Virus record (IMG/VR): IMGVR_UViG_3300020438_000068
Location: 1-46,603 of that record
Direction: 5' to 3' (one strand)
Length of the DNA: 46,603 bases
From: a virus
Shown here: one piece after another, positions 1-46,603 of the stretch
Position numbering within the stretch: the first letter of the stretch is position 1
Layout: every line of letters begins with the position of its first letter
Translations under genes and position numbers: made by a program
Notes under the pieces: generated by a model
Seen by the model: only the letters and a program-made list of their open reading frames with translations
Told to the model about the DNA's origin: nothing
Databases searched by the model: none

Positions 1-55
1 GGGAGGGCGCTGGAGCACACCCGATCCGCATCATTTTGAAAGGGTGCGCCGATGA
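1..55 (+). CDS. Endolysin, 3' end only (partial)
   Basis: These bases encode the last 17 or so residues of the M15 peptidase seen complete at 45314-46036, including the final metal-ligand motif PDPHHFE and the TGA stop at 53-55. The gene is cut by the window edge, not broken. The stop overlaps the next start as ATGA. Confidence 0.85.
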   Translation, partial: GGRWSTPDPHHFERVRR

Positions 56-321
56 ATACCCCAATCAAGCCCACCAGCATGACACTTCAGATTGGGCAGA
101 TCATTGCGCTGGTCACAGCCGTGGCAGCTGGTGCCACCAAGATGACCACCCTTGAGGCTGATGCCAAAGAGGCACGCGATACAGCCGCAGAAACTAAGGC
201 TGAGATCAAAGATGTGCGCTCCGAACTCAGAAGACAGAGGGAGCTTCTGGCAAGGCTTGAGGGTGACAGCAGGGCAATCTTGCAAATCCTAAGAATGAGA
301 GGCGGTAACAATGGCCCGTGA
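52..321 (+). CDS. Small membrane/coiled-coil lysis-cassette protein
   Basis: An 89-residue protein with a short hydrophobic segment at about residues 13-28 and then a charged, heptad-like helix (about 32-80) rich in Glu, Lys, Arg and Ala. This is the layout of XhlA-like or holin-accessory proteins, but no family signature is certain. It starts with an ATGA overlap on the endolysin stop and overlaps the next gene by 11 bp, so it belongs to the lysis operon. The second copy at 46033-46302 differs at 15 bases, of which 14 are synonymous and one gives Ala25Ser. That is strong evidence that this frame is translated and under purifying selection. Confidence 0.8.
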   Translation: MNTPIKPTSMTLQIGQIIALVTAVAAGATKMTTLEADAKEARDTAAETKAEIKDVRSELRRQRELLARLEGDSRAILQILRMRGGNNGP

Positions 322-676
322 GTGCTTCGAAGCCATGGCCCTGGCCATTGCTGTGATCTTCCTCATCTTTGGCCTTTTTCGGCCTGGTGCTTGCGATGGG
401 TTTGCACAGTCAAAAAAACAGACCCCAGGGCAGGCGGCCAAGCAGAACACTGGTCAGATCGTTGAGGTCTGCAACACCGTGGGGCTCATACGCCTGATCC
501 TTGAGGCCGAAGATCGCAAGAAAACCAAACAACCCAAGAAGGTAACCGATGACACTACAGCCAGAAATGATGAAGGCTCTGGCGCTGTGCGCCGTGGCCA
601 CTTGGGGAATCACAGAGGCCAGCAAGCCTCTGGTCAAAAAGTGGATCGCAGACGCATGGAAACGGGCAGCAATTAG
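311..676 (+). CDS. Lysis-cassette protein with N-terminal membrane segment
   Basis: A 121-residue product with one hydrophobic segment (about residues 8-24) followed by a polar Lys/Gln-rich region. Cys28 follows the segment, but the preceding residues (Pro-Gly-Ala) do not form a good lipobox. The last 42 codons overlap the next gene in another frame. In the second copy at 46292 the frame is intact, with a mix of synonymous and conservative changes (for example Ile/Val, Thr/Ser, Val/Leu). Within the overlap the observed changes are nonsynonymous here and synonymous in the partner, so the tail of this protein looks less constrained. It may be a holin-associated or spanin-like protein; the function is not established. 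Confidence 0.65.
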   Translation: MARECFEAMALAIAVIFLIFGLFRPGACDGFAQSKKQTPGQAAKQNTGQIVEVCNTVGLIRLILEAEDRKKTKQPKKVTDDTTARNDEGSGAVRRGHLGNHRGQQASGQKVDRRRMETGSN

Positions 677-809
677 GCTGTCCGCTTTGCTGATTGGCGG
701 GGCCTTTGGCTTTGCCCTAGCACCCACGGCAGAGGGAGCCCTCACGGGCTTCGCTGGTGCTAGTCTTTCAGCGGTTATTGTTACCGCTATTAAGGCAAGA
801 CTTCAGTGA
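549..809 (+). CDS. Holin-like protein
   Basis: An 86-residue protein with hydrophobic stretches at about residues 9-20, 42-59 and 66-82 and basic residues between them, as expected of a small phage holin that permeabilises the inner membrane. It lies just after the endolysin in the lysis operon. A Shine-Dalgarno (AAGAAGGT) sits 5-6 bases before the ATG. In the second copy the three differences in this frame within the window are all synonymous (Leu, Ala, Thr codons), which supports it over the overlapping frame of 311-676. The holin assignment rests on size, topology and position, not on a recognised family motif. Confidence 0.7.
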   Translation: MTLQPEMMKALALCAVATWGITEASKPLVKKWIADAWKRAAIRLSALLIGGAFGFALAPTAEGALTGFAGASLSAVIVTAIKARLQ

Positions 810-1078
810 GCCTGGCCACTTGGATCACTTCGATCCTGGCATTTTTTGGTGGGGGGGCGTTAGTCAGGGCACTTTTTGCAAGGCGGACCCTGAGACGCAT
901 GGAGGGCCTCAAAAGCAGACTCTTAGAAGAGGAGACGGAAAGACTGGCCAGGGCTGAGGCTGAAAAGGCTGAAGCTATCGAGGGGCTGACAGTGCATGCA
1001 ACTGAGATTGATGAGGCGAGCCTTGATGGGTTGGCCGATCTTCTCAACCAAGCATTTGGAGACCCTGAAGATGATTAG
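806..1078 (+). CDS. Small membrane-anchored coiled-coil protein, lysis operon
   Basis: A 90-residue protein starting at GTG, which overlaps the previous stop as GTGA. Residues 4-24 form a membrane segment (Gly-rich GGGALV), and residues 28-62 a charged helix rich in Glu, Arg and Ala that should form a coiled coil. The acidic tail ends in PEDD. The layout is that of an inner-membrane spanin (Rz-like) or a holin accessory, and the next gene overlaps it by 8 bp, as Rz/Rz1 partners often do. The spanin reading is an inference from topology and order. Confidence 0.65.
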   Translation: MSLATWITSILAFFGGGALVRALFARRTLRRMEGLKSRLLEEETERLARAEAEKAEAIEGLTVHATEIDEASLDGLADLLNQAFGDPEDD

Positions 1079-1415
1079 CACACTTGTTGTCCTTGCTTTA
1101 ATGTCGACCCCCACAGACTGCAATCTTGCCCACCCTATCCAGGCCGGTGACACCGCCAGCTGTGCCGGTCTAGTGTTGCCCCCTGATATGGTGAGAGCTG
1201 CACTGAAATGCAAACGGGTTGAGCTTCCAAAACTACAGGCTGAGCTTACTTATGAGAGGGAGGCCTTAAGGTCTGCCAAGGCGAGCCATAGAGCTGAACT
1301 AAGCTATTACCAAGCCACCCTTAACACAGGCCCCCCGCCCTGGTGGGTAAAGCCTGTGATCGCCATTGCATTTGCTGGGATTGGGTATGCCGCTGGCTCA
1401 CTGGTGGCAAAATGA
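1071..1415 (+). CDS. Exported coiled-coil protein with C-terminal membrane anchor (spanin-like)
   Basis: A 114-residue protein. I choose the ATG at 1071, overlapping the previous stop by 8 bp, because the hydrophobic N-terminus (residues 1-13) then reads as a signal peptide. Cys17, Cys31 and Cys47 follow; a charged helix spans about residues 50-80; and a C-terminal membrane segment covers about 92-112 after a PPPWW motif. Signal peptide, periplasmic coiled coil and C-terminal anchor is the topology of a unimolecular spanin, which bridges outer and inner membranes at lysis. The residues before Cys17 (Pro-Thr-Asp) do not make a canonical lipobox, so lipoprotein processing is doubtful. Confidence 0.6.
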   Translation: MISTLVVLALMSTPTDCNLAHPIQAGDTASCAGLVLPPDMVRAALKCKRVELPKLQAELTYEREALRSAKASHRAELSYYQATLNTGPPPWWVKPVIAIAFAGIGYAAGSLVAK

Positions 1416-2725
1416 GCGACACGATCAAGGTTCAGATATTAGAGCTCTATAGAGAACTCAGGAGCGTTAGAAAGGTTGGCAAGGCACTTGGGATTGGAAA
1501 GGATAAGGTTAACCGCATTGTCAGGGATGCCATGGATTCAGGGTGGGAGGCCTACCAGCCAGTAGGGGACGGCCTCATTGATACCTCTGATGGTGAAACC
1601 AGAACCATACAGAGCAGCAAGGTCCACACGCTTGAAGATCTGCTCAGGGTGGCCAGAGTTGACCCGGCTGAGTGGGAGGTCACAAACCACAAGATCAACG
1701 CCTGGGAGGCCTTAGGCAAAGACAGTGAGATCATCACCCTGCATCAGGTCAAGGCAAGCCTCACCAAGCGCCCCAGCTGGTGGGTGAATAGGGTTGAGTG
1801 CAAGCCTATACCCAGAGAGCCAAGAAAGCCCACCAGAGGCCCCCGGCTGTGTGTGGTGATACCTGACACGCAAGTAGGGTACAGACGGCTGGAGAATGGC
1901 AGACTGCAACCCTTGCATGACGTTGAGGCCATGGATGTGGCACTCCAGTTGGTTGAGTATTTAGATGGGGCTCATGGGATTGATGAGATTGTACTTATTG
2001 GTGACATGCTTGACCTGGCACCCTGGGGCTCATACTCCACCGATCTAAGCCTTCGATGGACAACACAGCCCAGCTTGGTGGCCCTGCACCATTGGATCTC
2101 GCAGTTGAGGCAGGCGGCAAGGGGTGCCCACTGCCGCTATCTCGCCGGAAATCATGAGGCCAGAATTGAAAAGAGCCTAATGGATAGCGCCACGGGTGAG
2201 GCCGTTGGGCTAAAGCCTGCCAACAGCCTCGATGGTAAGCCGCTGATGTCAATACCCAACCTGCTAAGCCTTGACGCCTTAGACGTGGACTACATAGGCC
2301 CATATGGCACGCCGTACTGGTGGCAGGGTGTGCGCTTCCATCATGGCAAGCTGGTGAGGTCAAAGGGTGGGCAGACTGTCACGGCTATGCTTAACCAGGG
2401 ATACTCTCACAGCCAGGTGGTGGGACACATCCACAGGCGTGAGGTGGCCAGCCGAACCATACCAATACCCGACGCCCCAGGATACAAGACGATCACGGCC
2501 ATGAGCCCAGGGTGCCTCTGCAGGCTTGATGGTGCTGTCCCTCATGCAAAGGGTAGCTCTCAACTGGACTGGCAGCAGGCCATTGGGCTCATCTGGGCTG
2601 ATGACCTTGGCCACTCCATGAGCATGATACCCATTGACCTGGGCCGCGCTATGTATGACGGGCGCACCTTTGTGGGTAAAGATCGCACCGATGAGCTACG
2701 TGAGGCCACCGGCCTGCCATACTAA
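1412..2725 (+). CDS. HTH plus calcineurin-like metallophosphoesterase
   Basis: A 437-residue protein. The ATG at 1412 overlaps the previous stop as ATGA; a longer upstream frame is unlikely. Residues 5-42 look like a helix-turn-helix (KVGKALGIGKDKVNRIV). From about residue 146 the metallophosphoesterase motifs follow in order: PDTQ (Asp152, Gln154), GDMLD (197-201), GNHE (246-249), FHHG (309-312) and GHIH (338-341). The first motif carries Gln where many enzymes have a second metal-binding His (DxH). The fold hydrolyses phosphoester bonds with two metal ions; the substrate here is unknown. It is the last gene of the lysis-linked run, and a promoter-like region follows it. Confidence 0.85.
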   Translation: MSDTIKVQILELYRELRSVRKVGKALGIGKDKVNRIVRDAMDSGWEAYQPVGDGLIDTSDGETRTIQSSKVHTLEDLLRVARVDPAEWEVTNHKINAWEALGKDSEIITLHQVKASLTKRPSWWVNRVECKPIPREPRKPTRGPRLCVVIPDTQVGYRRLENGRLQPLHDVEAMDVALQLVEYLDGAHGIDEIVLIGDMLDLAPWGSYSTDLSLRWTTQPSLVALHHWISQLRQAARGAHCRYLAGNHEARIEKSLMDSATGEAVGLKPANSLDGKPLMSIPNLLSLDALDVDYIGPYGTPYWWQGVRFHHGKLVRSKGGQTVTAMLNQGYSHSQVVGHIHRREVASRTIPIPDAPGYKTITAMSPGCLCRLDGAVPHAKGSSQLDWQQAIGLIWADDLGHSMSMIPIDLGRAMYDGRTFVGKDRTDELREATGLPY

Positions 2726-2742
2726 GCACCTAACAACACTAC

Positions 2743-2842
2743 GTTTTTACGATTTATTCACTTTTATCCGTTTTCCCCTTTACATACCCTACCTCACCGG
2801 GTAAGGTATATACAGATGGTGAGGGAACAAAGGAGAAACAAA
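2743..2842 (+). promoter_or_regulatory. Promoter/leader element, copy A
   Basis: First of three related leaders. It contains the block GTTTTTACGATT (2743-2754), a candidate -35 TTTACA (2779-2784), a 17-base spacer, and TAAGGT (2802-2807) as -10. Inside it is the inverted repeat ACCTCA-N5-TAAGGT. Then comes TACAGATGGTGAGGGAAC and a strong ribosome site AAAGGAG before ATG 2843. The in-frame ATG at 2816 is treated as leader because the same bases are out of frame in copy C. Confidence 0.65.
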
Positions 2843-3088
2843 ATGAACAACGCAGCAAGCATGGTGATTTTCGTAGAGCGCAAGGCGGCAAATTTCTTCA
2901 ACCGCTTTCTGGTCAAGTGTCCTCGCACCAATGAGGTAAAGAGGTTTTCCTGTGTGACTGATGCCGCGAATTTTGTTGAGCGCCTTGAGGCCCTCGCTGC
3001 ATTCGATTCTAAGGATCGGATCGTTGTGATGAGTGAGGGTGAGACCCCTGAGCTTGGCATTCATTTCAGCCGGTGCGCGAACTTCTAA
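2843..3088 (+). CDS. Orphan small protein, slot A
   Basis: An 81-residue protein of unknown function, without a membrane segment, apparently mixed alpha/beta, with one Cys in the middle and one near the C-terminus. The start is set by AAAGGAG eight bases upstream. It is the first gene behind promoter copy A and is followed 33 bases later by the first of two paralogous genes. It has no similarity that I can see to the gene occupying the same position behind copy B, so the slot holds different cargo in each repeat. Confidence 0.65.
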   Translation: MNNAASMVIFVERKAANFFNRFLVKCPRTNEVKRFSCVTDAANFVERLEALAAFDSKDRIVVMSEGETPELGIHFSRCANF

Positions 3089-3090
3089 CC

Positions 3091-3249
3091 ATTGCCCGCA
3101 AGGGCTGAAGGGGTGGGCGTTATGTCTGCTTGTTTTTCTTCTTCTTCTTCCGTTTCCAATAACCAGCATCATGCGCTGATGCTTAAGGCCTTCAGCGTGG
3201 TTGAGCCGGTCAATGGTGACTGGCGTGACCCCATCAGAAGGGTGGCCCA
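3091..3249 (+). repeat. 159-bp direct repeat, copy 1
   Basis: It aligns to 3714-3872 with about ten substitutions and no gap. It covers the ribosome site and first 43 codons of the 3122 gene. In this copy the first bases lie after the stop of the preceding gene; in copy 2 they encode that gene's last codons. Confidence 0.85.
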
Positions 3250-3418
3250 CTTGGCCACGTTTCAGGCTGTGTGCGCTCACTACGGGGTGACCCTGGGTGA
3301 TGTGCTTGAGGCTGTGGAATATTTCACGGCCACCGCTGCCACAGTCAGCACTGATGCTGATGGGCGGACTGTGATCACTGCCCCAGGGTATAGGGCTGGG
3401 CCAGCCGGTGATCACTAG
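3122..3418 (+). CDS. Orphan protein, paralogue 1 of a duplicated pair
   Basis: A 98-residue protein of unknown function starting at ATG 3122 behind AAGGGGTG. Its first 43 residues, including a Ser-rich run encoded by CTT/TTC repeats and the segment LKAFSVVEPVNGDW, are almost identical to those of the gene at 3745. The C-terminal halves are unrelated. Here the second half (LATFQAVCAHYGVTLGDVLE and onward) looks like a helical domain with an extended tail. The shared part extends upstream of the start, so it is a DNA duplication (3091-3249 with 3714-3872). Confidence 0.65.
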   Translation: MSACFSSSSSVSNNQHHALMLKAFSVVEPVNGDWRDPIRRVAHLATFQAVCAHYGVTLGDVLEAVEYFTATAATVSTDADGRTVITAPGYRAGPAGDH

Positions 3419-3444
3419 GCTGCCAAGTGCCTGAAGGCATTAAC

Positions 3445-3533
3445 TTTTTACGATTTATCCACTTTTATCTGTACATACCCTACCTTATTAGGTAAGGTGT
3501 TTACAGATGGTGAGGGAAACAAGGAGAAACGAG
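3445..3533 (+). promoter_or_regulatory. Promoter/leader element, copy B
   Basis: Second copy. CTTTTTACGATTTATCCAC (from 3444) matches copy A. Candidate -35 TGTACA (3470-3475), 17-base spacer, TAAGGT (3493-3498). The inverted repeat is perfect here: ACCTTA-N5-TAAGGT. TTTACAGATGGTGAGGGAAAC and AAGGAG lead to ATG 3534. A small hairpin TGCC-tgaa-GGCA just before the T run could end transcription of the previous cassette. Confidence 0.65.
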
Positions 3534-3731
3534 ATGAGCAACGTAGACAGCAGCAGGTATGAGGCAGGGGAGAAAGTTACACACAAGGCAGAGGGGTATT
3601 CCGGTGTAGTGGCTGCAGACAGCGCAGCGTCAGGGTTTGGCGATAACTGGATCAGCGTTTGGTGGACCCTGCGAAGTGGTCGCATCGAGAGAAGGTCTGA
3701 TCACGTCAGCGCTATTGCCCGCAAGGGCTGA
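3534..3731 (+). CDS. Orphan small protein, slot B (SH3-like?)
   Basis: A 65-residue protein with a strong AAGGAG site eight bases before the ATG. The sequence GEKVTHKAEGYSGVVAADS followed by NWISVWW and a basic strand looks like a small beta-barrel (KOW or SH3-like) domain, often nucleic-acid or protein binding. This reading is tentative. It occupies the same position behind promoter B that the 2843 gene has behind promoter A, but the two proteins are not related. Its last codons come from the 159-bp repeat. Confidence 0.6.
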   Translation: MSNVDSSRYEAGEKVTHKAEGYSGVVAADSAASGFGDNWISVWWTLRSGRIERRSDHVSAIARKG

Positions 3732-3872
3732 AAGGGTGGGCGCTATGTCTGCTTGTTTTTCTTCTTGTTCTTCCGTTTCCAATAACCAGCATCATGAGCT
3801 GATGCTCAAGGCCTTCAGTGTGGTTGAGCCGGTCAATGGTGACTGGCTTGGCCCCATCAGAAGGGTGGCCCA
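3714..3872 (+). repeat. 159-bp direct repeat, copy 2
   Basis: Partner of 3091-3249, offset 623 bp. It encodes the end of the 3534 gene and the first 43 codons of the 3745 gene. Confidence 0.85.
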
Positions 3873-3987
3873 GCAGATGTGCCACAACCAGATGGTGAGC
3901 TATCTTGAGCAGGCTGACCGAGATCGCGCCCAGCAGGCAAGGACCAGGCGCAATCCTTTGAAGATGATTGAGGGAGGATCGCAATGA
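3745..3987 (+). CDS. Orphan protein, paralogue 2 of a duplicated pair
   Basis: An 80-residue protein starting 13 bases after the 3534 stop. Residues 1-43 repeat those of the 3122 gene with four substitutions and then diverge into a short basic, helical tail (QMVSYLEQADRDRAQQARTR). Conserved N-terminus with exchanged C-terminus points to recombination within the duplicated segment. The stop overlaps the next start (ATGA), so translation is coupled. Function unknown. Confidence 0.6.
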   Translation: MSACFSSCSSVSNNQHHELMLKAFSVVEPVNGDWLGPIRRVAQQMCHNQMVSYLEQADRDRAQQARTRRNPLKMIEGGSQ

Positions 3988-4376
3988 TTTACTACTTGAT
4001 AAGATACGGTGACAAGATTTGCACCCCTGGCCGGCGCTTTGATCTTTCAGTAATGGAGGGCAGCCGTGAGAATTTTGAGCGCCTGATGAGCGGTGAATAC
4101 TTCCCATCATGGCGTGAGCTTGACCAGGTGGAAAAGCTGACCCTTGAGCGAGAGCCTGAAGCGGCCCCCGTTGAACATTTCTGGGTGGCTACTTTCCGCG
4201 AGAACATAGCAGTGTTGGATACGGGGCAACATGTTGAAGAACAGCCCACATTGGTCTTCCCTGACCCTCTCACCGGGGCGGATCTTGAACTAATAAAGAC
4301 AATAATGATGAGAAACCCAAAAGAACTATCACTTGAGCGTCACCACGTCACCCAATGGAAGAAGATGCCTTTTTAG
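3984..4376 (+). CDS. Orphan protein of unknown function
   Basis: A 130-residue soluble protein beginning with an ATGA overlap behind GGGAGGATCGC, a good ribosome site. It starts with a short beta-like segment (MIYYLIRYGDKI), and the rest is mostly polar, with a Trp-containing stretch in mid-protein (VEHFWVATF). I recognise no motif. It lies in the accessory run between the phosphoesterase and the tail-tip genes. Confidence 0.6.
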   Translation: MIYYLIRYGDKICTPGRRFDLSVMEGSRENFERLMSGEYFPSWRELDQVEKLTLEREPEAAPVEHFWVATFRENIAVLDTGQHVEEQPTLVFPDPLTGADLELIKTIMMRNPKELSLERHHVTQWKKMPF

Positions 4377-4406
4377 GGGGGGGCGATGATCTTGGAGAGA
4401 TGAAAG

Positions 4407-4685
4407 ATGAACACCAAAAACACACACAGCACTACAGCACCACTAACAGAGCCCTGCCTCAGGGCAGAGCTTGAGGCCATAGAGGCTGCAACCATTAAAC
4501 AGGCTGAAGCCCTAGCAGAGGCAGAGGCAGAGCTTGAGAACGCCAAAGAGAAGGCTGAGAAAAGAGATAAGGCACTTAACCGGCTGTGGGAGTTGAGACA
4601 GAAAACGGTGATGGCAAAGACTACCCGCTTACACATTGAAGAGAGGCTGAAAAGTACAGCTCTTTTTGATTTGCTAAACAATTGA
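4407..4685 (+). CDS. Coiled-coil orphan protein
   Basis: A 92-residue protein that after about residue 18 is almost entirely one Ala/Glu/Lys-rich helix with heptad spacing, so it is probably a coiled-coil oligomer. It has no signal peptide or membrane segment. The ATG is preceded by GGAGAGATGAAAG. Thirty bases separate it from the gene before, and a hairpin follows it. Function unknown. Confidence 0.6.
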   Translation: MNTKNTHSTTAPLTEPCLRAELEAIEAATIKQAEALAEAEAELENAKEKAEKRDKALNRLWELRQKTVMAKTTRLHIEERLKSTALFDLLNN

Positions 4686-4689
4686 AGTG

Positions 4690-4714
4690 CACACCCTTAC
4701 CCATTGTGGTAGGG
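4690..4714. other. Inverted repeat after the coiled-coil gene
   Basis: ACCCTTACC and GGTAGGGT form an inverted repeat with one bulge and a six-base loop. No T run follows, so it is not a classic terminator. The half-site ACCCTACC is the same word found in all three promoter/leader elements, here on the other strand, so it may be an additional binding site for the same regulator. Confidence 0.4.
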
Positions 4715-4756
4715 TTAGATCATAGCCTGACACACACCGGGCTGGAGGGATAAAAC

Positions 4757-4933
4757 ATGAGCATTAAAACCCGACTGGGGCGACTGCCCCAGTGGTATAG
4801 GGAGAGGATCAACCGTGGCACCAGAGACAAAAGGCCAGCACACAGAGCGATACGACAAGATAAAGGCCGAATTTGCACACCGGAGAGCAATAGTGAGCCT
4901 GCTGGGGGAACGGTTCAAACCGAACAACATTGA
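4757..4933 (+). CDS. Possible small basic protein, overlapping the next gene
   Basis: A 58-residue frame rich in Arg. It has the best ribosome site in the area: the leader ACACACCGGGCTGGAGGGA ends six bases before its ATG, and the same leader precedes the gene at 5658. It overlaps the 4815 gene by 119 bp in a different frame. Either it is a real overlapping gene, or translation starts here and restarts at 4815. Its later codons look like a shadow of the other frame. Confidence 0.35.
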   Translation: MSIKTRLGRLPQWYRERINRGTRDKRPAHRAIRQDKGRICTPESNSEPAGGTVQTEQH

Positions 4934-5177
4934 TGGCCTCAGGTTAGCCGTGGGCACCTCTAAACCCAGACTGATAGAGAGCCTAAGAGATGGAGAGGTT
5001 GAGGGGTCAAGAAACGGGCTAGGGGCCGATAGGCCACGATCTGAGCTCATCAATGAAGCGCTTGGCCTAATGACCCACATTGATAAGGATGAGACCGTCA
5101 AAAGGCTCAGAGCCTTGGCTGATGAAATCGAGACGGGCACAGTTGGTGCTGATGTTTTTGACGCACTGCCCTGGTGA
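4815..5177 (+). CDS. Orphan protein of unknown function
   Basis: A 120-residue soluble, mainly helical protein starting at GTG behind GGGAGAGG. A segment near residues 38-60 (NNIDGLRLAVGTSKPRLIES) resembles a helix-turn-helix, but I would not call a family. The C-terminal 40 residues form an acidic helix (DKDETVKRLRALADEIETG). It is the last gene before promoter copy C. Confidence 0.6.
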   Translation: MAPETKGQHTERYDKIKAEFAHRRAIVSLLGERFKPNNIDGLRLAVGTSKPRLIESLRDGEVEGSRNGLGADRPRSELINEALGLMTHIDKDETVKRLRALADEIETGTVGADVFDALPW

Positions 5178-5216
5178 CCCGCCCCTTTGGCAGACTTAAA
5201 CACCTGAACACATAGC

Positions 5217-5325
5217 GTTTTTACGATTGTCATTTTTTGAGGGCGATTCCTCTTGCCTATACCCTACCTCACCGGGTAAGGTTTATACAGATGGTGAGGG
5301 AACGAAACAAACAAGGAGAGACAAG
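5217..5325 (+). promoter_or_regulatory. Promoter/leader element, copy C
   Basis: Third copy. GTTTTTACGATT begins at 5217; the following 30 bases differ from A and B. TTGCCT (5253-5258), an 18-base spacer and TAAGGT (5277-5282) are the candidate promoter. The core TACCCTACCTCACCGGG is identical to copy A. TACAGATGGTGAGGGAAC and AAGGAG lead to ATG 5326. The upstream ATG is out of frame with the gene here, which shows that it is leader sequence. Confidence 0.65.
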
Positions 5326-5661
5326 ATGAGCAAGAGACTTGAACTGAGAGAAGACAACGCGAGCCTGAGCGTTCTGCTAATCGATGGGGTCACAGTGGTC
5401 AGCGTCTGGGATGCCTGGGCAAATGATGGGCAGGCACTGGCTGACTTTATGCAGCCCCATGATGCAGGGGAGTGGCACACTCACTGCAGAAGCGAAAGTT
5501 CAGAGGCGCACGGTGATCTTGTTGCGCGATCTAATGGGCAGCTGGGTGTCATAGTGGAGGATCCTGCTGGCTTCTCTGAGGTTGTTGCTCAGCTGCAAAC
5601 CATAAGACCTGTACTAGCAACCGCCCGCACACACACCGGGCTGGAGGGAATTGAAAAATGA
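5326..5661 (+). CDS. Orphan protein, slot C
   Basis: A 111-residue acidic soluble protein of unknown function. The N-terminal 35 residues alternate hydrophobic and polar (LSVLLIDGVTVVSVWDAW), suggesting a beta sheet followed by helices. The start is fixed by AAGGAG. Its 3' end carries the leader ACACACCGGGCTGGAGGGA that serves as ribosome site for the next gene, and its stop overlaps that start as ATGA. Confidence 0.6.
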   Translation: MSKRLELREDNASLSVLLIDGVTVVSVWDAWANDGQALADFMQPHDAGEWHTHCRSESSEAHGDLVARSNGQLGVIVEDPAGFSEVVAQLQTIRPVLATARTHTGLEGIEK

Positions 5662-6215
5662 GCGAGACGATAAGACTTGCAGAGGTCTTGAGGGCCGCAA
5701 AGGTCAGTTATAGGATCCTACATGCCATGACGAAAGAGGGCCTAATTGAGAGCCCGGTTAAGGGGCCGAACCCTCAGGGCCAGGGTCAGGTCTCTCTCTA
5801 TCCTGTGTCTGTGATTGACAAGATCAGACAGGTTCAAAACGCTAAACAGGGAAGGTGGGCAGGGTACAAGGCTGCCCCTGTAGAGCCTCCCCGGCAAAGC
5901 GGGCACAGCTTTTACCATGTCAGCGGAGATGACAGATTTAGGTGTGATGTTATGCCTTTCACGGTTTTGATTAGAGAGGGGGACCGGGCTTCAATGGGCT
6001 GGGCACTTGAGCACCTGGAGAGCTTTCAGCACTGCTCAAAAATATCCTCCCAGGGCAGTGAGGCCATCACTGGTACTGCTTGGGTTGCATACAATGACAT
6101 GGGTGATCCTGTTGATGTGGCACCCGTGACCGCTGAGGGTGAGGAGAGGATCCTTCTGCAGTATGGTGGGCACCATGTTGAGAAGGTCAAGATCGTGGAA
6201 GGTGGGAAGCTATGA
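5658..6215 (+). CDS. MerR/excisionase-like HTH protein with unknown C-terminal domain
   Basis: A 185-residue protein. Residues 3-55 (LAEVLRAAKVSYRILHAMTK, then a glycine-rich wing and PVSVIDKI) have the shape of a winged helix as in MerR-type regulators, suggesting DNA binding. The remaining 120 residues show no motif I know, although the segment around FYHVSGDDRFRCDVMPF is conserved-looking. It may control the neighbouring small-gene cassettes; that is only an inference from position. Translation is coupled to the genes on both sides by ATGA overlaps. Confidence 0.6.
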   Translation: MSETIRLAEVLRAAKVSYRILHAMTKEGLIESPVKGPNPQGQGQVSLYPVSVIDKIRQVQNAKQGRWAGYKAAPVEPPRQSGHSFYHVSGDDRFRCDVMPFTVLIREGDRASMGWALEHLESFQHCSKISSQGSEAITGTAWVAYNDMGDPVDVAPVTAEGEERILLQYGGHHVEKVKIVEGGKL

Positions 6216-6334
6216 GTGAGCCAGTGACAATCACAATCACACGGACAGTGACCACAGCCGAGGCCCAGAGTGAGGGTGGGTCTGTGATCTCACTTCTCAG
6301 CGCAATTCTGGGCATCATATGGGCAATGATGTGA
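6212..6334 (+). CDS. 40-residue single-span membrane protein
   Basis: A short frame beginning with ATGA at the previous stop. Residues 1-22 are polar, Thr-rich and predicted outside the membrane. Residues 24-40 (SVISLLSAILGIIWAMM) form one hydrophobic helix running to the C-terminus. Coupled translation and the clear amphipathic design argue that it is real. It is the last rightward gene before the convergent tail-tip gene. Confidence 0.5.
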   Translation: MSEPVTITITRTVTTAEAQSEGGSVISLLSAILGIIWAMM

Positions 6335-6366
6335 GGGGGGGTCAAGCGGAGGCCCAAGGCCTAACC

Positions 6367-8169
6367 CTAATCAACCCCCATAGAGTCAAACTCAGCCTTG
6401 ACCGCGTCAAGGTTCACAGTGTTTTCTAAGATGTTTATGGTGCCCGCACTGGCACCCAGGCCAAAAAAGTCATTGAGCATGCCCGCTGGCCCGTTCTGAC
6501 TCTCTTGGGCGTGATAGATCTCACCCTGCTTGGTAGTGGTTGAGTCATAGATAGCAAAAGCTGTGGCACCCTTGGCATCACCGGTTGAGATTGACCCACC
6601 CCAGGCCGTGATCGAGGATATTGGAATTCTGACAAAGGCCTTCTCTGTGCCCGTGGGCACCCTCCCTGAATCCTCGATTGAATAAGGCTGATTTGAACTC
6701 ACAACCACGATATCATTAGGCCAATTGCCCAGGGCTGAATGCCAGACCTGTCCACCGTTTTGGAGCACCATCTCACCCATGTTGTCCCACTCCGTGTTTG
6801 ATGATGGCTGGATCGCCCACGTGTTCTGTGTCGAATTGTTACCAGGTGAAGGGGTGCCGCTAAAGCCTGAAGCGCTGCCCCCAATTCTGGTGAGCTCACC
6901 TCCTACCGCGTCACCATAACAGGCCCCCTGGTACTCAAATTGATCTGAGGCACAGGCCGTGGTGTCAAAGTCTGAGTTACCTGAGACCGCTGAAGCGCTC
7001 AAGCCCATACCGCTGAAAGGCCAGCTTGATGTGGGTGGCTCCGGGAAGAATACGATCCCGTTGGTGGCATTGGCTCTGGCTGTAAACCTAATATAAAGGT
7101 GCCCGCTGTAGAGATAGATCTCCTGGACCCCTCCAGTGGTTGACTCATTCTGGGTGGGCTGATTGGTGGGAAAGCTAGCCGGGAATAGTGGCGGGTTGAC
7201 AAAGATCCCGGTGGGCAGAACCGATGGCCGGATCTCGCTGACTGTCACATCGTGGGGCCTTACGTAGTTGTACCCAATCTCTAAGATCAAACCCTCACCC
7301 GTCTTGGCCTTGGCGCCATACTCTAGGGCGCGTGGGTGTTTATCCTCAGCTGCTGGTGATTGACTGCGATGCACACACTTGAGGGCGCGCACTGGGAAGT
7401 GATCACCCCCACCCATGCCACCTGCCTGCAAGCCACCGGTTGAGGGCTTGAGAATCATGGCCCAGCCCGAGCCGCTGGCAGGATCAATGATATTGCCGCT
7501 GGAATCTTTAAGTCTTAGGGCAATCTTGCACTCATCCCACAAGGATGAGGTGAGCTTGTCATCTGTGCTTAGCCCTGCGTTGGTCCTGTCGTTGTCAACA
7601 TATTGCCTTAGTGAGCTTATGTGCTGAACACTATTCCCACCCGTCAAGCTGATGCCGTTAGCATCTGGGCTGTCCAGGGTTGCAGGCAGACTGTGAGGCA
7701 GACCAAAAAACCAGCTGTACAGGTTTTGACTGGTGGCCCCCGAGGTATACACCCGCGACTCATTAGGGTTGAGGTTGAACTCATGGCCCTGGTACCTGAA
7801 GATCACCTCAAGGGCCTCACAATATGGTGAGGTGTATGGTATCGGGATCTGATCAATCATCAGAACGTTGACACCGTCAAGCTCAATACCGGCAGCAGCG
7901 TGATCCCAATAATGGATCCGGTTAGGGTTTGCCCAGAACCCTGTGTTGTTTGCAGGCCTTAGGCCAGTAGAATCCAGGGGGGCAGCGTCACCGGTTCCCC
8001 AGGGAGAATTGAAAAAATGCTTGAAGCTCAAGCAGGGGTGGTAGGCCAACAGATGGTTAACCACCTCAACCATGCGGGTCAGGGGCTCTGACCTCAGGGG
8101 CCGCCTCCACTCCCTCACTGCCAACTGTGGAGGTGTCAGCCTTGTTTTGCTAATCGGTGTATTGCTCAT
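6367..8169 (-). CDS. Virion protein, probable tail tip or receptor-binding protein
   Basis: A 600-residue protein, Gly/Ser/Asn rich with many beta-like segments and no membrane span, as is usual for tail-tip appendages. It is the last gene of the leftward structural block and is translationally coupled (ATGA) to the large hub protein upstream. No enzyme motif is visible. The N-terminal 100 residues (for example WREWRRPLRSEPL-like basic helix, then beta-rich) may attach to the hub, and the C-terminus probably contacts the host. Its role is inferred from size, composition and position. Confidence 0.65.
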   Translation of the reverse strand: MSNTPISKTRLTPPQLAVREWRRPLRSEPLTRMVEVVNHLLAYHPCLSFKHFFNSPWGTGDAAPLDSTGLRPANNTGFWANPNRIHYWDHAAAGIELDGVNVLMIDQIPIPYTSPYCEALEVIFRYQGHEFNLNPNESRVYTSGATSQNLYSWFFGLPHSLPATLDSPDANGISLTGGNSVQHISSLRQYVDNDRTNAGLSTDDKLTSSLWDECKIALRLKDSSGNIIDPASGSGWAMILKPSTGGLQAGGMGGGDHFPVRALKCVHRSQSPAAEDKHPRALEYGAKAKTGEGLILEIGYNYVRPHDVTVSEIRPSVLPTGIFVNPPLFPASFPTNQPTQNESTTGGVQEIYLYSGHLYIRFTARANATNGIVFFPEPPTSSWPFSGMGLSASAVSGNSDFDTTACASDQFEYQGACYGDAVGGELTRIGGSASGFSGTPSPGNNSTQNTWAIQPSSNTEWDNMGEMVLQNGGQVWHSALGNWPNDIVVVSSNQPYSIEDSGRVPTGTEKAFVRIPISSITAWGGSISTGDAKGATAFAIYDSTTTKQGEIYHAQESQNGPAGMLNDFFGLGASAGTINILENTVNLDAVKAEFDSMGVD

Positions 8170-11100
8170 GTGATCGTGACCCCTCCGATGTAACCATAAA
8201 TAGCGTGAGGCGTTGGGACCGTATCCACAGCTGAGCGCATTGGCACCACAAACCCGATCACGCTTGACCCGCTGGCCGTCAACCCATGGGCAGAGCTCAG
8301 AGTGATGGCAGTATCCGTGAGCGCAGTGATTGTGTGCTTGGTGGCGTTGTCCATGTCTCCAATTGCATGGAGCAACACCTCATCCCCCGTGGCTAAAATC
8401 TTGAACCCTTCAGCGTCAACCGTTTGAGCTCCAGAATGGCGATCTGAGGCGATCACAAGGGTTGTGCTATTGGTCACCCCTGTGACGCTTAGAGATGGCC
8501 CCCAGCCGCTGCCATCAGCCCCATACATTACAAAACGAGCACGCGCACCGGGCTGCCAGCCGTTCTCAGTCAAAGAGCGTAGCCGCACCAGCTCACTTGT
8601 GAGGCCCATTGACTTGACGCCCCTGAGGTGAGGATGAGTGAGGGTGTATGTCCCCCCTACCCTGGCCTGAACACTAAGGCCTGACCTGATTGTCATCTCA
8701 TAGATTCTACGTGGTAAGGCCAGCTCATACCGGAGGCGTGAGAAGATTGGCCGCAATTGGGCCACCCGGCTGAGGTCATTGGCCAGCTCTACCCCTGGAA
8801 GAGGCACGCTGATGGCCTTCTCTTCACCGATGATATCTATGCTGACAGCATCTTTGACCCGCTGCGTCTGGTGACCCCCTTGGGCATCATAGGCAAAATG
8901 AAATTCAAAGACGTTAGCCTTGGCAAGCTCTGTGTCCGATCTTGGGTTGGGATTGCTGGCAATGTCTGCCGTGGTGATGTTGGCCACCACCTGTGCCCGA
9001 TTTGGCAAGCCCAGTGGGACAGCAGCGATCCTGCACTGGCCTGCATCATTGACCACCAGATCAAGCACATACCCACAAGCCCTGAGAAGGCCGCCAATGA
9101 CCTCCTTGATTGACTGCCCTGAACGCCAGACAGGCCGGAACTGAGCATCAGGGATGGGGCTTGTGATGCTGAGGAAGCTGTCAACATCAACCTCAGTGCC
9201 AATGCTGTCAGCGCTGGCCCCCGCCGTTGAACCGTCTGTCAGGCCTGCACCATATGGCAGCCGGTCATAAGTGGATGAGGTGATTGAGTTTCCACCGCTT
9301 GAGCAGAGCAGCTGAAGCAGCACTTCACCAATGGGCGCACCTTGGGCAAATACTGCAGCCGTTTTGAGCTTGATCCTATCCTGGCCAGCGTACTCAGCAA
9401 AGCTCTGCAGCCTCTGGGGCTCTGCCTGGCTGTGGTCCTCAAGATCTGCCAGTGTCAACAGTGTCACAACTGAGCCATCACCCAGCGTGGTGGACGTGGC
9501 AAGGTTGACCTTAAGGATCCCAAGTGGCCCATCTTCTGGGTGCTCAGCCTCAATGAAAAGTGAACCAGCGCTTGGCACGCGGACAGGGCCATCAACCAAC
9601 AGGTAGGTCTCGCCCTCTTGATACCAGGCCCGCGCAATGGTGACAGGGACCTCAACAAATGAGGCGCCAGAGGCACGCGCACCGGGCACCGTCACTGAGA
9701 TGGTGTTGTCGTAGTCTTGGTCACCCACAGCAAAGGCCATATGGCTGAGGGTCTGGGTATGGTCACGCCTTGGGCGGGGCTCAAGATTGCCGCTCTCTAG
9801 CTTCCACCTGTGCTCATACCCCGTGGTGCTGTCAAAGCTCTCATAGGCCTCTGAAGCAAAGCCGCCATCAGCAAAGTGGGCAGTGAGGACACCCTCACCG
9901 AGCACTGAGATGTTGGACATAAACCGCAGGACCCGCGCGTCAAGATCAAGGTACAGCTGCAGCAGGCCACCACCGCCATCAATTGCCTCTTCAGTCTTCC
10001 AGTACGGAGAGTTGAAGCCTTGCCTGAATCCGCCTGAGCCCGTGGCATTAATGGCCTCAACTAAGCCGCTGGGCCAACCCACGATCCTGACTTCACCAGG
10101 GCTTGGTGTTCCCCCACCATAAATGAGGCTGACCTCTCTGATGTGTGAGCCTTCAGCGTTTTTAATTTGTGCCGAATCATTCCCCACAAAAGCACTTGAG
10201 CTCAGGGGGATCTTGTATCCATCACCATCAACCCCCCGCTGTTCAATTGCCTGCAAGTCTGTGAGCTTTATGGCTGGAGCGTCAAAGGCTTGGCCTGCCT
10301 GGGCTCCTGGTGGGGTTTGGGTACCAGCTGGAGCGGTGGCCTTGTAAACCCTGAACGATGGATCGCCACCAGAATCAACCACCAACGGGATCGATAAGGG
10401 GTGATCTGTATCACCAAGATTAGCGTTGTAGATTGCAGTGTAGCGCTCATAACCCACAAGGCTCATCGGTACATACCCAGAGCCGTGCCAGGGGTCATTG
10501 AAAGTGCCAGCAAGCCCGGTCATATTGTTAATCAGTGAACCCTTAGGCGTCCGCTCAAGGAAATCAATCCAATGGCCTGTGCCGTACCCAAAAGCATGAG
10601 CCTTGCTTGAGAGGTGCAGATCTTGGGCCTGGGTGCCCATCTCTAGATCCAAGAGAGCCGTGAGGGGCGAGATCTTAAGGCTGACCGTGGCCACCTTCCC
10701 TGATGTTGAGATCTCAGGCTCTGAAGCCATAAAGCCTCTCCACCGCTCCACCCAGTCAACCCCCGTGCCATCGGCCAGGGTTGTGCCCTCATAGATGACC
10801 GCCCGCCGACCCTTGAAGTATACCGCTGGCTTGGATGCTATCAGTTGGACCTGTGTGCTGGTGTCATATAGATGCTCTGATTTTCGAGTACCCATCACAG
10901 CCCGCTGGACAAGCTCAATGGTCTTGGCTGAGGCGTTCACCGTTCCACAGAGGAATGCCTCTTGACCAATGTGGAGCACATCCCCTGAGCTAAAGGTTGA
11001 GCTTGGATCGCGCTCCATTGTGATAGTGATGGGTGTGGCAGCCGTCTGCCTGATCTCCTGGCCCGGCGCCAGCTCCATTGATGAATCAGCACCAGCAAAA

Positions 11101-11411
11101 CCGAGCCGCCCAAAAACCATGCCAGCATCAAAGCTGTCAGCGTTGCCCTCAAGCTCTTTAGAGCTCAAGACAATCTCAACCGGCCTACATTCGATCACAC
11201 TTTCCCGAACATTGAGCCGACGCTCAAACCTCATGCCCATCTTAGGGACAACAGCAACCCGCCGCTCATAGCTGGTGGCTGTGCCGTTTAGATCATAGGT
11301 TGATGCTGGTGGCTCTACTGACCCATAGAGAACGGGCACGCCTGCAACTTTAAAGTAAAAGCAAGGCCGGCGCTCTTTGCTTACAGTGGGACTGGTGGAC
11401 GTGATCGGCAT
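8166..11411 (-). CDS. Large tail hub/tip protein
   Basis: A 1081-residue protein, the first gene of the leftward run below the Erf island. The N-terminal 350 residues are beta-rich (tail-protein-like), and around residues 740-900 there is a segment with the layout of a tail hub domain (FRPVWRSGQSIKEVIGGLLR, then a long beta region). In siphophages this position and size fit the central tail hub or the lambda J-like host specificity protein. I do not see a catalytic motif. The start ATG lies behind a weak ribosome site. Assignment to the hub is by size, context and composition. Confidence 0.65.
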   Translation of the reverse strand: MPITSTSPTVSKERRPCFYFKVAGVPVLYGSVEPPASTYDLNGTATSYERRVAVVPKMGMRFERRLNVRESVIECRPVEIVLSSKELEGNADSFDAGMVFGRLGFAGADSSMELAPGQEIRQTAATPITITMERDPSSTFSSGDVLHIGQEAFLCGTVNASAKTIELVQRAVMGTRKSEHLYDTSTQVQLIASKPAVYFKGRRAVIYEGTTLADGTGVDWVERWRGFMASEPEISTSGKVATVSLKISPLTALLDLEMGTQAQDLHLSSKAHAFGYGTGHWIDFLERTPKGSLINNMTGLAGTFNDPWHGSGYVPMSLVGYERYTAIYNANLGDTDHPLSIPLVVDSGGDPSFRVYKATAPAGTQTPPGAQAGQAFDAPAIKLTDLQAIEQRGVDGDGYKIPLSSSAFVGNDSAQIKNAEGSHIREVSLIYGGGTPSPGEVRIVGWPSGLVEAINATGSGGFRQGFNSPYWKTEEAIDGGGGLLQLYLDLDARVLRFMSNISVLGEGVLTAHFADGGFASEAYESFDSTTGYEHRWKLESGNLEPRPRRDHTQTLSHMAFAVGDQDYDNTISVTVPGARASGASFVEVPVTIARAWYQEGETYLLVDGPVRVPSAGSLFIEAEHPEDGPLGILKVNLATSTTLGDGSVVTLLTLADLEDHSQAEPQRLQSFAEYAGQDRIKLKTAAVFAQGAPIGEVLLQLLCSSGGNSITSSTYDRLPYGAGLTDGSTAGASADSIGTEVDVDSFLSITSPIPDAQFRPVWRSGQSIKEVIGGLLRACGYVLDLVVNDAGQCRIAAVPLGLPNRAQVVANITTADIASNPNPRSDTELAKANVFEFHFAYDAQGGHQTQRVKDAVSIDIIGEEKAISVPLPGVELANDLSRVAQLRPIFSRLRYELALPRRIYEMTIRSGLSVQARVGGTYTLTHPHLRGVKSMGLTSELVRLRSLTENGWQPGARARFVMYGADGSGWGPSLSVTGVTNSTTLVIASDRHSGAQTVDAEGFKILATGDEVLLHAIGDMDNATKHTITALTDTAITLSSAHGLTASGSSVIGFVVPMRSAVDTVPTPHAIYGYIGGVTIT

Positions 11412-11616
11412 AGCCCGATCAATGTAGCATTTTCAAGCCCTTGACGCATACACACAGATCAAAGGTTCGAAATTTAGATATTTTCTATTGTGTGTGTGGG
11501 TGTGAATATGTACGCTATCTAGGTCAGCACGGAGGGTCCAAAGCTGGCAAAGACTAAACAAAGACCACCCCCAGCCAATATCACACACACCGGCTGGGAG
11601 ATGGAGGGATCGCCAG
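11412..11616. promoter_or_regulatory. Divergent intergenic region between tail hub (-) and Erf island (+)
   Basis: About 205 bases without a gene. It holds an AT-rich stretch (AAATTTAGATATTTTCTATTG near 11467), a GT run (TGTGTGTGTGGGTGTG) and, 80 bases on, an AC run (CACACACACC) that could pair with it. TTGTGT and TACGCT, 17 bases apart, could be a weak rightward promoter. At 11583-11609 the leader CACACACCGGCTGG plus ATGGAGGGA resembles the leaders at 4731 and 5631. No clear promoter for the leftward gene is seen. Confidence 0.4.
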
Positions 11617-11769
11617 ATGATGAGCATCACCAGGCCCTTAATGGGTATCAGGGAAGAGATCTGTATGCAACCAATACTGACACACCTTGGCAGCATGCGT
11701 GCACCGCTTGCTTGTTGCAGCCTGTTTGGCTTGCTAATACTGAACACGCGTTCAGCTGGAGGTGAGTGA
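11617..11769 (+). CDS. 50-residue hydrophobic leader gene before erf
   Basis: A short frame with a good ribosome site (TGGAGGGAT seven bases upstream). It overlaps the next gene by one base in a TGATG junction, which suggests coupled translation. The product has a hydrophobic C-terminal segment (PLACCSLFGLLIL). The inverted repeat CTGAAC-acgc-GTTCAG lies near its 3' end. It may be a membrane peptide or only a translational leader for the annealing protein. Confidence 0.45.
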   Translation: MMSITRPLMGIREEICMQPILTHLGSMRAPLACCSLFGLLILNTRSAGGE

Positions 11770-12365
11770 TGGGTTGGTCAGAAGAGTGCGACAAAATATT
11801 TTCAGCAATGTCTGACGCTCAACGCGCCTGCGCTGTACCCTTCAAGGGGAAAAAAGGCTACGGTTATGACTATGCAGATCTAACCAATGTGAAGGCGGCC
11901 TATGCTGAGGCTGTGGCTGGGTCTGTGGGCTTGGCAATCCTTGATGAGTGTGTCCCCATTCCTGAGGCCGGTGCAGGTTTCTGGTTAGTCACAACCGTTG
12001 TCCATAAGCACTCGGGGCAATGGACTAATACTCGGTGTCCTATCATGTGGGACACTGGGGCCAAGGTGGCCATGCAGTCTTACGGGTCAGCCGAAACCTA
12101 TGCACGCCGATACAACCGCCTTAAACTCTTTGATCTAGCCCCGTCAGATGCCTCAATTGAGGGTGATGGAGCTGGCCATGATCCAAACAAGGCACCACCT
12201 CAAGGCAGGCCACAGGCTAACAATCAAGCCCCACAGCATAGGCCGCCTCAAAACACTAGGCCAACACACCAGGGTAATGGTGGGGGGCCGCCTCAGATAA
12301 ACCTTCAATCACAACAGAATTTTAGCGAGGGCAGATACATTGGACCCAATGACCGCAGAAGATAA
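11769..12365 (+). CDS. erf: Erf-family single-strand annealing protein
   Basis: A 198-residue protein. Residues 20-130 match the Erf superfamily: GYGYDYADLTNVKAAYAEAV, a beta region, then the signature VAMQSYGSAETYARRYNRL followed by an acidic Asp/Glu segment. The C-terminal 60 residues are Pro/Gln/Asn rich and disordered. Erf-type proteins anneal complementary single strands during phage recombination and circularisation. I prefer ATG 11769, at the TGATG junction, over the GTG three bases upstream. The gene lies alone, opposite in direction to the surrounding tail genes, about 14 kb from the exonuclease that would be its natural partner. Confidence 0.85.
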   Translation: MGWSEECDKIFSAMSDAQRACAVPFKGKKGYGYDYADLTNVKAAYAEAVAGSVGLAILDECVPIPEAGAGFWLVTTVVHKHSGQWTNTRCPIMWDTGAKVAMQSYGSAETYARRYNRLKLFDLAPSDASIEGDGAGHDPNKAPPQGRPQANNQAPQHRPPQNTRPTHQGNGGGPPQINLQSQQNFSEGRYIGPNDRRR

Positions 12366-12594
12366 CCAGGAAACACCAGGCATTGATGAGGCCCTTGAGG
12401 GCTTGCAGCGCTTGGCCTATGAGCTCGAAACGGCAGAAGAATACACGCCAACCCTGATGGCTGGGCTTGTGTCTCGGATCTTTGGGGTGGGTATTGCTCT
12501 CATGCTCAGGCTCAACCTGTGTCCGGTCATGCGGGGGCTTGGTGTTGGGGCAGGGCCCTACTGCGGCAACAGGAACACTAATGGGCAACCCTAG
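12349..12594 (+). CDS. Small protein downstream of erf
   Basis: An 81-residue frame overlapping the end of erf by 17 bp. Residues 1-35 are acidic and helical; residues 40-70 contain one hydrophobic stretch (LMAGLVSRIFGVGIALML) that could cross the membrane. The end overlaps the convergent gene at 12578 by 17 bp. The ATG at 12349 is chosen over a TTG nine bases upstream. Function unknown; the last 15 residues look less protein-like. Confidence 0.5.
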   Translation: MTAEDNQETPGIDEALEGLQRLAYELETAEEYTPTLMAGLVSRIFGVGIALMLRLNLCPVMRGLGVGAGPYCGNRNTNGQP

Positions 12595-12835
12595 ATGATT
12601 TGCCCTCTACCTGTTGAGAGATGCTTAGCAGGTAGTGATTGAGTTTTTGGATATCTTTTCGGGTCTCATTTCTGAGCGCCCCGATCTCAGCTCTCAAAAT
12701 CAGCACATCTGTAATGGCCTCTTTGGCTAGACGGTCAAGTCTGGCCTGAGTCATTTGGCCCATCCAGATTGATATGATTGAAAGGGTGGCCAGCCCCACA
12801 TGAGCGAGGCTGGCCAATCCTTGAGGGTCAAACAT
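12578..12835 (-). CDS. Small membrane/coiled-coil protein after the tail fibre
   Basis: An 85-residue protein with one membrane segment (about residues 8-26) and then a long charged helix (about 28-75), the same design as the lysis-cassette protein at 52-321. It starts three bases after the fibre gene stop. XhlA-like lysis accessories have this layout, and some phages place one behind the fibre genes. It ends tail-to-tail with the erf operon, overlapping it by 17 bp. Confidence 0.6.
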   Translation of the reverse strand: MFDPQGLASLAHVGLATLSIISIWMGQMTQARLDRLAKEAITDVLILRAEIGALRNETRKDIQKLNHYLLSISQQVEGKSSRVAH

Positions 12836-12838
12836 CGG

Positions 12839-14563
12839 TTAGACTATGAAGTACTGCATGACGCTATTAGCATCCTGACCAGCAAAAACGGTGATGGCCT
12901 GGTTGGCCTCATTTATTACAAAGGTGTCAGCCCCATCGATCTTGGTGGCTGCAGCTGCCCCACTGGGCTTGCTGAGTGTGATCGATCCACCGCTGCCAAC
13001 AGCGCTCAGCTTGATCTTCATGCACGCCCCAAGGGGCATCTTGCTGGATCCGTCATCACTAGCATGCAGTAAGGGCAAGGAGAAAGTCACAGCCCCTGTT
13101 GCTGCTGTGGCGTCAAGCACATAAGTGCCCTTGTACGCATTACCCATGGCGCTATTAGAAAACAAATTTGACCCCCCTGGGCTGTCTCCGGTGTAGGGCC
13201 GGGCAAAGGTCAGTGATTCAATCAGCCGTTTATCAGCCGTCTTAAGGTCGCCATAGCGACCAGTACCAAGCCCCAAGGTGTTTCGTCCTGCTGAATCACT
13301 ATCAGCCCCCATCAGATTGCGCCCGGTTGACCCAGTCAGATTGGCATTCGTTGAGCCATTCGCATGGGTCACATAATACTGTTGACTACCAGATGGGCCG
13401 CTGCCCGAGTTAACGCCAGCAACAGCATCATGAACTCCCTCAAGATGACTTGAGAGGGTAAGGGTGGCAGCACCGCCCTCAGTAGCACCGTTGGCAACCG
13501 TGATGGCATCATCGGAACAAGCTAAAGTCTGAAGATAATTCCCAGTGGTATCGGTTCCTAGGGCAACCACCTCACCAATGCTGTCAATGCTGGCTGTCAA
13601 TGTGACGTTAGCACTACCATCTAGGCTCACAGAGCCCGACAGATCACCGCCCAGCGTGATGGTCCGGGCCGTGGTCCATGCTGCTGCACTGGTAGCCGTG
13701 GGGGCGTTGAAGCTGGCAGCATCGCTGAGGTCCGTGGTGGCAATCGTGATGTTGCCAGATCCGTCAAACGATTGGCCGGCGATGTTGCGAGCGGTGGCCA
13801 ACACGGTTGCACTGCCTGCAAGGCCGGTGCAGGTGCCAGAGCTGCCCGACACATCACCGGTCACATCACCGGTCACATCACCGGTCACATCGCCAACGAA
13901 GCCGCCAGTTGCAGTGATCGCGCCAGAGGCGTCTACCGCGCCAGTGCTGTGGCTGAAATTTAGGCTATTGGGGCCACTACCAAAGGATACAGATCTCGCG
14001 GTAAGATCGTGTGTGAAAGTACCAGCGCCCCCCTTGACCTCAATGAAGTCGCCGCTTTCATCTTTGAAATTGACACGTGGGTTTGAGCCGTTCAGATCAA
14101 ACACCATTTTGACGTCCTCATCAGAGCCGCCTTTGACGATCAAGCCGATGTCACCGGCTGACACCAAGCTGGTGTATGTGGTTGAGTCCTCACGGTTAAG
14201 GGTCATCGTGGCCTCATCAATCTTGAGCTCCTCAAGATGGATTTCCGATGCGTTCCCTGTTACTGACAGATTGCCAGCTACTACAAGATTCCCAGCCACA
14301 GAGATGTTATCTTCTAGCTTGGCTGATAGGACCGCCCCGTCAATAATGGCAGCACTGTCCACGGCATTATCTGCAAGACCATCAGCAACCACCGCATTGG
14401 TTGCAATCGCTGCGGCTAAAATCTGATCATCTGCGATGGCTGCACTGACAACCTGATCATCTGCGATGGCAGCCGAAAGAATCGAGTCATCAGCCAGCTT
14501 GGCCGAGGTGATGCAGTCGTCAGCCAATCGGGCCGTTGTGACCTGTCCAATTTTGTAACTCAT
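12839..14563 (-). CDS. Tail fibre protein with decapeptide repeats
   Basis: A 574-residue protein. Residues about 11-90 are eight copies of a ten-residue repeat of the type xLADDxIxSA, typical of trimeric fibre shafts. A segment of four GDVTGDV-like units lies near residue 230, encoded by 12-bp tandem DNA repeats. The rest is Gly/Ser/Thr/Ala rich with beta repeats, and the C-terminal 80 residues (after LLHASDDGSSKMPLG) look like a compact knob or attachment domain. It should form part of the host-recognition apparatus. It follows three smaller appendage genes in the same operon. Confidence 0.8.
   Translation of the reverse strand: MSYKIGQVTTARLADDCITSAKLADDSILSAAIADDQVVSAAIADDQILAAAIATNAVVADGLADNAVDSAAIIDGAVLSAKLEDNISVAGNLVVAGNLSVTGNASEIHLEELKIDEATMTLNREDSTTYTSLVSAGDIGLIVKGGSDEDVKMVFDLNGSNPRVNFKDESGDFIEVKGGAGTFTHDLTARSVSFGSGPNSLNFSHSTGAVDASGAITATGGFVGDVTGDVTGDVTGDVSGSSGTCTGLAGSATVLATARNIAGQSFDGSGNITIATTDLSDAASFNAPTATSAAAWTTARTITLGGDLSGSVSLDGSANVTLTASIDSIGEVVALGTDTTGNYLQTLACSDDAITVANGATEGGAATLTLSSHLEGVHDAVAGVNSGSGPSGSQQYYVTHANGSTNANLTGSTGRNLMGADSDSAGRNTLGLGTGRYGDLKTADKRLIESLTFARPYTGDSPGGSNLFSNSAMGNAYKGTYVLDATAATGAVTFSLPLLHASDDGSSKMPLGACMKIKLSAVGSGGSITLSKPSGAAAATKIDGADTFVINEANQAITVFAGQDANSVMQYFIV
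13847..13895. repeat. 12-bp tandem repeat inside the fibre gene
   Basis: About four head-to-tail copies of ACATCACCGGTC with drift in the last copy. The period is a multiple of three and encodes the repeated GDVT units, so expansion or contraction keeps the reading frame. This is protein repeat DNA, not a CRISPR. Confidence 0.8.
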
Positions 14564-14589
14564 TTATTCATTTTCCTTGCTGGTGGGCT

Positions 14590-15174
14590 TCACCAGATAA
14601 AATATTCAGAGCCGTTGCAGATTAAAGAAACTGCAGCATACGGCTCACTAAGATTAAGGCTCGCCCCTCCATCGATAGCCCCGACAATAGACACCGAATT
14701 TGACCCGCCCGCTGTACGCTTCACCACAAACCGCTTACCATCCAGGCCCGTGGGGCTTGGCAGGTTAATGGTGAGAGCCCCGCTGGAAGGGTCCGCAAAA
14801 ATCATAAAGTCAGATGTTGCAACAGTGACCGGGCTGTCAGCCTGGCCCACTGTTCGCGTTGCAACATTTGAGCCGCCTTGGCCGCTGCTGGCCAAGTTCG
14901 CGACTGCCCACCCCTTTGTCACAAGGTGTGCATCTGTTAACGGGTCAAGGGCCGTGATTCTACCGGTAGACGTTAAGTCACCATCGACGCTCACCAAGCT
15001 TGGCTGACAGTCAACTTTGGAGACACCATCAACCACCAGGATGGCCCTCGATTCAATGAGCGTGATCTTCGTATCCGCCCCAGAATCAGACCCGATTAAA
15101 TCACCACCAGAGACCGTGAGATCATCGGGGGTGAATGTCACCCCCTTGGTTAACCCATATCGCCCTTTGGCCAT
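14590..15174 (-). CDS. Tail appendage/fibre protein
   Basis: A 194-residue protein. The middle contains DPLTDAHLVTKGWAVANLA, close to the tKxYVD motif common in phage fibre proteins. The C-terminal half (SGALTINLPSPTGLDGKRFVVKR and onward) is beta-rich, like head domains of appendages. It lies between a small virion protein and the large fibre gene in one leftward operon. Its role in the adsorption apparatus is inferred from the motif and position. Confidence 0.7.
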   Translation of the reverse strand: MAKGRYGLTKGVTFTPDDLTVSGGDLIGSDSGADTKITLIESRAILVVDGVSKVDCQPSLVSVDGDLTSTGRITALDPLTDAHLVTKGWAVANLASSGQGGSNVATRTVGQADSPVTVATSDFMIFADPSSGALTINLPSPTGLDGKRFVVKRTAGGSNSVSIVGAIDGGASLNLSEPYAAVSLICNGSEYFIW

Positions 15175-15199
15175 TGTTCGCCCCTCCTACCTTCTCAGC

Positions 15200-15577
15200 T
15201 CACCATGGAGCCAGCTGGCTGATCCTGTAGCTTCCCACCATCACTTGAATTGTGCCGCTGTGAGCCGGTGCAGCTTTGACCCAGATACGCTTTAGGCCTC
15301 GGACCTTAGGCAAATCAAACTGGGCGTGTCTGCCGATAATAATGCTTCGATCTGTGTATGCTGGATCGGCCATTCCTGGCTCTCTCAGCCTGATGCCTAA
15401 AATGCTGGCGCTCATGTTTTCCAGATACACAAAGGCCAAATCACTACCCGCCTCTTTGGGGGTGATGGAATTGGCCACCGCCACAGTTTCAAGGTCAATC
15501 TCTGTCCAGCTGCTTGAGTCGTAGGCCAGGCGCATTGCACCCATACCGCCGACCTCGTAGTCACGTCCTATGCTCAT
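15200..15577 (-). CDS. Small beta-rich virion protein
   Basis: A 125-residue protein predicted to be mainly beta strands (ASILGIRLREPG, HAQFDLPKVRGLKRIWVKA), with no membrane segment. It starts with an ATGA overlap on the preceding structural gene. A tail accessory or decoration role is likely from context, but no family is recognised. Confidence 0.6.
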   Translation of the reverse strand: MSIGRDYEVGGMGAMRLAYDSSSWTEIDLETVAVANSITPKEAGSDLAFVYLENMSASILGIRLREPGMADPAYTDRSIIIGRHAQFDLPKVRGLKRIWVKAAPAHSGTIQVMVGSYRISQLAPW

Positions 15578-16593
15578 CTGTCATCCTCGTTGTTCATCTT
15601 GGGTTGGTACCTCTTGCCGTCTGTGTAATCCTGCAAGGTTGATGCCGCTGTAGATGCTGCAAGCCCTACCCGTGAGTCAGAGGCATAAGCGAGCTCACCA
15701 GAATCAATTGAGCCGTCATCATCAAGATCGATGAAGTGGACCCGCTGAGCCTGGCGTGCAAACTCTTGATGGGCCATCTCTTTGGCATCATCAGGAGAGA
15801 GATTCATTAAGAGGCCCAGGCGTGCACAGTGCTCAGCCACAGCAAAGGCATGGGCCTGCCTGAACTGTTCACCAAGGCATTGATCAGCATAAACCGTTGA
15901 TGGCAAATAGCTCTCAACTAGGCTGATGATATCAAGCCCATCAATCATGGGCTGCCAGGTGTCCCGGTTTGGTGGCCGGGCTGAGGCAAACTGGGGCACC
16001 AGCTCAGCAAGCTGGGTGTGAGTGAGGCCGGTTGAAAATTTGTTTTTAACTACCCTGATTCGTCCAGATTCTGACCAGTAGAAAACCTGGGTTGATTTGT
16101 CGCTTGCCCCGGCAAAGTCTGGATCAAGTGCATACTCAATTTTGTACCAGGCCCCACGGTCTACAGACGCCCCTAACGCCCCGGCTGCCAATTCTGTGAC
16201 CCATACCCCTGAGGTGAGCGCTCCAGCGCTTGAGAGGCTGCCTACGGCGTTCTCAGGTAGGGGCTCAGATAGGTGTGCGCGGTTGTTTGCTGCGTCGAAT
16301 GAGGCAATGTTGACACGCACTTGGGCCAGGCCATGAGCTTTAAAAAACCAGTTCCCCATGATGTCACCAGTGTGACCGGTCATGGTGTCCTCATCTGCCA
16401 CCAGCTCAAGGGTGTGCCTGTCAATGATGCTGGCAATGCTTCGATCTGGCTTCTCAGCCGTGAGGTTCACCGTGAGGGCCAAGGCTCCTGTTGGGCCGCC
16501 ATAGACCTGCATTATAGGCGCCGACTGCGGGGGTGCCTGGGGCTCAAAACGAAAGTCAGCCGCCCGCCCTAGCTCTACTTGAAATATGCTCAC
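15574..16593 (-). CDS. Structural protein with EF-hand-like loop, probable head-tail adaptor
   Basis: A 339-residue protein starting at GTG (GTGA overlap with the gene before). Residues 1-190 are beta-rich. Residues about 205-285 are helical (LVESYLPSTVYADQCLGEQF, AVAEHCARLGLLMNLSPDDA), recalling Mu gp36-type connector proteins. Residues 289-300 read DLDDDGSIDSGE, a perfect match to the EF-hand calcium loop (Asp at 1, 3, 5; Gly at 6; Ile at 8; Glu at 12). The loop is encoded at 15694-15729. The connector role is inferred; calcium binding would be a stabilising feature. Confidence 0.6.
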   Translation of the reverse strand: MSIFQVELGRAADFRFEPQAPPQSAPIMQVYGGPTGALALTVNLTAEKPDRSIASIIDRHTLELVADEDTMTGHTGDIMGNWFFKAHGLAQVRVNIASFDAANNRAHLSEPLPENAVGSLSSAGALTSGVWVTELAAGALGASVDRGAWYKIEYALDPDFAGASDKSTQVFYWSESGRIRVVKNKFSTGLTHTQLAELVPQFASARPPNRDTWQPMIDGLDIISLVESYLPSTVYADQCLGEQFRQAHAFAVAEHCARLGLLMNLSPDDAKEMAHQEFARQAQRVHFIDLDDDGSIDSGELAYASDSRVGLAASTAASTLQDYTDGKRYQPKMNNEDDR

Positions 16594-17567
16594 TTTCTGC
16601 CCTTTCTCTTGCGCGCTTTGGCCGCTGCCCCATTGGCCTCATCAATGTCTTCGTCTGTGCCTAGTATTAGGCCTAGGTCTTGGAGGGTTTCCTCATCTGC
16701 CAAGACTGGCACCAGGTTGTGCCTGCAGTTGTAGCCACCCCCGGCAATAGCCACCGTGATCGAGGTCTGCCCGTTGTCCAGGCTGGCCACCTGTTCTTTG
16801 GTAAAGGCTTTGCCAGTCAGCACAGAGCAGAATGGCCGGATCGCTTTGTCGTTTGCTGGTGGTCCGGTGTAGCCAATGAGGAACTCATCACCATCTTCCT
16901 CAAGGGTCTCAGTGATAATCTGGTGGGCCACTCGGTCAGCTTGAGCCATACGTGTGCGGGCCTCTGTCAGCCTCTGGGGAAGGCTGGCATCCATCTCAGC
17001 CGCAAGGTTCTGTGCCAGTTCTTTGACGGGCTTGAAGCCCAGTGAGGCGCTTAGGGCCTCTTTAATCTTCAGGGCCTGGGTGCGCCCATGTGCACCAAGC
17101 AAGCCCTCATTAATCGCAGTCTCAAACCAGCCACCGAGGCGAGCCTCAGCCGCTATGGTGTCGAGTGCGCCCGCACCACCTGACACGCCCTGCGCTGTGA
17201 ATGTATTCTCAGCCAGTCCGGCTAAGGTCCCCACGGTATCTCTCAATGAGCTTCTGACTTTATCTAGCCCGCTTGCTTCAAGGAGCTCCTCAACCTCAGC
17301 CAATGTGGTCAGAAGTGTGGCAGCTCGCCTTTGTGCGAAATCATCAAGGGCCTCAAGCCTCTCCTCAAGGGGCGTGCGGCCAACACGTGTGCCATCATCA
17401 CCATCGGGCGGGAAGACTAGATCGGGATCAAATCCGCAAGCAGCTGAGATCCTTCTTGATATGTTTTCATGGACTGCCCGCATGCCCTGGTCAAACTCCT
17501 CAACCGCTCGATCTTTTAAGTTCTCACGGCGTTCTAGGAGCCTATCCAGCCCCGGTCTGATTGCCAT
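16590..17567 (-). CDS. Mu F-like minor head protein
   Basis: A 325-residue protein, mainly helical. The C-terminus has the layout of the Mu F / SPP1 gp7 head morphogenesis family: IRPFCSVLTGKAFTKEQ, then GGGYNCRHNLVPV, where Cys and His residues are conserved. Members are minor capsid proteins carried into the head and needed for assembly or DNA entry. The ATG at 17567 is coupled (TGATG) to the preceding stop; a GTG three bases upstream is an alternative. It follows the major capsid gene here, whereas in Mu F lies between portal and protease. Confidence 0.75.
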   Translation of the reverse strand: MAIRPGLDRLLERRENLKDRAVEEFDQGMRAVHENISRRISAACGFDPDLVFPPDGDDGTRVGRTPLEERLEALDDFAQRRAATLLTTLAEVEELLEASGLDKVRSSLRDTVGTLAGLAENTFTAQGVSGGAGALDTIAAEARLGGWFETAINEGLLGAHGRTQALKIKEALSASLGFKPVKELAQNLAAEMDASLPQRLTEARTRMAQADRVAHQIITETLEEDGDEFLIGYTGPPANDKAIRPFCSVLTGKAFTKEQVASLDNGQTSITVAIAGGGYNCRHNLVPVLADEETLQDLGLILGTDEDIDEANGAAAKARKRKGRK

Positions 17568-18016
17568 CACCCACCCAGCTTCTGAAGCGCCTCTTCCAGC
17601 GTTGAGAGGTCATCCTCAGGCCAGGCCTCAACCTTGGCCTTGATACCGCTGAGCCGCGCTTTCATTCCCAGTGCGCGTCCCAGGTCTTTTAGAGCTTTTG
17701 GGCTCAGCTCCAGAGCCTTGGCCCTGGTGTCTTGCTGCAGCCCCGGCGAACCCCCATCAGCCTCAGCCTCAGCCTTCTCAGGCTCAGGCTTGGGCTTAGG
17801 GGTTGACCGCTTCTGTGGTGGTGGGGTTGGGCTTTCTGCACAGTCTGACTTTTGACAGTCAGGCTCACAGTCCACCCGCTCAAGGGACGCATCAGGCCTT
17901 GAGGTCATTAGGGCCTTCGCCCTGGCCTCTGAGATCTCACCCACCTGTCCAAGCTGGATAGGCACGTTCCGATCATCGAGCAATGCTGCAAAACTCAAGT
18001 TTCTGTAGAGTCCCAT
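17567..18016 (-). CDS. Linker-rich head protein of unknown function
   Basis: A 149-residue protein between the major capsid and the F-like gene. Residues 1-50 are a small ordered part; four Cys in or near CEPDCQKSDC might bind metal. A Pro/Lys/Glu/Ala-rich linker (about residues 62-95) follows, then a C-terminal helical domain (KALKDLGRALGMKARLSGIK and the acidic end). In Mu-like head modules this place is held by gp35-type proteins, but homology is not visible. Confidence 0.65.
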   Translation of the reverse strand: MGLYRNLSFAALLDDRNVPIQLGQVGEISEARAKALMTSRPDASLERVDCEPDCQKSDCAESPTPPPQKRSTPKPKPEPEKAEAEADGGSPGLQQDTRAKALELSPKALKDLGRALGMKARLSGIKAKVEAWPEDDLSTLEEALQKLGG

Positions 18017-18031
18017 AACCCACCCCCAATC

Positions 18032-19168
18032 CTAGTACATGTTGTCCAAGATGGTTCCCTTTTTGGGATCCAAAGCAATGAACTGAGCCTCAGTGTCAAC
18101 AGTCACCAAGGTGCTCTGAGCACCCGTGGGTTGATCAGGCCCAATGTCCACATCCATCAAGCGGCTGTATACTGCACAGAATGAGCCTGTGCCCGAGAGA
18201 ACGCGGGGGGCTGCACCAGTACGGAGTGAGAAGTCAATCTCACCAGCACGGCCAATCCAGCACCGCTGACCCCCGCCCTGCTTCCAGATGTACTCATTAG
18301 CCTGAGCGTCACCCGTGTTGGCACTTGGATCACGGACGCCATCAGGCACCCATACGTGTTCCATGCCCAGATGCTCTTTGAAGACCTGCTTAACGAAATC
18401 AATGGTGGCCACTGCAACGCCGTTGACCATGGCAAATCCTTGGCCGCTGGTGCCGCTGACTACCCGGCTCAATACCTGAGGATCACTTCTCAGCTTGCTC
18501 ATCACCTGGCGCGGAATTATGCAGGAGTTGACCTTTGCATTACCGCTGAGGCGTAAGGCCTCAATTGCACTGTGGAAGACTTCCATTGTGGTATTAGATG
18601 AACCAAGAGCAGACCCATTAAGAGCCGCCTGCCAGTCAACCTCATTCCAACCGCCTGCAGTTTCTGCAGTGCCTGCAGTCTTCTCAGCTGCAAGTGCCAA
18701 AAAGAAGTCAGAGCAATAGCGTTCTAGCTTCTGGTGGCAACCCGTGGCGGCAGCACGCAGAAGATAGAGCTCCTCATCTTCTGACATGCCTGCTGCCAGG
18801 ATCGATCGGTTTTCCTTGGTAGAAGCAGTGAACTGCTTCACATCAAAAGAGATGGTTGAAGTGCCAAAGGAGGTGCTGACTGTCCGTGCTGCACCAATGG
18901 CATCTGCCGACGTCTGACCGGCAGAAGCCGAAAGCAGATCTCTGGAGTGGCGCTTAACCAATGCACCTGCCAGGATCCCAGGTCCAGAACCATCACCAGA
19001 GGAAGAGATGTCAATAGCTCTGCCCCGTGCAATTCCGCCCGATGGCCGTACAGGGAGCCCGAAAATCTCGTGATATACGTAGCCCTCAGTCTCATCAGCG
19101 ATCGGGTCGATCAATACGTCCCTGATCACGCTGGCTGGATTGGCCTTGTCATAGCTTGCAACTGCCAT
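18032..19168 (-). CDS. Major capsid protein (HK97 fold)
   Basis: A 378-residue protein. Its length, its place directly after the protease/scaffold, and the segment pattern fit an HK97-fold major capsid: a long N-terminal arm (SVIRDVLIDPIADETEGYVY), a helical spine region (DEELYLLRAAATGCHQKLERY), the A-domain segment INSCII-like PRQVMSKLRSDPQVL, and a C-terminal beta part. The gene starts three bases after the scaffold stop. As there is no separate decoration gene nearby, this is the main shell subunit. Confidence 0.85.
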   Translation of the reverse strand: MAVASYDKANPASVIRDVLIDPIADETEGYVYHEIFGLPVRPSGGIARGRAIDISSSGDGSGPGILAGALVKRHSRDLLSASAGQTSADAIGAARTVSTSFGTSTISFDVKQFTASTKENRSILAAGMSEDEELYLLRAAATGCHQKLERYCSDFFLALAAEKTAGTAETAGGWNEVDWQAALNGSALGSSNTTMEVFHSAIEALRLSGNAKVNSCIIPRQVMSKLRSDPQVLSRVVSGTSGQGFAMVNGVAVATIDFVKQVFKEHLGMEHVWVPDGVRDPSANTGDAQANEYIWKQGGGQRCWIGRAGEIDFSLRTGAAPRVLSGTGSFCAVYSRLMDVDIGPDQPTGAQSTLVTVDTEAQFIALDPKKGTILDNMY

Positions 19169-19170
19169 TT

Positions 19171-19902
19171 TTAATTTCCTTTTGCAGTGTTGAAGGCTGC
19201 CTGTGCCAATTCAGGATGAGCAGCTTTGGTGATGTTCAGCGCTTCAATGCGCGTCACATTAGGGTTATCATTATGGAAGATTCGAGTGAGCCGGCTGAGC
19301 TCCTCGCCTGCAGCCGCCCGATCCATCTCACCAAGGTCACCATCAAGGCCAGCGGTTGTGCTGCCTTCAGGCTCACCGATGCGGACAGTGTTTCCATCAG
19401 GGATCCGGTTAAGAACCGCAATCACGGTCTCTACATTCTGGACTAAAGCCTCGTCCTCAAGAGCAAAGTCACCAGGCAGGGCTCCACGGCCTTTAGCCAG
19501 CTCAATACACTCATTGATTCTGCCTTGGTTGTCAGGCTTCCCACGCTGGTTGAGTGCACCGCGTGCCATCTCAACTTGTGCCGGATCTTCTGCAAGCAGT
19601 GCAGCAAGATACAGATCACGCTCAGCAGTGTTCTTGATTTCATGATTATCTAGCAGCTCATTGGCCTCAACCGTTCGCAGCTGGAGCGCCGCCTCAGCCT
19701 TTTCAGTCTTGAACCGGTTTAGCTCTGCCACAGTGTCAGCCAACTGGCCCTTAAGCCCGTCAACCGCCTTGGCTAGTTCTACAGCGCCACAGTCATCACC
19801 CAGGCCCAAATTGCCCAGGATAGCAGTGGCCTCAGAACTGTTACGGCCTAGAAGGATGTCCACCTCAGGTGCCACCTCAGCCTTTTCAGTCTTCTTGGTC
19901 AT
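19171..19902 (-). CDS. Internal in-frame scaffold protein
   Basis: Within the protease gene an in-frame ATG at 19902 (residue 235) is preceded by AAGGGG with a six-base spacer. It begins the 243-residue scaffold half, at the boundary where the protease fold ends. Lambda Nu3 and Mu Z are made in the same way from internal starts. This makes more scaffold than protease, as assembly requires. The site is seen; its use is inferred. Confidence 0.6.
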   Translation of the reverse strand: MTKKTEKAEVAPEVDILLGRNSSEATAILGNLGLGDDCGAVELAKAVDGLKGQLADTVAELNRFKTEKAEAALQLRTVEANELLDNHEIKNTAERDLYLAALLAEDPAQVEMARGALNQRGKPDNQGRINECIELAKGRGALPGDFALEDEALVQNVETVIAVLNRIPDGNTVRIGEPEGSTTAGLDGDLGEMDRAAAGEELSRLTRIFHNDNPNVTRIEALNITKAAHPELAQAAFNTAKGN

Positions 19903-20604
19903 TGTTTGCCCCTTGGGCTCAGAGAGCCCGGTCTCAGTTTGTTCATCCGTCCCAATGCTTGGATCGGATGTTCTTAGGTTATCGTCTTTTGTATCATTTG
20001 TGAACATTTGTTCAGTGTTTTCGCTTGACATCTCACGGCTCAGACCCACTGCGTTCACGGAATCCTGTCTTGGTAGAGTGGTCAGAGAGGCTGTATCAAT
20101 GCTGGCATTGCCTAAAAGTTCAGCAGTTTGAGGGTGATAGGCCGGCTTGACCTTGACCCGTGGGCTGATGCGGAGAGCAGAGCCACCAGGGGTGAGTGAG
20201 GCAGTGACCATGGAGAGCCCTAGGTTGCTCCACTCTTTGGAGGCGTATACGCCTTTTTTCTCTTCGTCATACCAGATGCTTAGGACCTGCCCATAAGGCC
20301 TCATGTCCGCCGATGTGTCGCCGCGTCCAGCCCTCTCAATGCCGTGCTCCATTGAAATAGGCACAACCACACCGGCTGAGATCAGGGCCTGAGTGGTGGT
20401 GGCCACTTCTCTGGCCAGGCCCTCACTCACATCAAGTATCAACTTTCCCGTATCAAGATCGAAGATGGGTCCAACTCGCAGAATATGCAGGGGGGCCTCA
20501 TCACTCATCTCTTGCTCAGGTGCTGCAAGTAGATACTCAGCCCCCGCCTCACCCTCAATCTCCGTCTCAGGGGCCTCTATGGCCTTCTCATGGGTGTCCA
20601 TCAT
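19171..20604 (-). CDS. Capsid maturation protease with C-terminal scaffold
   Basis: A 477-residue protein of the Mu gpI type. The protease part covers about residues 38-190: VPISMEHGIERAG supplies a candidate catalytic His87 and LRISPRV a candidate Ser147, followed by DTASLTTLPRQ, which resembles the conserved end of this family. From about residue 235 the protein becomes a charged, helical scaffold (MTKKTEKAEVAPEVD and a coiled coil around 280-320). The ATG overlaps the portal stop. The protease should cut the scaffold and capsid arm during head maturation. An internal start gives a separate scaffold (see 19171-19902). Confidence 0.8.
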   Translation of the reverse strand: MMDTHEKAIEAPETEIEGEAGAEYLLAAPEQEMSDEAPLHILRVGPIFDLDTGKLILDVSEGLAREVATTTQALISAGVVVPISMEHGIERAGRGDTSADMRPYGQVLSIWYDEEKKGVYASKEWSNLGLSMVTASLTPGGSALRISPRVKVKPAYHPQTAELLGNASIDTASLTTLPRQDSVNAVGLSREMSSENTEQMFTNDTKDDNLRTSDPSIGTDEQTETGLSEPKGQTMTKKTEKAEVAPEVDILLGRNSSEATAILGNLGLGDDCGAVELAKAVDGLKGQLADTVAELNRFKTEKAEAALQLRTVEANELLDNHEIKNTAERDLYLAALLAEDPAQVEMARGALNQRGKPDNQGRINECIELAKGRGALPGDFALEDEALVQNVETVIAVLNRIPDGNTVRIGEPEGSTTAGLDGDLGEMDRAAAGEELSRLTRIFHNDNPNVTRIEALNITKAAHPELAQAAFNTAKGN

Positions 20605-22097
20605 TCCTCTCTCTCAATAAGTCGTTTCACAAATGCGTTCTGTTTCTTTTTGCTTTTGCCGGGGTTGGCCGCCTCACGCTGCCCAGCGGGCACCGCTAAC
20701 CGGTCACCCGCCTTGAGCGCTTGCCTGTCTAGAGCGCTCGGGCTGTCAGCTTGTGGAGCTGGCAAATCAGAGGCAGCCCTGATGGCCCGCTCATCTTCCT
20801 CGCTAGGCGTTAAGACACCAGCGGCGATGAATGAGGCGAAGGCCTGGGGATCACGCTGCCAATAAGGGATCTTGATACTGGAGCGTTCAAAGGTGACCCT
20901 TGGATACTCCTCTTCTTTTAGCTTGGAGAAGTTCACCTGTAGAAATCGTTTAACGGTCTGATGATTGAGCGCTGTGACAAGCCATTGAGCTTGATCGATA
21001 ACGCTATCCTCAACTAATGACCGCTGCTCTGAGACCATTGAGTATGAGCCACCTGATCCGGTGCGCCCCTGCTGCATGAAGGCCAAGAACAGCCGCTCAG
21101 CCATGACCCGCTCATGGTGGCTGACTGATGCCAAGATCTTAGAGGGCTCATAAGACCCTGAGGCTGTTGAGACGGGCTCCAGTTTCCACCAGCTTGGGAG
21201 CACTATGTGTGCCCCCTCTCCATCTACAGCCAGCCCCTTGAGCTTGGTGCCGATTGACGCGATCTCTGAGGTGAAGTCTTCACGGGTTACCGGCTGACCC
21301 TCAGAGCCGTTGGCTAGGCTACTGAATGATTCAACATCTAGGGTGGCAATCATCGGAGGCGAGGCCCAATGGTTAGCAGCTATGTCATCCTGCCGATATC
21401 TAAGGGCCTGTGATCTCCAATTGGCATAGATGGACCGAAAGATTGAGCGCCCATCCCAGTGGCCAAGGTCAGGCCGATTCACGATCCAAAGGGTCTCATT
21501 CAGCGGTAATATACGTGTGACCGGCTTTATTGCTCCGGTGTAGCCAATCCGCTGGCCTATGCCAATGAGGTGATCCCCACCATCTGCAGTGATGTAAGAC
21601 TCGTATGATTCCTGACGGCGTCTATGTAACTTTATGAAATAAAGGCCATGATCTTTGCTGTAGTAATAGCTCTCGCTCATGGCACAATTGCCATAAATCC
21701 GGGCTGACATCATGTGTCTAAACAGGGTCTCTGCTGTACCCGAGGCAACGCAGTGCCCACCCTTGTCCTCATGTGGACCTAGGCCTAGCCAGAGCTCAAG
21801 GGCGTCAGCCGCCTCATCTGAGACGCCCTCACCGCGTGCAACGTGAAACTTCACCGCCGTCACACGCCCTGTGAGGTATTCCTCTGCCATGCTCAGCACA
21901 GCCGATGTCCTCAGCATCTTTGTGACGGTAATGGCCCGCCTGCGAGGGGTTGAGAACTCTAAAAGGTGCTCTTTGTCTTTGACTTTCCCGTTAATGAGAG
22001 GCAGCCCACTCCACCCACTAGGCCTGCTGGGCAGTTCCTTGGGTATGGTTGAGGCGAACTCATCCAGGTTATCAACCCTCATCTTGTACTGTGCCAT
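20601..22097 (-). CDS. Portal protein (Mu gp29-like)
   Basis: A 498-residue protein. The long helical N-terminus (RAITVTKMLRTSAVLSMAEE), the segment around LNETLWIVNRPDLGHWDGRS and YANWRSQALRYRQDDIAAN, and the later MAERLFLAFMQQGRTGSGGS with NHQTVKRFLQVNF resemble Mu-type (DUF935) portals. The portal is the dodecameric DNA gate at one head vertex and the terminase docking site. It is preceded by a 56-base gap with promoter-like DNA and followed directly by protease/scaffold. The Lys-rich C-terminus probably contacts DNA. Confidence 0.8.
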   Translation of the reverse strand: MAQYKMRVDNLDEFASTIPKELPSRPSGWSGLPLINGKVKDKEHLLEFSTPRRRAITVTKMLRTSAVLSMAEEYLTGRVTAVKFHVARGEGVSDEAADALELWLGLGPHEDKGGHCVASGTAETLFRHMMSARIYGNCAMSESYYYSKDHGLYFIKLHRRRQESYESYITADGGDHLIGIGQRIGYTGAIKPVTRILPLNETLWIVNRPDLGHWDGRSIFRSIYANWRSQALRYRQDDIAANHWASPPMIATLDVESFSSLANGSEGQPVTREDFTSEIASIGTKLKGLAVDGEGAHIVLPSWWKLEPVSTASGSYEPSKILASVSHHERVMAERLFLAFMQQGRTGSGGSYSMVSEQRSLVEDSVIDQAQWLVTALNHQTVKRFLQVNFSKLKEEEYPRVTFERSSIKIPYWQRDPQAFASFIAAGVLTPSEEDERAIRAASDLPAPQADSPSALDRQALKAGDRLAVPAGQREAANPGKSKKKQNAFVKRLIEREE

Positions 22098-22153
22098 GGG
22101 TGCCCCGGTTTAATACATCTCTGCATTATTGTGGAACATTTGGCTTGATCTGT
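22098..22153 (-). promoter_or_regulatory. Candidate leftward promoter before the portal gene
   Basis: On the - strand this gap reads TGTTCCACAATAATGC and then GATGTATTAAACC before GGGG and the portal ATG. TGTATTAA could be an extended -10. TGTTCCA is the same word found in the 21-bp elements at 23524 and 44096, which suggests shared control of late genes. Confidence 0.4.
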
Positions 22154-23440
22154 CTAGTCAGATGCAGTACGTGCGGCCCCCGCCTCACTGAACGTCTGGC
22201 CAGTAATAAGCGTGGCCTCACGATACTCAGCCCCTGAGGCCTCCCAGCGCTGGACAATCAGATCCACATAGCCGGGATCAAGCTCCATACCAAAGCAGGC
22301 CCGCCCGGTCTCATCTGCAGCCATGAGGGTGCAACCTGAACCCAAGAACAGATCAACCACCAGATCACCATGCTCAGAGCTGTGGCTGATAGCGTGCTTG
22401 GCCAGTTCGATCGGTTTCTCTGTGGGGTGCTCAGTGGTGGCCTTAGACCGTGAGATCTCCCACACGTTCAAAGCGTGGCCAGCCGGCGGAAAATTAAAGC
22501 AATGTTTGCCCCTTGTGCCGTAGCAAATCAGCTCTGTTGCCCAGGTCCAGTGCCGCTTAGCCAGGCTGGGCATGGGGTTTGGCTTATGCCAAACACAATA
22601 AGAGCTATGGCCACATGTTTCAGCCATCCACCCCCAGATCTTGCCAGCTAGATGGTGAGAGGTGCAGACATAGATTGAGCAGGCCTCACCGGCCAGGCTG
22701 TCAATGGCTGGAAATATACCAGTGATGTCAAAACCTTTATCCCAGTCTGAATCCTTTAGCCGCTGAGCCCGATCGCGAATAGATGCCGCTAACAAGGTAT
22801 CTTCAGAGGCGTGATTGTATGGTGGGTCTGTGAAAACCATGAGGGCCTTCTCACCATCCATCAGCGTGGCTACGTCCTTGAGGTCTGTGGCGTCCCCACA
22901 CATAACCCTATGTTCACCCAGCTGCCAGACATCTCCGCGCCTTGTGGTGGGCTTCTCTGGCCTCTCCTCTCCCCCGCTGCCTAGCTTCTCACCATTGGAG
23001 CCCTCAACCATCTCATCAAGGGTGGGCAGGCCTAGCGCGTCCAGCTCTGCAGGGCTCCAGTATTGGTCAAGGTCAAGCCCATCAGCCTGGAGCTCACCGA
23101 GCACATCAGGATCCCACGTGAGGCCAAGCTCTGAGGCCCTGTTGTCCATGATGGCCAGCCCTCTGCCTGCCTCGCTGTCAAGGTCCAGGTCAGTGCGCCT
23201 CACCACCACCAGCTCTGAACCATCAGTCTCAATCACCCGCGCATCATCGAGACCCACCTCAAGTGCTGCCTGCGCTGTGGTATTGCCCGCTATGATTCGA
23301 TTGTTGGCATCAACCAGCAGGGAACGCCCCCCACCATAACGGCTAAGAGAATCAGCCACCATGCCTGCCCCACGGGGTGTGCCCTGGTTAGCATTTTTTG
23401 AGTCTGGCACCAGCTCTGAGATCTTGATTTTCTTGGCCAT
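22154..23440 (-). CDS. ParB-like nuclease domain fused to adenine/cytosine-N4 DNA methyltransferase
   Basis: A 428-residue fusion. Residues 1-125 have a ParB/sulfiredoxin-like fold signature (NRIIAGNTTAQAAL at 47-60). From residue about 165 follow beta-class methyltransferase motifs: GDVWQLGEHRVMCGDA, catalytic DPPY (205-208), HPTEKP (338-343) and the SAM-binding FLGSG (365-369). The order DPPY before FxGxG marks the beta class, which methylates exocyclic amino groups. Such fusions are common phage solitary methylases that protect DNA from restriction or alter regulation. No restriction partner is seen nearby. It leads the head operon. Confidence 0.85.
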   Translation of the reverse strand: MAKKIKISELVPDSKNANQGTPRGAGMVADSLSRYGGGRSLLVDANNRIIAGNTTAQAALEVGLDDARVIETDGSELVVVRRTDLDLDSEAGRGLAIMDNRASELGLTWDPDVLGELQADGLDLDQYWSPAELDALGLPTLDEMVEGSNGEKLGSGGEERPEKPTTRRGDVWQLGEHRVMCGDATDLKDVATLMDGEKALMVFTDPPYNHASEDTLLAASIRDRAQRLKDSDWDKGFDITGIFPAIDSLAGEACSIYVCTSHHLAGKIWGWMAETCGHSSYCVWHKPNPMPSLAKRHWTWATELICYGTRGKHCFNFPPAGHALNVWEISRSKATTEHPTEKPIELAKHAISHSSEHGDLVVDLFLGSGCTLMAADETGRACFGMELDPGYVDLIVQRWEASGAEYREATLITGQTFSEAGAARTASD

Positions 23441-23443
23441 AGG

Positions 23444-23473
23444 GCAACCCCCTGAAAGCGCAACCCCCTGAAA
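23444..23473. repeat. Tandem 14-bp repeat before the methyltransferase start
   Basis: GCAACCCCCTGAAA occurs twice with a 16-base period at 23444-23457 and 23460-23473. On the - strand the inner copy supplies the ribosome site (AGGGGG) of the methyltransferase. Related CAACCCCC words recur at about 23575 and 23861 in the terminase small subunit gene. It may be a binding site or a duplicated ribosome site. Confidence 0.55.
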
Positions 23474-23523
23474 ACACCAAAAAGGCCAAACACCTCAATA
23501 GGTTGAAGGGTTGCATTGTTGGA

Positions 23524-23544
23524 CACGTGTTCTAATTTTATGCA
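23524..23544 (+). promoter_or_regulatory. 21-bp late-region element, copy 1
   Basis: CACGTGTTC followed by TAATTTTATGCA. It matches 44096-44116 at 19 of 21 positions. Both copies lie in the short gap between a leftward structural operon and a rightward structural operon. CACGTG is a perfect palindrome. It sits 14 bases before the terminase small subunit ATG and could bind a regulator or act as a -35-type promoter. Confidence 0.6.
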
Positions 23545-23557
23545 CAATAAGAGAACC

Positions 23558-24322
23558 ATGAGCAACAAAAACGCAACCCCCCAGAACCCGCCTCAAGGCC
23601 CTAAATTAGAGGCCTGGGCTATGCTTTCAGACGGCCAGAGCATCGCTATGACCGCGAAAACATTGAACATAAACCGGGGGACCGTCCACAGGTGGAAGAA
23701 AAGCAAAGCCTTTCATGCCTGGCACGCTGACAGGTACCTCACAAAAGATAAGCCAAAGGCCAAGGCTGCAGCTAAAAAGGCGAGGAAAGCCAAGCAGCAA
23801 GAGGCCCAGGGGGGCACCGTTCAAAAAGAGGTGGACGTGCAGCCCAACCTCCAGCGAGTGCAACCCCCTGCTCACCTGGACCGTAAGAAGTGGGAGCGCT
23901 TCATTGAGGCCCATCAAGTGGGTGCCCAACATTATGCCAGAGACTATGCCGGGATAGATGAGGACGAAGAGCGTAAATACTTGCTTGAGTTTGCCGCGCG
24001 CTATGCCAGAGCCAACCCACGGGTCAAGGTGCTCAACCGTATGCTGGCCCAAGTCTTTGACCCCAAAACGCCGGCTAGTGTTCGCACTCAGACGGCTATG
24101 CAGTGGTGGAAGATGAGTGAATCAGAGACCGCTCTCAATCCCACTGGACCGCTTGTGCACATCGATGCAACTGGTGGCAGTGATGCTGGTCCACCTCCTC
24201 ATATGGTGGCCTTCTTTGCAGGCATGCAGGAGGTCATGGATGAGGCTGCAGATCTTAAACTCATGGATGAAAGCCAGGGTGATGCGATTAGACAGAAGCT
24301 CAGAGAGAGGGAGCAGGCATGA
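23558..24322 (+). CDS. terS: Terminase small subunit
   Basis: A 254-residue protein directly upstream of the large subunit. Residues 22-55 form a helix-turn-helix (GQSIAMTAKTLNINRGTVHR) as in DNA-recognising small terminases. A Lys/Ala-rich linker (about 60-90) follows, then a helical oligomerisation region. The ATG at 23558 is chosen because the 21-bp promoter-like element lies just upstream; the longer frame starting at 23516 would run through it. It binds the packaging start site on the phage DNA. The stop overlaps the next ATG (ATGA). Confidence 0.75.
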   Translation: MSNKNATPQNPPQGPKLEAWAMLSDGQSIAMTAKTLNINRGTVHRWKKSKAFHAWHADRYLTKDKPKAKAAAKKARKAKQQEAQGGTVQKEVDVQPNLQRVQPPAHLDRKKWERFIEAHQVGAQHYARDYAGIDEDEERKYLLEFAARYARANPRVKVLNRMLAQVFDPKTPASVRTQTAMQWWKMSESETALNPTGPLVHIDATGGSDAGPPPHMVAFFAGMQEVMDEAADLKLMDESQGDAIRQKLREREQA

Positions 24323-25830
24323 ACTCTGAGAGCCACCTCTTTGAGTATGATGAATGGCGCCCCAACCTCATGCAGGCCAAGGTCTGTGCACTATGGGACA
24401 GCTGCAGGCATCCAATCATAGGCCTCATGGCTGGCTGGGGGGCTGGCAAGACCACACTGACCGCCATGATCGCTGAGATCTCCCACCTCAGGAATCCTGG
24501 AATCGACGGTTTCATTGTGACTGATTCAATGAGCCGAGGGGCACGCACTGTGGCCACCCAGTATGAGAGGCTACTAAGCCCACTGGGCTGGGTATACAAG
24601 CACGCCTACAAAGGCCAGCCTGCACCACACTGGTTGAGCCCTCCGCTAAGGGGTAAGCGTACCAAGGTTTGGATCCTGTCCTGGAAGCGCCCAGCTGGAG
24701 CCGCTAAGAGTGCCAATTCTCTTGAAGGGCCTGATTGTGGGTGGGGTGTGGCTGATGAGTGCAACACCTTAGCCGCTGCTGGTGAGGAGGTGGCCATTGC
24801 GATGCTTGGCCGCGTGCGCTCTGCCAAAAAAATGCCCAGGATCCTCCTTATCGGTAAACCCCAGTACAATAGCTGGTGGCTGCGTTTTTCCGAGTCCAGA
24901 CCAGGCGGCAAAGCCATCAAGGCGCCCAGCTCAGTGAACCGGGCCAACCTGCCTGCCTTCGATGAGTGGATGAAGACACTGAGCCGGCGTGAGGTCCTGG
25001 AAAGCCTCCTATGCCAGCCTCAGCCGCCCGAGGGGGCCGTGTACAATGACTGGCTGCCCGAGGTGTACCCCTATGGGAACATTGCCCCTCAGGGCTGGAC
25101 CCCCGACCCATCACAAGTCACTCATCTGGCAGTCGATTTTGGTATGAGGAGCCCTTCAGGGCTCGTGATAACACAGGCCCCTGAGCTTGGCCCCGGCGTC
25201 TCAGTCATTTGGAAGGAGGCAGCACCATCGCAAGCCTCTGTTTTTGACTTAGCCACAATACTCAAAAAAGACCTGAGGCAGATTAATGCCCCACCAGTGT
25301 GGCCTAACAATCGAAATGACGCCCCGCCTGGAGCCATACCCATCACATCAATTGTGGGGGATAGGGCAGGCCGCAACCGGCGTGATGATGGGGCCTTGAG
25401 CTCTAGCATTGACGATTTGAGCCAGGCTCCTGCAGTAGGTGGGCTAGGCCTTAGGTGCAGGTACACAGATGATCCCAAGAGGGTCAACGTGCTTTCTGGA
25501 ATCCGGATATTGTGGCGTCAGATTTGTGACAACTCAGGGACTAGGCGCCTCCTGTGCTCTCATGACCTGTGGCACTATGGTGGAGAGCTCAACGATCGCA
25601 GCTTTGCCGCATGTATCACGGGCTACAGGTGGCAGCCTGGCAGCGGTAAAGAGGTACCGCTCAAGGATGGGATGACAGATCACACCATGGACGCCTTGAG
25701 GTATTGGGCGATCAATACCAAGTGGCCACAAGACCAGCAGCTCAGAAACGCCTTCAACGCCTTTAGGGGTGGGGGTGAATCAATCAGCACAGTGAGCACA
25801 TCGCCAGGGCCTACAGCATTTGACAGGTAG
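24319..25830 (+). CDS. terL: Terminase large subunit
   Basis: A 503-residue packaging motor. Walker A is GWGAGKTT (39-46) and Walker B ends in VADE (144-147). The C-terminal nuclease has LAVDFG (Asp273), IVGDRAG (Asp348) and TDHTMDALRYW (Asp454, Asp458), the usual RNase H-like acidic residues. It translocates DNA into the prohead and cuts the concatemer. The gene is coupled to the small subunit and is the end of a two-gene rightward operon pointing away from the head genes. Confidence 0.9.
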   Translation: MNSESHLFEYDEWRPNLMQAKVCALWDSCRHPIIGLMAGWGAGKTTLTAMIAEISHLRNPGIDGFIVTDSMSRGARTVATQYERLLSPLGWVYKHAYKGQPAPHWLSPPLRGKRTKVWILSWKRPAGAAKSANSLEGPDCGWGVADECNTLAAAGEEVAIAMLGRVRSAKKMPRILLIGKPQYNSWWLRFSESRPGGKAIKAPSSVNRANLPAFDEWMKTLSRREVLESLLCQPQPPEGAVYNDWLPEVYPYGNIAPQGWTPDPSQVTHLAVDFGMRSPSGLVITQAPELGPGVSVIWKEAAPSQASVFDLATILKKDLRQINAPPVWPNNRNDAPPGAIPITSIVGDRAGRNRRDDGALSSSIDDLSQAPAVGGLGLRCRYTDDPKRVNVLSGIRILWRQICDNSGTRRLLCSHDLWHYGGELNDRSFAACITGYRWQPGSGKEVPLKDGMTDHTMDALRYWAINTKWPQDQQLRNAFNAFRGGGESISTVSTSPGPTAFDR

Positions 25831-26180
25831 CTAAAAGCCCAGGGACACCCACTGGTGGGGAGGGGTCCACAGTGGGAGCCCTGAGCAGCACCGAACGGAG
25901 AGAACCGGTGCACTATAAGTATACATTCCTGAACATAAAAAGAACACACCGAAACAAAAAGGGCAGCCCACCCCGGCAAAGGGGTGAGCTATTCGATCAC
26001 ACCTTTTTATATCTGATGGGGCCTTTCATTTTGTTGTGTTGATTGGCGGCCCGAAGGCCAAAAAAAGCGAAAGCCCAACTCAGACCACCGTTCCCTGCAA
26101 AGAACAGTCTGAATCAGGCTTCACAGACTGCCGCGATGAAACGGACAGTACATGCTGAGAGCCTAGCCTCTACCCTGTCA
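25831..26180. other. 350-bp intergenic region after terL
   Basis: No gene is seen. It lies between the end of terL (+) and the end of the replication operon (-). It holds a terminator-like hairpin (25967-25991) and, on the - strand near 25920-25950, TGTTCTTTTTATGTTC followed by TGTATACTTATA, which resembles the candidate portal promoter. GGCCCGAAGGCC with an adjacent A run lies at 26048. A packaging site could also be located here, but I cannot identify one. Confidence 0.4.
25967..25991 (-). terminator. Candidate terminator of the replication operon
   Basis: AGCCCACCCC and GGGGTGAGCT pair with one mismatch around a GGCAAA loop. On the - strand the hairpin is followed after four bases by TTTTTGTTT, so it would end leftward transcription. 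In the + direction no T run follows directly. Confidence 0.5.
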
Positions 26181-26369
26181 TCATTCAAGCGCTTTTGCCT
26201 GCCAAACCTTGATCGCCCTCAGCCTGTCAACCACATCAGCCACCCGCCTTGAGCGCTTGGCTAGAGTCTTGAGGTATTGCTCACCGATGGATAGACCCAG
26301 CTCATCAGCCAGAGCCTGTACCATGGTGAGCCTCTCCTCAGGCCGTTCAGGCAGAAGCTCACCCAGCAT
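26181..26369 (-). CDS. Small helical protein at the end of the replication operon
   Basis: A 62-residue, all-helical basic/acidic protein. The ATG is preceded by GAGGAAGAG and overlaps the exonuclease stop by 11 bp, so it is translationally coupled. No domain is recognised. Being last in the recombination operon, it may assist the exonuclease. Confidence 0.55.
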   Translation of the reverse strand: MLGELLPERPEERLTMVQALADELGLSIGEQYLKTLAKRSRRVADVVDRLRAIKVWQAKALE

Positions 26370-27420
26370 CTCTCTTCCTCACCGTAAACTTCTCATAACC
26401 AGAGCCCTGCTTCACATATTGCTCATGAAGCTCAGGATAAGCCTCCTTAAAGCCGCCCTCATCAAACTTGGCTCTCCCCTTAACCCTGCTTAAAGATACG
26501 CTCACACGGTGATTCTGGGCCTTTTTGGCGCCCCTTAGGGCTTGCCTTAGGCGGTTGTCTGTTAGTTTCTTTCTTTCTGTGAGCTCTTTGATCTGATCTG
26601 CAAGCTCTAGCCGCTCAACTGCCAGGGCTTCAATCTCTTCATCTGCCTCAATCTCTTTGTCTGTCCAGCCGTAGTGTTTACGCAAAGCAAGAACACAGCT
26701 GTCTGAGGCATCTGCTGCTGGTGGTGTATCGCCAATGATGTGACGCTCATACCAGTCAATTGCATAGGGTATCACCTGATCCATAAACGCCTGATCCCGT
26801 TCAAACTGATGGAGGTGATAGGTGGCACAGCCGTTCTCAATGGCAAAGATGGCATCATCTGGGGTCTGAATTAGGCCCAGGGCCTCAGAGGGTGCGTTCA
26901 GGCATCCCAGCCAGCCCACATCAATGGGGCCTTTCCCCGCTGCCATGCTCTCAAGGTGGACTGCCCACAGGTATGATTGAAGCTGGAGCCTGTAGGCTGG
27001 TGGGCCAGCCTCGCCCCAGGTGCCAAAAGTGCCCATGGTTTTGGCCTCGAATACGCCTATGAGATTGTCTTCCATGTCATAGACCCTGCGGTCAATTGAG
27101 TGATGGAAGTATTGGCTGTAAGGCTTAACCCATGCCTGGGTTTCTGGGAACTGCTCACGCATTCTCACGCCTAGCTTCTGCTCTCCAAGCTCACACACAA
27201 TGGGCTCAAGGCGCCTGCCCTCCATCATGGCTCTATTGGTTTTGATCTCAGGCTCTATGCCCTTGATACGAAGCCACAAATCATGAGGCCCCCTGTATTT
27301 TGACATGCCCAAAAGGGCCGCCCATTGTGTTCCAGAGATTGCCCCCAGGCGCTCACCGGGTATACCCCGGCCACCAAGGAGCAGGGGCTCATGCTGCTCA
27401 TTTTTCTCAATGCATCTCAT
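26359..27420 (-). CDS. YqaJ-type viral exonuclease
   Basis: A 353-residue protein. It has the YqaJ/lambda-exonuclease-like motifs: SGTQWAALLGMSKYRGPHDL near the start, RRLEPIV with the conserved Glu, and the nuclease core GVFEAKTMG followed by PPAYRLQLQSYLWA. It should degrade one strand of double-stranded ends and hand the overhang to an annealing protein such as Erf. The ATG at 27420 is set by TGGAGGGA seven bases upstream, so the nine extra upstream codons are not used. The C-terminus is a coiled coil (LADQIKELTERKKLTDN) and a basic tail. Confidence 0.8.
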   Translation of the reverse strand: MRCIEKNEQHEPLLLGGRGIPGERLGAISGTQWAALLGMSKYRGPHDLWLRIKGIEPEIKTNRAMMEGRRLEPIVCELGEQKLGVRMREQFPETQAWVKPYSQYFHHSIDRRVYDMEDNLIGVFEAKTMGTFGTWGEAGPPAYRLQLQSYLWAVHLESMAAGKGPIDVGWLGCLNAPSEALGLIQTPDDAIFAIENGCATYHLHQFERDQAFMDQVIPYAIDWYERHIIGDTPPAADASDSCVLALRKHYGWTDKEIEADEEIEALAVERLELADQIKELTERKKLTDNRLRQALRGAKKAQNHRVSVSLSRVKGRAKFDEGGFKEAYPELHEQYVKQGSGYEKFTVRKRDAG

Positions 27421-27655
27421 CAAATATCCCTCCACTGATGCGATCAACTATTCTCTCACCAGCTGCCCACAGCCGGTGCTCTTCAACGCCTGCGTGGCAC
27501 TGATACAAGTGCCAGCGCTGGTCTTCGTCCATTAACCTGAATTCTCGCCAGATACCTGCCTCAGGGATAATCTGGACAAGTCGCCAGTACCCCTTTTTTC
27601 GCCAATACCACTCGTATTTTTCGATATCCGGGTAGTCATCATATGGGCCTTCCAT
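27407..27655 (-). CDS. Small Trp/Tyr-rich protein between resolvase and exonuclease
   Basis: An 82-residue acidic protein rich in Trp and Tyr (KYEWYWRKKGYWRL) with CHAGVEEH later. It overlaps the resolvase end by 17 bp and the exonuclease start by 14 bp, which fits coupled translation in the operon. No family is recognised. Confidence 0.6.
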   Translation of the reverse strand: MEGPYDDYPDIEKYEWYWRKKGYWRLVQIIPEAGIWREFRLMDEDQRWHLYQCHAGVEEHRLWAAGERIVDRISGGIFDEMH

Positions 27656-28190
27656 CTCCCATGCCTCTCACCTCCCTCAGTGCGTAAAGGGATAGAAGCC
27701 CTGCCTCTGCCAGCCCGTCATGTTTCTTTGTAGCCCTCGCTGATCTCTCAAGAGAGAGTGAGGGGAGCAGCCGCCCAGCTGCTAAGATGCTCCGATCTTT
27801 GCCTTTCCCCGGTACGCCCTTACACATCGCCGGGATCCAGTCTGCCGCTCTTGGTGTGATATATCTCCAGCCAAGCCCAACAATGATGCCCTGCCAGAGG
27901 CCTTGAGATAGCCCAAGACTGTGGCAAGCATTACGCCCCTTTGGGGGCCTTGATTCTGTGAGCTCAAGGGCAATCAAGTCAGGCCTGTCATATTCACCAG
28001 CATTGGCCTCATCAGCCGCAGCAACACAGGCTCTAAGAGCAAGCCTCATGCCAGCTGGGTCAAAAACTTTCCTGGTGCTCTTGCCGGCCTGCACCTTGAG
28101 TGTGGGGGTGATGGCAGCAAAGACGGGCACACCATCAGCGCAAGCGCAGATAGCCCCGTCTAGTCCTGGATCGATGCCTATAGTGAGCAT
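27639..28190 (-). CDS. RuvC-like Holliday junction resolvase
   Basis: A 183-residue protein with the RuvC layout: IGIDPGLDGA (Asp7), IALELTESRP (Glu76), and the C-terminal KKHDGLAEAGLLSLYAL (His157, Asp158) that carries the last metal ligands. It resolves four-way junctions, needed to debranch recombining or replicating phage DNA before packaging. The start overlaps the loader gene by 13 bp. Confidence 0.85.
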   Translation of the reverse strand: MLTIGIDPGLDGAICACADGVPVFAAITPTLKVQAGKSTRKVFDPAGMRLALRACVAAADEANAGEYDRPDLIALELTESRPPKGRNACHSLGLSQGLWQGIIVGLGWRYITPRAADWIPAMCKGVPGKGKDRSILAAGRLLPSLSLERSARATKKHDGLAEAGLLSLYALREVRGMGDGRPI

Positions 28191-29083
28191 CTGTGATCAT
28201 CCCCCACCAGGCTAAAGATGCGCTCATTGCACGCACCCTTGAGCCGGCTGGCCGCCCGCTCACCAAAGACTTGCCCCATGCCCATGGGGCCTGAACCCGG
28301 TGTGCAGTTGGTTGTGATCAGCAGGGTGACGCTTAGCGGTTGATCTTCCAGTAGTGTGCAAGTCTGTTCCCACACCCACTCAGGCCGCTTTGGCTGAACG
28401 CTGCCAAGGTCATCAATCACCACTAGGCCCCTTGAGGGCAGAGAGCTCCACACCCCATCAGCAGGACCATCACCGGCCATCGAGGCCCTCATCCTCTCAA
28501 GGTGTTTGGCCCATCCCACCCATCTGACAGGGTGGCCAGCAAAGAGCGCATCAACGGAGAGCTGGTGAGCTAGTGCAGACTTCCCCCGCCCTGGCTTGCC
28601 CACCAGGCAGGTTGAGCCAACATCACTGTCACCGCTCACCACCGCTTGTGCCCATGAGCCAAGGTAATCCTTGACCGGCTGACCCCCAGCCACCTCAACC
28701 CGCGCCCAATCAAACGGGGCACCGGCCTGGAATTTGTACTGAAGGCCAGCAGAATTGAATCTATGCACCAGGCTTGAGAGCCCACCACAGTCAATGCAGT
28801 GATCACTTGAATCCTGAGCCCTAGAGGTCCAGCAGGTATCACACCCCCGCCTCCATTTCTCAGCCCGCTTGGCCTTGAGGGTGTGCCCACTGGCTAAGAA
28901 TCTCAGATCTTTGGCGCTCCAAGCCTCTGGTGCTTTTGGTGGCCCGTTGCCCGTTGCCCTGAGCTCTTGATCTCTAGCCCACTCCTCTGCCCTGCGCCTT
29001 TTGGCCTCCCCTTTGGACGCCTCAAGCGCTTCAATGGCTGCAGCTAATGAGCCCTTCATGCTTTGCATCTGCACCCCTATCAT
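28178..29083 (-). CDS. DnaC-like AAA+ helicase loader with zinc finger
   Basis: A 301-residue protein. A CxxC-x11-CxxC zinc finger lies at residues 81-99. The AAA+ core follows: Walker A GKPGRGKS (162-169), Walker B LVVIDDLGS (220-228), sensor-1 LLITTN (254-259) and the box VII region GERAASRLKG (Arg280). This is the DnaC/IstB-type family that loads the replicative DnaB helicase. Its position next to the initiator gene containing the origin fits that job. The start is coupled to the initiator stop by an ATGA overlap; ATG at residue 6 is an alternative. Confidence 0.85.
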   Translation of the reverse strand: MIGVQMQSMKGSLAAAIEALEASKGEAKRRRAEEWARDQELRATGNGPPKAPEAWSAKDLRFLASGHTLKAKRAEKWRRGCDTCWTSRAQDSSDHCIDCGGLSSLVHRFNSAGLQYKFQAGAPFDWARVEVAGGQPVKDYLGSWAQAVVSGDSDVGSTCLVGKPGRGKSALAHQLSVDALFAGHPVRWVGWAKHLERMRASMAGDGPADGVWSSLPSRGLVVIDDLGSVQPKRPEWVWEQTCTLLEDQPLSVTLLITTNCTPGSGPMGMGQVFGERAASRLKGACNERIFSLVGDDHRCSL

Positions 29084-29976
29084 CGGTTTCCCCCCGCCTT
29101 GGCCAGCTTCCCACCAAGTCTCTGAATTGCTTTGAGTTGGGCTTTCACGTGTTCTTGGTCTTCTGGTGATTCATGGGCTTGCTCAATCGGTGATCTCGCT
29201 TTGAGCGGTTGATAAGTGCCAGCCCTGTCAATCAGCCACTTGGGTGAAGGCCTCACCCCTGGATTCTGCTGGATGTAGGTCTTGATACTCTCAAGCCCGT
29301 GGGCTACAGCCTCAGCTGAGTGCAGTCTCAGAGCCTTGGAGATGTCACCCTCAGCCTTGCTGATGATTTGCTCTGAGTAACCCATGAGGGCATGCCAGGT
29401 GGATGCCATCGATTGAAAGGCCAAAGGGTCAAGGCCCTCACGCGCATGTGTGCCCACACCCATGTGTGCATGCCCGCGCTTTGTTGTTTGTTTGTTATTA
29501 TTATTTATTATATGCGTGCACTCTGAGTGTGCTTTTGGTGCACACTGAGTGTGCTTTTCACTTTTCTCAAATGCACTCTGAGTGTGCTTTTCATTTTCAC
29601 CAGCACCATCATCAAAAGCACTGTCAGTGTGCATTGTTGCACTCTCAGAGTGCGTTTTGCCTACATTACCCACACCCGCAAAAGCACTGTCAGAGTGCAC
29701 TTTGCTCACATCTGCACACATACGGATTGAGCCATAAGATCCAAAGATCAGGCCATCCAACTTCAGTGCCTTGATAGTCTTGGTGGCCTGGTTTCTGTGG
29801 ACACCCATGAGGGTGGCCAGCTTCACCGCTGTGAGCGCTGCAGTGTGGTTGTCTTCTGCCATGGCTCTCATGCTGATTATCAGCAAGGCATGACGCTTGG
29901 TGGCAGTAGAGACCCCGTAAGATGCCTCTACGCTTTCAACGTTCTGCCAGTACCAGCGGAGGGCATCAGCGCTCAT
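29080..29976 (-). CDS. Replication initiator with origin inside the gene
   Basis: A 298-residue protein. Residues 1-90 contain a winged-helix/HTH region (ALTAVKLATLMGVHRNQATK) as in lambda O or DnaD-like initiators. The middle (about 95-165) is low-complexity, with repeats of the type KHTQSAF and HSESA, and is encoded by the iteron DNA at 29517-29699. The C-terminus (about 180-298) has a helical part around IISKAEGDISKALRLHSAEAV and a Pro/Lys-rich tail that may contact the helicase loader. A good ribosome site (AAGGCT) precedes the ATG. It is the first gene of the replication operon. Confidence 0.75.
   Translation of the reverse strand: MSADALRWYWQNVESVEASYGVSTATKRHALLIISMRAMAEDNHTAALTAVKLATLMGVHRNQATKTIKALKLDGLIFGSYGSIRMCADVSKVHSDSAFAGVGNVGKTHSESATMHTDSAFDDGAGENEKHTQSAFEKSEKHTQCAPKAHSECTHIINNNNKQTTKRGHAHMGVGTHAREGLDPLAFQSMASTWHALMGYSEQIISKAEGDISKALRLHSAEAVAHGLESIKTYIQQNPGVRPSPKWLIDRAGTYQPLKARSPIEQAHESPEDQEHVKAQLKAIQRLGGKLAKAGGNR
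29481..29699. other. Candidate replication origin: six iterons and an AT-rich stretch
   Basis: Six copies of a near-palindromic iteron of the type TGCACTCTGAGTGTGCTTTT occur at 29517-29536, 29539-29558, 29572-29591, 29614-29633 (inverted), 29638-29658 and 29680-29699 (inverted). Beside them at 29481-29513 lies an AT-rich run (TTGTTTGTTATTATTATTTA) that could be the unwinding element. Iterons inside the initiator gene next to AT-rich DNA are the layout of lambda ori in gene O. Confidence 0.8.
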
Positions 29977-30153
29977 GGCTGAGCCTTAAAAATGGGCAGG
30001 CCTAGTGGATTTGTGAGGCCCAGAATACTCACGGATCCTGCTTGTCGGCTCGCGCCCTGGTGTGAAAGAAGCAAAGCCACCAAGGCACTCAAGCTGCTAG
30101 GCCCACCCATGGAGGTGGGTACAGAATTTCCATAGCTGTACAAATATAAGCCC

Positions 30154-30180
30154 TGACAGGTACCGCCGTGGCACCTGTCA
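30154..30180. promoter_or_regulatory. 27-bp palindrome upstream of the replication operon
   Basis: Perfect 8-base arms TGACAGGT and ACCTGTCA, with CC and GG also pairing inside. The centre is GCCGT. No T run follows. The length and symmetry are those of a dimeric repressor operator rather than a terminator. Confidence 0.55.
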
Positions 30181-30214
30181 TCTAGGCTAGTGTATTCTGG
30201 ATGATCACGGCAAG

Positions 30215-30245
30215 ATCAAAATGTGCGCTGAGTATACATTTTGAT
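30215..30245 (-). promoter_or_regulatory. Inverted repeat immediately after the repressor gene
   Basis: Perfect 10-base arms ATCAAAATGT and ACATTTTGAT around an 11-base centre. It begins right after the repressor stop. The stem is AT-rich and lacks a GC clamp, so it is either a weak terminator or an operator. Confidence 0.5.
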
Positions 30246-30246
30246 A

Positions 30247-30609
30247 TTACGGTTCCTCGGTAAGGGCAAGGCCACTGATCCTCACAAGCACATTATTGGC
30301 CTGCTGTAGCGTGGCAATTGCCCGCTGATTTGTGCGGGCAACACTTTGCAATGACAAGGGATCATCACCTTTGAGGGTGCCCGCTGTTGAGGGTAGCAGC
30401 TCTGAGGGGTCAGCACCTAAGGCGGCGCAGAACTCAGCGAACACCTCAACCCTCATGGCTGAATCTCCGTTCTCAATCTTTGACCAGGTGGGCCTGTTGC
30501 AGCTCACGTGTTCAACCATCTGGACCTGTGTCAGCCCTGCTGTCTTCCTCGTTGCCCTTATGTTCCTCCCCAGCTCTCTGCGAAACTCTAGCGTCTGCTC
30601 ATACTTCAT
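30247..30609 (-). CDS. Cro/CI-type (XRE) repressor
   Basis: A 120-residue protein. Residues 10-72 form a classic XRE helix-turn-helix (LGRNIRATRKTAGLTQVQMV, then CNRPTWSKIENGD). The short C-terminus lacks a LexA/CI peptidase motif, so RecA-stimulated self-cleavage is not expected. The start is ATG 30609 behind TGGAGGGA, the strong ribosome site used by several genes here; the 21 extra upstream codons are leader. It faces the SSB operon across the switch region and is the likely lysogeny regulator. Confidence 0.8.
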   Translation of the reverse strand: MKYEQTLEFRRELGRNIRATRKTAGLTQVQMVEHVSCNRPTWSKIENGDSAMRVEVFAEFCAALGADPSELLPSTAGTLKGDDPLSLQSVARTNQRAIATLQQANNVLVRISGLALTEEP

Positions 30610-30807
30610 TTTTCCCTCCATTGCCTCGGGGCACCCTGGTGCCCTCTTTTCTCCATCCTCCATTGTAAACACTTTTTTGGGTCAAATGTCTGTCCCTTTT
30701 CTGTCTGCCCCCGTTTTTCCGTGATCTAAATTTGAACAAAATGCTTGATCAAAGTTCCAAAGGTGTGCATGATTCATACACACACACACAAATGGAGGGA
30801 TCCAAAA
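30610..30807. promoter_or_regulatory. Lysogeny switch: divergent promoters sharing TTGATCAA
   Basis: The palindrome TTGATCAA (30745-30752) supplies a -35 in both directions. Rightward: TTGATC, 17 bases, CATGAT (30768-30773), leading to SSB. Leftward: TTGATC, 17 bases, TTAGAT (30729-30724), leading to the repressor. The region also has TTTGAAC and GTTCCAAA flanking it as a loose dyad, the perfect hairpin GGGCACC-ct-GGTGCCC (30628-30643) in the repressor leader, and an AC run before the SSB ribosome site. Confidence 0.6.
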
Positions 30808-31314
30808 ATGAGCGATCTAAATGCATACAATTTCACTGGGCGCCTGGGGGCGGACCCTGAGATCAGGACCACCCAGTCAGGCAAAAGGGTGGCCACACTA
30901 TCAGTCGCGATCAAAGATCGAGATAAAACAGTCTGGACAAAAGTTACTTGCTGGTCACCTTGGTTGGTCGAATTCTCTGAGCAATATCTCACAACGGGGT
31001 CAAGCGTATGGGGAGTGGGTAGGATCACAACTGACAAGTACACTGACAAGAACGGGCAGCAGCGTACAAGCTGGGGAGTCACAGCCGCAAGCATGGGCTT
31101 CAATGGCCCCAAGCCCTCTCAGTCTGAAGATAGTTTTCAAGGCAACACGCCACAAGAGTACAGCAGGCCACACCAGCAACCTCAAGACAATGGGGGCTGG
31201 CAGCAGCAACCACAGCAGCAGCAACCACAGCAGCAGGGCTGGGGGTCAGCCGGTCAAGAGACGTGGGGCAATGGCAATGGCAATGGCAATGGCGGGGGCT
31301 GGAACAATGCGTGA
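30808..31314 (+). CDS. ssb: Single-stranded DNA-binding protein
   Basis: A 168-residue protein. Residues 1-110 are an OB fold of the bacterial SSB family (NAYNFTGRLGADPEIRTTQS, SVAIKDR, KVTCWSPWLVEF, VWGVGRITTDKYTDKNGQ). The C-terminal 55 residues are Gln/Asn/Gly/Pro rich and end GGGWNNA. The usual acidic tip (DDIPF-like), which recruits partner proteins, is absent. It protects single strands during phage replication and recombination. ATG 30808 follows TGGAGGGAT. It is the first gene of the rightward operon. Confidence 0.9.
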   Translation: MSDLNAYNFTGRLGADPEIRTTQSGKRVATLSVAIKDRDKTVWTKVTCWSPWLVEFSEQYLTTGSSVWGVGRITTDKYTDKNGQQRTSWGVTAASMGFNGPKPSQSEDSFQGNTPQEYSRPHQQPQDNGGWQQQPQQQQPQQQGWGSAGQETWGNGNGNGNGGGWNNA

Positions 31315-31987
31315 ATTGCAACAATATCACGGTGCATCCCTGAGGCAGTTTCAACGCCACGAGGCCTGGCTTGATGGGCTACAAAAGAGGTACCACGGAG
31401 AGAAAAGAGACGCAGTGACCCGCCTGTGTAGTATCCGCGCGCTAAGGTCAACACCACTGTGTGATTACATATCTAGTCCAGGCTTGTTGACGGAGCTTGC
31501 TAGCGGGTTTCCTCATGCCACCACTGTGGACTTGCGGTATTTGATCGGCGCGCTCAATCGGGTGTTCTGGTTCGCTGGCCTTAGGGCAAAGGCTATGGCC
31601 GGCGATGGTGGTATCAGGATAATCAATGGTCGGGTGCCAACGCTGAGAACACCACCTGCATGGGTGAGGGATAAGGTGATCGCCATGGCTGCAGATGGCT
31701 GCAGGGCCACTGAGATCAAGGCTAAGCTGTGGATCTCAGATAGCTATGTTGACGAGTGCTTGGGGCGTGGTGACGTTGAAGTTGACGTTGAGCCCCTGCA
31801 ATCACCCGCCACAGTGTCACCGCCTACTGATGAGCCTGAGTGGGTGGAGCTTGTAAGCTCACCACAGCAGTTGAGTCTTGTGCCGTCTGCCCGTTCAGCC
31901 TGGGATCTTTCGAGCATTCTCAGCATGATTAATGAGTTGACTGCCAGGGCCAGCCTTTTGGTTGAGGAGGGCACCCATGAGCGGTGA
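31307..31987 (+). CDS. Unknown protein with a helix-turn-helix
   Basis: A 226-residue protein whose ATG overlaps the SSB stop by 8 bp. I choose this start because an upstream reading of the same frame runs through the SSB gene. Residues about 120-150 (KVIAMAADGCRATEIKAKLW) look like a helix-turn-helix. The N-terminal 110 residues are basic and helical, and the C-terminal 70 are acidic with Pro/Thr. It may regulate early genes; no family is certain. Confidence 0.65.
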   Translation: MRELQQYHGASLRQFQRHEAWLDGLQKRYHGEKRDAVTRLCSIRALRSTPLCDYISSPGLLTELASGFPHATTVDLRYLIGALNRVFWFAGLRAKAMAGDGGIRIINGRVPTLRTPPAWVRDKVIAMAADGCRATEIKAKLWISDSYVDECLGRGDVEVDVEPLQSPATVSPPTDEPEWVELVSSPQQLSLVPSARSAWDLSSILSMINELTARASLLVEEGTHER

Positions 31988-32516
31988 ATTTGTCGAGATA
32001 GATCCGTGCATTATGCTCAATGGTCTAGGGGTTGACGGGGTTAATGCGTCCAGGGTGGAGGTCAGGATTGACGGTCACACATGTGGTGGAACGGTACGCC
32101 TAGGGGCAATCACTGATGCTGTTTTTTGTCAGTTTTTGCCACCGTCTAGCACTGGCCTCATAAAGGCCTTTAGACAGAGGTTGACCGCTGGGCAAGAGTT
32201 AGGGTTGAAAGCATTAGCAATGGCGCTTAGTGAGCCCACTATGTCTTTTGGCTGGCTTCATGTTGGCCGCGTTGATGTTGCTGAAGAGTACAGAGGTATG
32301 GGGGTGGCACGTTTTGCGGTCAAAGATCTGATTGAGTCCATCGGTGTTGATTGCATTGTGACAGTGCCTGTTACATCTAGCCAGGCTCAAGCCGTTGCAG
32401 ACTTTGGGATCTCAAACCCTCTCATGGTCGAGGGCCAATTAATGCTGTGGATGGACTCTCAATACAAGACTCAGGGCTACCTTGCAGAACCAAGACGCGG
32501 GGGCATGGTGGCATGA
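31977..32516 (+). CDS. GNAT-like acetyltransferase
   Basis: A 179-residue protein. The C-terminal half contains LHVGRVDVAEEYRGMGVARF (93-112), whose YRGMGVA matches the acetyl-CoA binding motif A (R/Q-x-x-G-x-G/A) of GNAT enzymes. The first 90 residues lack obvious family features. It could acetylate a small molecule or a host protein; the substrate is not visible. ATG 31977 follows GAGGAGG and overlaps the previous stop. Confidence 0.65.
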   Translation: MSGEFVEIDPCIMLNGLGVDGVNASRVEVRIDGHTCGGTVRLGAITDAVFCQFLPPSSTGLIKAFRQRLTAGQELGLKALAMALSEPTMSFGWLHVGRVDVAEEYRGMGVARFAVKDLIESIGVDCIVTVPVTSSQAQAVADFGISNPLMVEGQLMLWMDSQYKTQGYLAEPRRGGMVA

Positions 32517-32731
32517 CTTTTAAAAAACAAAGCGTGTACATCCCTCAGGCCCTAGCTGATGAGCTAAAGGCAGAGGGGGAGCGCCTAGATCGGTCAATAT
32601 CATGGATTTTTCGGCACTTGTGGCGCTCTGGTGGTCATATAGTGAGAAGCCTACCAACGTCACACCCTCAAGCTGTGGAGATACCAAAAGGAGAAAGCCT
32701 GCCACACTCAACTAAGGTGGGTGACCCATGA
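32513..32731 (+). CDS. Ribbon-helix-helix protein
   Basis: A 72-residue protein. Residues 3-42 (KKQSVYIPQALADELKAEGE and the following helix) have the ribbon-helix-helix layout of CopG/Arc-type DNA-binding proteins: a strand, then two helices. The rest is a polar tail. It could be a regulator of integration/excision or of the operon itself. It is coupled by ATGA overlaps to both neighbours. Confidence 0.65.
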   Translation: MTFKKQSVYIPQALADELKAEGERLDRSISWIFRHLWRSGGHIVRSLPTSHPQAVEIPKGESLPHSTKVGDP

Positions 32732-33087
32732 CAGTGTTCTCAAAAGATCGTGATGTCTGTGAGGCTCTGGGCATTGGGTATTACACCCTGAGGCGCTTAA
32801 GGATGACCGCTGAGGCCAATGGCGTGCCATCGCCTTGCGTTGGTCATGGACGCCTGAGAAGGTGGAGGGGTGGACCAGACCAGTGGTTCAGGTGGTATGG
32901 GGAGGTAACCGCGTGTCAGCAAACATCCAGAAGCGTGGGCTCAAGTACACTGTCCGCTATGTCTTCAGGGGCTTTCAAGGCCGGATTACACTCTCAAGCC
33001 TTAAAGAGGCCCGCAAGATCAAAGCGGAAATTGAGGCAGCCCATGCCCGTGGCATCGACTGGAGACCCGGAGATCGAAATACCCTGA
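32728..33087 (+). CDS. Putative excisionase (HTH), overlapping the integrase gene
   Basis: A 119-residue protein. Residues 5-60 (DVCEALGIGYYTLRRLRMTA, then a wing and WRGGPDQWFRWY) look like the winged helix of MerR/AlpA-type excisionases. From about residue 62 the frame overlaps the integrase gene for 175 bp and turns into a Ser/Arg/Lys-rich tail. Excisionase genes often lie just before int and may overlap it, as in lambda. The role is inferred from this position and the helix-turn-helix. Confidence 0.6.
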   Translation: MTVFSKDRDVCEALGIGYYTLRRLRMTAEANGVPSPCVGHGRLRRWRGGPDQWFRWYGEVTACQQTSRSVGSSTLSAMSSGAFKAGLHSQALKRPARSKRKLRQPMPVASTGDPEIEIP

Positions 33088-34118
33088 GAGCCAGGCTCGC
33101 AGACATTGCCGGGGAATATTTAGACGAGGGGAAAGTTTCCAGAAAACCAGCAACCGTGCTGGGCTGGAGGCAATCCCTGTCCCTATTCCTCCGATTCTTG
33201 AGGACCAAAAAACCAAGGGGAAAGCTGACACCGGACTTGATGACACGTGCCAATCTCACCCAATTCTTTCAGTGGAATTGCGATGTGAGAGGGGTAAAGC
33301 TGGAGACAGCCAGATCGCGCACTGTTCATGTTCTGATGTTTTGGCAATGGGCGTGTGAGAGCGAGGATCATGGTGAGAGCTTCCCCCGCTTTGTTCGCCC
33401 CCCTCTACCATCAAAGCAGGACCCACAGCCGACACGTGCACCCTCATGGGCTCAGTGTGATGCCGTGATCTCTCTGGCCTCATCAAAAAACACCACCGGG
33501 GCACGGTACCACACCAAGATAATGACGATCGCGCGGTACACCGGACTGAGAGCCAGGCAGATCATGGGGCTCAAGTGGGATGATGTAGACATGAAAGAAC
33601 ACAGTCTCAAGGTCCGTGGTGAGCTTGGCAAGACGAGACAGGAGAGGCGAGGCCGCATCATCCCGGTCACTTCCCACCTCATTGCCGACCTGGCTACGTG
33701 GGGAAGGCGAGAGGGCCACCTGATTGACTACCCTGGCAGGGCAAAGAATGAGGTCAGAGAGGCCAGGGGACTACCTATCAACCTCACCATACCCAGCAGG
33801 GGTGTGGCAGGTCACTGGGAGGATACAGGTCTACCACCTGAGCTCTACAAGCAGAGGCCTATTCACTGCTTCCGTAAATCGTTTGCCTCTGAACTTGTAA
33901 TGAGAGGCGCAGACCGCTGGGCTGTAGAGCTCTTGTGTGGTCGCTCCACGGGTATGCATGATGTATATGTTGACCCCTCATTCTTGTGGGGGGCCATGAG
34001 CCAGGCTGTGGGCCTGATTGTCCCAATCGGTGAGGCCTCATGGGATGGGTCAGATCGATTTTTGGGACAACATAGGGACAACACGGGACCACAAAGCAGC
34101 AAGAAGCAGAAACCGTGA
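32913..34118 (+). CDS. int: Tyrosine-type integrase
   Basis: A 401-residue recombinase. I place the start at GTG 32913 because GGGGAGGT lies six bases upstream and the protein then begins with an arm-binding domain (KRGLKYTVRYVFRGFQGRIT). A SAM-like core-binding domain follows (65-150). Catalytic residues are TGLRARQ (Arg213), a candidate Lys240, HCFR (His318, Arg321) and VYVDP (Tyr352). Where most relatives have LGHS, this protein has CGRS, with Arg344 in place of the second His/Trp. It integrates the phage at a host site and excises it with an excisionase. A candidate attP follows the gene. Confidence 0.85.
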   Translation: MSANIQKRGLKYTVRYVFRGFQGRITLSSLKEARKIKAEIEAAHARGIDWRPGDRNTLRARLADIAGEYLDEGKVSRKPATVLGWRQSLSLFLRFLRTKKPRGKLTPDLMTRANLTQFFQWNCDVRGVKLETARSRTVHVLMFWQWACESEDHGESFPRFVRPPLPSKQDPQPTRAPSWAQCDAVISLASSKNTTGARYHTKIMTIARYTGLRARQIMGLKWDDVDMKEHSLKVRGELGKTRQERRGRIIPVTSHLIADLATWGRREGHLIDYPGRAKNEVREARGLPINLTIPSRGVAGHWEDTGLPPELYKQRPIHCFRKSFASELVMRGADRWAVELLCGRSTGMHDVYVDPSFLWGAMSQAVGLIVPIGEASWDGSDRFLGQHRDNTGPQSSKKQKP

Positions 34119-34280
34119 GCAACTAACAGACATAATGATTTTAGGCACTTACACCACAAAACGGGGAACCATTAAACTGCAGCAAAATTGAGGGCGAGAT
34201 ATTGCACAAAGCTGTAAAACCTCAATATTAAAGAGCTTTTTATGGGCACCGTTTGCAGTTGGGACATCATAGGGACAAAA
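34064..34280. other. Candidate attP with paired arm sites
   Basis: GGGACAACATAGGGACAACA (34064-34083) lies at the 3' end of int, followed by another GGGACC, and GGGACATCATAGGGACAAAA (34261-34280) lies 197 bases on. Each contains two direct GGGACA units 11 bases apart. Repeated short sites flanking about 180 bases next to int are the pattern of integrase arm-binding sites, with the crossover core between them. The core itself cannot be picked without the host sequence. Confidence 0.55.
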
Positions 34281-34281
34281 G

Positions 34282-34306
34282 GCGTGCTATACTAAGGGGG
34301 CACGCT
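34282..34306 (+). promoter_or_regulatory. Extended -10 promoter inside an inverted repeat
   Basis: TGCTATACTAAG contains an extended -10 (TG-n-TATACT, 34286-34293). It lies inside the inverted repeat GCGTGC...GCACGC, so a regulator could cover the promoter. It would transcribe the three orphan genes beyond attP, starting about 25 bases before GTG 34320. Confidence 0.55.
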
Positions 34307-34319
34307 AGAAGGGCAGCCA

Positions 34320-34706
34320 GTGACATACTTTCCAAGCAAGATGAGGCCAAGGCCAGCTGTAGACGGGGCTGACGCACATGAGGTAAGAGACTTTGATCCG
34401 CCTGATGCAAGCGTTGATTTTAAGCCCAGAGGCATGGGGGAGGTCATCACCATCAAAGAAGCCGTTGACAGAATTGCATTTCAAACGTGCCACCTATCAT
34501 CACAAGACCACGTGAGCCAGCCGGCTGAGGAACTGATCAGAAGGGCCGTGTTGCAGTCTGTCAGAATGAGGGGGACAGCCAAAGGGGCTCAGCAGTTGAG
34601 CCACTTTTATGCAACAGTGATCACGTCACTGGCTGAAAAGCTCAATGAGAGTGAGCTCCTTTGTGACACGTGGTTTAACAAGTGGAAAGATGATGTTGCC
34701 CGCTAG
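34320..34706 (+). CDS. Orphan protein beyond attP
   Basis: A 128-residue soluble protein starting at GTG behind GAAGGG. The N-terminal 45 residues are polar; the remainder is helical (AEELIRRAVLQSVRMRGTAK and SHFYATVITSLAEKLNES). It has its own promoter and lies next to the attachment site, a usual place for lysogeny-expressed cargo genes. No family is recognised. Confidence 0.6.
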   Translation: MTYFPSKMRPRPAVDGADAHEVRDFDPPDASVDFKPRGMGEVITIKEAVDRIAFQTCHLSSQDHVSQPAEELIRRAVLQSVRMRGTAKGAQQLSHFYATVITSLAEKLNESELLCDTWFNKWKDDVAR

Positions 34707-34837
34707 ACGTCACAGCCGATTGGCACAGCCGGCCAGATAGCGGGCACAACTTTGAAATCACTGGTGTGTGAGCACCACCGCAAAAAAAACAGAGTTTTAA
34801 CGGTCGCCCGTTTTAAGGTGATCTGATAGGGGGGGCG
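34707..34837 (+). promoter_or_regulatory. Leader region with inverted repeat
   Basis: A 131-base gap. AACGG-tcgc-CCGTT forms an inverted repeat near 34799-34812, and an A run (AAAAAAAAC) precedes it. A G run (ATAGGGGGGGCG) serves as ribosome site for ATG 34838. A promoter is plausible but no clear -35/-10 pair is seen. Confidence 0.35.
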
Positions 34838-35197
34838 ATGATTCTTCACTGTGGTGGGGTTGAGTTTGAATTTTTAGGTGTCTGGCCATGCCATAAACGT
34901 CAGATTGCTCAGGCTCTGATTGACCACTGTGAGCAGGCGGCAAAAGCTCAAAAAAGGGATATTACTATCGAAAGCATTGCAGCGCTTTGTGAAATATCCC
35001 GCGTTAACATTTCGCACTCAGCTGCGGCTGTTGAGGTTTTGTTATACTTGTCGGCTGCCAGGTGGAGAGCTAAGACCTTGAACCGCAAAGGGGTGGGCAT
35101 GTTTTGCGCCGATGTCCCTTCAGACATTGATGCCGCCCCATGGGTTGCGCTTATCAAACTAGGCACTCATTTTGAGATCGTCACATGTTCCCAGTGA
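34838..35197 (+). CDS. Orphan protein of unknown function
   Basis: A 119-residue protein. Residues 40-68 (DITIESIAALCEISRVNISH) resemble a helix-turn-helix, and a helical stretch (AAAVEVLLYLSAARWRAKTL) follows. The protein has five Cys residues and ends in CSQ. It may be a small regulator; this is weak. The ribosome site is an unusually long G run. Its end overlaps the next gene. Confidence 0.55.
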   Translation: MILHCGGVEFEFLGVWPCHKRQIAQALIDHCEQAAKAQKRDITIESIAALCEISRVNISHSAAAVEVLLYLSAARWRAKTLNRKGVGMFCADVPSDIDAAPWVALIKLGTHFEIVTCSQ

Positions 35198-35751
35198 TGG
35201 GCCTAAACCTTGACGGACTGACACCGGAAGCGTGCGCTCAGGCCATCGTAAGATCACAGGCTTACATATACAGGGTGATGTGCTCACCATGCTTTGAATG
35301 TATGGGCATACATCTTGAGCCAGTGGGTGTACGCAACCTTGTTGACATTTCAGAGGAATCAGAAGCAACAAAGCCAATGTATACCAGTGATCGCCGCCCC
35401 TTTGACATTAGGCATAAAGAAGCGCTCACCATTAAAGACCCCCTTCATAAGTCTTCAGCTCTCGATCTCTTACATCAAGAGAGGCTTGCAGATGCTGAAA
35501 AAAAAGCACAGGGGCTGTGCACAGGGGCTGAGTTTCTAGCTGTTTTTGGCAAGGTCGATCTCCATCACAGGCAAAGCCTCCAAAACAACCCAGCCGGGGC
35601 CTATGATGCTCAGCTAAGTGCTGGGGGTGGGTGCCTCATTTACCGCTTGCGAGTTGCCAGGGACCTCAAGCCACCACCCGCGCAGCGCTACCAGGAGATC
35701 CGAGAGAATTTAAACCACTGGCCTACCTACTTGGATCATCCAGGGTCCTGA
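35185..35751 (+). CDS. Orphan protein with Cys cluster
   Basis: A 188-residue protein. CSPCFEC (about residues 33-39) could bind a metal, but no second pair is clear. The middle is charged and helical (SALDLLHQERLADAEKKAQG). ATG 35185 overlaps the previous gene by 13 bp; another ATG at 35197 forms a TGATG junction with that stop and is a possible alternative. The 3' end overlaps the convergent tail gene by 29 bp. Function unknown. Confidence 0.55.
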   Translation: MFPVMGLNLDGLTPEACAQAIVRSQAYIYRVMCSPCFECMGIHLEPVGVRNLVDISEESEATKPMYTSDRRPFDIRHKEALTIKDPLHKSSALDLLHQERLADAEKKAQGLCTGAEFLAVFGKVDLHHRQSLQNNPAGAYDAQLSAGGGCLIYRLRVARDLKPPPAQRYQEIRENLNHWPTYLDHPGS

Positions 35752-36976
35752 TCTTGATATCCTGAAAGACATCGAGAGCCCTGCCACCGTAGTCCTCAGC
35801 CCTGCTCTGCTCATCATTGGGATGCCTTCTCAATGCCAGCCGTCCACCCTTCCGCTTAACATAGTGGGCACCAGGGCTGTCAGCCTCTGCTGTGACTGTG
35901 TTTGTGTACGCTGCAGAGCCCACCACAGATGAGGCATCAACGTGCTTGCGGGTCTCAATGCTGCCCGCTGCTGCGCTCTGTCCATCTCCCCACTGGGGAA
36001 AGAATGTGAGCTTATGATCGGCATACTTCCAAAACTCCCTGAGGTGCTTCTCTCTGCTGCCCGTTGGCCCCATCGCCGCGCCTGGAATCCTGAGTGTCAA
36101 TAGCCAGCCTTGAGCCGGTGGAAGACTTGCAGAGCTGACAGAACCATCAGCCAAAAGAACATGATCTGCCCTGCCCTCTGTCATCCTCCTCATTTCTACG
36201 TATGGACGATCCAGGGCTAGAAAGGGATGAGCTGGGCCAGCACTCACAAGCCTGTGCCGGCTGCCTGCCACATTGGTTGAGGCCTCAGAGCCATCACCGC
36301 CGAGCTTGGCCCACAGTGCCTTACCTGCAGCCGCCCAAGCAGAGACAGCAGGAAGAGCACCAGACCCAATGAGCTCAAGGGCCACCTGCCCACTGGGCAT
36401 CACATAGCAGGTTGAGCCGGCTGGCAATGCATCCTCAAGGGTATTGGTGAGGGTCCTGGTGTTTAGCCACACAGGCAGGCTTTGACGTGTGCAGCTGCCA
36501 TTGTTTGGAATTAGAGACACAGCCGACCCATCCACCACCAATGAGATCCCTGTTGACCCGATATCAAAAAGGCCGCGATCCCACTCAGTGTCAGCCGTCA
36601 CCGTATGCACACCGCTGAGAGTTTGATGAGCTGTGTTAACCTTCAGACCCAGTGAGGCTGTGGCAAAATTTGCCGATGTACTGAAACCGCTTTCTGTGTA
36701 TGTGATGGCCACAAAATCTGAGGCGTTCAGACCGATGCCCAGGGTGCCAGATTTGCCAGCCGTGTTGAGAGCAGCAGTGGCCAGTGAGCCAAGATCTTGG
36801 CCAGCCTTTGACCCGTACCCATGAAGAAAGCTGAGCAAATCATCAAAGCGCCCCGCTGAGGCGTCCAGGATGACCGCTGAGCCGTCGTATTGGAACAACT
36901 CCTTGCCAGCGTACTCACTCGCATCAAAGGACCCTGAGAGAGCTGGCTTATGCCTGGTGATATTGTCGTTTGGCAT
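35723..36976 (-). CDS. Distal tail or tail-tip structural protein
   Basis: A 417-residue protein directly after the tape measure, where siphophages encode the distal tail protein. It is beta-rich with Gly/Ser/Ala and shows no enzyme motif. The segment AEYAGKELFQYDGS-like start and FFPQWGDG later are typical of virion proteins but not diagnostic. A clear GGGGG ribosome site precedes the ATG. It ends the second leftward tail operon and overlaps the rightward orphan gene. Confidence 0.65.
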   Translation of the reverse strand: MPNDNITRHKPALSGSFDASEYAGKELFQYDGSAVILDASAGRFDDLLSFLHGYGSKAGQDLGSLATAALNTAGKSGTLGIGLNASDFVAITYTESGFSTSANFATASLGLKVNTAHQTLSGVHTVTADTEWDRGLFDIGSTGISLVVDGSAVSLIPNNGSCTRQSLPVWLNTRTLTNTLEDALPAGSTCYVMPSGQVALELIGSGALPAVSAWAAAGKALWAKLGGDGSEASTNVAGSRHRLVSAGPAHPFLALDRPYVEMRRMTEGRADHVLLADGSVSSASLPPAQGWLLTLRIPGAAMGPTGSREKHLREFWKYADHKLTFFPQWGDGQSAAAGSIETRKHVDASSVVGSAAYTNTVTAEADSPGAHYVKRKGGRLALRRHPNDEQSRAEDYGGRALDVFQDIKIRTLDDPSR

Positions 36977-36977
36977 C

Positions 36978-39900
36978 TTAGCCCCCGTTCATCCGAAACC
37001 CACCGGGGATCTCTTGTTGTCTGTTGATCTCATCTGTCACGCTCTGCGCGATCTGCCTGCCCAGATGATTGACTCCATCAGAGCTAAGCAGGGCTGGCAC
37101 ATCACTCAAAACGATGTCACCAAACTGGATGCTAGGCCCTCGCCTCTCTTCAAGGTCTGAGGGCTGTGTGCCGCTGCCGCCCATTGTCTGAGCTCCAAGT
37201 GCAGGACCCTGACTGGCTGACCCCCCAGAAGCTGACCCCCCAATCGGTGATGAGTCGGCACGGTAAGCCGCGTCAGCCATCACGCTTGACTGTGCCGCGT
37301 TGGCAGCATGAGCTACACTGGCAGCAGTGTGAGCAATACCCCCCGGAACATTACCGATCGCGAAAGCAGAAAGGGCTAGGGCTGCCTCTGTCGCCGCCAT
37401 AAAGCCACTCATGACCCCCTTTGCGATGATCACCTTTTTCTCTGCATCAAAGGCCGCTCTTGACTGCTCTTCGTATGCCTGTCTGGAAATCTTGCCAGCC
37501 TGTAAATCGGTTTTAGCTGCCTTAAGCCTGGCCTGTCTCATTGAGCTGAGTGAGCCCATGATTGAGGTTATTGACCCACCCACCGCCTGGCCCGTGCCTT
37601 GAATGTCCTGGATAGTGGCCTCATGGGCCTGCCAAACTAGCCGGCGTTTTTCTTCTGCATAGTACTGGTCAATCTGAAGCAATAGATCTGCCTGCCCCTG
37701 GGCAAGCTCACGTTCTGCTCGGTGCTGCTGGTTGAGGTCATTAAGCTGGGCTTGGTAATCATTCCCACCCTGCATGAGCCTACGCTGGCCAATGTCATAC
37801 CGCAGGGCCGCCAGCTGCTCAGCCCGCCTCATTCGATCTTGACGCTCACGTTCTGCCTCTTCAGCTGACTTGGATCGCTTGGCCTCAGCCTGCCTCTCAA
37901 TGAGGGCCTGCTCCTCTGCGTGCTGCCTTTCCAGCATGGCTCCAAGCTCACCCTTTAGAGCGTGCCTCTGCTTAATCTGCTCAGTGTGGTGAAGCCTCAT
38001 CTGTTCAAGCTCAGCCTCATCATGCTTACCTTGAGCCTTGAGCATCAACACACGATCTTGGGCCTCTAGTTGTGCCAGCTGTGCCCGTTGGGCTTCCCTC
38101 TCTACAATAGCTTTCTTTTGGTCATCCGTGAGCGCTGCCCTAGGTGACCCCGTGGGCTTGACAGCTGGTGAGCGCTTGCCCTGATTTGCTATCGCTTTCT
38201 CAGTGGCTGCAACGATCTGAGATGCGCTTTCCCGTGCAGCCTTGGCCGCCTTTTGTGTGTCATCAAAGGCCACAGCCAGATCGCTCAACTCTTTATCAAT
38301 CCGGTTGCGCTCAAAAGGCCGTTGCATCGGACCCACACCCCTGATCCGCGCCTCTGAATCTGCACCCAAAAGCTGGCTCTCACGTGTAATCTGCTGGGCT
38401 TGAGCCTCCAGAGTCTTGGCTTTCTCAAGGGCCTCATTGGCACGGGCTATGGCCACGTCCATTGCAGCCGCCTCACCCCTGCCCCTCACCATCTCACCCG
38501 CCGTCACATAGTCAGCCCGGTCTATAATTCTCCGGCCATCTGCATCACGCCTGCCCTGCCTCTCTGCGATGGGTACCAGCTCGCCCGTGCGGGCCTGAGC
38601 CAAGATCTTGCCACTGTCCTCAATCGAGGACTGCCCGCGATCTGCGAGCATTTGATCAAGCTCACTTTGCTGCTCTTTGACCCTGGCCTCAAAATCATCG
38701 AAGGTTCGCTCTAGCCTGTCAGTGTGGTGGCTGTAGCTTTCAGCCATGCGCTCACCGATCGCGTTGCCGATAAGAGCACCCAGGGCACTCGCTGCAACCA
38801 ACGCCGGACCAATGACACCAGGTGACCTCAGGGCCGTTGTGATCTTGGCCCCAAACCCCATAGAGCCAGCCGCTGAAGCTGCGGCAAACTTGGTGAGCTG
38901 CTCACTGGCTTGAGACACTGAGCTCGCGAATTGGTTTAAGGCCACAGCAGCAAACATGCCCTTCAGGGCCGCCATAATCTTGCCGCTATTCTCAAGGATA
39001 AAAACGCCAAATTCTAGGAAGGTCTCAGCAATGTCAGCAAATCTGCTGGCCATAGCAGGTCCCTCAGTTGCCACCCACTGAGAAAGCCTCTGAAGAGCAT
39101 CATTGACAGCGGGCAATACACTCTCGCCCATACGCCTAAGAATGTCCTCAGAGAGCGCCTTGAAGCGATCTATTGCCCCCTGTGTGTCTGCACTCATCTT
39201 GCCATAAGCGTCAGCGGTTGAGCCTGCTGCATTGCGATTGGCATCAAGCGCTTTAGTGTAGTTTTCCATCCCACCGGCAAGAAGATTGACCACACCTTTG
39301 ATGGCCTCAGCCCTGCGGCCAAAGGTGTTGATCACCTCTGTGTTGCCCTGTGTTTTTTCGAGTACCTGCTCCAGCACCCCTGTCAGGCCCTTGCTCTGCA
39401 GCGCTGTGACGCCGGTCTCAATGCCTAGCTTCTGCATAGCTTTGGCCCCAGGCATCGAATCTGATGCTATGAGCTTCACCACAGCATTCAGCATAGTCAT
39501 AGCTTCGCTGGCTGGGATCCCGCGCTTGGTAAGCGCTGCCAGGCTGGCCCCCATCTCTTCTAGGGACACCCCGTAGCCAGATAGAGCCGCACCCTGACCA
39601 AAGACACCGCCCAGGCTTTCCATTGTGAGGACACCCTCACGCACCGTGCTGAAGAAAATATCAGAGGCCTTTTGAGCGTCGATCCCTTGGTCCCCAAACG
39701 CGTTGGTGGCAGCCGTCAAAAGCTCAACTGATTGTGTGAGACTGCCGCCCGCCGCTACAGCCGTTTTTGATGCTGCTTCTAGAAAGCCCACCACCTCTGA
39801 ACGTGGGATCCCGGCTGATATTGCTTGATAAGCAGCGGTTGAAATATCACCCGCCGTCTGAGGCACGGTGCTGGCAAGCTCAAGCAACCCCTGCCTGAGG

Positions 39901-40235
39901 TCATCAAAAGCCCCCTTAGGCCCAGCCAGCAGTGTCTCAATGCGTGAGAATGAGCGCTCAAAATCGATGGCCAGATTGACCGGGGCTTTGACTGTGCTGA
40001 TAGCCCGCTGAAGTGCAGCAAAGCTAGACTGAAGCACTTGAGCAGCAGAGCCCACAGTGATCAACCCCTGCTGGAACTTGCTGAACCCGCTGGCACTCCT
40101 CTCAACCGCTTTGTCAGTCTTTGCAGTCGAGCCCTCAAGCTGCTGCTGCATTCGGATTATTGAACGGTAGCCCTCAGTGACAAGATCAAGCCCATCTATC
40201 TTGATCTCAAGGACCTCTGTTGACTGTATGGCCAT
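36978..40235 (-). CDS. Tail tape measure protein
   Basis: A 1085-residue protein with the TP901-type tape-measure core in the N-terminal third (INLAIDFERSFSRIETLLAG-like segment, GDISTAAYQAISAGIPRSEV, and repeated ALTKRGIPASEAMTMLNAVV). A hydrophobic stretch lies around residues 440-520, then long Ala/Glu/Arg/Gln-rich coiled coils (about 520-930). Tail length scales with this protein, about 1.5 angstrom per residue, which predicts a tail near 160 nm. It lies just downstream of the frameshifted chaperone, as in lambda. Confidence 0.85.
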   Translation of the reverse strand: MAIQSTEVLEIKIDGLDLVTEGYRSIIRMQQQLEGSTAKTDKAVERSASGFSKFQQGLITVGSAAQVLQSSFAALQRAISTVKAPVNLAIDFERSFSRIETLLAGPKGAFDDLRQGLLELASTVPQTAGDISTAAYQAISAGIPRSEVVGFLEAASKTAVAAGGSLTQSVELLTAATNAFGDQGIDAQKASDIFFSTVREGVLTMESLGGVFGQGAALSGYGVSLEEMGASLAALTKRGIPASEAMTMLNAVVKLIASDSMPGAKAMQKLGIETGVTALQSKGLTGVLEQVLEKTQGNTEVINTFGRRAEAIKGVVNLLAGGMENYTKALDANRNAAGSTADAYGKMSADTQGAIDRFKALSEDILRRMGESVLPAVNDALQRLSQWVATEGPAMASRFADIAETFLEFGVFILENSGKIMAALKGMFAAVALNQFASSVSQASEQLTKFAAASAAGSMGFGAKITTALRSPGVIGPALVAASALGALIGNAIGERMAESYSHHTDRLERTFDDFEARVKEQQSELDQMLADRGQSSIEDSGKILAQARTGELVPIAERQGRRDADGRRIIDRADYVTAGEMVRGRGEAAAMDVAIARANEALEKAKTLEAQAQQITRESQLLGADSEARIRGVGPMQRPFERNRIDKELSDLAVAFDDTQKAAKAARESASQIVAATEKAIANQGKRSPAVKPTGSPRAALTDDQKKAIVEREAQRAQLAQLEAQDRVLMLKAQGKHDEAELEQMRLHHTEQIKQRHALKGELGAMLERQHAEEQALIERQAEAKRSKSAEEAERERQDRMRRAEQLAALRYDIGQRRLMQGGNDYQAQLNDLNQQHRAERELAQGQADLLLQIDQYYAEEKRRLVWQAHEATIQDIQGTGQAVGGSITSIMGSLSSMRQARLKAAKTDLQAGKISRQAYEEQSRAAFDAEKKVIIAKGVMSGFMAATEAALALSAFAIGNVPGGIAHTAASVAHAANAAQSSVMADAAYRADSSPIGGSASGGSASQGPALGAQTMGGSGTQPSDLEERRGPSIQFGDIVLSDVPALLSSDGVNHLGRQIAQSVTDEINRQQEIPGGFRMNGG

Positions 40236-40238
40236 GGT

Positions 40239-40670
40239 CTACCAGCTTTCCTCAGTGCGTGTTTTGTAGGCCCCCGCCGAATCAACTTGGCCCTTGATGG
40301 AGACGATCCCGTCTCTCATCACAGCCGTTGGCATCTCCGTCATCCAGGTGCTTGGGATACCGCTTTGGATCTCAAGCAGTGTGTCAGCAACCTCACCCAC
40401 CCACCCTGAGTGATATTGTGGTGAGCCGGAATCAATCATTGAGAGTGGACAACGGTCCACCTCCAAGAACACGATCTCACCCGTCTCATCAGGCTGACTG
40501 TGAAAGCCCCTGAAGGCCTCCGATGGGCAGGCCGCCCCAAAGATCTCATCCACCGAAATGACCGCTCCGAGCTCAATCATTTCTGCGTTGAATGGACACC
40601 AAGCCAGCCGCGCCCTTGCTCCTGGCAGGGCCGAACTGAGAGGACCACCACAGTTGCCCCTAGCCTCCAT
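40239..40670 (-). CDS. Tail assembly chaperone, -1 frame part
   Basis: A 143-residue frame whose first ATG overlaps the stop of the 40670-41605 gene (TAATG). The frame stays open upstream for another 43 codons to the slippery site at 40799-40805, with no stop and no usual start. The upstream part is Cys-rich (CGQCTGDG), so the natural product is probably the C-terminal extension of the fused chaperone (about 455 residues in all). A separate protein from the ATG is also possible. Chaperones of this kind bind the tape measure during tail assembly. Confidence 0.75.
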   Translation of the reverse strand: MEARGNCGGPLSSALPGARARLAWCPFNAEMIELGAVISVDEIFGAACPSEAFRGFHSQPDETGEIVFLEVDRCPLSMIDSGSPQYHSGWVGEVADTLLEIQSGIPSTWMTEMPTAVMRDGIVSIKGQVDSAGAYKTRTEESW

Positions 40671-41605
40671 TAGGCCCGCCTGCTTTGCTCTGACTCCATC
40701 ACCTGTGCATTGGCCGCAGGCCCAGCCGTCTGCGGGGCTCTTTGCCCGCTTTCTGGCACGCCCTTGCCAGGCATAGAGAGCGCAGAGCAGGCCCCCGGTT
40801 TTCCCAGGGTTGAAAGGTTCCTTACATGCCTAGCCACCTCAGTGACAACCGACTCAGCCTCAACACACTGATTGATGAACTCAGCAACCGGAAACCGTCC
40901 ACCCTCCATGAAAAGGGGGAAGCCTCCCACCTCCTCAACAGACAAAGAGAACAACTCACAATCACGATCAAAGCTCCAGTTTTCAAAGTCGTCTATTGCT
41001 TTTTGATCTTTGGCCGGGAGAGCTGACACATATGAGCTGTATGCCTCACCTGCATCTTCCCCCCTCCGCTGTGCACGCCTTGCCACATCTGAGGCCCTTG
41101 AAAACTGGAGCTCACCAAGGGCAGGCTTGAGCCTGTAACCTCGATCAAACTTCCTCAAGCTCTCCTTTGTCAGTGGCTTAATGTGCACACCCGTGGCCTC
41201 TGCTGGGTCCGGGTCAAGCAAGTCTGTGAGGTCTGAGGATTCACGATATTGGGCAGCCGCTGCCTGTGCCCTCACCCATGCCAGGGCTGTCCTCATATCC
41301 TCCTCAGAGAGAGCATCACGCAGCTTGCCCGCTGCCTTGATTTGCTCCTCTCCCTCAAAAATCTTGGTGATAACCTCGGCGCCTGCAACCCTTATGGCTG
41401 TTAAAGCCTTGGTGATGTCTGCGCCCGGTCCAGCAGAAGCCCGGACCGCACGCAGCATCTCACCTAAAAGGTCGTTCTCACTGGCATCTTCAAGGTCAGC
41501 ATCAACCAGCCTGCGAGCCTTAGCAATCTGGGCTTGCCAGACAGCCGAATCACAGAGCAGCACTAACCTCTCAGCCCCTCCAACACTGGTGAGTTTTTTA
41601 AGCAT
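40670..41605 (-). CDS. Tail assembly chaperone, zero-frame product
   Basis: A 311-residue helical protein between the tail tube and the tape measure. It has the place and role of lambda gpG. Residues 1-269 are shared with a longer frameshift product. After the slip site the zero-frame tail is low-complexity (SGQRAPQTAGPAANAQ), while the -1 frame continues in protein-like sequence. The segment FDRDCELFSLSVEEVGGFPL near the slip site is shared by both forms. It should coat the tape measure until tube polymerisation. No domain is recognised by motif alone. Confidence 0.75.
   Translation of the reverse strand: MLKKLTSVGGAERLVLLCDSAVWQAQIAKARRLVDADLEDASENDLLGEMLRAVRASAGPGADITKALTAIRVAGAEVITKIFEGEEQIKAAGKLRDALSEEDMRTALAWVRAQAAAAQYRESSDLTDLLDPDPAEATGVHIKPLTKESLRKFDRGYRLKPALGELQFSRASDVARRAQRRGEDAGEAYSSYVSALPAKDQKAIDDFENWSFDRDCELFSLSVEEVGGFPLFMEGGRFPVAEFINQCVEAESVVTEVARHVRNLSTLGKPGACSALSMPGKGVPESGQRAPQTAGPAANAQVMESEQSRRA
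40799..40805 (-). other. Programmed -1 ribosomal frameshift site
   Basis: On the - strand the heptamer reads G GGA AAA in the phase needed for tandem slippage (X XXY YYZ): GGA and AAA are codons 268 and 269 of the 41605 gene. After a -1 slip the frame is open through the whole 40670-40239 gene. Lambda G/GT uses the related G GGA AAG in the same gene position, between the tail tube and the tape measure. Confidence 0.8.
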
Positions 41606-41610
41606 TTATC

Positions 41611-43053
41611 TTAGGCCTTTTTTGGTAGAACCAACATGAAAGGGGCCTTGGCAAGTGCAAGGTCACCAGCTGCCACACCCGTGAGATTTGCGATCCCACT
41701 TTCTTGGATTGCCATCAGCTGAGTTGTCTGCTGGATGCGTCCCTCATCACCGGCCACTGGGTTGCTCTCCCCATCTGCACGCCCGCCGTTCAAAAGAATG
41801 AATGCCGCGCCTTGACCACCGCTGGTGCTGCTTGGCCCCATTCCTAAGATAAGGGTCCTGCGCTCTTCACCCACCAGCATGCGCTGTAGGTCTGTGTCTG
41901 CCTCAGTGGTGAGGGATACGGTGCATCGAGCATCATTAACCTCAGCCGCTGTGCTGCGTAAAATCCCAGTGGTCGAGGGAGATGAGGGGGCAATGTCAAA
42001 TTCAACGTCACAGCTCCAATCAAAATTAGCTTTCTCAGTACGCGCTAGGCTGACCCCACCAGCGGCAGCGCCCGTGTGATTGGCGGCCAAGTCGACCCGC
42101 GCCCCATAACGCATCTGGGCGAGCTTTCCAGGGGGCTCAGCCGTGGCCACAGTCTCAGCTGAGGCACCATCATTGGTGACTACAACACCAGGCTTGACGC
42201 TCATGGTGAGGCTGGCACCTAGGTTGTCTTGAGAGATGCTGAAGCCGGAACAGCGAGCCAAGCAGGCTACACGCTCAACTGATGCGTCTGTCCCGCTGCC
42301 GCCCATGGAGAATTTCACAAAACAATCAAGTGACTTTGCATTTGCCGCCCCAATGACAGGATAGAAGGCATAACAAAGCTCTATCGCATCACCCTGCATC
42401 ACCTGGCTAGTCCACCGTGGGTGAACCTTGACAGTGGTGTCAGTACCATCACTGCTCATGCTTGTGACAACGGCATATTCATGTGCAATGGCGTTGGTTT
42501 TTCGCCTTCTCACTGGAGCGCCTATTTTCAGAAACCCGGCATCAGAATCACTCACGATGAAGGTGTCACCGTCAGCGCCAACCGCGTTCTCACTGGCAGC
42601 AATTGAGGTGGGTGATGCATTGCCTGGATCATGAAGCCCCATAGAGGTGCTGAGGATTCGGCCAAAGCCGTACTTGAGAGGGTCACCACCTGCAGCCGTC
42701 CTGAAGCGATGGCTGACAGAGACATCATCCGTATAGAAGGCTCTAATGAAAGTATCGACAGGCGCGTTAAACTTCTCAGATCCAGTGGTATTGACCACCC
42801 CGATAGGACTAGGAATCTGAGCACCTGCGGTCATCCCACCATGATCCTCTTGATGGAAGGCCTCAGAGCCAGCGGTGAAGGCTTCAACGCTTGCCCGCGT
42901 GGTAGCCATGCCCGCAAATTGATTGATCGTAGCCTCAGCCCCTGCAGCTGGGTTGGCTGGGATCTGAGGTAGAAGGTTGCTGTCTGCGTCTGCAGACCCT
43001 GCAGCGCTGATGGCCACAGAAACTGAATAAATATTTGAGCTCTTGCCGCTCAT
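41611..43053 (-). CDS. Major tail tube protein
   Basis: A 480-residue beta-rich protein, Gly/Ala/Ser/Thr rich, with an AGGAG ribosome site. Its position after the tail terminator and before the chaperone is that of the tail tube subunit. At 480 residues it is longer than the roughly 200-350 residues of many tubes, so it may carry an added surface (Ig-like) domain; the region around residues 300-400 is a candidate. It should be among the most abundant virion proteins. Confidence 0.75.
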   Translation of the reverse strand: MSGKSSNIYSVSVAISAAGSADADSNLLPQIPANPAAGAEATINQFAGMATTRASVEAFTAGSEAFHQEDHGGMTAGAQIPSPIGVVNTTGSEKFNAPVDTFIRAFYTDDVSVSHRFRTAAGGDPLKYGFGRILSTSMGLHDPGNASPTSIAASENAVGADGDTFIVSDSDAGFLKIGAPVRRRKTNAIAHEYAVVTSMSSDGTDTTVKVHPRWTSQVMQGDAIELCYAFYPVIGAANAKSLDCFVKFSMGGSGTDASVERVACLARCSGFSISQDNLGASLTMSVKPGVVVTNDGASAETVATAEPPGKLAQMRYGARVDLAANHTGAAAGGVSLARTEKANFDWSCDVEFDIAPSSPSTTGILRSTAAEVNDARCTVSLTTEADTDLQRMLVGEERRTLILGMGPSSTSGGQGAAFILLNGGRADGESNPVAGDEGRIQQTTQLMAIQESGIANLTGVAAGDLALAKAPFMLVLPKKA

Positions 43054-43070
43054 GTCTTAACTCCTAAAGA

Positions 43071-43556
43071 TTAAAGGTCATAAGAGGCAGTGATTGTGAT
43101 CACGGAGATCAGCCCCTCGAAAGTTCGCCCGCTGTCATCACCAAGCTCAAAAGAGCTGATCTCGCCTGGCTCTGCTGAGAGGTGGGCGAGACCCCCAACA
43201 TTTGCCCAGCCAGATCTAAAAATTGCGTCAATGAGTGCCTGCTGGTCTTTTCTTACCTCAGCCATCAAGGCAGACCGATCAACGTTCCCCCCGCCGTCAT
43301 ACCGGACCCGCACTGGGATGATATCGGTGTACCCACTGGGAGCCTCACCACCAAGCCTCACCGGCTCGCTCTGTGTGTCCTCGGTGGCCAACTCAAATAC
43401 CCTGCTATGACCAACCAACTCCTCAAGGCTGCCTCGCCCAGAGAGTGAATCGGCATCAGAGAATGCGCCACGGGGCACCACAAACTTGGTCACCGTGGCC
43501 GCTGGTAAACTCTTGAGAGAGGCCCGCACATGCTTGATTACCTGATCAAAGTTCAC
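43071..43556 (-). CDS. Tail terminator-like protein
   Basis: A 161-residue protein beginning at GTG (GTGA overlap). The order completion protein, this gene, tail tube fits the tail terminator (lambda gpU-like), which caps the tube and joins it to the head. The N-terminus is helical (FDQVIKHVRASLKSLPA), and the rest is mixed alpha/beta ending in a strand (LISVITITASYDL), as in that family. Identification is by order and size. Confidence 0.65.
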   Translation of the reverse strand: MNFDQVIKHVRASLKSLPAATVTKFVVPRGAFSDADSLSGRGSLEELVGHSRVFELATEDTQSEPVRLGGEAPSGYTDIIPVRVRYDGGGNVDRSALMAEVRKDQQALIDAIFRSGWANVGGLAHLSAEPGEISSFELGDDSGRTFEGLISVITITASYDL

Positions 43557-44065
43557 CGCTTAGGCCTCCGAAACACCATATTGACAACCCTCTTGAAGTA
43601 TCGCCGGATCTTGGCCCGGTCCTTGGGTGAAACTCCGATCCATTCACGGGTTTCATTTATGGCCAGGCCATAGAGGCGAGGATCACCAGCTATCCCAATC
43701 GAGACCTGATCCCGTTTTCTGCTGACCTTGAGAACCCTGAAAGATCGACGCAAAGCGCCAGAGGCCGTGAGGGTCACACGTGCATATCCAAGGGCTCTAA
43801 ACTTGTACTGACGATAACCCCGCTTAAACAGCATGCTTTTGCCTGTCCGGCTGAGCTTGCCCCCCTTAGGCTTGGGCATGACGCCCTTGGTGGGGATGTA
43901 GATCGCTTTCTTGCTGTAAGGCTTAAACCCTCGATCTTTAACGTCTTTACCTTGATCAAAGGTCCTATGGGCTATGACGTTCACAGCGAACGTTCCCACA
44001 TTAAAGCTGTGATCCCGTTTCCAGGGCTTCCCAGCCTTGAGCTTTTTGAGCTTTTTGTAGCCCAC
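43553..44065 (-). CDS. Tail completion protein (HK97 gp10/Mu G-like)
   Basis: A 170-residue, very basic protein starting at GTG behind AAAGGTGG. The segments FKPYSKKAIYIPTKG, LSRTGKSMLFK and SGALRRSFRV, then REWIGVSPKDRAKIR, resemble the Mu gpG/HK97 gp10 family of head-tail or tail-completion proteins. It is the first gene of the leftward tail operon. The strong positive charge may reflect contact with DNA or the capsid. Confidence 0.7.
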   Translation of the reverse strand: MGYKKLKKLKAGKPWKRDHSFNVGTFAVNVIAHRTFDQGKDVKDRGFKPYSKKAIYIPTKGVMPKPKGGKLSRTGKSMLFKRGYRQYKFRALGYARVTLTASGALRRSFRVLKVSRKRDQVSIGIAGDPRLYGLAINETREWIGVSPKDRAKIRRYFKRVVNMVFRRPKR

Positions 44066-44095
44066 AGTACACCACCTTTATGCCTTCCATGATCT

Positions 44096-44116
44096 CACGT
44101 GTTCCAATTTTGTGCA
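44096..44116 (+). promoter_or_regulatory. 21-bp late-region element, copy 2
   Basis: CACGTGTTC followed by CAATTTTGTGCA, 19 of 21 identical to 23524-23544. It sits in the 91-base gap between the leftward tail operon and the rightward 44157 operon. TTCCAA, 17 bases and TAGAAT could form the rightward promoter that starts within it. Confidence 0.6.
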
Positions 44117-44156
44117 ATTGTGACTAGAATGAGAACGGGCAAAAAAAGGCTGACAC

Positions 44157-45317
44157 TTGGCAACATACCCCTTTGACACAACGATCCCCAACCCCATCAG
44201 CGTGGCAGTGGGTACAGAGAGCACAGCGGCACTGATGCCAACTCTGGCCAGCGCCGTGAATGCCTCGCACGCTTACGGGTCAGGTGTATTGGTAAGCCAG
44301 AGCTTCACTGGTCAGGCTGCAGTATGCAGGCAGGTGCTAGCCTCAGTGGTTGGGAATAAGGGCACTCTCTGCAGCTGGTTTGTGCCTCAGATTACAGCTG
44401 CTCACACATCAGCCAGGGCTACTATCAGGTTTAGCCGCTTGACAAGCCCAGGCAGCAATGTGGCCGGGACTATTAGCCTGAAGATTGGATCAACTGTACT
44501 GGGAGCAATCAACGTTGATGCTACCAGGACCCTGGATAGCCCATCGGTAGTCAGTCTTGACATCACGATCCCCTTTGATGGTTCTGAGTATCAGCGGATC
44601 GATCTAGTTGTAGACTGGCCCGATCATGTCTCTGGCGGGTCAAATGATGAGACATTTTTTCTGATTCGCTCTGTCCATATCTATTCAAAGCAACTGACAT
44701 CCCCTTTGCCGGCAGGAGCCGTGGCCAGCAGTGGTGGACAGCTGGTGCCAATCGGTCAAAAGGCCAGCAGCACAGGGGCACCTTTTAGCGCTGCTTTAGG
44801 CATGGCCCTGCTCAATGATCTGAGCGCCATAGACAAAAGAAGAAAGCCAATCCTAGCCTGGGGAACTGTCCGCTTTATCAGTATTCTTGATGCAGTCTTA
44901 CTGACTACACACAAGACAACCCCCACAATCCGACCACAAGATCTCAGCCTGTTTGGTACCCATGTTGTACGGAACTGCCCAAGGGGGCTGAGGCTGAGGG
45001 TTGTGGCTGAACTTGAGGCCACAGGTGAGGCCACTAGCACTGCAGTCTTTGTTGCTGGTCCAGCTGGTGAGGCCTTTGGCCGCGCCGGGAGATTTGACCA
45101 GAGCTCTGTGAGTACGCTGGCACTCACCGTTGGCAATTCGCAGACAGTGGTGGTGAGTGGTTATCTCACGGTGACTACCCCCTCACGCATGTCAATGTGT
45201 GCAGATGCCCACATCTCTGTTGGTGTCATCAGTCACAAAGAAGCCGTTTCAACCATGGGGATCACATCTCCAGCCGCAAACATTAAAAGCCTGGCAATCT
45301 GGGAAGATCCACAATGA
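44157..45317 (+). CDS. Virion structural protein, unknown type
   Basis: A 386-residue beta-rich protein starting at TTG behind AAAAAAAGG. Small Ser/Thr/Ala/Val-rich segments and the absence of membrane spans or motifs suggest a virion or appendage component. It is the first gene of the rightward block that continues into the endolysin (ATGA overlap) and the lysis genes, so it is expressed late. Adhesin-like or head-decoration roles are both possible. Confidence 0.6.
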   Translation: MATYPFDTTIPNPISVAVGTESTAALMPTLASAVNASHAYGSGVLVSQSFTGQAAVCRQVLASVVGNKGTLCSWFVPQITAAHTSARATIRFSRLTSPGSNVAGTISLKIGSTVLGAINVDATRTLDSPSVVSLDITIPFDGSEYQRIDLVVDWPDHVSGGSNDETFFLIRSVHIYSKQLTSPLPAGAVASSGGQLVPIGQKASSTGAPFSAALGMALLNDLSAIDKRRKPILAWGTVRFISILDAVLLTTHKTTPTIRPQDLSLFGTHVVRNCPRGLRLRVVAELEATGEATSTAVFVAGPAGEAFGRAGRFDQSSVSTLALTVGNSQTVVVSGYLTVTTPSRMSMCADAHISVGVISHKEAVSTMGITSPAANIKSLAIWEDPQ

Positions 45318-46036
45318 GTAAGGGTGATGATTTCGAGAGAGAATGGAACGCTAGGCAGATTGCTGCGGGTGTTCTTGAGGGTGCCCCCCTGGGTGAGCTT
45401 GTTAGGCTGGGAGCCTTGCAGGTACAGGCAGAGGCTGGGCTCAAGGCTGATGGCTTGGCAGGCCCCAAAACAATTGACGCCATTGAGGAGCGCCTAGGCT
45501 TGCACTCAGAGCCTAAGAAGGCCCCCAGGCGGACACGCAGAAAGCCCCCGCCTGATATTGTCCCAATCCCAAGCCCTAGGAATGTGGGCAGGGTCTATGG
45601 TGAGTTTGGTTATCGTGCCGACCCCAAAAAACCAGGGGCAATCATCCAAGACAAGAAATGGGTAAAAGACCACATAGTCAAGTGCTGGTTCAATGATCAA
45701 ACCCAGTACACATACATACACAAGTATGTGGCTGACGAGTTTACCAAGATTATGGCTGAGGCCTCTGGCGCGTCTGGGTATTACCCTACCAAGGTCTGGG
45801 CATGGGTAGCCCGTACAAAGATGTGGGATCCCAAGCGTGATCCATCAATGCACGCCTATGGGATCGCGGTAGATATTGACTGGCATCTCCACCCCTATGG
45901 AACGCTTGAGGGTGATGGCCCCCTATTCACGCCTGAGGGTGAGATCTTCATCAACGCATTTGAGGACAGGGGCTGGTCTTGGGGAGGGCGCTGGAGCACA
46001 CCCGATCCGCATCATTTTGAAAGGGTGCGCCGATGA
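45314..46036 (+). CDS. Endolysin: peptidoglycan-binding domain plus M15 peptidase
   Basis: A 240-residue protein. Residues 27-62 resemble a peptidoglycan-binding type 1 repeat (LQVQAEAGLKADGLAGPKTI). A basic Pro/Arg linker (68-82) follows. The C-terminal catalytic domain has the VanY/M15 zinc motifs SMHAYGIAVDID (His180, Asp187) and DPHHFE (His233/His234). Such enzymes cut peptide bonds in the peptidoglycan stem. No signal peptide is present, so release needs the holin. The lysis genes follow with overlaps. Confidence 0.85.
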   Translation: MSKGDDFEREWNARQIAAGVLEGAPLGELVRLGALQVQAEAGLKADGLAGPKTIDAIEERLGLHSEPKKAPRRTRRKPPPDIVPIPSPRNVGRVYGEFGYRADPKKPGAIIQDKKWVKDHIVKCWFNDQTQYTYIHKYVADEFTKIMAEASGASGYYPTKVWAWVARTKMWDPKRDPSMHAYGIAVDIDWHLHPYGTLEGDGPLFTPEGEIFINAFEDRGWSWGGRWSTPDPHHFERVRR

Positions 46037-46302
46037 ATACCCCAATTAAGCCCACCAGCATGACACTCCAAATTGGGCAGATCATTGCACTGGTCACAGC
46101 CGTGTCAGCTGGTGCCACCAAGATGACCACTCTTGAGGCTGATGCCAAAGAGGCACGCGATACAGCCGCAGAGACTAAGGCTGAGATTAAAGATGTGCGC
46201 TCCGAGCTCAGAAGGCAGAGAGAGCTTCTGGCCAGGCTAGAGGGTGACAGCAGGGCGATCCTGCAAATCCTAAGAATGAGAGGCGGTAACAATGGCCCGT
46301 GA
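46033..46302 (+). CDS. Small membrane/coiled-coil lysis protein, second copy
   Basis: The 89-residue counterpart of 52-321, with Ser25 in place of Ala25 and all other changes silent. It directly follows the complete endolysin gene by an ATGA overlap, which shows the true gene order across the genome junction. Confidence 0.8.
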   Translation: MNTPIKPTSMTLQIGQIIALVTAVSAGATKMTTLEADAKEARDTAAETKAEIKDVRSELRRQRELLARLEGDSRAILQILRMRGGNNGP

Positions 46303-46603
46303 ATGCTTCGAAGCCATGGCCCTGGCCATCGCTGTGATCTTCCTCGTTTTTGGCCTTTTTCGGCCTGGTGCTTGCGATGGGTTTGCACAGTCAAAAAAAC
46401 AGAGCCCAGCCCAGTCAGCAAAGCAGAATACGGGGCAGATGCTTGAGGTGTGCAATACCGTGGGGCTCATACGCCTGATCCTTGAGGCCGAAGATCACAA
46501 GAAAACCAAACAACCCAAGAAGGTAACCGATGACACTACAGCCAGAAATGATGAAGGCTCTAGCACTGTGCGCCGTGGCCACGTGGGGAATCACAGAGGC
46601 CAG
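46292..46603 (+). CDS. Second lysis-cassette protein, second copy (partial)
   Basis: Counterpart of 311-676, cut by the window end after 104 codons. The frame is intact. Replacements relative to the left copy include Ile/Val, Thr/Ser, Gly/Ala, Ala/Ser, Ile/Met, Val/Leu and Arg/His. Confidence 0.65.
   Translation, partial: MARECFEAMALAIAVIFLVFGLFRPGACDGFAQSKKQSPAQSAKQNTGQMLEVCNTVGLIRLILEAEDHKKTKQPKKVTDDTTARNDEGSSTVRRGHVGNHRGQ
46530..46603 (+). CDS. Holin-like protein, second copy (partial)
   Basis: First 24 or so codons of the counterpart of 549-809. The three differences in this stretch are silent in this frame. Confidence 0.6.
   Translation, partial: MTLQPEMMKALALCAVATWGITEA

Follow-up and report, generated by a model that had tools for sequence, protein, structure and literature searches.

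Start-associated sequences (SAS) and extended start-associated sequences (ESAS) are repeats described for cluster K mycobacteriophages (Pope 2011, PMC3203893). Cluster K ESAS comprise SigA-like promoters and an inverted repeat that is plausibly bound by a repressor (PMC11373665, on Adephagia). In the ESAS DNA of Anaya, a cluster K phage, TTGACA lies within the left arm and TANNNT follows approximately 17-18 bp on, at the right arm. PeSLs (promoter-early stem-loops) are promoters paired with a terminator stem-loop. Those of T4-type phages are cassettes that were proposed to promote shuffling by homology (Arbiol 2010 and Comeau 2014, as cited in PMC4503421). Cluster O mycobacteriophages have 17-bp palindromic repeats (PMC4351075), and all nine of the halovirus HF2 intergenic repeats cloned before a reporter had promoter activity (PMC8707807). 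A literature search for further analogues returned little besides these systems and the stoperators of cluster A.

The window analyzed here, the whole 46,603-nt stretch of DNA, belongs to a previously unseen, temperate phage, probably of an actinobacterial host. It contains three leaders of approximately 110 bp, each ahead of a different small orphan gene (81, 65 and 111 residues), as the first-pass annotation had reported (Table 1). Two blocks are exact in all three leaders and occur nowhere else in the window: TTTTTACGATT, with 0.15 occurrences expected at one mismatch or fewer, and TACAGATGGTGAGGGAA, with 0.13 expected at three or fewer. Each gene is also preceded by an AAGGAG-type ribosome site. 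These sites had been described as strong, but sites of comparable strength occur elsewhere in the phage and are not special to these three. Leaders A and B resemble each other as far as the first codons of their genes (MNNAAS and MSNVDS). Conservation of the 5' leader may in part reflect recent descent, the leaders being few (n = 3). The repeats, the palindromes and their register, and the order of the genes are direct observations. A small phage regulon built on shared promoter-operator leaders, with a regulator and an origin by duplication and replacement, is the best explanation of them and, in our judgment, a likely one.

Table 1. Features of the repeated-leader locus (window coordinates).
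Feature	Position	Strand	Remarks
Leader A	2723..2842	+	Holds the upstream box and promoter, the operator dyad, and the conserved 5' leader with the gene A ribosome site; from repeat families and alignments
Upstream box TTTTTACGATT of A	2744..2754	+	42 bp ahead of dyad, start to start
Predicted -35 of A, TTTACA	2779..2784	+	Putative; 17-bp spacer
Operator dyad A	2786..2807	+	ACCCTACC-N6-GGTAAGGT; predicted -10 TAAGGT is the last six bases, 2802-2807
Invariant leader TACAGATGGTGAGGGAA	2811..2827 (A), 3502-3518 (B), 5286-5302 (C)	+	Exact in all three
Gene A, 81-aa orphan	2843..3088	+	No significant match
Downstream repeat, copy A	3091..3249	+	Starts 2 nt past gene A stop codon
ORF A', 98 aa	3122..3418	+	N-terminal ~42 residues common to B'
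Leader B	3424..3533	+	From repeat families and alignments
Upstream box of B	3445..3455	+	32 bp ahead of dyad
Predicted -35 of B, TGTACA	3470..3475	+	Putative; 17-bp spacer
Operator dyad B	3477..3498	+	Predicted -10 at 3493-3498; strongest extended dyad
Gene B, 65-aa orphan	3534..3731	+	No significant match; last five codons and stop within downstream repeat
Downstream repeat, copy B	3714..3872	+	159 bp, 95% identical to copy A
ORF B', 80 aa	3745..3987	+	Paralogue of A'; different C-terminus
130-aa orphan	3984..4376	+	Overlaps B' end; likely same operon
92-aa orphan	4407..4685	+	Likely same operon as B' and the 3984..4376 ORF
Fourth dyad	4694..4715	-	Inverted, one mismatch, ahead of 4757/4815 ORFs
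120-aa orphan	4815..5177	+	Behind fourth dyad; overlapped by 58-aa ORF 4757-4933
Leader C	5197..5325	+	From repeat families and alignments
Upstream box of C	5218..5228	+	43 bp ahead of dyad
Predicted -35 of C, TTGCCT	5253..5258	+	Putative; 18-bp spacer
Operator dyad C	5261..5282	+	Predicted -10 at 5277-5282
Gene C, 111-aa orphan	5326..5661	+	No significant match
Candidate regulator, 185 aa	5658..6215	+	Putative MerR-like winged helix, residues 1-62; start overlaps gene C end

The dyad ACCTYA-N5-TAAGGT noted in the first-pass annotation is present but undersized. The real core is the 22-bp ACCYTACC-N6-GGTARGGT, which extends to imperfect arms of approximately 15 bp and occurs at three perfect sites and at a fourth, inverted site with one mismatch. 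In 60 Markov-1 random sequences of the window's composition, the core was absent even when one mismatch was allowed. Across a 6-bp spacer, the 15-bp arms pair at 12/15 positions in A and in B, 11/15 in C and 7/15 at the fourth site; in copy B, 19-nt arms are 84% complementary. In dyad B, all 16 arm positions are identical to those of A and C while four of the six spacer positions are not, and at the fourth site the core arms are retained where the other leader parts are gone. The dyad therefore shows the pattern of a protein-binding site. A point against the regulon is that the fourth site has neither extended arms nor an upstream box. An RNA hairpin was considered as its main function and rejected, since a strong fold is predicted for copy B only (z of -4.15, compared to -1.12 for A and -1.87 for C). 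The strong fold in B alone and the retention of the same C/A mismatch in the arms favor a DNA site.

From this anatomy, which supports the earlier proposal of a single co-regulated set, we infer promoter activity, a regulator, the sign of regulation and an origin by duplication and replacement. The leader would be a host sigma-A-type promoter whose spacer and -10 (TAAGGT) are overlapped by the operator palindrome, with a conserved transcript start and the ribosome site coming next. In A and B the -35-like hexamer stops 1 bp short of the dyad, with TAAGGT at 17 bp. A sigma-70 consensus scan of 2600-6300 called no promoter, and TAAGGT is a weak -10 by E. coli standards. The upstream box is possibly an activator or UP-like site. 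A terminator-like stem precedes the leader in copy B only (3426-3441); no terminator is conserved across all three leaders, and no consistent terminators of the slot genes were found. A dimeric phage-encoded regulator binding the palindromes would set operons A, B and C jointly, and the ORFs behind the fourth dyad would probably be under the same control. Because the dyad covers the -10, repression seems likelier than activation. The operons may have arisen by duplication of leader-gene units, with subsequent replacement or divergence of the coding parts, in a presumably accretion-prone place that follows the lysis genes and a metallophosphoesterase.

The MerR-like protein whose reading frame starts within the end of gene C is the best candidate and probably the regulator of the three operons, and as such would control its own operon, since it lies in operon C. 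The Pfam MerR_1 model scores E = 0.05 against the whole protein and 0.009 against its N-terminus, short of the cut-off in both cases. Its structure model has a pLDDT of approximately 70-85 in the region of residues 1-62, and Foldseek matched it to MerR-family structures at a probability close to 1, but the E-values of at least 0.04 fall short of significance. In promoters of the classical MerR type, the spacer is 19-20 bp long and the dyad sits at its center. Here the spacer measures 17-18 bp, and the dyad, instead of being centered in it, continues through the -10. The phage also encodes an XRE repressor (30247-30672), which was considered as the controller; the dyad is missing from the XRE intergenic region, making such control unlikely.

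The first-pass annotation had pointed to cluster K start-associated repeats as a partial analogue. The anatomy supports this comparison, except that the match is to ESAS and not to SAS. Like ESAS, the leaders are confined to their own phage and lie in intergenic DNA ahead of unrelated small genes; they carry an imperfect inverted repeat with arms of approximately 15-17 bp spanning the -35 to beyond the -10; and the SigA-like hexamers are spaced 17-18 bp, although those predicted here are in position but weak and the consensus scan is silent. In both, the ribosome-site sequence is conserved and the motif is missing from the immunity-repressor intergenic region. Unlike ESAS, the dyad sequence is unrelated (Anaya has TTGACATGCATACAG...CTGTATGC), there is an extra upstream box, three to four copies are clustered compared to at least seven dispersed in cluster K, and the regulator candidate sits inside the regulon. 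The 13-bp SAS GGGATAGGAGCCC was not found ahead of genes A, B and C within three mismatches, and its total in the window is at chance. Neither the dyad nor the leader of this phage was found in the Anaya stretch.

Other systems share fewer features. Like PeSLs, a repeated promoter element lies beside small orphan genes, but the three leaders have no common terminator and shuffling is not seen here. The cluster O repeats and cluster A stoperators are likewise dispersed, short, phage-specific sites presumed to bind protein, but are far more numerous and lie outside any repeated promoter-leader. HF2 also has repeated intergenic sequences; it differs in being an archaeal virus with archaeal promoters, and its sequences and their positions are conserved genus-wide. 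A moron is a gene with a promoter and terminator of its own and a base composition that sets it apart from its phage. The slot genes have predicted promoters of their own; their G+C by codon position resembles that of other phage genes. Three large metagenomic phages (IMG/VR contigs G001-G003), fetched solely for carrying the dyad, have 12, 4 and 9 exact copies of TTGAC-N5-CTACC-N6-GGTAGNNT, respectively, and in each genome all exact palindrome copies are on one strand. In one of these phages, nearly all of 20 inspected sites are followed by a GGAGG-type ribosome site and a start codon. The three phages share the CTACC-N6-GGTAR palindrome and its register relative to the -35 and -10 (TTGAC, 17 bp, TAGNNT), and differ in the TTGAC -35, the TAGNNT -10, the symmetrical arms and the many copies. 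None of the window proteins tested was found in G001-G003.

No leader-bearing relative was found in any collection searched. Leader patterns gave zero or chance matches in unrelated IMG/VR sequence, and the leader was not found in GTDB genomes. Portal, terminase and MerR-like protein queries had no matches in IMG/VR; metallophosphoesterase queries returned only distant relatives, and the element was absent at the loci checked. Bases 1-20000 have no near DNA match among phage records. In Clavibacter phage CN1A, the same order of endolysin, holins and metallophosphoesterase is followed by two different genes. The three slot proteins matched no phage proteins and, beyond chance, no defense models, leaving the proposed counter-defense role speculative. 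The single Rfam match is chance-level and short of the cut-off. The possibility that genes A, B and C are homologous was considered and rejected, since the alignment is unconvincing and A and C have no BLASTP match; the predicted structure of the gene B product is unusable.

The repeated 159-bp flank reported behind genes A and B is real, but it is not neutral; from 3122 and 3745, it encodes the N-terminal ~42 residues of the paralogous A' and B'. Its copies differ at 8/159 positions, fewer than the 17/90 between leaders A and B (Fisher p = 0.0008), so the flanks are of different age unless selection differs. No such flank is repeated behind copy C, which limits bracketing on both sides to one slot pair. 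The final six codons of gene B recur, out of frame, 2 nt after the gene A stop. This copy, the lesser divergence of the downstream repeat and the Erf-like and RecE/YqaJ-like recombinases encoded by the phage are hints of turnover. The first-pass annotation had gone further and proposed that recombination at the flanks swaps cargo. Leader and downstream repeat would then be recombinase homology arms, through which co-infecting phages or prophages trade the genes in between, in the manner suggested for PeSLs. Repeated flanks do enclose unrelated genes with junctions at gene start and stop, the gene B tail is as replacement would leave it, the downstream repeat is the less diverged flank, and these recombinases are encoded. 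However, no second genome shows other cargo in the same slot, copy C is unbracketed, the repeat is partly coding, and A' and B' also diverge past it. The longest exact run is at most 17 bp between leaders A and B, compared to 24 bp for A and C and up to 29 bp for the downstream repeats; Red-beta pairing needs 23-27 bp, as quoted in PMC3945230. Exchange cannot be seen since no leader-bearing related genome was found, and we consider it unlikely. That the flanks are a working device admitting small genes into a pre-wired regulon, through Erf/RecE-type recombination with co-infecting strains, is quite doubtful.

Plain duplication and divergence of tandem leader-gene units, with promoters selected, genes diverged or replaced through illegitimate joins and the flanks without a role, is also unlikely. 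It would fit the tandem order in one orientation and the likeness of leaders A and B into the first codons, and phage mosaicism requires no special device; the genes, though, have no convincing residual similarity and the flanks are unequal in divergence. This explanation overlaps with the origin proposed above, regulation being the sole difference. An assembly artifact, in which the assembler placed two strain variants of a single locus in tandem as units A and B, is quite unlikely. The contig does hold two strain variants, its ends overlapping by 622 bp at 94.2%, and the divergence between the downstream repeats, 5.0%, is similar. Leaders A and B, by contrast, are approximately 20% plus an indel apart, far beyond the end variants; gene A is unrelated to gene B, as is the C-terminus of A' to that of B'; and copy C and the fourth dyad, which stand apart, are left unaddressed.

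If the leaders do form a regulon, palindrome-embedded promoters, known from cluster K ESAS, would be a recurring design, found also in this phage and in three large metagenomic phages. The anatomy is similar across these phages, with sequence unrelated or only partly shared. The window supplies a testable candidate regulator, whereas none is known for ESAS, and would be a defined place to look for the turnover of small phage genes.

The repeated leaders upstream of genes A, B and C are a real, well-defined repeat, predicted to be a promoter-operator element of a new sequence type, in a new phage. The first-pass annotation described three such leaders, together with a downstream repeat behind genes A and B, and all are present. 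The shared dyad it reported is also found in every leader, but is larger than was noted: ACCYTACC-N6-GGTARGGT. It occurs in the window three times without a mismatch and once more, inverted, with a single mismatch. The best of the remaining sites differ at four positions; chance is expected to give none at one mismatch or fewer. When the arms are lengthened to 15 bp, 12, 12 and 11 of the 15 positions pair in leaders A, B and C, respectively. A stretch of approximately 31 bp ending in TTTTTACGATT can also be aligned among all three leaders. The spacing from this box to the dyad is 42 bp (A), 32 bp (B) and 43 bp (C), a difference of about one helical turn that is only suggestive with three copies.

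Positions of the repeated elements and exact palindrome-promoter counts in the comparison contigs
Feature	Position	Details
Leader A	2723-2842 (+)	dyad 2786-2807; ATGGTGAGGGAA at 2816; gene A 2843-3088
Leader B	3424-3533 (+)	dyad 3477-3498; ATGGTGAGGGAA at 3507; gene B 3534-3731
Leader C	5197-5325 (+)	dyad 5261-5282; ATGGTGAGGGAA at 5292; gene C 5326-5661
Inverted dyad	4694-4715	one mismatch
Downstream repeat	3091-3249; 3714-3872	159 bp; ORFs 3122-3418 and 3745-3987
ACACACACCGGGCTGGAGGGA	4730-4750; 5629-5649	exact; start codons 4757 and 5658
ACACACACCGGGCTGGAGGGA, weaker	30780	upstream of 30821 region
TGCACTCTGAGTGTGC-like repeats	29517-29699	at least four copies; gene 29080-29976
End overlap	1-622; 45982-46603	622 bp, 94.2% identity
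G001		IMGVR_UViG_3300041409_000610; 12 exact copies, more with mismatches
G002		IMGVR_UViG_3300036773_000146; 4 exact copies, more with mismatches
G003		IMGVR_UViG_3300049259_000204; 9 exact copies, more with mismatches

A -35-like hexamer stops 1 bp short of the dyad in leaders A and B. TAAGGT, the final six bases of the dyad, lies 17 bp downstream of that hexamer as a predicted TANNNT -10. The same arrangement fits leader C with an 18-bp spacer. Because a sigma-70 consensus scan did not call the leader promoters, they are assumed to be weak, regulated or actinobacterial-type. Comparison contigs were retrieved solely for containing the dyad, and were not selected on a -35, copy number or orientation. 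Three of these, the large metagenomic phage contigs G001-G003, each carry TTGAC-N5-CTACC-N6-GGTAGNNT many times. Every exact copy lies on a single strand per genome, upstream of genes, and nearly all of 20 sites inspected in the largest contig precede a GGAGG-type ribosome site and start codon; the bases flanking the palindrome are often still complementary. The register, -35 / 17 bp / -10 over the palindrome, is that of the window leaders and supports the placement of their predicted -35 and -10. Searches of G001-G003 with three window proteins found none of them, and L050, a locus from this set, has no near match in INPHARED.

The invariant leader also carries ATGGTGAGGGAA, which in leaders A and B is in frame with the genes, possibly as an N-terminal extension or leaderless start. 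In leader C its frame runs to a TGA overlapping the gene C start and could encode a short leader peptide. Directly upstream of two start codons, ACACACACCGGGCTGGAGGGA is a predicted second, short start-associated repeat.

The two ends of the window, a 46.6-kb IMG/VR virus record, appear to represent genuine variants from two strains, with the record wrapping round into the second, because the differences in the first complete ORF of the overlap are mostly silent and change one residue. The genome thus appears to be approximately 46 kb and circular or circularly permuted, and the source sample is predicted to contain at least two phage variants. No near DNA match to bases 1-20000 was found among 50,697 phage records. 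The phage encodes an integrase, XRE-type repressor, Mu-like portal, tape measure protein, Erf-like annealing protein and RecE/YqaJ-like exonuclease, and is therefore probably temperate. An actinobacterial host is suggested by the metallophosphoesterase, matched best in Clavibacter and Microbacterium phages, and by the portal, matched in Mycobacterium and Gordonia phages; hits to the tape measure protein and methyltransferase are uninformative. Palindromic TGCACTCTGAGTGTGC-like repeats within a putative replication initiation gene are possible iterons or an origin.

Genes A, B and C share no convincing similarity, and none had a significant hit in the libraries searched; the counter-defence role proposed for them is unsupported by the present data. 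Also unsupported is cassette exchange at the repeated flanks, a hypothesis for which no second genome with the leader was found in the collections searched. The longest exact identity is 17 bp between leaders A and B, 24 bp between A and C and 29 bp between the downstream repeats; against the 23-27 bp given for Red-beta pairing (PMC3945230), A/B is too short, whereas the other two reach the range. Ahead of the A-B-C block come an M15 endolysin, small putative membrane genes and a metallophosphoesterase. The order endolysin, holins, metallophosphoesterase recurs in Clavibacter phage CN1A, where two other genes come next; gene content at this position thus varies from phage to phage. Within the downstream repeat, a short spacer precedes the initial ~42 codons of two paralogous ORFs whose C-termini differ. 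The first 18 nt of the repeat encode the last five residues and stop of gene B, but in unit A sit 2 nt past the gene A stop, out of frame, exactly the trace expected had gene A replaced a B-like gene. Alternatively, a small GCCC-GCAA-GGGC hairpin in this stretch may have an independent role. The downstream repeat is less diverged than leaders A and B (Fisher p = 0.0008), which argues against one duplication with a uniform clock. Tandem misjoining of the A and B units by assembly is an unlikely alternative, raised because the contig mixes strain variants.

The XRE repressor has no dyad in its intergenic region; similarly, the immunity region of Adephagia lacks the extended start-associated sequence (ESAS) motif (PMC11373665). 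The best candidate regulator is encoded by a gene whose start overlaps the last bases of gene C; the first ~62 residues of this protein are MerR winged helix-like by sub-threshold profile, single-sequence model and fold comparison. The 17-bp spacer is unlike the classical MerR arrangement. The promoter-early stem-loop cassettes of T4-type phages are an analogue of the exchange idea, but combine promoter and terminator, a composition the window leaders do not have. The closest known system is the ESAS of cluster K mycobacteriophages (PMC3203893, PMC11373665), which on Anaya DNA has similar anatomy but unrelated sequence; no cluster K start-associated sequence was found upstream of genes A, B or C. 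By this analogy, the window leader would work like an ESAS, yet is not an ESAS.

Follow-up and report, generated by a model that had tools for sequence, protein, structure and literature searches.

The question raised by this locus is what a short sequence, repeated almost letter for letter in two divergent intergenic regions lying 20 kb apart, might be doing there. The window, i.e. the whole stretch of DNA analysed here, comprises 46,603 nt (positions 1 to 46,603 of IMGVR_UViG_3300020438_000068), and the two copies are CACGTGTTCTAATTTTATGCA (23524-23544) and CACGTGTTCCAATTTTGTGCA (44096-44116), each located in a divergent gap. A preliminary description had reported them as a 21-bp element with 19 identical bases, the letters and coordinates of which proved exact, and had proposed either a phage-specific late promoter or the operator of one regulator co-ordinating, and perhaps silencing, the late genes.

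From the 21-bp repeat to a 19-bp palindrome

A pattern spanning both 21-bp copies, with up to 3 mismatches allowed, matched twice in the window and not once in 100 shuffles. Pairs identical at 19 of 21 positions formed 26 clusters in the window, most of them repeats that are local or lie in coding sequence, versus 0-5 in 6 simulated genomes. A pair of this kind, picked post hoc, is by itself not rare in a genome of such size, and the unusual feature of the present one is that both copies lie inside short divergent gaps.

These gaps had been described as separating structural operons, which is correct in part. Leftward of the first gap there is a ParB-like/DNA methyltransferase gene (22154-23440, - strand), followed by the portal gene (20601-22097, - strand); rightward of it are a small terminase-like gene with a helix-turn-helix (HTH) motif (terS, 23558-24322, + strand) and the presumed large terminase gene (terL, 24319-25830, + strand), which is conserved in relatives and for which no confident match was found in Pfam or PHROG. 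A small membrane ORF considered before the methyltransferase gene was dropped, as its translated frame contains a stop. The second gap lies between the first gene of a leftward tail operon (43553-44065, - strand) and a rightward operon with an unknown first gene (44157-45317, + strand) and then an endolysin-like gene.

CACGTG could not be upheld as the core of the element, as it occurs 15 times in the window and is not the conserved part; the relative G003, introduced below, has CATGTG in its place. Two shorter words reported together with the element were found again, TGTTCnAATTT on the - strand of the lysogeny switch (30738) and TGTTCCA upstream of the portal gene (22138, - strand). TGTTCYA-N5-RTGCA, an extension of the portal copy, has exactly 3 copies in the window (22138 on the - strand, 23528 and 44100 on the + strand; simulated mean 0.07); it was dropped as the unit, with 0 matches in G001-G003 at up to 1 mismatch. 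In the gaps of the window, of G003 and of L004 a second word, TGCACA, reached via the RTGCACA half, is over-represented. This enrichment, though real, leaves the switch copy and a G003 site at 43520 unexplained, whereas a symmetrical 19-mer explains both.

The element is thus better described by a 19-bp imperfect palindrome, KTGWWCNAAWTTNGWWCAM (consensus KTGWWCNAA-W-TTNGWWCAM), on which the 21-bp copies lie off-centre, its start being 3 bp further right. Three strong copies, all candidate operators, are present: GTGTTCTAATTTTATGCAC in the terS/methyltransferase gap (23527-23545, + strand), GTGTTCCAATTTTGTGCAA in the tail/lysis-side gap (44099-44117, + strand) and GTGATCTAAATTTGAACAA, the most symmetrical one, in the lysogeny switch (30721-30739). 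The reduced form TGN4AANTTN4CA has exactly 3 matches in the window, all of them in these three regulatory gaps, the expectation by arithmetic from its 8 fixed bases being about 0.7. On one side of the switch lies the gene of an XRE-type (HTH_31) repressor, the proposed operator binder (30247-30609, - strand), and across it a single-strand binding protein-like (ssb-like) gene (30808-31314, + strand); a tyrosine integrase gene is located at 32835-34118 (+ strand). The HTH_31 match was scored on the longer frame 30247-30672 (Pfam, 6e-14; 52.5 bits versus a curated cut-off of 27), while the start, ATG at 30609, was picked from a ribosome-site-like GGAGGG.

Weaker candidates accompany the strong copies. 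A partial site before the portal gene, ATGTTCCACAATAATGCAG (22121-22139, - strand), is an exact TGTTCYAN5RTGCA that scores low with the matrix (6.6 at best in this region), and the putative ssb promoter contains AGTTCCAAAGGTGTGCA together with the dyad GTGTGCATGATTCATACAC (30752-30781 and, for the dyad, 30763-30781; score 9.8). Two further candidates, 21 bp apart, occupy the convergent gap after terL (25908-25947; scored 12.0 and 12.8 by a matrix derived from G003), and one lies in a protease/scaffold-like gene (19989-20007; 10.9-12.0), close to where G003 31412-31450 aligns.

Relatives and the distribution of the sites

Relatives of this phage were not readily found. No usable one was obtained by blastn of the 23.2-23.9 kb stretch against phages, by TerL search of viral_contigs and phages, by tail protein and portal searches of viral_contigs and a portal search of genome_contigs, or with the exact 21-mer pattern in viral_contigs, and scans with the methyltransferase (L003) and the integrase (L005) returned unrelated weak loci only. 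Relatives were reached through the capsid protein (L004), then by TerL alignment and then by portal alignment (19 loci); matches to the terS and ssb-like proteins of the window occur among them. Eight records were compared: the window, G003, two near-complete genomes (G004 and G007) and four fragments. G003 (44.7 kb) is a distant syntenic relative, whose portal protein is 51% identical to that of the window; the two ends of G003 share a 127-bp repeat, which suggests that it is complete and circular.

MAFFT alignment of the intergenic gaps was of little help except in the terS gap. There, GTGTTCTAATTTTATGCACA of the window corresponds to GTGATCTAATTTTATACACA of G003 at 18 of 20 positions without gaps (150 simulated pairs reached at most 16), while the adjoining proteins are about 51% identical. 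When a symmetrised matrix built from the three window sites alone was scanned over G003, the terS gap ranked first (35205, score 23.4), followed by a site at 43520 (19.7) that overlaps both the stop codon of the repressor gene and the gap separating it from the next leftward gene, a coding-region match at 31432 (19.2) and the divergent tail/lysis gap (12725, 17.8), where GTGTACTATAATTGAACAA lies over TATAAT. The best of 25 simulated genomes reached 17.0. Lower scores were obtained for the portal gap (34512, 12.6) and the repressor leader (43881, 12.1). In 2000 trials column-permuted matrices never attained the summed regional score, and they did so in 3 of 2000 once the terS gap was disregarded, the regional value of 7.6 for the gap near the repressor being too low, as that region ended at 43534 and excluded most of the 43520-43538 site. 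The scan of G003 with the window matrix is only partly blind, since the window sites were picked after the G003 terS gap had been seen, and the reverse test is partly circular, since the G003 sites came from the window matrix.

The distribution of the palindrome follows that of the lysogeny genes. An XRE HTH_31 domain above cut-off was found in 2 of the 8 records, the window and G003, the integrase in the same two, and strong sites only there as well (3 and 4, respectively). In G004 (48 kb) and G007 (47.7 kb) the late genes stand in the same order, with no XRE gene, integrase or strong site. This co-occurrence is also a clade signal, separating the window and G003 from the other six. It had been argued that relatives keeping the gene order without the 21 bases would speak against a common element; literally this is the case, the 21-mer being present in no relative, yet the relative with lysogeny genes keeps the palindrome at both gaps, from which it is absent in the near-complete G004 and G007.

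A candidate repressor and competing explanations

Given the sites themselves, where they lie, how they are conserved and the fact that they occur together with repressor and integrase genes, we read the element as probable operators of the phage's own XRE immunity repressor, located on late promoters and in the switch, and assign this reading a probability of about 0.6. The earlier proposal of one regulator's operator is thereby supported, with the palindrome at both gaps, in the switch and at equivalent places of G003, where XRE and integrase genes are found too. A 19-bp palindrome would suit a dimer of HTH proteins, and the XRE repressor could dock at the switch and at both late divergent gaps, from which packaging/head and tail/lysis genes would be transcribed apart. 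Since the sites overlap or abut putative -35 and -10 elements, the bound repressor would exclude RNA polymerase, and by such exclusion one protein would, in the lysogen, shut the switch and the late operons directly. XRE binding, repression as its effect and the exact promoters are what we infer from sequence. More tentatively, at somewhat below even odds, this repressor might directly silence both late divergent regions and the switch with no late activator needed for silence, the operators being gained and lost with the repressor and integrase.

Several observations count against the repressor-operator reading. No strong copy is present in the window repressor leader (30610-30720), portal-gap copies are weak in the window and G003 alike, the third-ranking G003 match is in a coding region, and the two repressors are only 25% identical overall. 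G003 also has a second XRE gene, the product of which could bind the sites there. In favour of the reading, the two repressors share NRPTxSKxExG in the recognition-helix region.

It is also conceivable, if rather unlikely, that a positive late regulator binds the palindrome and recruits polymerase to promoters with a good -10 and a poor -35. The rightward promoters of the tail/lysis gap would fit, with the putative -10 TAGAAT in the window (44125-44130, + strand), TATAAT in G003, TAAGAT in G004 and TAAAAT in G007 and, by eye, no evident -35. There are, besides, further HTH-like candidates, at 31307-31987 and at 5658-6215, which score under the Pfam cut-offs. However, the G003 site covers TATAAT itself, as expected of a blocker, the copy strongest by symmetry sits in the lysogeny switch, and the near-complete relatives devoid of repressor and integrase keep the late order without the sites. 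A phage-specific late promoter, the other proposal of the preliminary description, which an altered polymerase or an altered sigma factor would recognise, is not favoured and appears improbable. TGGACA-N17-CACAAT (23520-23548, + strand) brackets the terS copy, and the three strong copies are all oriented +; this is a consensus match only, of a type less frequent in the window than in shuffles, and the operator fills its spacer. In sigma-70-like promoters the spacer is not known to be the conserved part, whereas here the conserved bases are the would-be spacer and the switch copy is nearly symmetrical. Moreover, the copies differ in register to their best -10s, the 44096 copy having no boxes at the same spacing and its best -10 lying 8 bp downstream.

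The position of one copy next to terS and the ParB-like gene could point to a packaging or partition site, bound by either of their products, and not to transcription; this we regard as very improbable, given the strong copies in the switch and, 20 kb away, in the tail/lysis gap. In addition, at terS of nine relatives (L014-L031) a different word, GCAAC, recurs every ~10 bp; such repeats occur at terS of the window and are absent from G003 and L004. Chance, or inherited similarity without function, is already disfavoured and the least probable of all: 19/21 pairs do arise in simulation (0-5 in the 6 genomes), but neither the placement in three regulatory gaps nor the prediction of equivalent G003 gaps would be expected.

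Should the repressor-operator reading hold, it offers an operator consensus that can be tested, together with a candidate repressor, for tailed phages known here from metagenome contigs only, and points to a way in which a temperate phage of this group could keep its late genes off by acting directly on the promoters. Syntenic phage pairs with and without the system would allow the gain and loss of a regulon to be studied alongside lifestyle.

Relation to known repressor systems

In phage lambda, CI and Cro are small XRE-fold regulators acting on near-palindromic operators in a divergent control region, and the late operon is run by Q antitermination, CI operators not being known to act at the structural genes. 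The window resembles lambda in its XRE-type regulator, near-palindromic sites and divergent control region, and differs in that its candidate operators sit at late genes. Sites of the phiC31 repressor are conserved inverted repeats; the window has fewer strong sites, and both its repressor and the arrangement of its genes are different.

For phiC31 and L5 together, one account (PMC4557955) gives 18-30 sites scattered over the genome. In the window and G003 there are 3 and 4 strong sites, respectively, and both contain an integrase and an XRE regulator, which would mark them as temperate; in the window one type of site occurs at the switch (30721) and at distant late genes (23527, 44099). P1 C1 has 22 dispersed operators of 17 bp (PMC8546580) and is likewise a lysogeny repressor whose genome-spread operators act on lytic genes beyond the switch. 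The P1 operators are asymmetric and many, whereas those proposed here are near-palindromic, few, 19 bp long and placed on the late gaps themselves; the window repressor is XRE-type, with no C1 family named among its family matches. The repressor of L5 and other cluster A phages has more than 20 sites, in promoters and in short spaces between genes (PMC9283540); the L5 stoperators are 13-bp, asymmetric, oriented with transcription, bound by monomers and able to stop elongation. The window has, instead, three strong near-symmetrical 19-bp sites at divergent starts.

With so few strong sites, the system is therefore taken to work like the P1 C1, L5 and phiC31 kind and is not filed in the L5 or P1 families; we found no description of this phage group. 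Repression from dispersed operators is thus already known from P1 C1, L5 and phiC31, and the window most likely presents it in another phage group.

Register and symmetry of the repeated element

The preliminary description had reported a 21-bp element with a CACGTG core at 23524-23544 and 44096-44116. Both stretches are indeed present, with 19 of 21 bases identical; the register and the core had to be corrected, the E-box-like CACGTG falling outside the conserved unit. The window contains three matches, and no more, to the bases common to the copies, TGN4AANTTN4CA (23528, 30722 and 44100): two lie in the 21-bp stretches and the third in the lysogeny switch, between the leftward repressor gene and a rightward ssb-like gene. 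Written as 19-mers, the three sites read GTGTTCTAATTTTATGCAC, GTGTTCCAATTTTGTGCAA and GTGATCTAAATTTGAACAA, and the shared TG....AA.TT....CA is itself palindromic. A pattern covering both 21-bp copies had no match in 100 shuffles, in a post hoc test. Across the whole window, 19/21 pairs form 26 clusters, which are for the most part local or coding repeats, and six simulations gave 0-5; thus, one such pair proves little. Placement and symmetry of the copies are the stronger facts.

Sites predicted in a syntenic relative

Searches for relatives with one protein were mostly without result, apart from the capsid protein, which found locus L004 (49% identity). The terminase alignment led to G003, a distant relative of 44,740 bases whose ends repeat over 127 bases, and the portal alignment to 19 loci, which fall into roughly twelve lineages by blastn identity. 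Loci that contain all of terL, ParB and portal keep one order, with terL/terS reversed against ParB/methyltransferase, followed by portal. For most of the window late genes, tail block included, homologues are present in G003 and in two further relatives, G004 and G007. None of the relatives has an exact copy of the 21-mer, and GTGWTCNAANTTTNTRCAYA, with up to two mismatches, matched four of 33 loci scanned, all copies of one G003 place.

The terS gap of G003 carries GTGATCTAATTTTATACACA, identical to the window GTGTTCTAATTTTATGCACA at 18 of 20 bases, while the best agreement in 150 simulated gap pairs was 16. A symmetrised matrix was built only from the three window sites, whose choice after inspection of the G003 terS gap limits the matrix tests. 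It ranked G003 sites as follows: 35205 in the terS gap (23.4), 43520 over the stop codon of the repressor and the gap that separates it from the next leftward gene (19.7), 31432 inside the protease/scaffold-like gene (19.2), 12725 in the tail/lysis gap, containing TATAAT (17.8), 34512 in the portal gap (12.6) and 43881 in the repressor leader (12.1). Only the first four of these sites exceed 17.0, the highest score reached among 25 simulated genomes; for the last two, position is all that makes them suggestive. In 2000 trials, symmetric matrices with permuted columns never reached the real sum over five G003 regulatory regions; without the terS gap, three of 2000 did so. A reverse matrix, from G003 43520 and 12725, ranked 30721, 44099 and 23527 first in the window, a test that is partly circular because both sites came from the window matrix.

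In the alignment, a weak site in the window (19989-20007) and a strong and weak pair in G003 (about 14413-14451 of its locus L011) fall close to one another within the protease/scaffold-like gene, in its linker, and may mark an internal promoter serving scaffold and capsid. In this pair and in another at 25908-25947, the candidate sites are spaced by 20-21 bp, close to two turns of the helix, a distance that would suit cooperative binding on one face.

Genome ends and other repeated elements

The window is an IMG/VR phage record of 46,603 bases. Its last ~620 bases repeat its first, which gives a genome of about 45,981 bases. The ends (1-622 and 45982-46603) are not identical but about 95% alike, so that two strain variants of a circular or terminally redundant genome were probably joined during assembly. 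Because of its predicted products (portal, methyltransferase/ParB, tape measure, endolysin-like, capsid-like, RecE-like, RusA-like, helicase-loader, repressor and integrase), the phage looks temperate. Weak known relatives of its portal are mainly actinobacteriophages.

GCAAC direct repeats mark the terS start in the window (23444-23868; GCAACCCCC four times, + strand) and in L014-L031, loci of relatives. In ten of 12 sequences (the window and nine relatives), a 420-base stretch contains 3-6 of them where 0.5-1.0 would be expected, and in several the spacing is 10 bp; the repeats are absent from the terS start of G003 and L004. They are possibly a packaging-initiation (TerS) site. TGCACA, a second and perhaps related site type, is over-represented in corresponding regulatory gaps of the window (3 observed, 0.33 expected), G003 (4, 0.11) and L004 (3, 0.07); at L004 terS it forms TGCACACGGTGTGCA directly after TATAAT. 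Just before the portal start of G003 and L004 stands a CACACC-N10-GGTGTG inverted repeat (L004 5626-5651 and L011 about 17454-17482, the latter on the - strand) with differing loop letters, which could act as an operator or form an RNA hairpin covering the ribosome site.

Palindromic TGCACTCTGAGTGTGC repeats (29517-29699) within the putative replication-initiator gene (29080-29976) look like an origin embedded in such a gene. A 99-base leader with TACCTCACCGGGTAAGGTA precedes small rightward genes three times (2763-2861, 3454-3552, 5238-5336; 68-80% alike), and its copies may be repeated early control regions. By eye, an inverted repeat ATCAAAATGT...ACATTTTGAT was seen at 30196-30246, in the stretch that separates the repressor stop from the replication genes.

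Candidate binder and known dispersed operators

Among eight records searched, HTH_31 exceeded the cut-off in two, the window and G003, and phage integrase was found in the same two. The nearly full-length G004 and G007 have neither, and the matrix scan gave them no site above 15.3 and 12.9, respectively; the remaining four records are fragments and say little. The window and G003 repressors are 25% identical overall, with NRPTxSKxExG common to both in the recognition-helix region; G003 has a second XRE gene. Because HTH_31, integrase and sites co-occur and this motif is shared, the XRE repressor (30247-30609, - strand) appears the best candidate binder, although the co-occurrence is also explained if the window and G003 form one sub-group.

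At terS, the site occupies the spacer in a TGGACA-N17-CACAAT match; such matches are no commoner than in shuffles. In the tail/lysis gap, the site is closely followed by TAGAAT in the window and covers TATAAT in G003. The switch has its 30721 site between the divergent genes, and a second dyad (30763-30781) covers the putative ssb -10. These positions fit a dimeric repressor that would shut polymerase out. The main rival is a positive regulator binding the sites, because rightward tail/lysis promoters of four phages, read by eye, have a good -10 and no evident -35. Of the earlier interpretation as late promoter or operator, the operator half is supported and the promoter half is not.

Repressors with dispersed sites are already known: P1 C1 has 22 asymmetric 17-bp operators (PMC8546580), L5 more than twenty asymmetric 13-bp sites (PMC9283540), and 18-30 sites are given for phiC31 and L5 (PMC4557955). 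The window system would work like these. Its sites are fewer and near-palindromic, and since the site number defining the P1 C1, L5 and phiC31 families is not reached, it is not filed among them; it further differs in having strong sites at both late divergent starts. The arrangement is ordinary in kind and new within this phage group.

Follow-up and report, generated by a model that had tools for sequence, protein, structure and literature searches.

A probable lambda-type replication origin inside the initiator gene of an apparently temperate phage

Does the repetitive middle of a phage replication gene serve the protein that it encodes, or is it there as DNA, as the origin from which the phage replicates? 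The window, by which we mean the whole stretch of DNA that was analysed, is 46,603 bases long and makes up a complete virus record, with genes for an integrase, a portal, a tape measure and other virion proteins. Its source appears to be a temperate tailed phage that has hardly any close relatives in the collections searched; one good relative of a structural gene was found there, a capsid with 49% identity on a 17-kb contig. The first and last 622 bp of the record (1 to 622 and 45982 to 46603) align without gaps at 94.2% identity, which suggests either terminal repeats that have diverged or a circular map whose closing overlap is slightly heterogeneous. From our analysis, positions 29480 to 29699 are very probably the replication origin of the phage, of the lambda type and inside its own initiator gene.

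When the whole record was scanned for GCAC-N7-GTGC, six near-palindromes were found with starts at 29518, 29540, 29573, 29618, 29639 and 29684, and just one more, at 35506, was detected outside this array. The array spans 29517 to 29699 (183 bp), and all six sites are inside the minus-strand ORF at 29080 to 29976. A sequence-only reading of the window had described six iterons, each with GCAC and GTGC, packed into 183 bases in the low-complexity middle of the initiator gene; all six copies were indeed located, and the region is of low complexity. The consensus common to all six is GCAC[AT][CG]T[CG]A[CG][AT]GTGC. The sites are the following, with the peptide as which each is read.

29684 to 29698, no strand assigned: iteron GCACTGTCAGAGTGC, read as VHSDSA
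29639 to 29653, no strand assigned: iteron GCACTCTCAGAGTGC, read as THSESA
29618 to 29632, no strand assigned: iteron GCACTGTCAGTGTGC, read as MHTDSA
29573 to 29587, no strand assigned: iteron GCACTCTGAGTGTGC, read as KHTQSA; its 20-bp copy is the same as that at 29517
29540 to 29554, no strand assigned: iteron GCACACTGAGTGTGC, read as KHTQCA
29518 to 29532, no strand assigned: second copy of iteron GCACTCTGAGTGTGC, in the other frame, read as AHSECT

The conserved core of the iteron is 15 bp long; a T4/A4 flank, which also sets the orientation, extends it to about 20 bp in most copies. A scan with three mismatches allowed gave 13 matches (2.65 expected), 12 of which were the six iterons, each counted on both strands, and none of 100 shuffles reached 13.

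Five of the iterons share one reading frame (xHxxSA/CA). The sixth, at 29518, reads AHSECT because its frame is shifted by one base relative to the other five, and the identical 20-mers at 29517 to 29536 and 29572 to 29591 encode different peptides, KAHSECT and EKHTQSA. The iteron is conserved as DNA regardless of frame here, and likewise in lambda. If a His/Ser-rich linker peptide had been duplicated in tandem for protein function and the DNA repeats had followed passively, one would expect copies in one frame that encode similar heptads, as is the case for five of the six, but in the sixth the same DNA is read in a different frame, and other initiators have their copies in two or three frames at a spacing of 22 to 23 bp, not the in-frame 21 bp. 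Moreover, the palindromes were lost on codon resampling: synonymous recoding with the protein held fixed yielded at most three GCAC-N7-GTGC copies in 20,000 resamplings, and permutation of the gene's own codons yielded at most four, compared to the six observed. Since the peptide repeats are retained in the codon-resampling test, it is conservative. A peptide duplicated for its own sake is therefore a very improbable explanation, and the thing kept by selection is evidently the DNA and not the peptide. There is good support for the proposal that DNA selection produced the protein repeats as a by-product, because the reading frame of the iteron DNA differs between copies in this gene, in 21 of 22 other initiator genes and in lambda; the KHTQSA-like repeats would then simply be the translation of binding sites placed in a linker that is otherwise free of constraint.

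The iterons follow each other at 22, 33, 45, 21 and 45 bp. Their starts had a phase coherence of 0.96 to 0.98 at periods of 11.0 to 11.1 bp (0.98 at 11.05 bp), and the GCAC and GTGC arms of all six sites fall on 0 or 1 modulo 11. Random spacings of 16 to 48 bp, a range chosen by us, matched the observed coherence in 0.02% of trials when the period was optimised in both.

The array is part of the following gene neighbourhood.

29080 to 29976, minus strand: replication initiator gene, 298 amino acids, with a wHTH-like N-domain, the iteron linker, IINNNNKQTT and a C-terminal region
29737 to 29916, minus strand: predicted winged-helix core (amino acids 21 to 80), the putative iteron-binding domain, from a structure model and wHTH matches
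29480 to 29513, no strand assigned: A/T-rich run, proposed unwinding element, with the most A/T-rich 33-mers of the window
28178 to 29083, minus strand: DnaC-like AAA+ helicase loader gene (PHROG 50, E 6e-9; PHROG 3277, E 8.7e-7)
27639 to 28190, minus strand: Holliday-junction resolvase gene, same operon (PHROG 1770, E 2.9e-15)
26359 to 27447, minus strand: YqaJ/RecE-like exonuclease gene, same strand block (PF09588, 3.4e-15; PHROG 434, 2.8e-52)
30247 to 30672, minus strand: XRE-type repressor, upstream (PF13560, 6e-14)
30745 to 31314, plus strand: SSB gene, divergent (PF00436, 7.5e-19)

The 33-mers of 29480 to 29513 hold 4 G/C of 33, the lowest value in the 46,603-base record; this run, which encodes IINNNNKQTT, is directly past the last iteron on the C-terminal-coding side, and it is the A/T-rich run that had been noticed beside the iterons. 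The gene that follows, also expected from the earlier reading to be a helicase loader, matches DnaC-like loaders and overlaps the initiator gene by 4 bp in the same operon. Iterons in the middle of the gene, an A/T element beside them and a loader gene immediately downstream are the arrangement of a lambda-type origin, and they support the lambda-like intragenic origin that had been proposed. We infer initiator binding, unwinding, origin activity and loader function from lambda. The N-terminal winged helix would bind the six GCAC-N7-GTGC palindromes, presumably as one dimer per palindrome with all dimers on one face of the 11-bp lattice; the assembled initiator complex would strain and open the adjoining A/T run, and the DnaC-like loader encoded by the neighbouring gene would bring the replicative helicase to the opened run. 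GC skew had a local minimum at 30,788, which is the change of gene orientation, and a global minimum at 44,198, and it is confounded by gene orientation. There was no exact DnaA box (TTATNCACA) in the initiator gene and no excess of DnaA boxes across the window. Elsewhere in the record, an Erf-like annealing protein (11766 to 12365) and the RecE/YqaJ exonuclease (26359 to 27447), normally neighbours, are encoded 14 kb apart, and 22154 to 23440, beside packaging genes, encodes a DNA methyltransferase (PHROG 498, 6e-82) with a ParB-like domain fused to its N-terminus.

Near-palindromic sites are typical of operators and initiators often autoregulate; thus, the initiator or another regulator might repress the operon from these sites and the true origin might be elsewhere. 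However, the six sites are 280 to 460 bp inside the gene and not at a promoter, and an origin better accounts for six in-phase copies that adjoin the A/T-richest stretch and precede a helicase loader gene. The two roles, autoregulation and origin, are also compatible, as in iteron plasmids. In arms and length, GCAC-N7-GTGC also resembles NtrC-type enhancer sites, and such sites seem to dominate the matches of the pattern in bacterial genomes. An NtrC enhancer has specific bases at positions 5 and 11 and comes as two promoter-proximal sites about 32 bp apart. Most of the sites in the window depart from Y/R at these two positions, and NtrC-type sites were rejected for an array of six in a coding region at 21 to 45 bp that is not such a pair. 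Altogether, we consider operators improbable. Tandem palindromes can also be parS-like, and a ParB-like domain is encoded in this record, so that a centromere-like array for partition or prophage-plasmid maintenance, and not for initiation, was considered. That domain belongs to the methyltransferase fusion encoded in the packaging block, well away from the array. The phage has an integrase, none of the proteins tested was recognised as ParA, and the array itself is inside an initiator gene; of the explanations other than an origin, partition is the least credible, slightly below peptide duplication.

Can the initiator itself be assigned to the lambda O family? Its layout is a wHTH-like region at about amino acids 21 to 80, the iteron-encoded linker at 93 to 155, then IINNNNKQTT and the C-terminal region. 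It scored below threshold for PF04492, HTH_36 and the PHROG replication families (best PHROG 6643, E 0.0083), and a custom O-like HMM did not single it out (E 1.2). Pattern and tblastn searches of phage records, of viral contigs and of a sample of about 1,430 prokaryote genomes found no relative, and a PDB sequence search gave no match. L002, a candidate relative via the loader, was discarded as a chance peptide match within a structural gene. The first 95 residues do match O-like wHTH domains in an alignment around the recognition helix (GVHRNQATKTIKALKLDGLI), and hhalign of the N-domain against an O-like profile gave P 5e-4 with a probability of 30% (P 0.11 for the XRE control). A single-sequence model was poor; with O-like rows in the alignment, a wHTH was modelled with pLDDT 68 (about 70 to 90 over residues 21 to 80). 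The neighbours of this alignment-biased model included LexA, DtxR and the DnaD N-domain at Z of about 7, with wHTH matches up to Z 7.5, and Foldseek gave E > 0.02; families missing from the structure-search results were not counted as absent. Because O-like sequences sat in the modelling alignment, the evidence for the fold is partly circular; the N-domain looks like a wHTH in a model that the alignment biases. On the present evidence, the initiator would work like lambda O yet cannot be filed in Phage_rep_O, since it was below threshold in the family libraries and the O-like HMM and no relative was found.

The likeness to lambda is one of arrangement. The lambda ori in gene O also has its iterons in the middle of the initiator gene and the A/T run on the C-terminal side, and the lambda O and P genes overlap by 4 bp as do the initiator and loader genes here. 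The lambda iterons are CCCT-N7-AGGG-like, with the same 4-N7-4 build, and are spaced at 20 to 24 bp in frames 0, 2, 2 and 1. Unlike lambda, the phage has GCAC/GTGC arms, wider spacings (21 to 45 bp) and a DnaC-like loader instead of lambda P, and its initiator has no recognisable sequence similarity to lambda O. The Stx phages P27 and 933W have six iterons, as here, and for lambda and Stx phages binding of the O protein, the A/T region and iteron mutants are on record (PMC7466680). Lambda O, P22 gene 18 and phage L gene 18 have different iterons, each in its own coding region; the two gene 18 products are distantly related initiators that resemble ours in this respect (PMC8022706) but the iteron sequences are others, and the gene that comes next is for a DnaB-type helicase instead of a loader. 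The Rep gene of the lactococcal phage Tuc2009 also has its origin inside (the record is annotated "contains origin of replication") but has different repeats; GCAC-N7-GTGC sites were absent from the Rep genes of both TP901-1 and Tuc2009.

Is the palindrome used by other initiators as well? A strict two-copy pattern matched one viral contig, L003. There (904 to 1623, 1318 to 1385), an HTH-type initiator-like gene has two GCAC-N7-GTGC palindromes in two frames in its linker; the same linker contains TTATCCACA, the DnaA-box consensus, four times, with three copies spaced at 12-bp steps, and these encode VDN repeats. Relaxed patterns added L006, L012 and L079 with a tandem site in an initiator linker; L012 was above the cut-off for PF04492 Phage_rep_O (37.1 bits), and L079 was the one useful locus from a relaxed scan of prokaryote genomes that otherwise gave mostly NtrC-like intergenic sites. 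A broader scan of viral contigs gave at least about 117 loci; in at least 72 of them, the sites fall within an ORF of 100 amino acids or more. Among the matches listed, 14 of 40 distinct ORFs of at least 150 amino acids matched PHROG replication-initiation or O-like families and the rest mostly nothing. The palindromes were in two or three frames in 22 of 23 initiator genes tabulated from the matches listed, a count that includes the window and some close relatives of one another (L166, L184, L193, L198, L209). In most of these genes, the A/T-richest 33-mer is shortly 3' of the palindromes. The 22- to 23-bp spacing was found in the initiators from the scan although the pattern admitted 21. Genes of the Phage_rep_O or PHROG O-like type (L012, L079, L152, L166, L178, L204, L228, L238 and others) share with the window the palindrome, its position in the gene, a similar lattice and the 3' A/T run; their N-domains are recognised as O-like, whereas that of the window initiator is not at threshold.

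Initiator genes were found at 15 to 20 of 72 ORF-covered loci for GCAC-N7-GTGC, depending on HMM training (15 with the HMM trained without the GCAC scan set), and at 7 of 107 for the scrambled control palindrome GACC-N7-GGTC in the same arrangement, both among the matches listed. Since the control also matched initiator genes, the 4-N7-4 geometry in the initiator linker is general. What differs is the arm sequence, for which GCAC is frequently chosen but no more than enriched, in keeping with the different iterons of lambda O, P22 18 and L 18 (PMC8022706) and with the O-binding and iteron-mutant results for lambda and Stx phages (PMC7466680). GTCG-N7-CGAC-like sites are present in O-like genes of Acinetobacter and Escherichia. 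Tandem GACC-N7-GGTC palindromes were also seen in repetitive ORF linkers of L260, L279, L320, L348, L299 and L323 (for example, NDQPSVKSDQPVVKNDQ); some of the carrier ORFs are initiator-like by HMM, which suggests that GACC-N7-GGTC is another iteron arm code. At L144, L148, L155, L186, L196, L207, L217, L230, L246, L251 and others, tandem GCACCAAAGTGGTGC-like palindromes at 21 to 23 bp are outside long ORFs and may be either intergenic origins or NtrC-like control sites. A limited literature search, with subscription journals outside its cover, found no description of the GCAC-N7-GTGC iteron class. We propose, with a little less than even confidence, that GCAC-N7-GTGC is a recurrent iteron of many distantly related wHTH initiators, indifferent to frame and set on an 11-bp half-site lattice, and that initiators of the shared 4-N7-4 geometry follow a few arm codes (GCAC, GACC, CCCT and others). 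If this is true, arm codes read straight from DNA could predict phage origins and origin specificity.

For the phage studied here, which has almost no sequence relatives, a probable origin has been placed, and selection at the DNA level was visible from the sequence alone. In initiator linkers, 4-N7-4 palindromes that follow an 11-bp lattice may offer a simple, frame-independent rule for origins in metagenomic phages. With the GCAC arm in unrelated initiators, the evolution of initiator specificity would become directly testable by swapping domains and sites.

Follow-up and report, generated by a model that had tools for sequence, protein, structure and literature searches.

A predicted lambda G/GT-like -1 frameshift at a conserved GGGAAAA heptamer links two tail assembly chaperone frames without catalogued relatives

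In the viral DNA analysed here (IMG/VR record IMGVR_UViG_3300020438_000068, a stretch of 46,603 nucleotides referred to as the window), two overlapping reading frames, G and T, lie between a gene in the tail tube position and the tape measure gene (Table 1), and this locus very probably makes G and a G-T fusion (GT) from one start by -1 ribosome slippage at the heptamer GGGAAAA, as in the G/GT pair of phage lambda. The heptamer falls in phase near the end of G, and its sequence, phase and position are shared by six related phages, in which the -1 frame is conserved from the slip point onwards. The G and T proteins match no catalogued family, and the locus is very probably a new member of the lambda G/GT arrangement, an orphan by sequence.

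In the proposed mechanism, two tail assembly chaperones would be made from a single start in the manner of lambda. Most ribosomes would pass G GGA AAA without changing frame and stop 42 codons later to release G (311 aa), and a minority would slip back by one base, with GGA and AAA re-pairing to GGG and AAA, and read 186 more codons in the -1 frame to produce GT (455 aa). Tandem tRNA slippage from GGA, AAA to GGG, AAA is the standard reading of such a site. By analogy, G would coat the tape measure and T would recruit tail tube subunits, with its invariant cysteines possibly binding metal; the occurrence of slippage, its rate, these binding roles and the metal are what we infer from the observed arrangement.

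Table 1. Positions of features in and around the G/T locus, numbered along the window.
Feature	Position	Strand	Evidence
G, the frame-0 ORF of 311 codons, a predicted tail assembly chaperone with a fold at residues 10-268 and a disordered tail beyond	40670..41605	-	
Slippery heptamer G GGA AAA	40799..40805	-	6/6 family members, same phase
T extension in the -1 frame, joined to G residues 1-269 and adding 186 residues and a stop beyond the slip	40239..40799	-	
Dual-coded overlap of the poorly conserved Ser/Gly/Pro/acidic tail of G in frame 0 and the well conserved beginning of T in the -1 frame	40671..40798	-	Pairwise identity, pLDDT
CxxC (CGQC) of T, invariant Cys 30 and 33 counted from the slip Gly; upstream of ATG 40670	40707..40718	-	
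Invariant Cys 52 of T, RGxC context	40650..40652	-	
Invariant Cys 70 of T, WC context	40596..40598	-	
Invariant Cys 119 of T, RCP/KCP context	40449..40451	-	
ATG that overlaps the stop of frame 0 (TAATG); not kept as a start in relatives	40668..40670	-	
Tape measure protein, directly downstream of T	36978..40235	-	PHROG tape measure families, E down to 9e-42; PF10145
480-codon gene upstream of G, tail tube protein by position and synteny only	41611..43053	-	Neighbour conserved in all six

The geometry of the site can be read from the sequence itself. In the ORF begun at ATG 41605, the codons from 267 onwards are CTG GGA AAA CCG, which places G GGA AAA in zero-frame phase at codons 268-269, as an earlier note on this DNA had claimed; all of the coordinates given in that note were reproduced from the sequence with scripts. 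Past the heptamer, frame 0 continues for 42 codons to a TAA that overlaps ATG 40670. In the -1 frame, no stop occurs between a point 24 nt before the heptamer and TAG 40241-40239. A frame scan confirmed this for the 43 codons from 40799 to ATG 40670, and the open -1 frame of the window holds no ATG, GTG or TTG ahead of 40670. The length of the predicted fusion, put at about 455 residues in the note, was computed as 455.

Within the single genome, GGGAAAA is found 3 times on the minus strand and 4 times in the whole window, and two copies, the slip site and one at 30616, are in phase within minus-strand ORFs of at least 100 codons. The second (30616-30610, minus strand) looks incidental and serves as a negative example: the ORF around it resembles an HTH regulator gene, and its -1 frame is closed by a stop after 5 codons. 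Under random draws from the codons of this gene, an open -1 stretch of 43 codons has a p of about 0.019. Taken alone, these numbers are only suggestive of a real site; the case for a frameshift rests on the relatives.

The family comprises the window and five relatives (L005, L016, L028/L032, L029/L033 and L037), which were found by searches with the T, tape measure and tube proteins as queries, none of which used the heptamer. L005 was found with the -1 frame protein, to which it shows 56% identity across the whole T extension, the stretch before the ATG included, and the four others were reached via the tape measure and tube proteins. The G proteins of the relatives share 36-50% identity with that of the window, and in three records checked by profile T directly follows G, with the two homologies abutting at the slip site. 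GGGAAAA is present in the same phase in all six phages, where it always spells the end of an invariant Leu-Gly-Lys and is the sole in-phase XXXYYYZ motif within the usable shift window. Given Leu-Gly-Lys, codon usage would spell GGGAAAA with a chance of about 0.02 per phage, or about 4e-11 for six if independent, a figure that overstates the evidence because the six phages are related and are not independent samples.

Protein conservation changes frame at the same point. Just upstream of the site, frame 0 has a mean pairwise identity of 40% (last 60 residues) and the -1 frame is broken by stops; in the overlap downstream, the -1 frame has 46% (first 44 codons) as opposed to 25% for frame 0, which becomes a Ser/Gly/Pro/acidic tail, and the -1 frame retains 42% after these 44 codons. 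The structural model of G is confident up to residue 268, the slip point, with a pLDDT under 50 and predicted disorder from residue 269. Since frame-0 conservation drops from 40% to 25%, the -1 frame is conserved from the site and the G model ends at 268, the switch falls on the heptamer. None of the five relatives has lost the heptamer and none carries a -1 frame stop before 40670, the two observations that the earlier note had named as speaking against a frameshift. Its proposal that slippage joins two tail chaperone frames is thus supported by strong comparative evidence, namely heptamer, phase and -1 conservation in 6/6 phages, with slippage and chaperone role both predicted.

Alternatively, T could be made as a protein of its own from ATG 40670, through stop-start coupling at TAATG, with the heptamer being incidental. 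The TAATG overlap is present in the window, and L016 has a TTG overlapping the frame-0 stop (TTGA) at the equivalent place; however, the residue aligned to ATG 40670 is Ile or Glu in the other relatives, and once frame 0 has ended, the next ATG, GTG or TTG of the -1 frame lies >50 nt downstream in L005 and L037, beyond the CxxC. The conserved -1 coding also begins 43 codons upstream of the ATG, where the window offers no possible start, and the heptamer is invariant, leaving a separately started T highly improbable. A search across the six family members found no start codon for T common to the group. In L005, a -1 frame ATG (L005:4983-4985) that is seen in no other relative lies 9 nt before the heptamer and is a possible extra internal start for T.

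Because ATG 40670 is not conserved and a product begun there would be without the invariant CxxC (encoded at 40718-40707), T is read as an extension of G and not as a second gene, and the locus appears better described as having one T extension than as having a joined second gene. This bears on the statement in the earlier note that the -1 frame runs through the whole next gene: the frame is indeed open to 40239, but the "next gene" has no start of its own in the relatives.

Polymerase slippage normally requires longer homopolymer runs. If RNA polymerase and not the ribosome slipped at the G/A run, the same -1 protein would result, and transcript slippage is used by some bacterial genes (PMC5009743); yet the run here is only GGG AAAA and what is conserved shows precisely the X XXY YYZ phase of a tandem slip, so that this explanation seems still more remote than a separate T. 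A sequencing or assembly error splitting one true ORF, which is possible for any single contig on its own, is barely credible when the same two-frame layout recurs in six distinct contigs, at 36-56% protein identity to the window, and frame 0 continues for 19-43 codons past the site in each.

Stimulatory elements that might assist ribosome slippage were sought around the heptamer. Pseudoknot-free RNA folding downstream, a check of the kind that the earlier note had proposed, gave no significant or consistent structure (z-scores from -1.7 to +0.7 across the six phages), and the consensus structure across the family alignment was weak. A stem-loop in the window was considered, as the downstream fold (-34.3 kcal/mol) ranks 2nd of 62 windows, but was rejected: with a z of only -0.7, its stability reflects base composition. 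An upstream Shine-Dalgarno-like stimulator was likewise set aside, since AGGA lies 13 nt upstream of the heptamer in only 3/6 phages. A search of Rfam gave one chance match, far below cut-off.

The nearest known counterpart is the lambda G/GT system, which has the same layout of tube, G, T and tape measure genes, an X XXY YYZ slip site late in G and a -1 extension that reaches as far as the tape measure gene. The lambda heptamer was correctly given in the earlier note as GGGAAAG and, when compared with GGGAAAA here, lies in the same phase. The two systems differ in that the part of G before the slip is about twice as long here (GGA is codon 268, as opposed to 134 in lambda), and no sequence similarity was detectable in the searches run. 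The extension had been called unusually long and Cys-rich; its length is only modestly greater (T runs 188 codons from the slip Gly, as opposed to 146 in lambda), whereas the cysteine content does stand out relative to lambda T, which has none, the T described here having seven, five of them invariant (Table 1).

Shifting between G and T has been described as widely conserved among long-tailed phages (PMC5009743), and GGGAAAA itself has been reported as the slip site of Microbacterium phage Bush (PMC11749239) and of TM4 (PMC4626039, citing Xu et al. 2004). These actinobacteriophage chaperone pairs have the same heptamer, -1 direction and gene role as the locus described here, but their proteins are not recognisably related to its G and T, as tblastn with these two queries returned nothing from 50,697 phage records. 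With lambda, Bush and TM4 as precedents, the mechanism and the heptamer were already known and the difference lies in the protein; the cysteine-bearing extension is the only distinctive feature.

No match for G or T was found in Pfam or PHROG, and searches of the PDB by sequence or fold gave no significant match linking either to known chaperones; for G, structural hits reached a Z of no more than 7.3 and were generic helical bundles. DNA and protein searches against the 50,697 phage records yielded no relatives, weak ribonucleotide reductase matches (E 0.08) being rejected, and scans of genome contigs for relatives found none. The T model has a low-confidence pLDDT of 56, and a structure search with it was uninformative.

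The cysteines of T are spaced CxxC-x18-C-x17-C, which suggests a metal site. It may even be that the frameshift-only T is a metal-binding module with four or five Cys, so that tube recruitment would depend on a metal site carried by the few slipped chaperone copies, although this reading is tentative and on balance doubtful. We know of no metal-binding tail chaperone domain of this kind in any characterised phage. The cysteine-bearing T domain offers a testable contrast to the cysteine-free one of lambda, and the locus would be a divergent case in which slip site and dual coding are kept although sequence comparison no longer recognises the proteins. It also provides a firm annotation rule, namely one joined G/GT gene and not two, for a group of phages that has few matches in databases.

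Elsewhere in the window, two large ORFs (8166-11411, minus strand; 24319-25830, plus strand) have no PHROG match, the latter being terminase large subunit-like by eye. A ParB-like domain fused to a DNA methyltransferase (22154-23440, minus strand; PHROG 498, E 6e-82) adjoins the portal gene. An integrase is encoded at 32835-34118 (plus strand; PHROG 1, E 7e-25), and the phage is therefore probably temperate.
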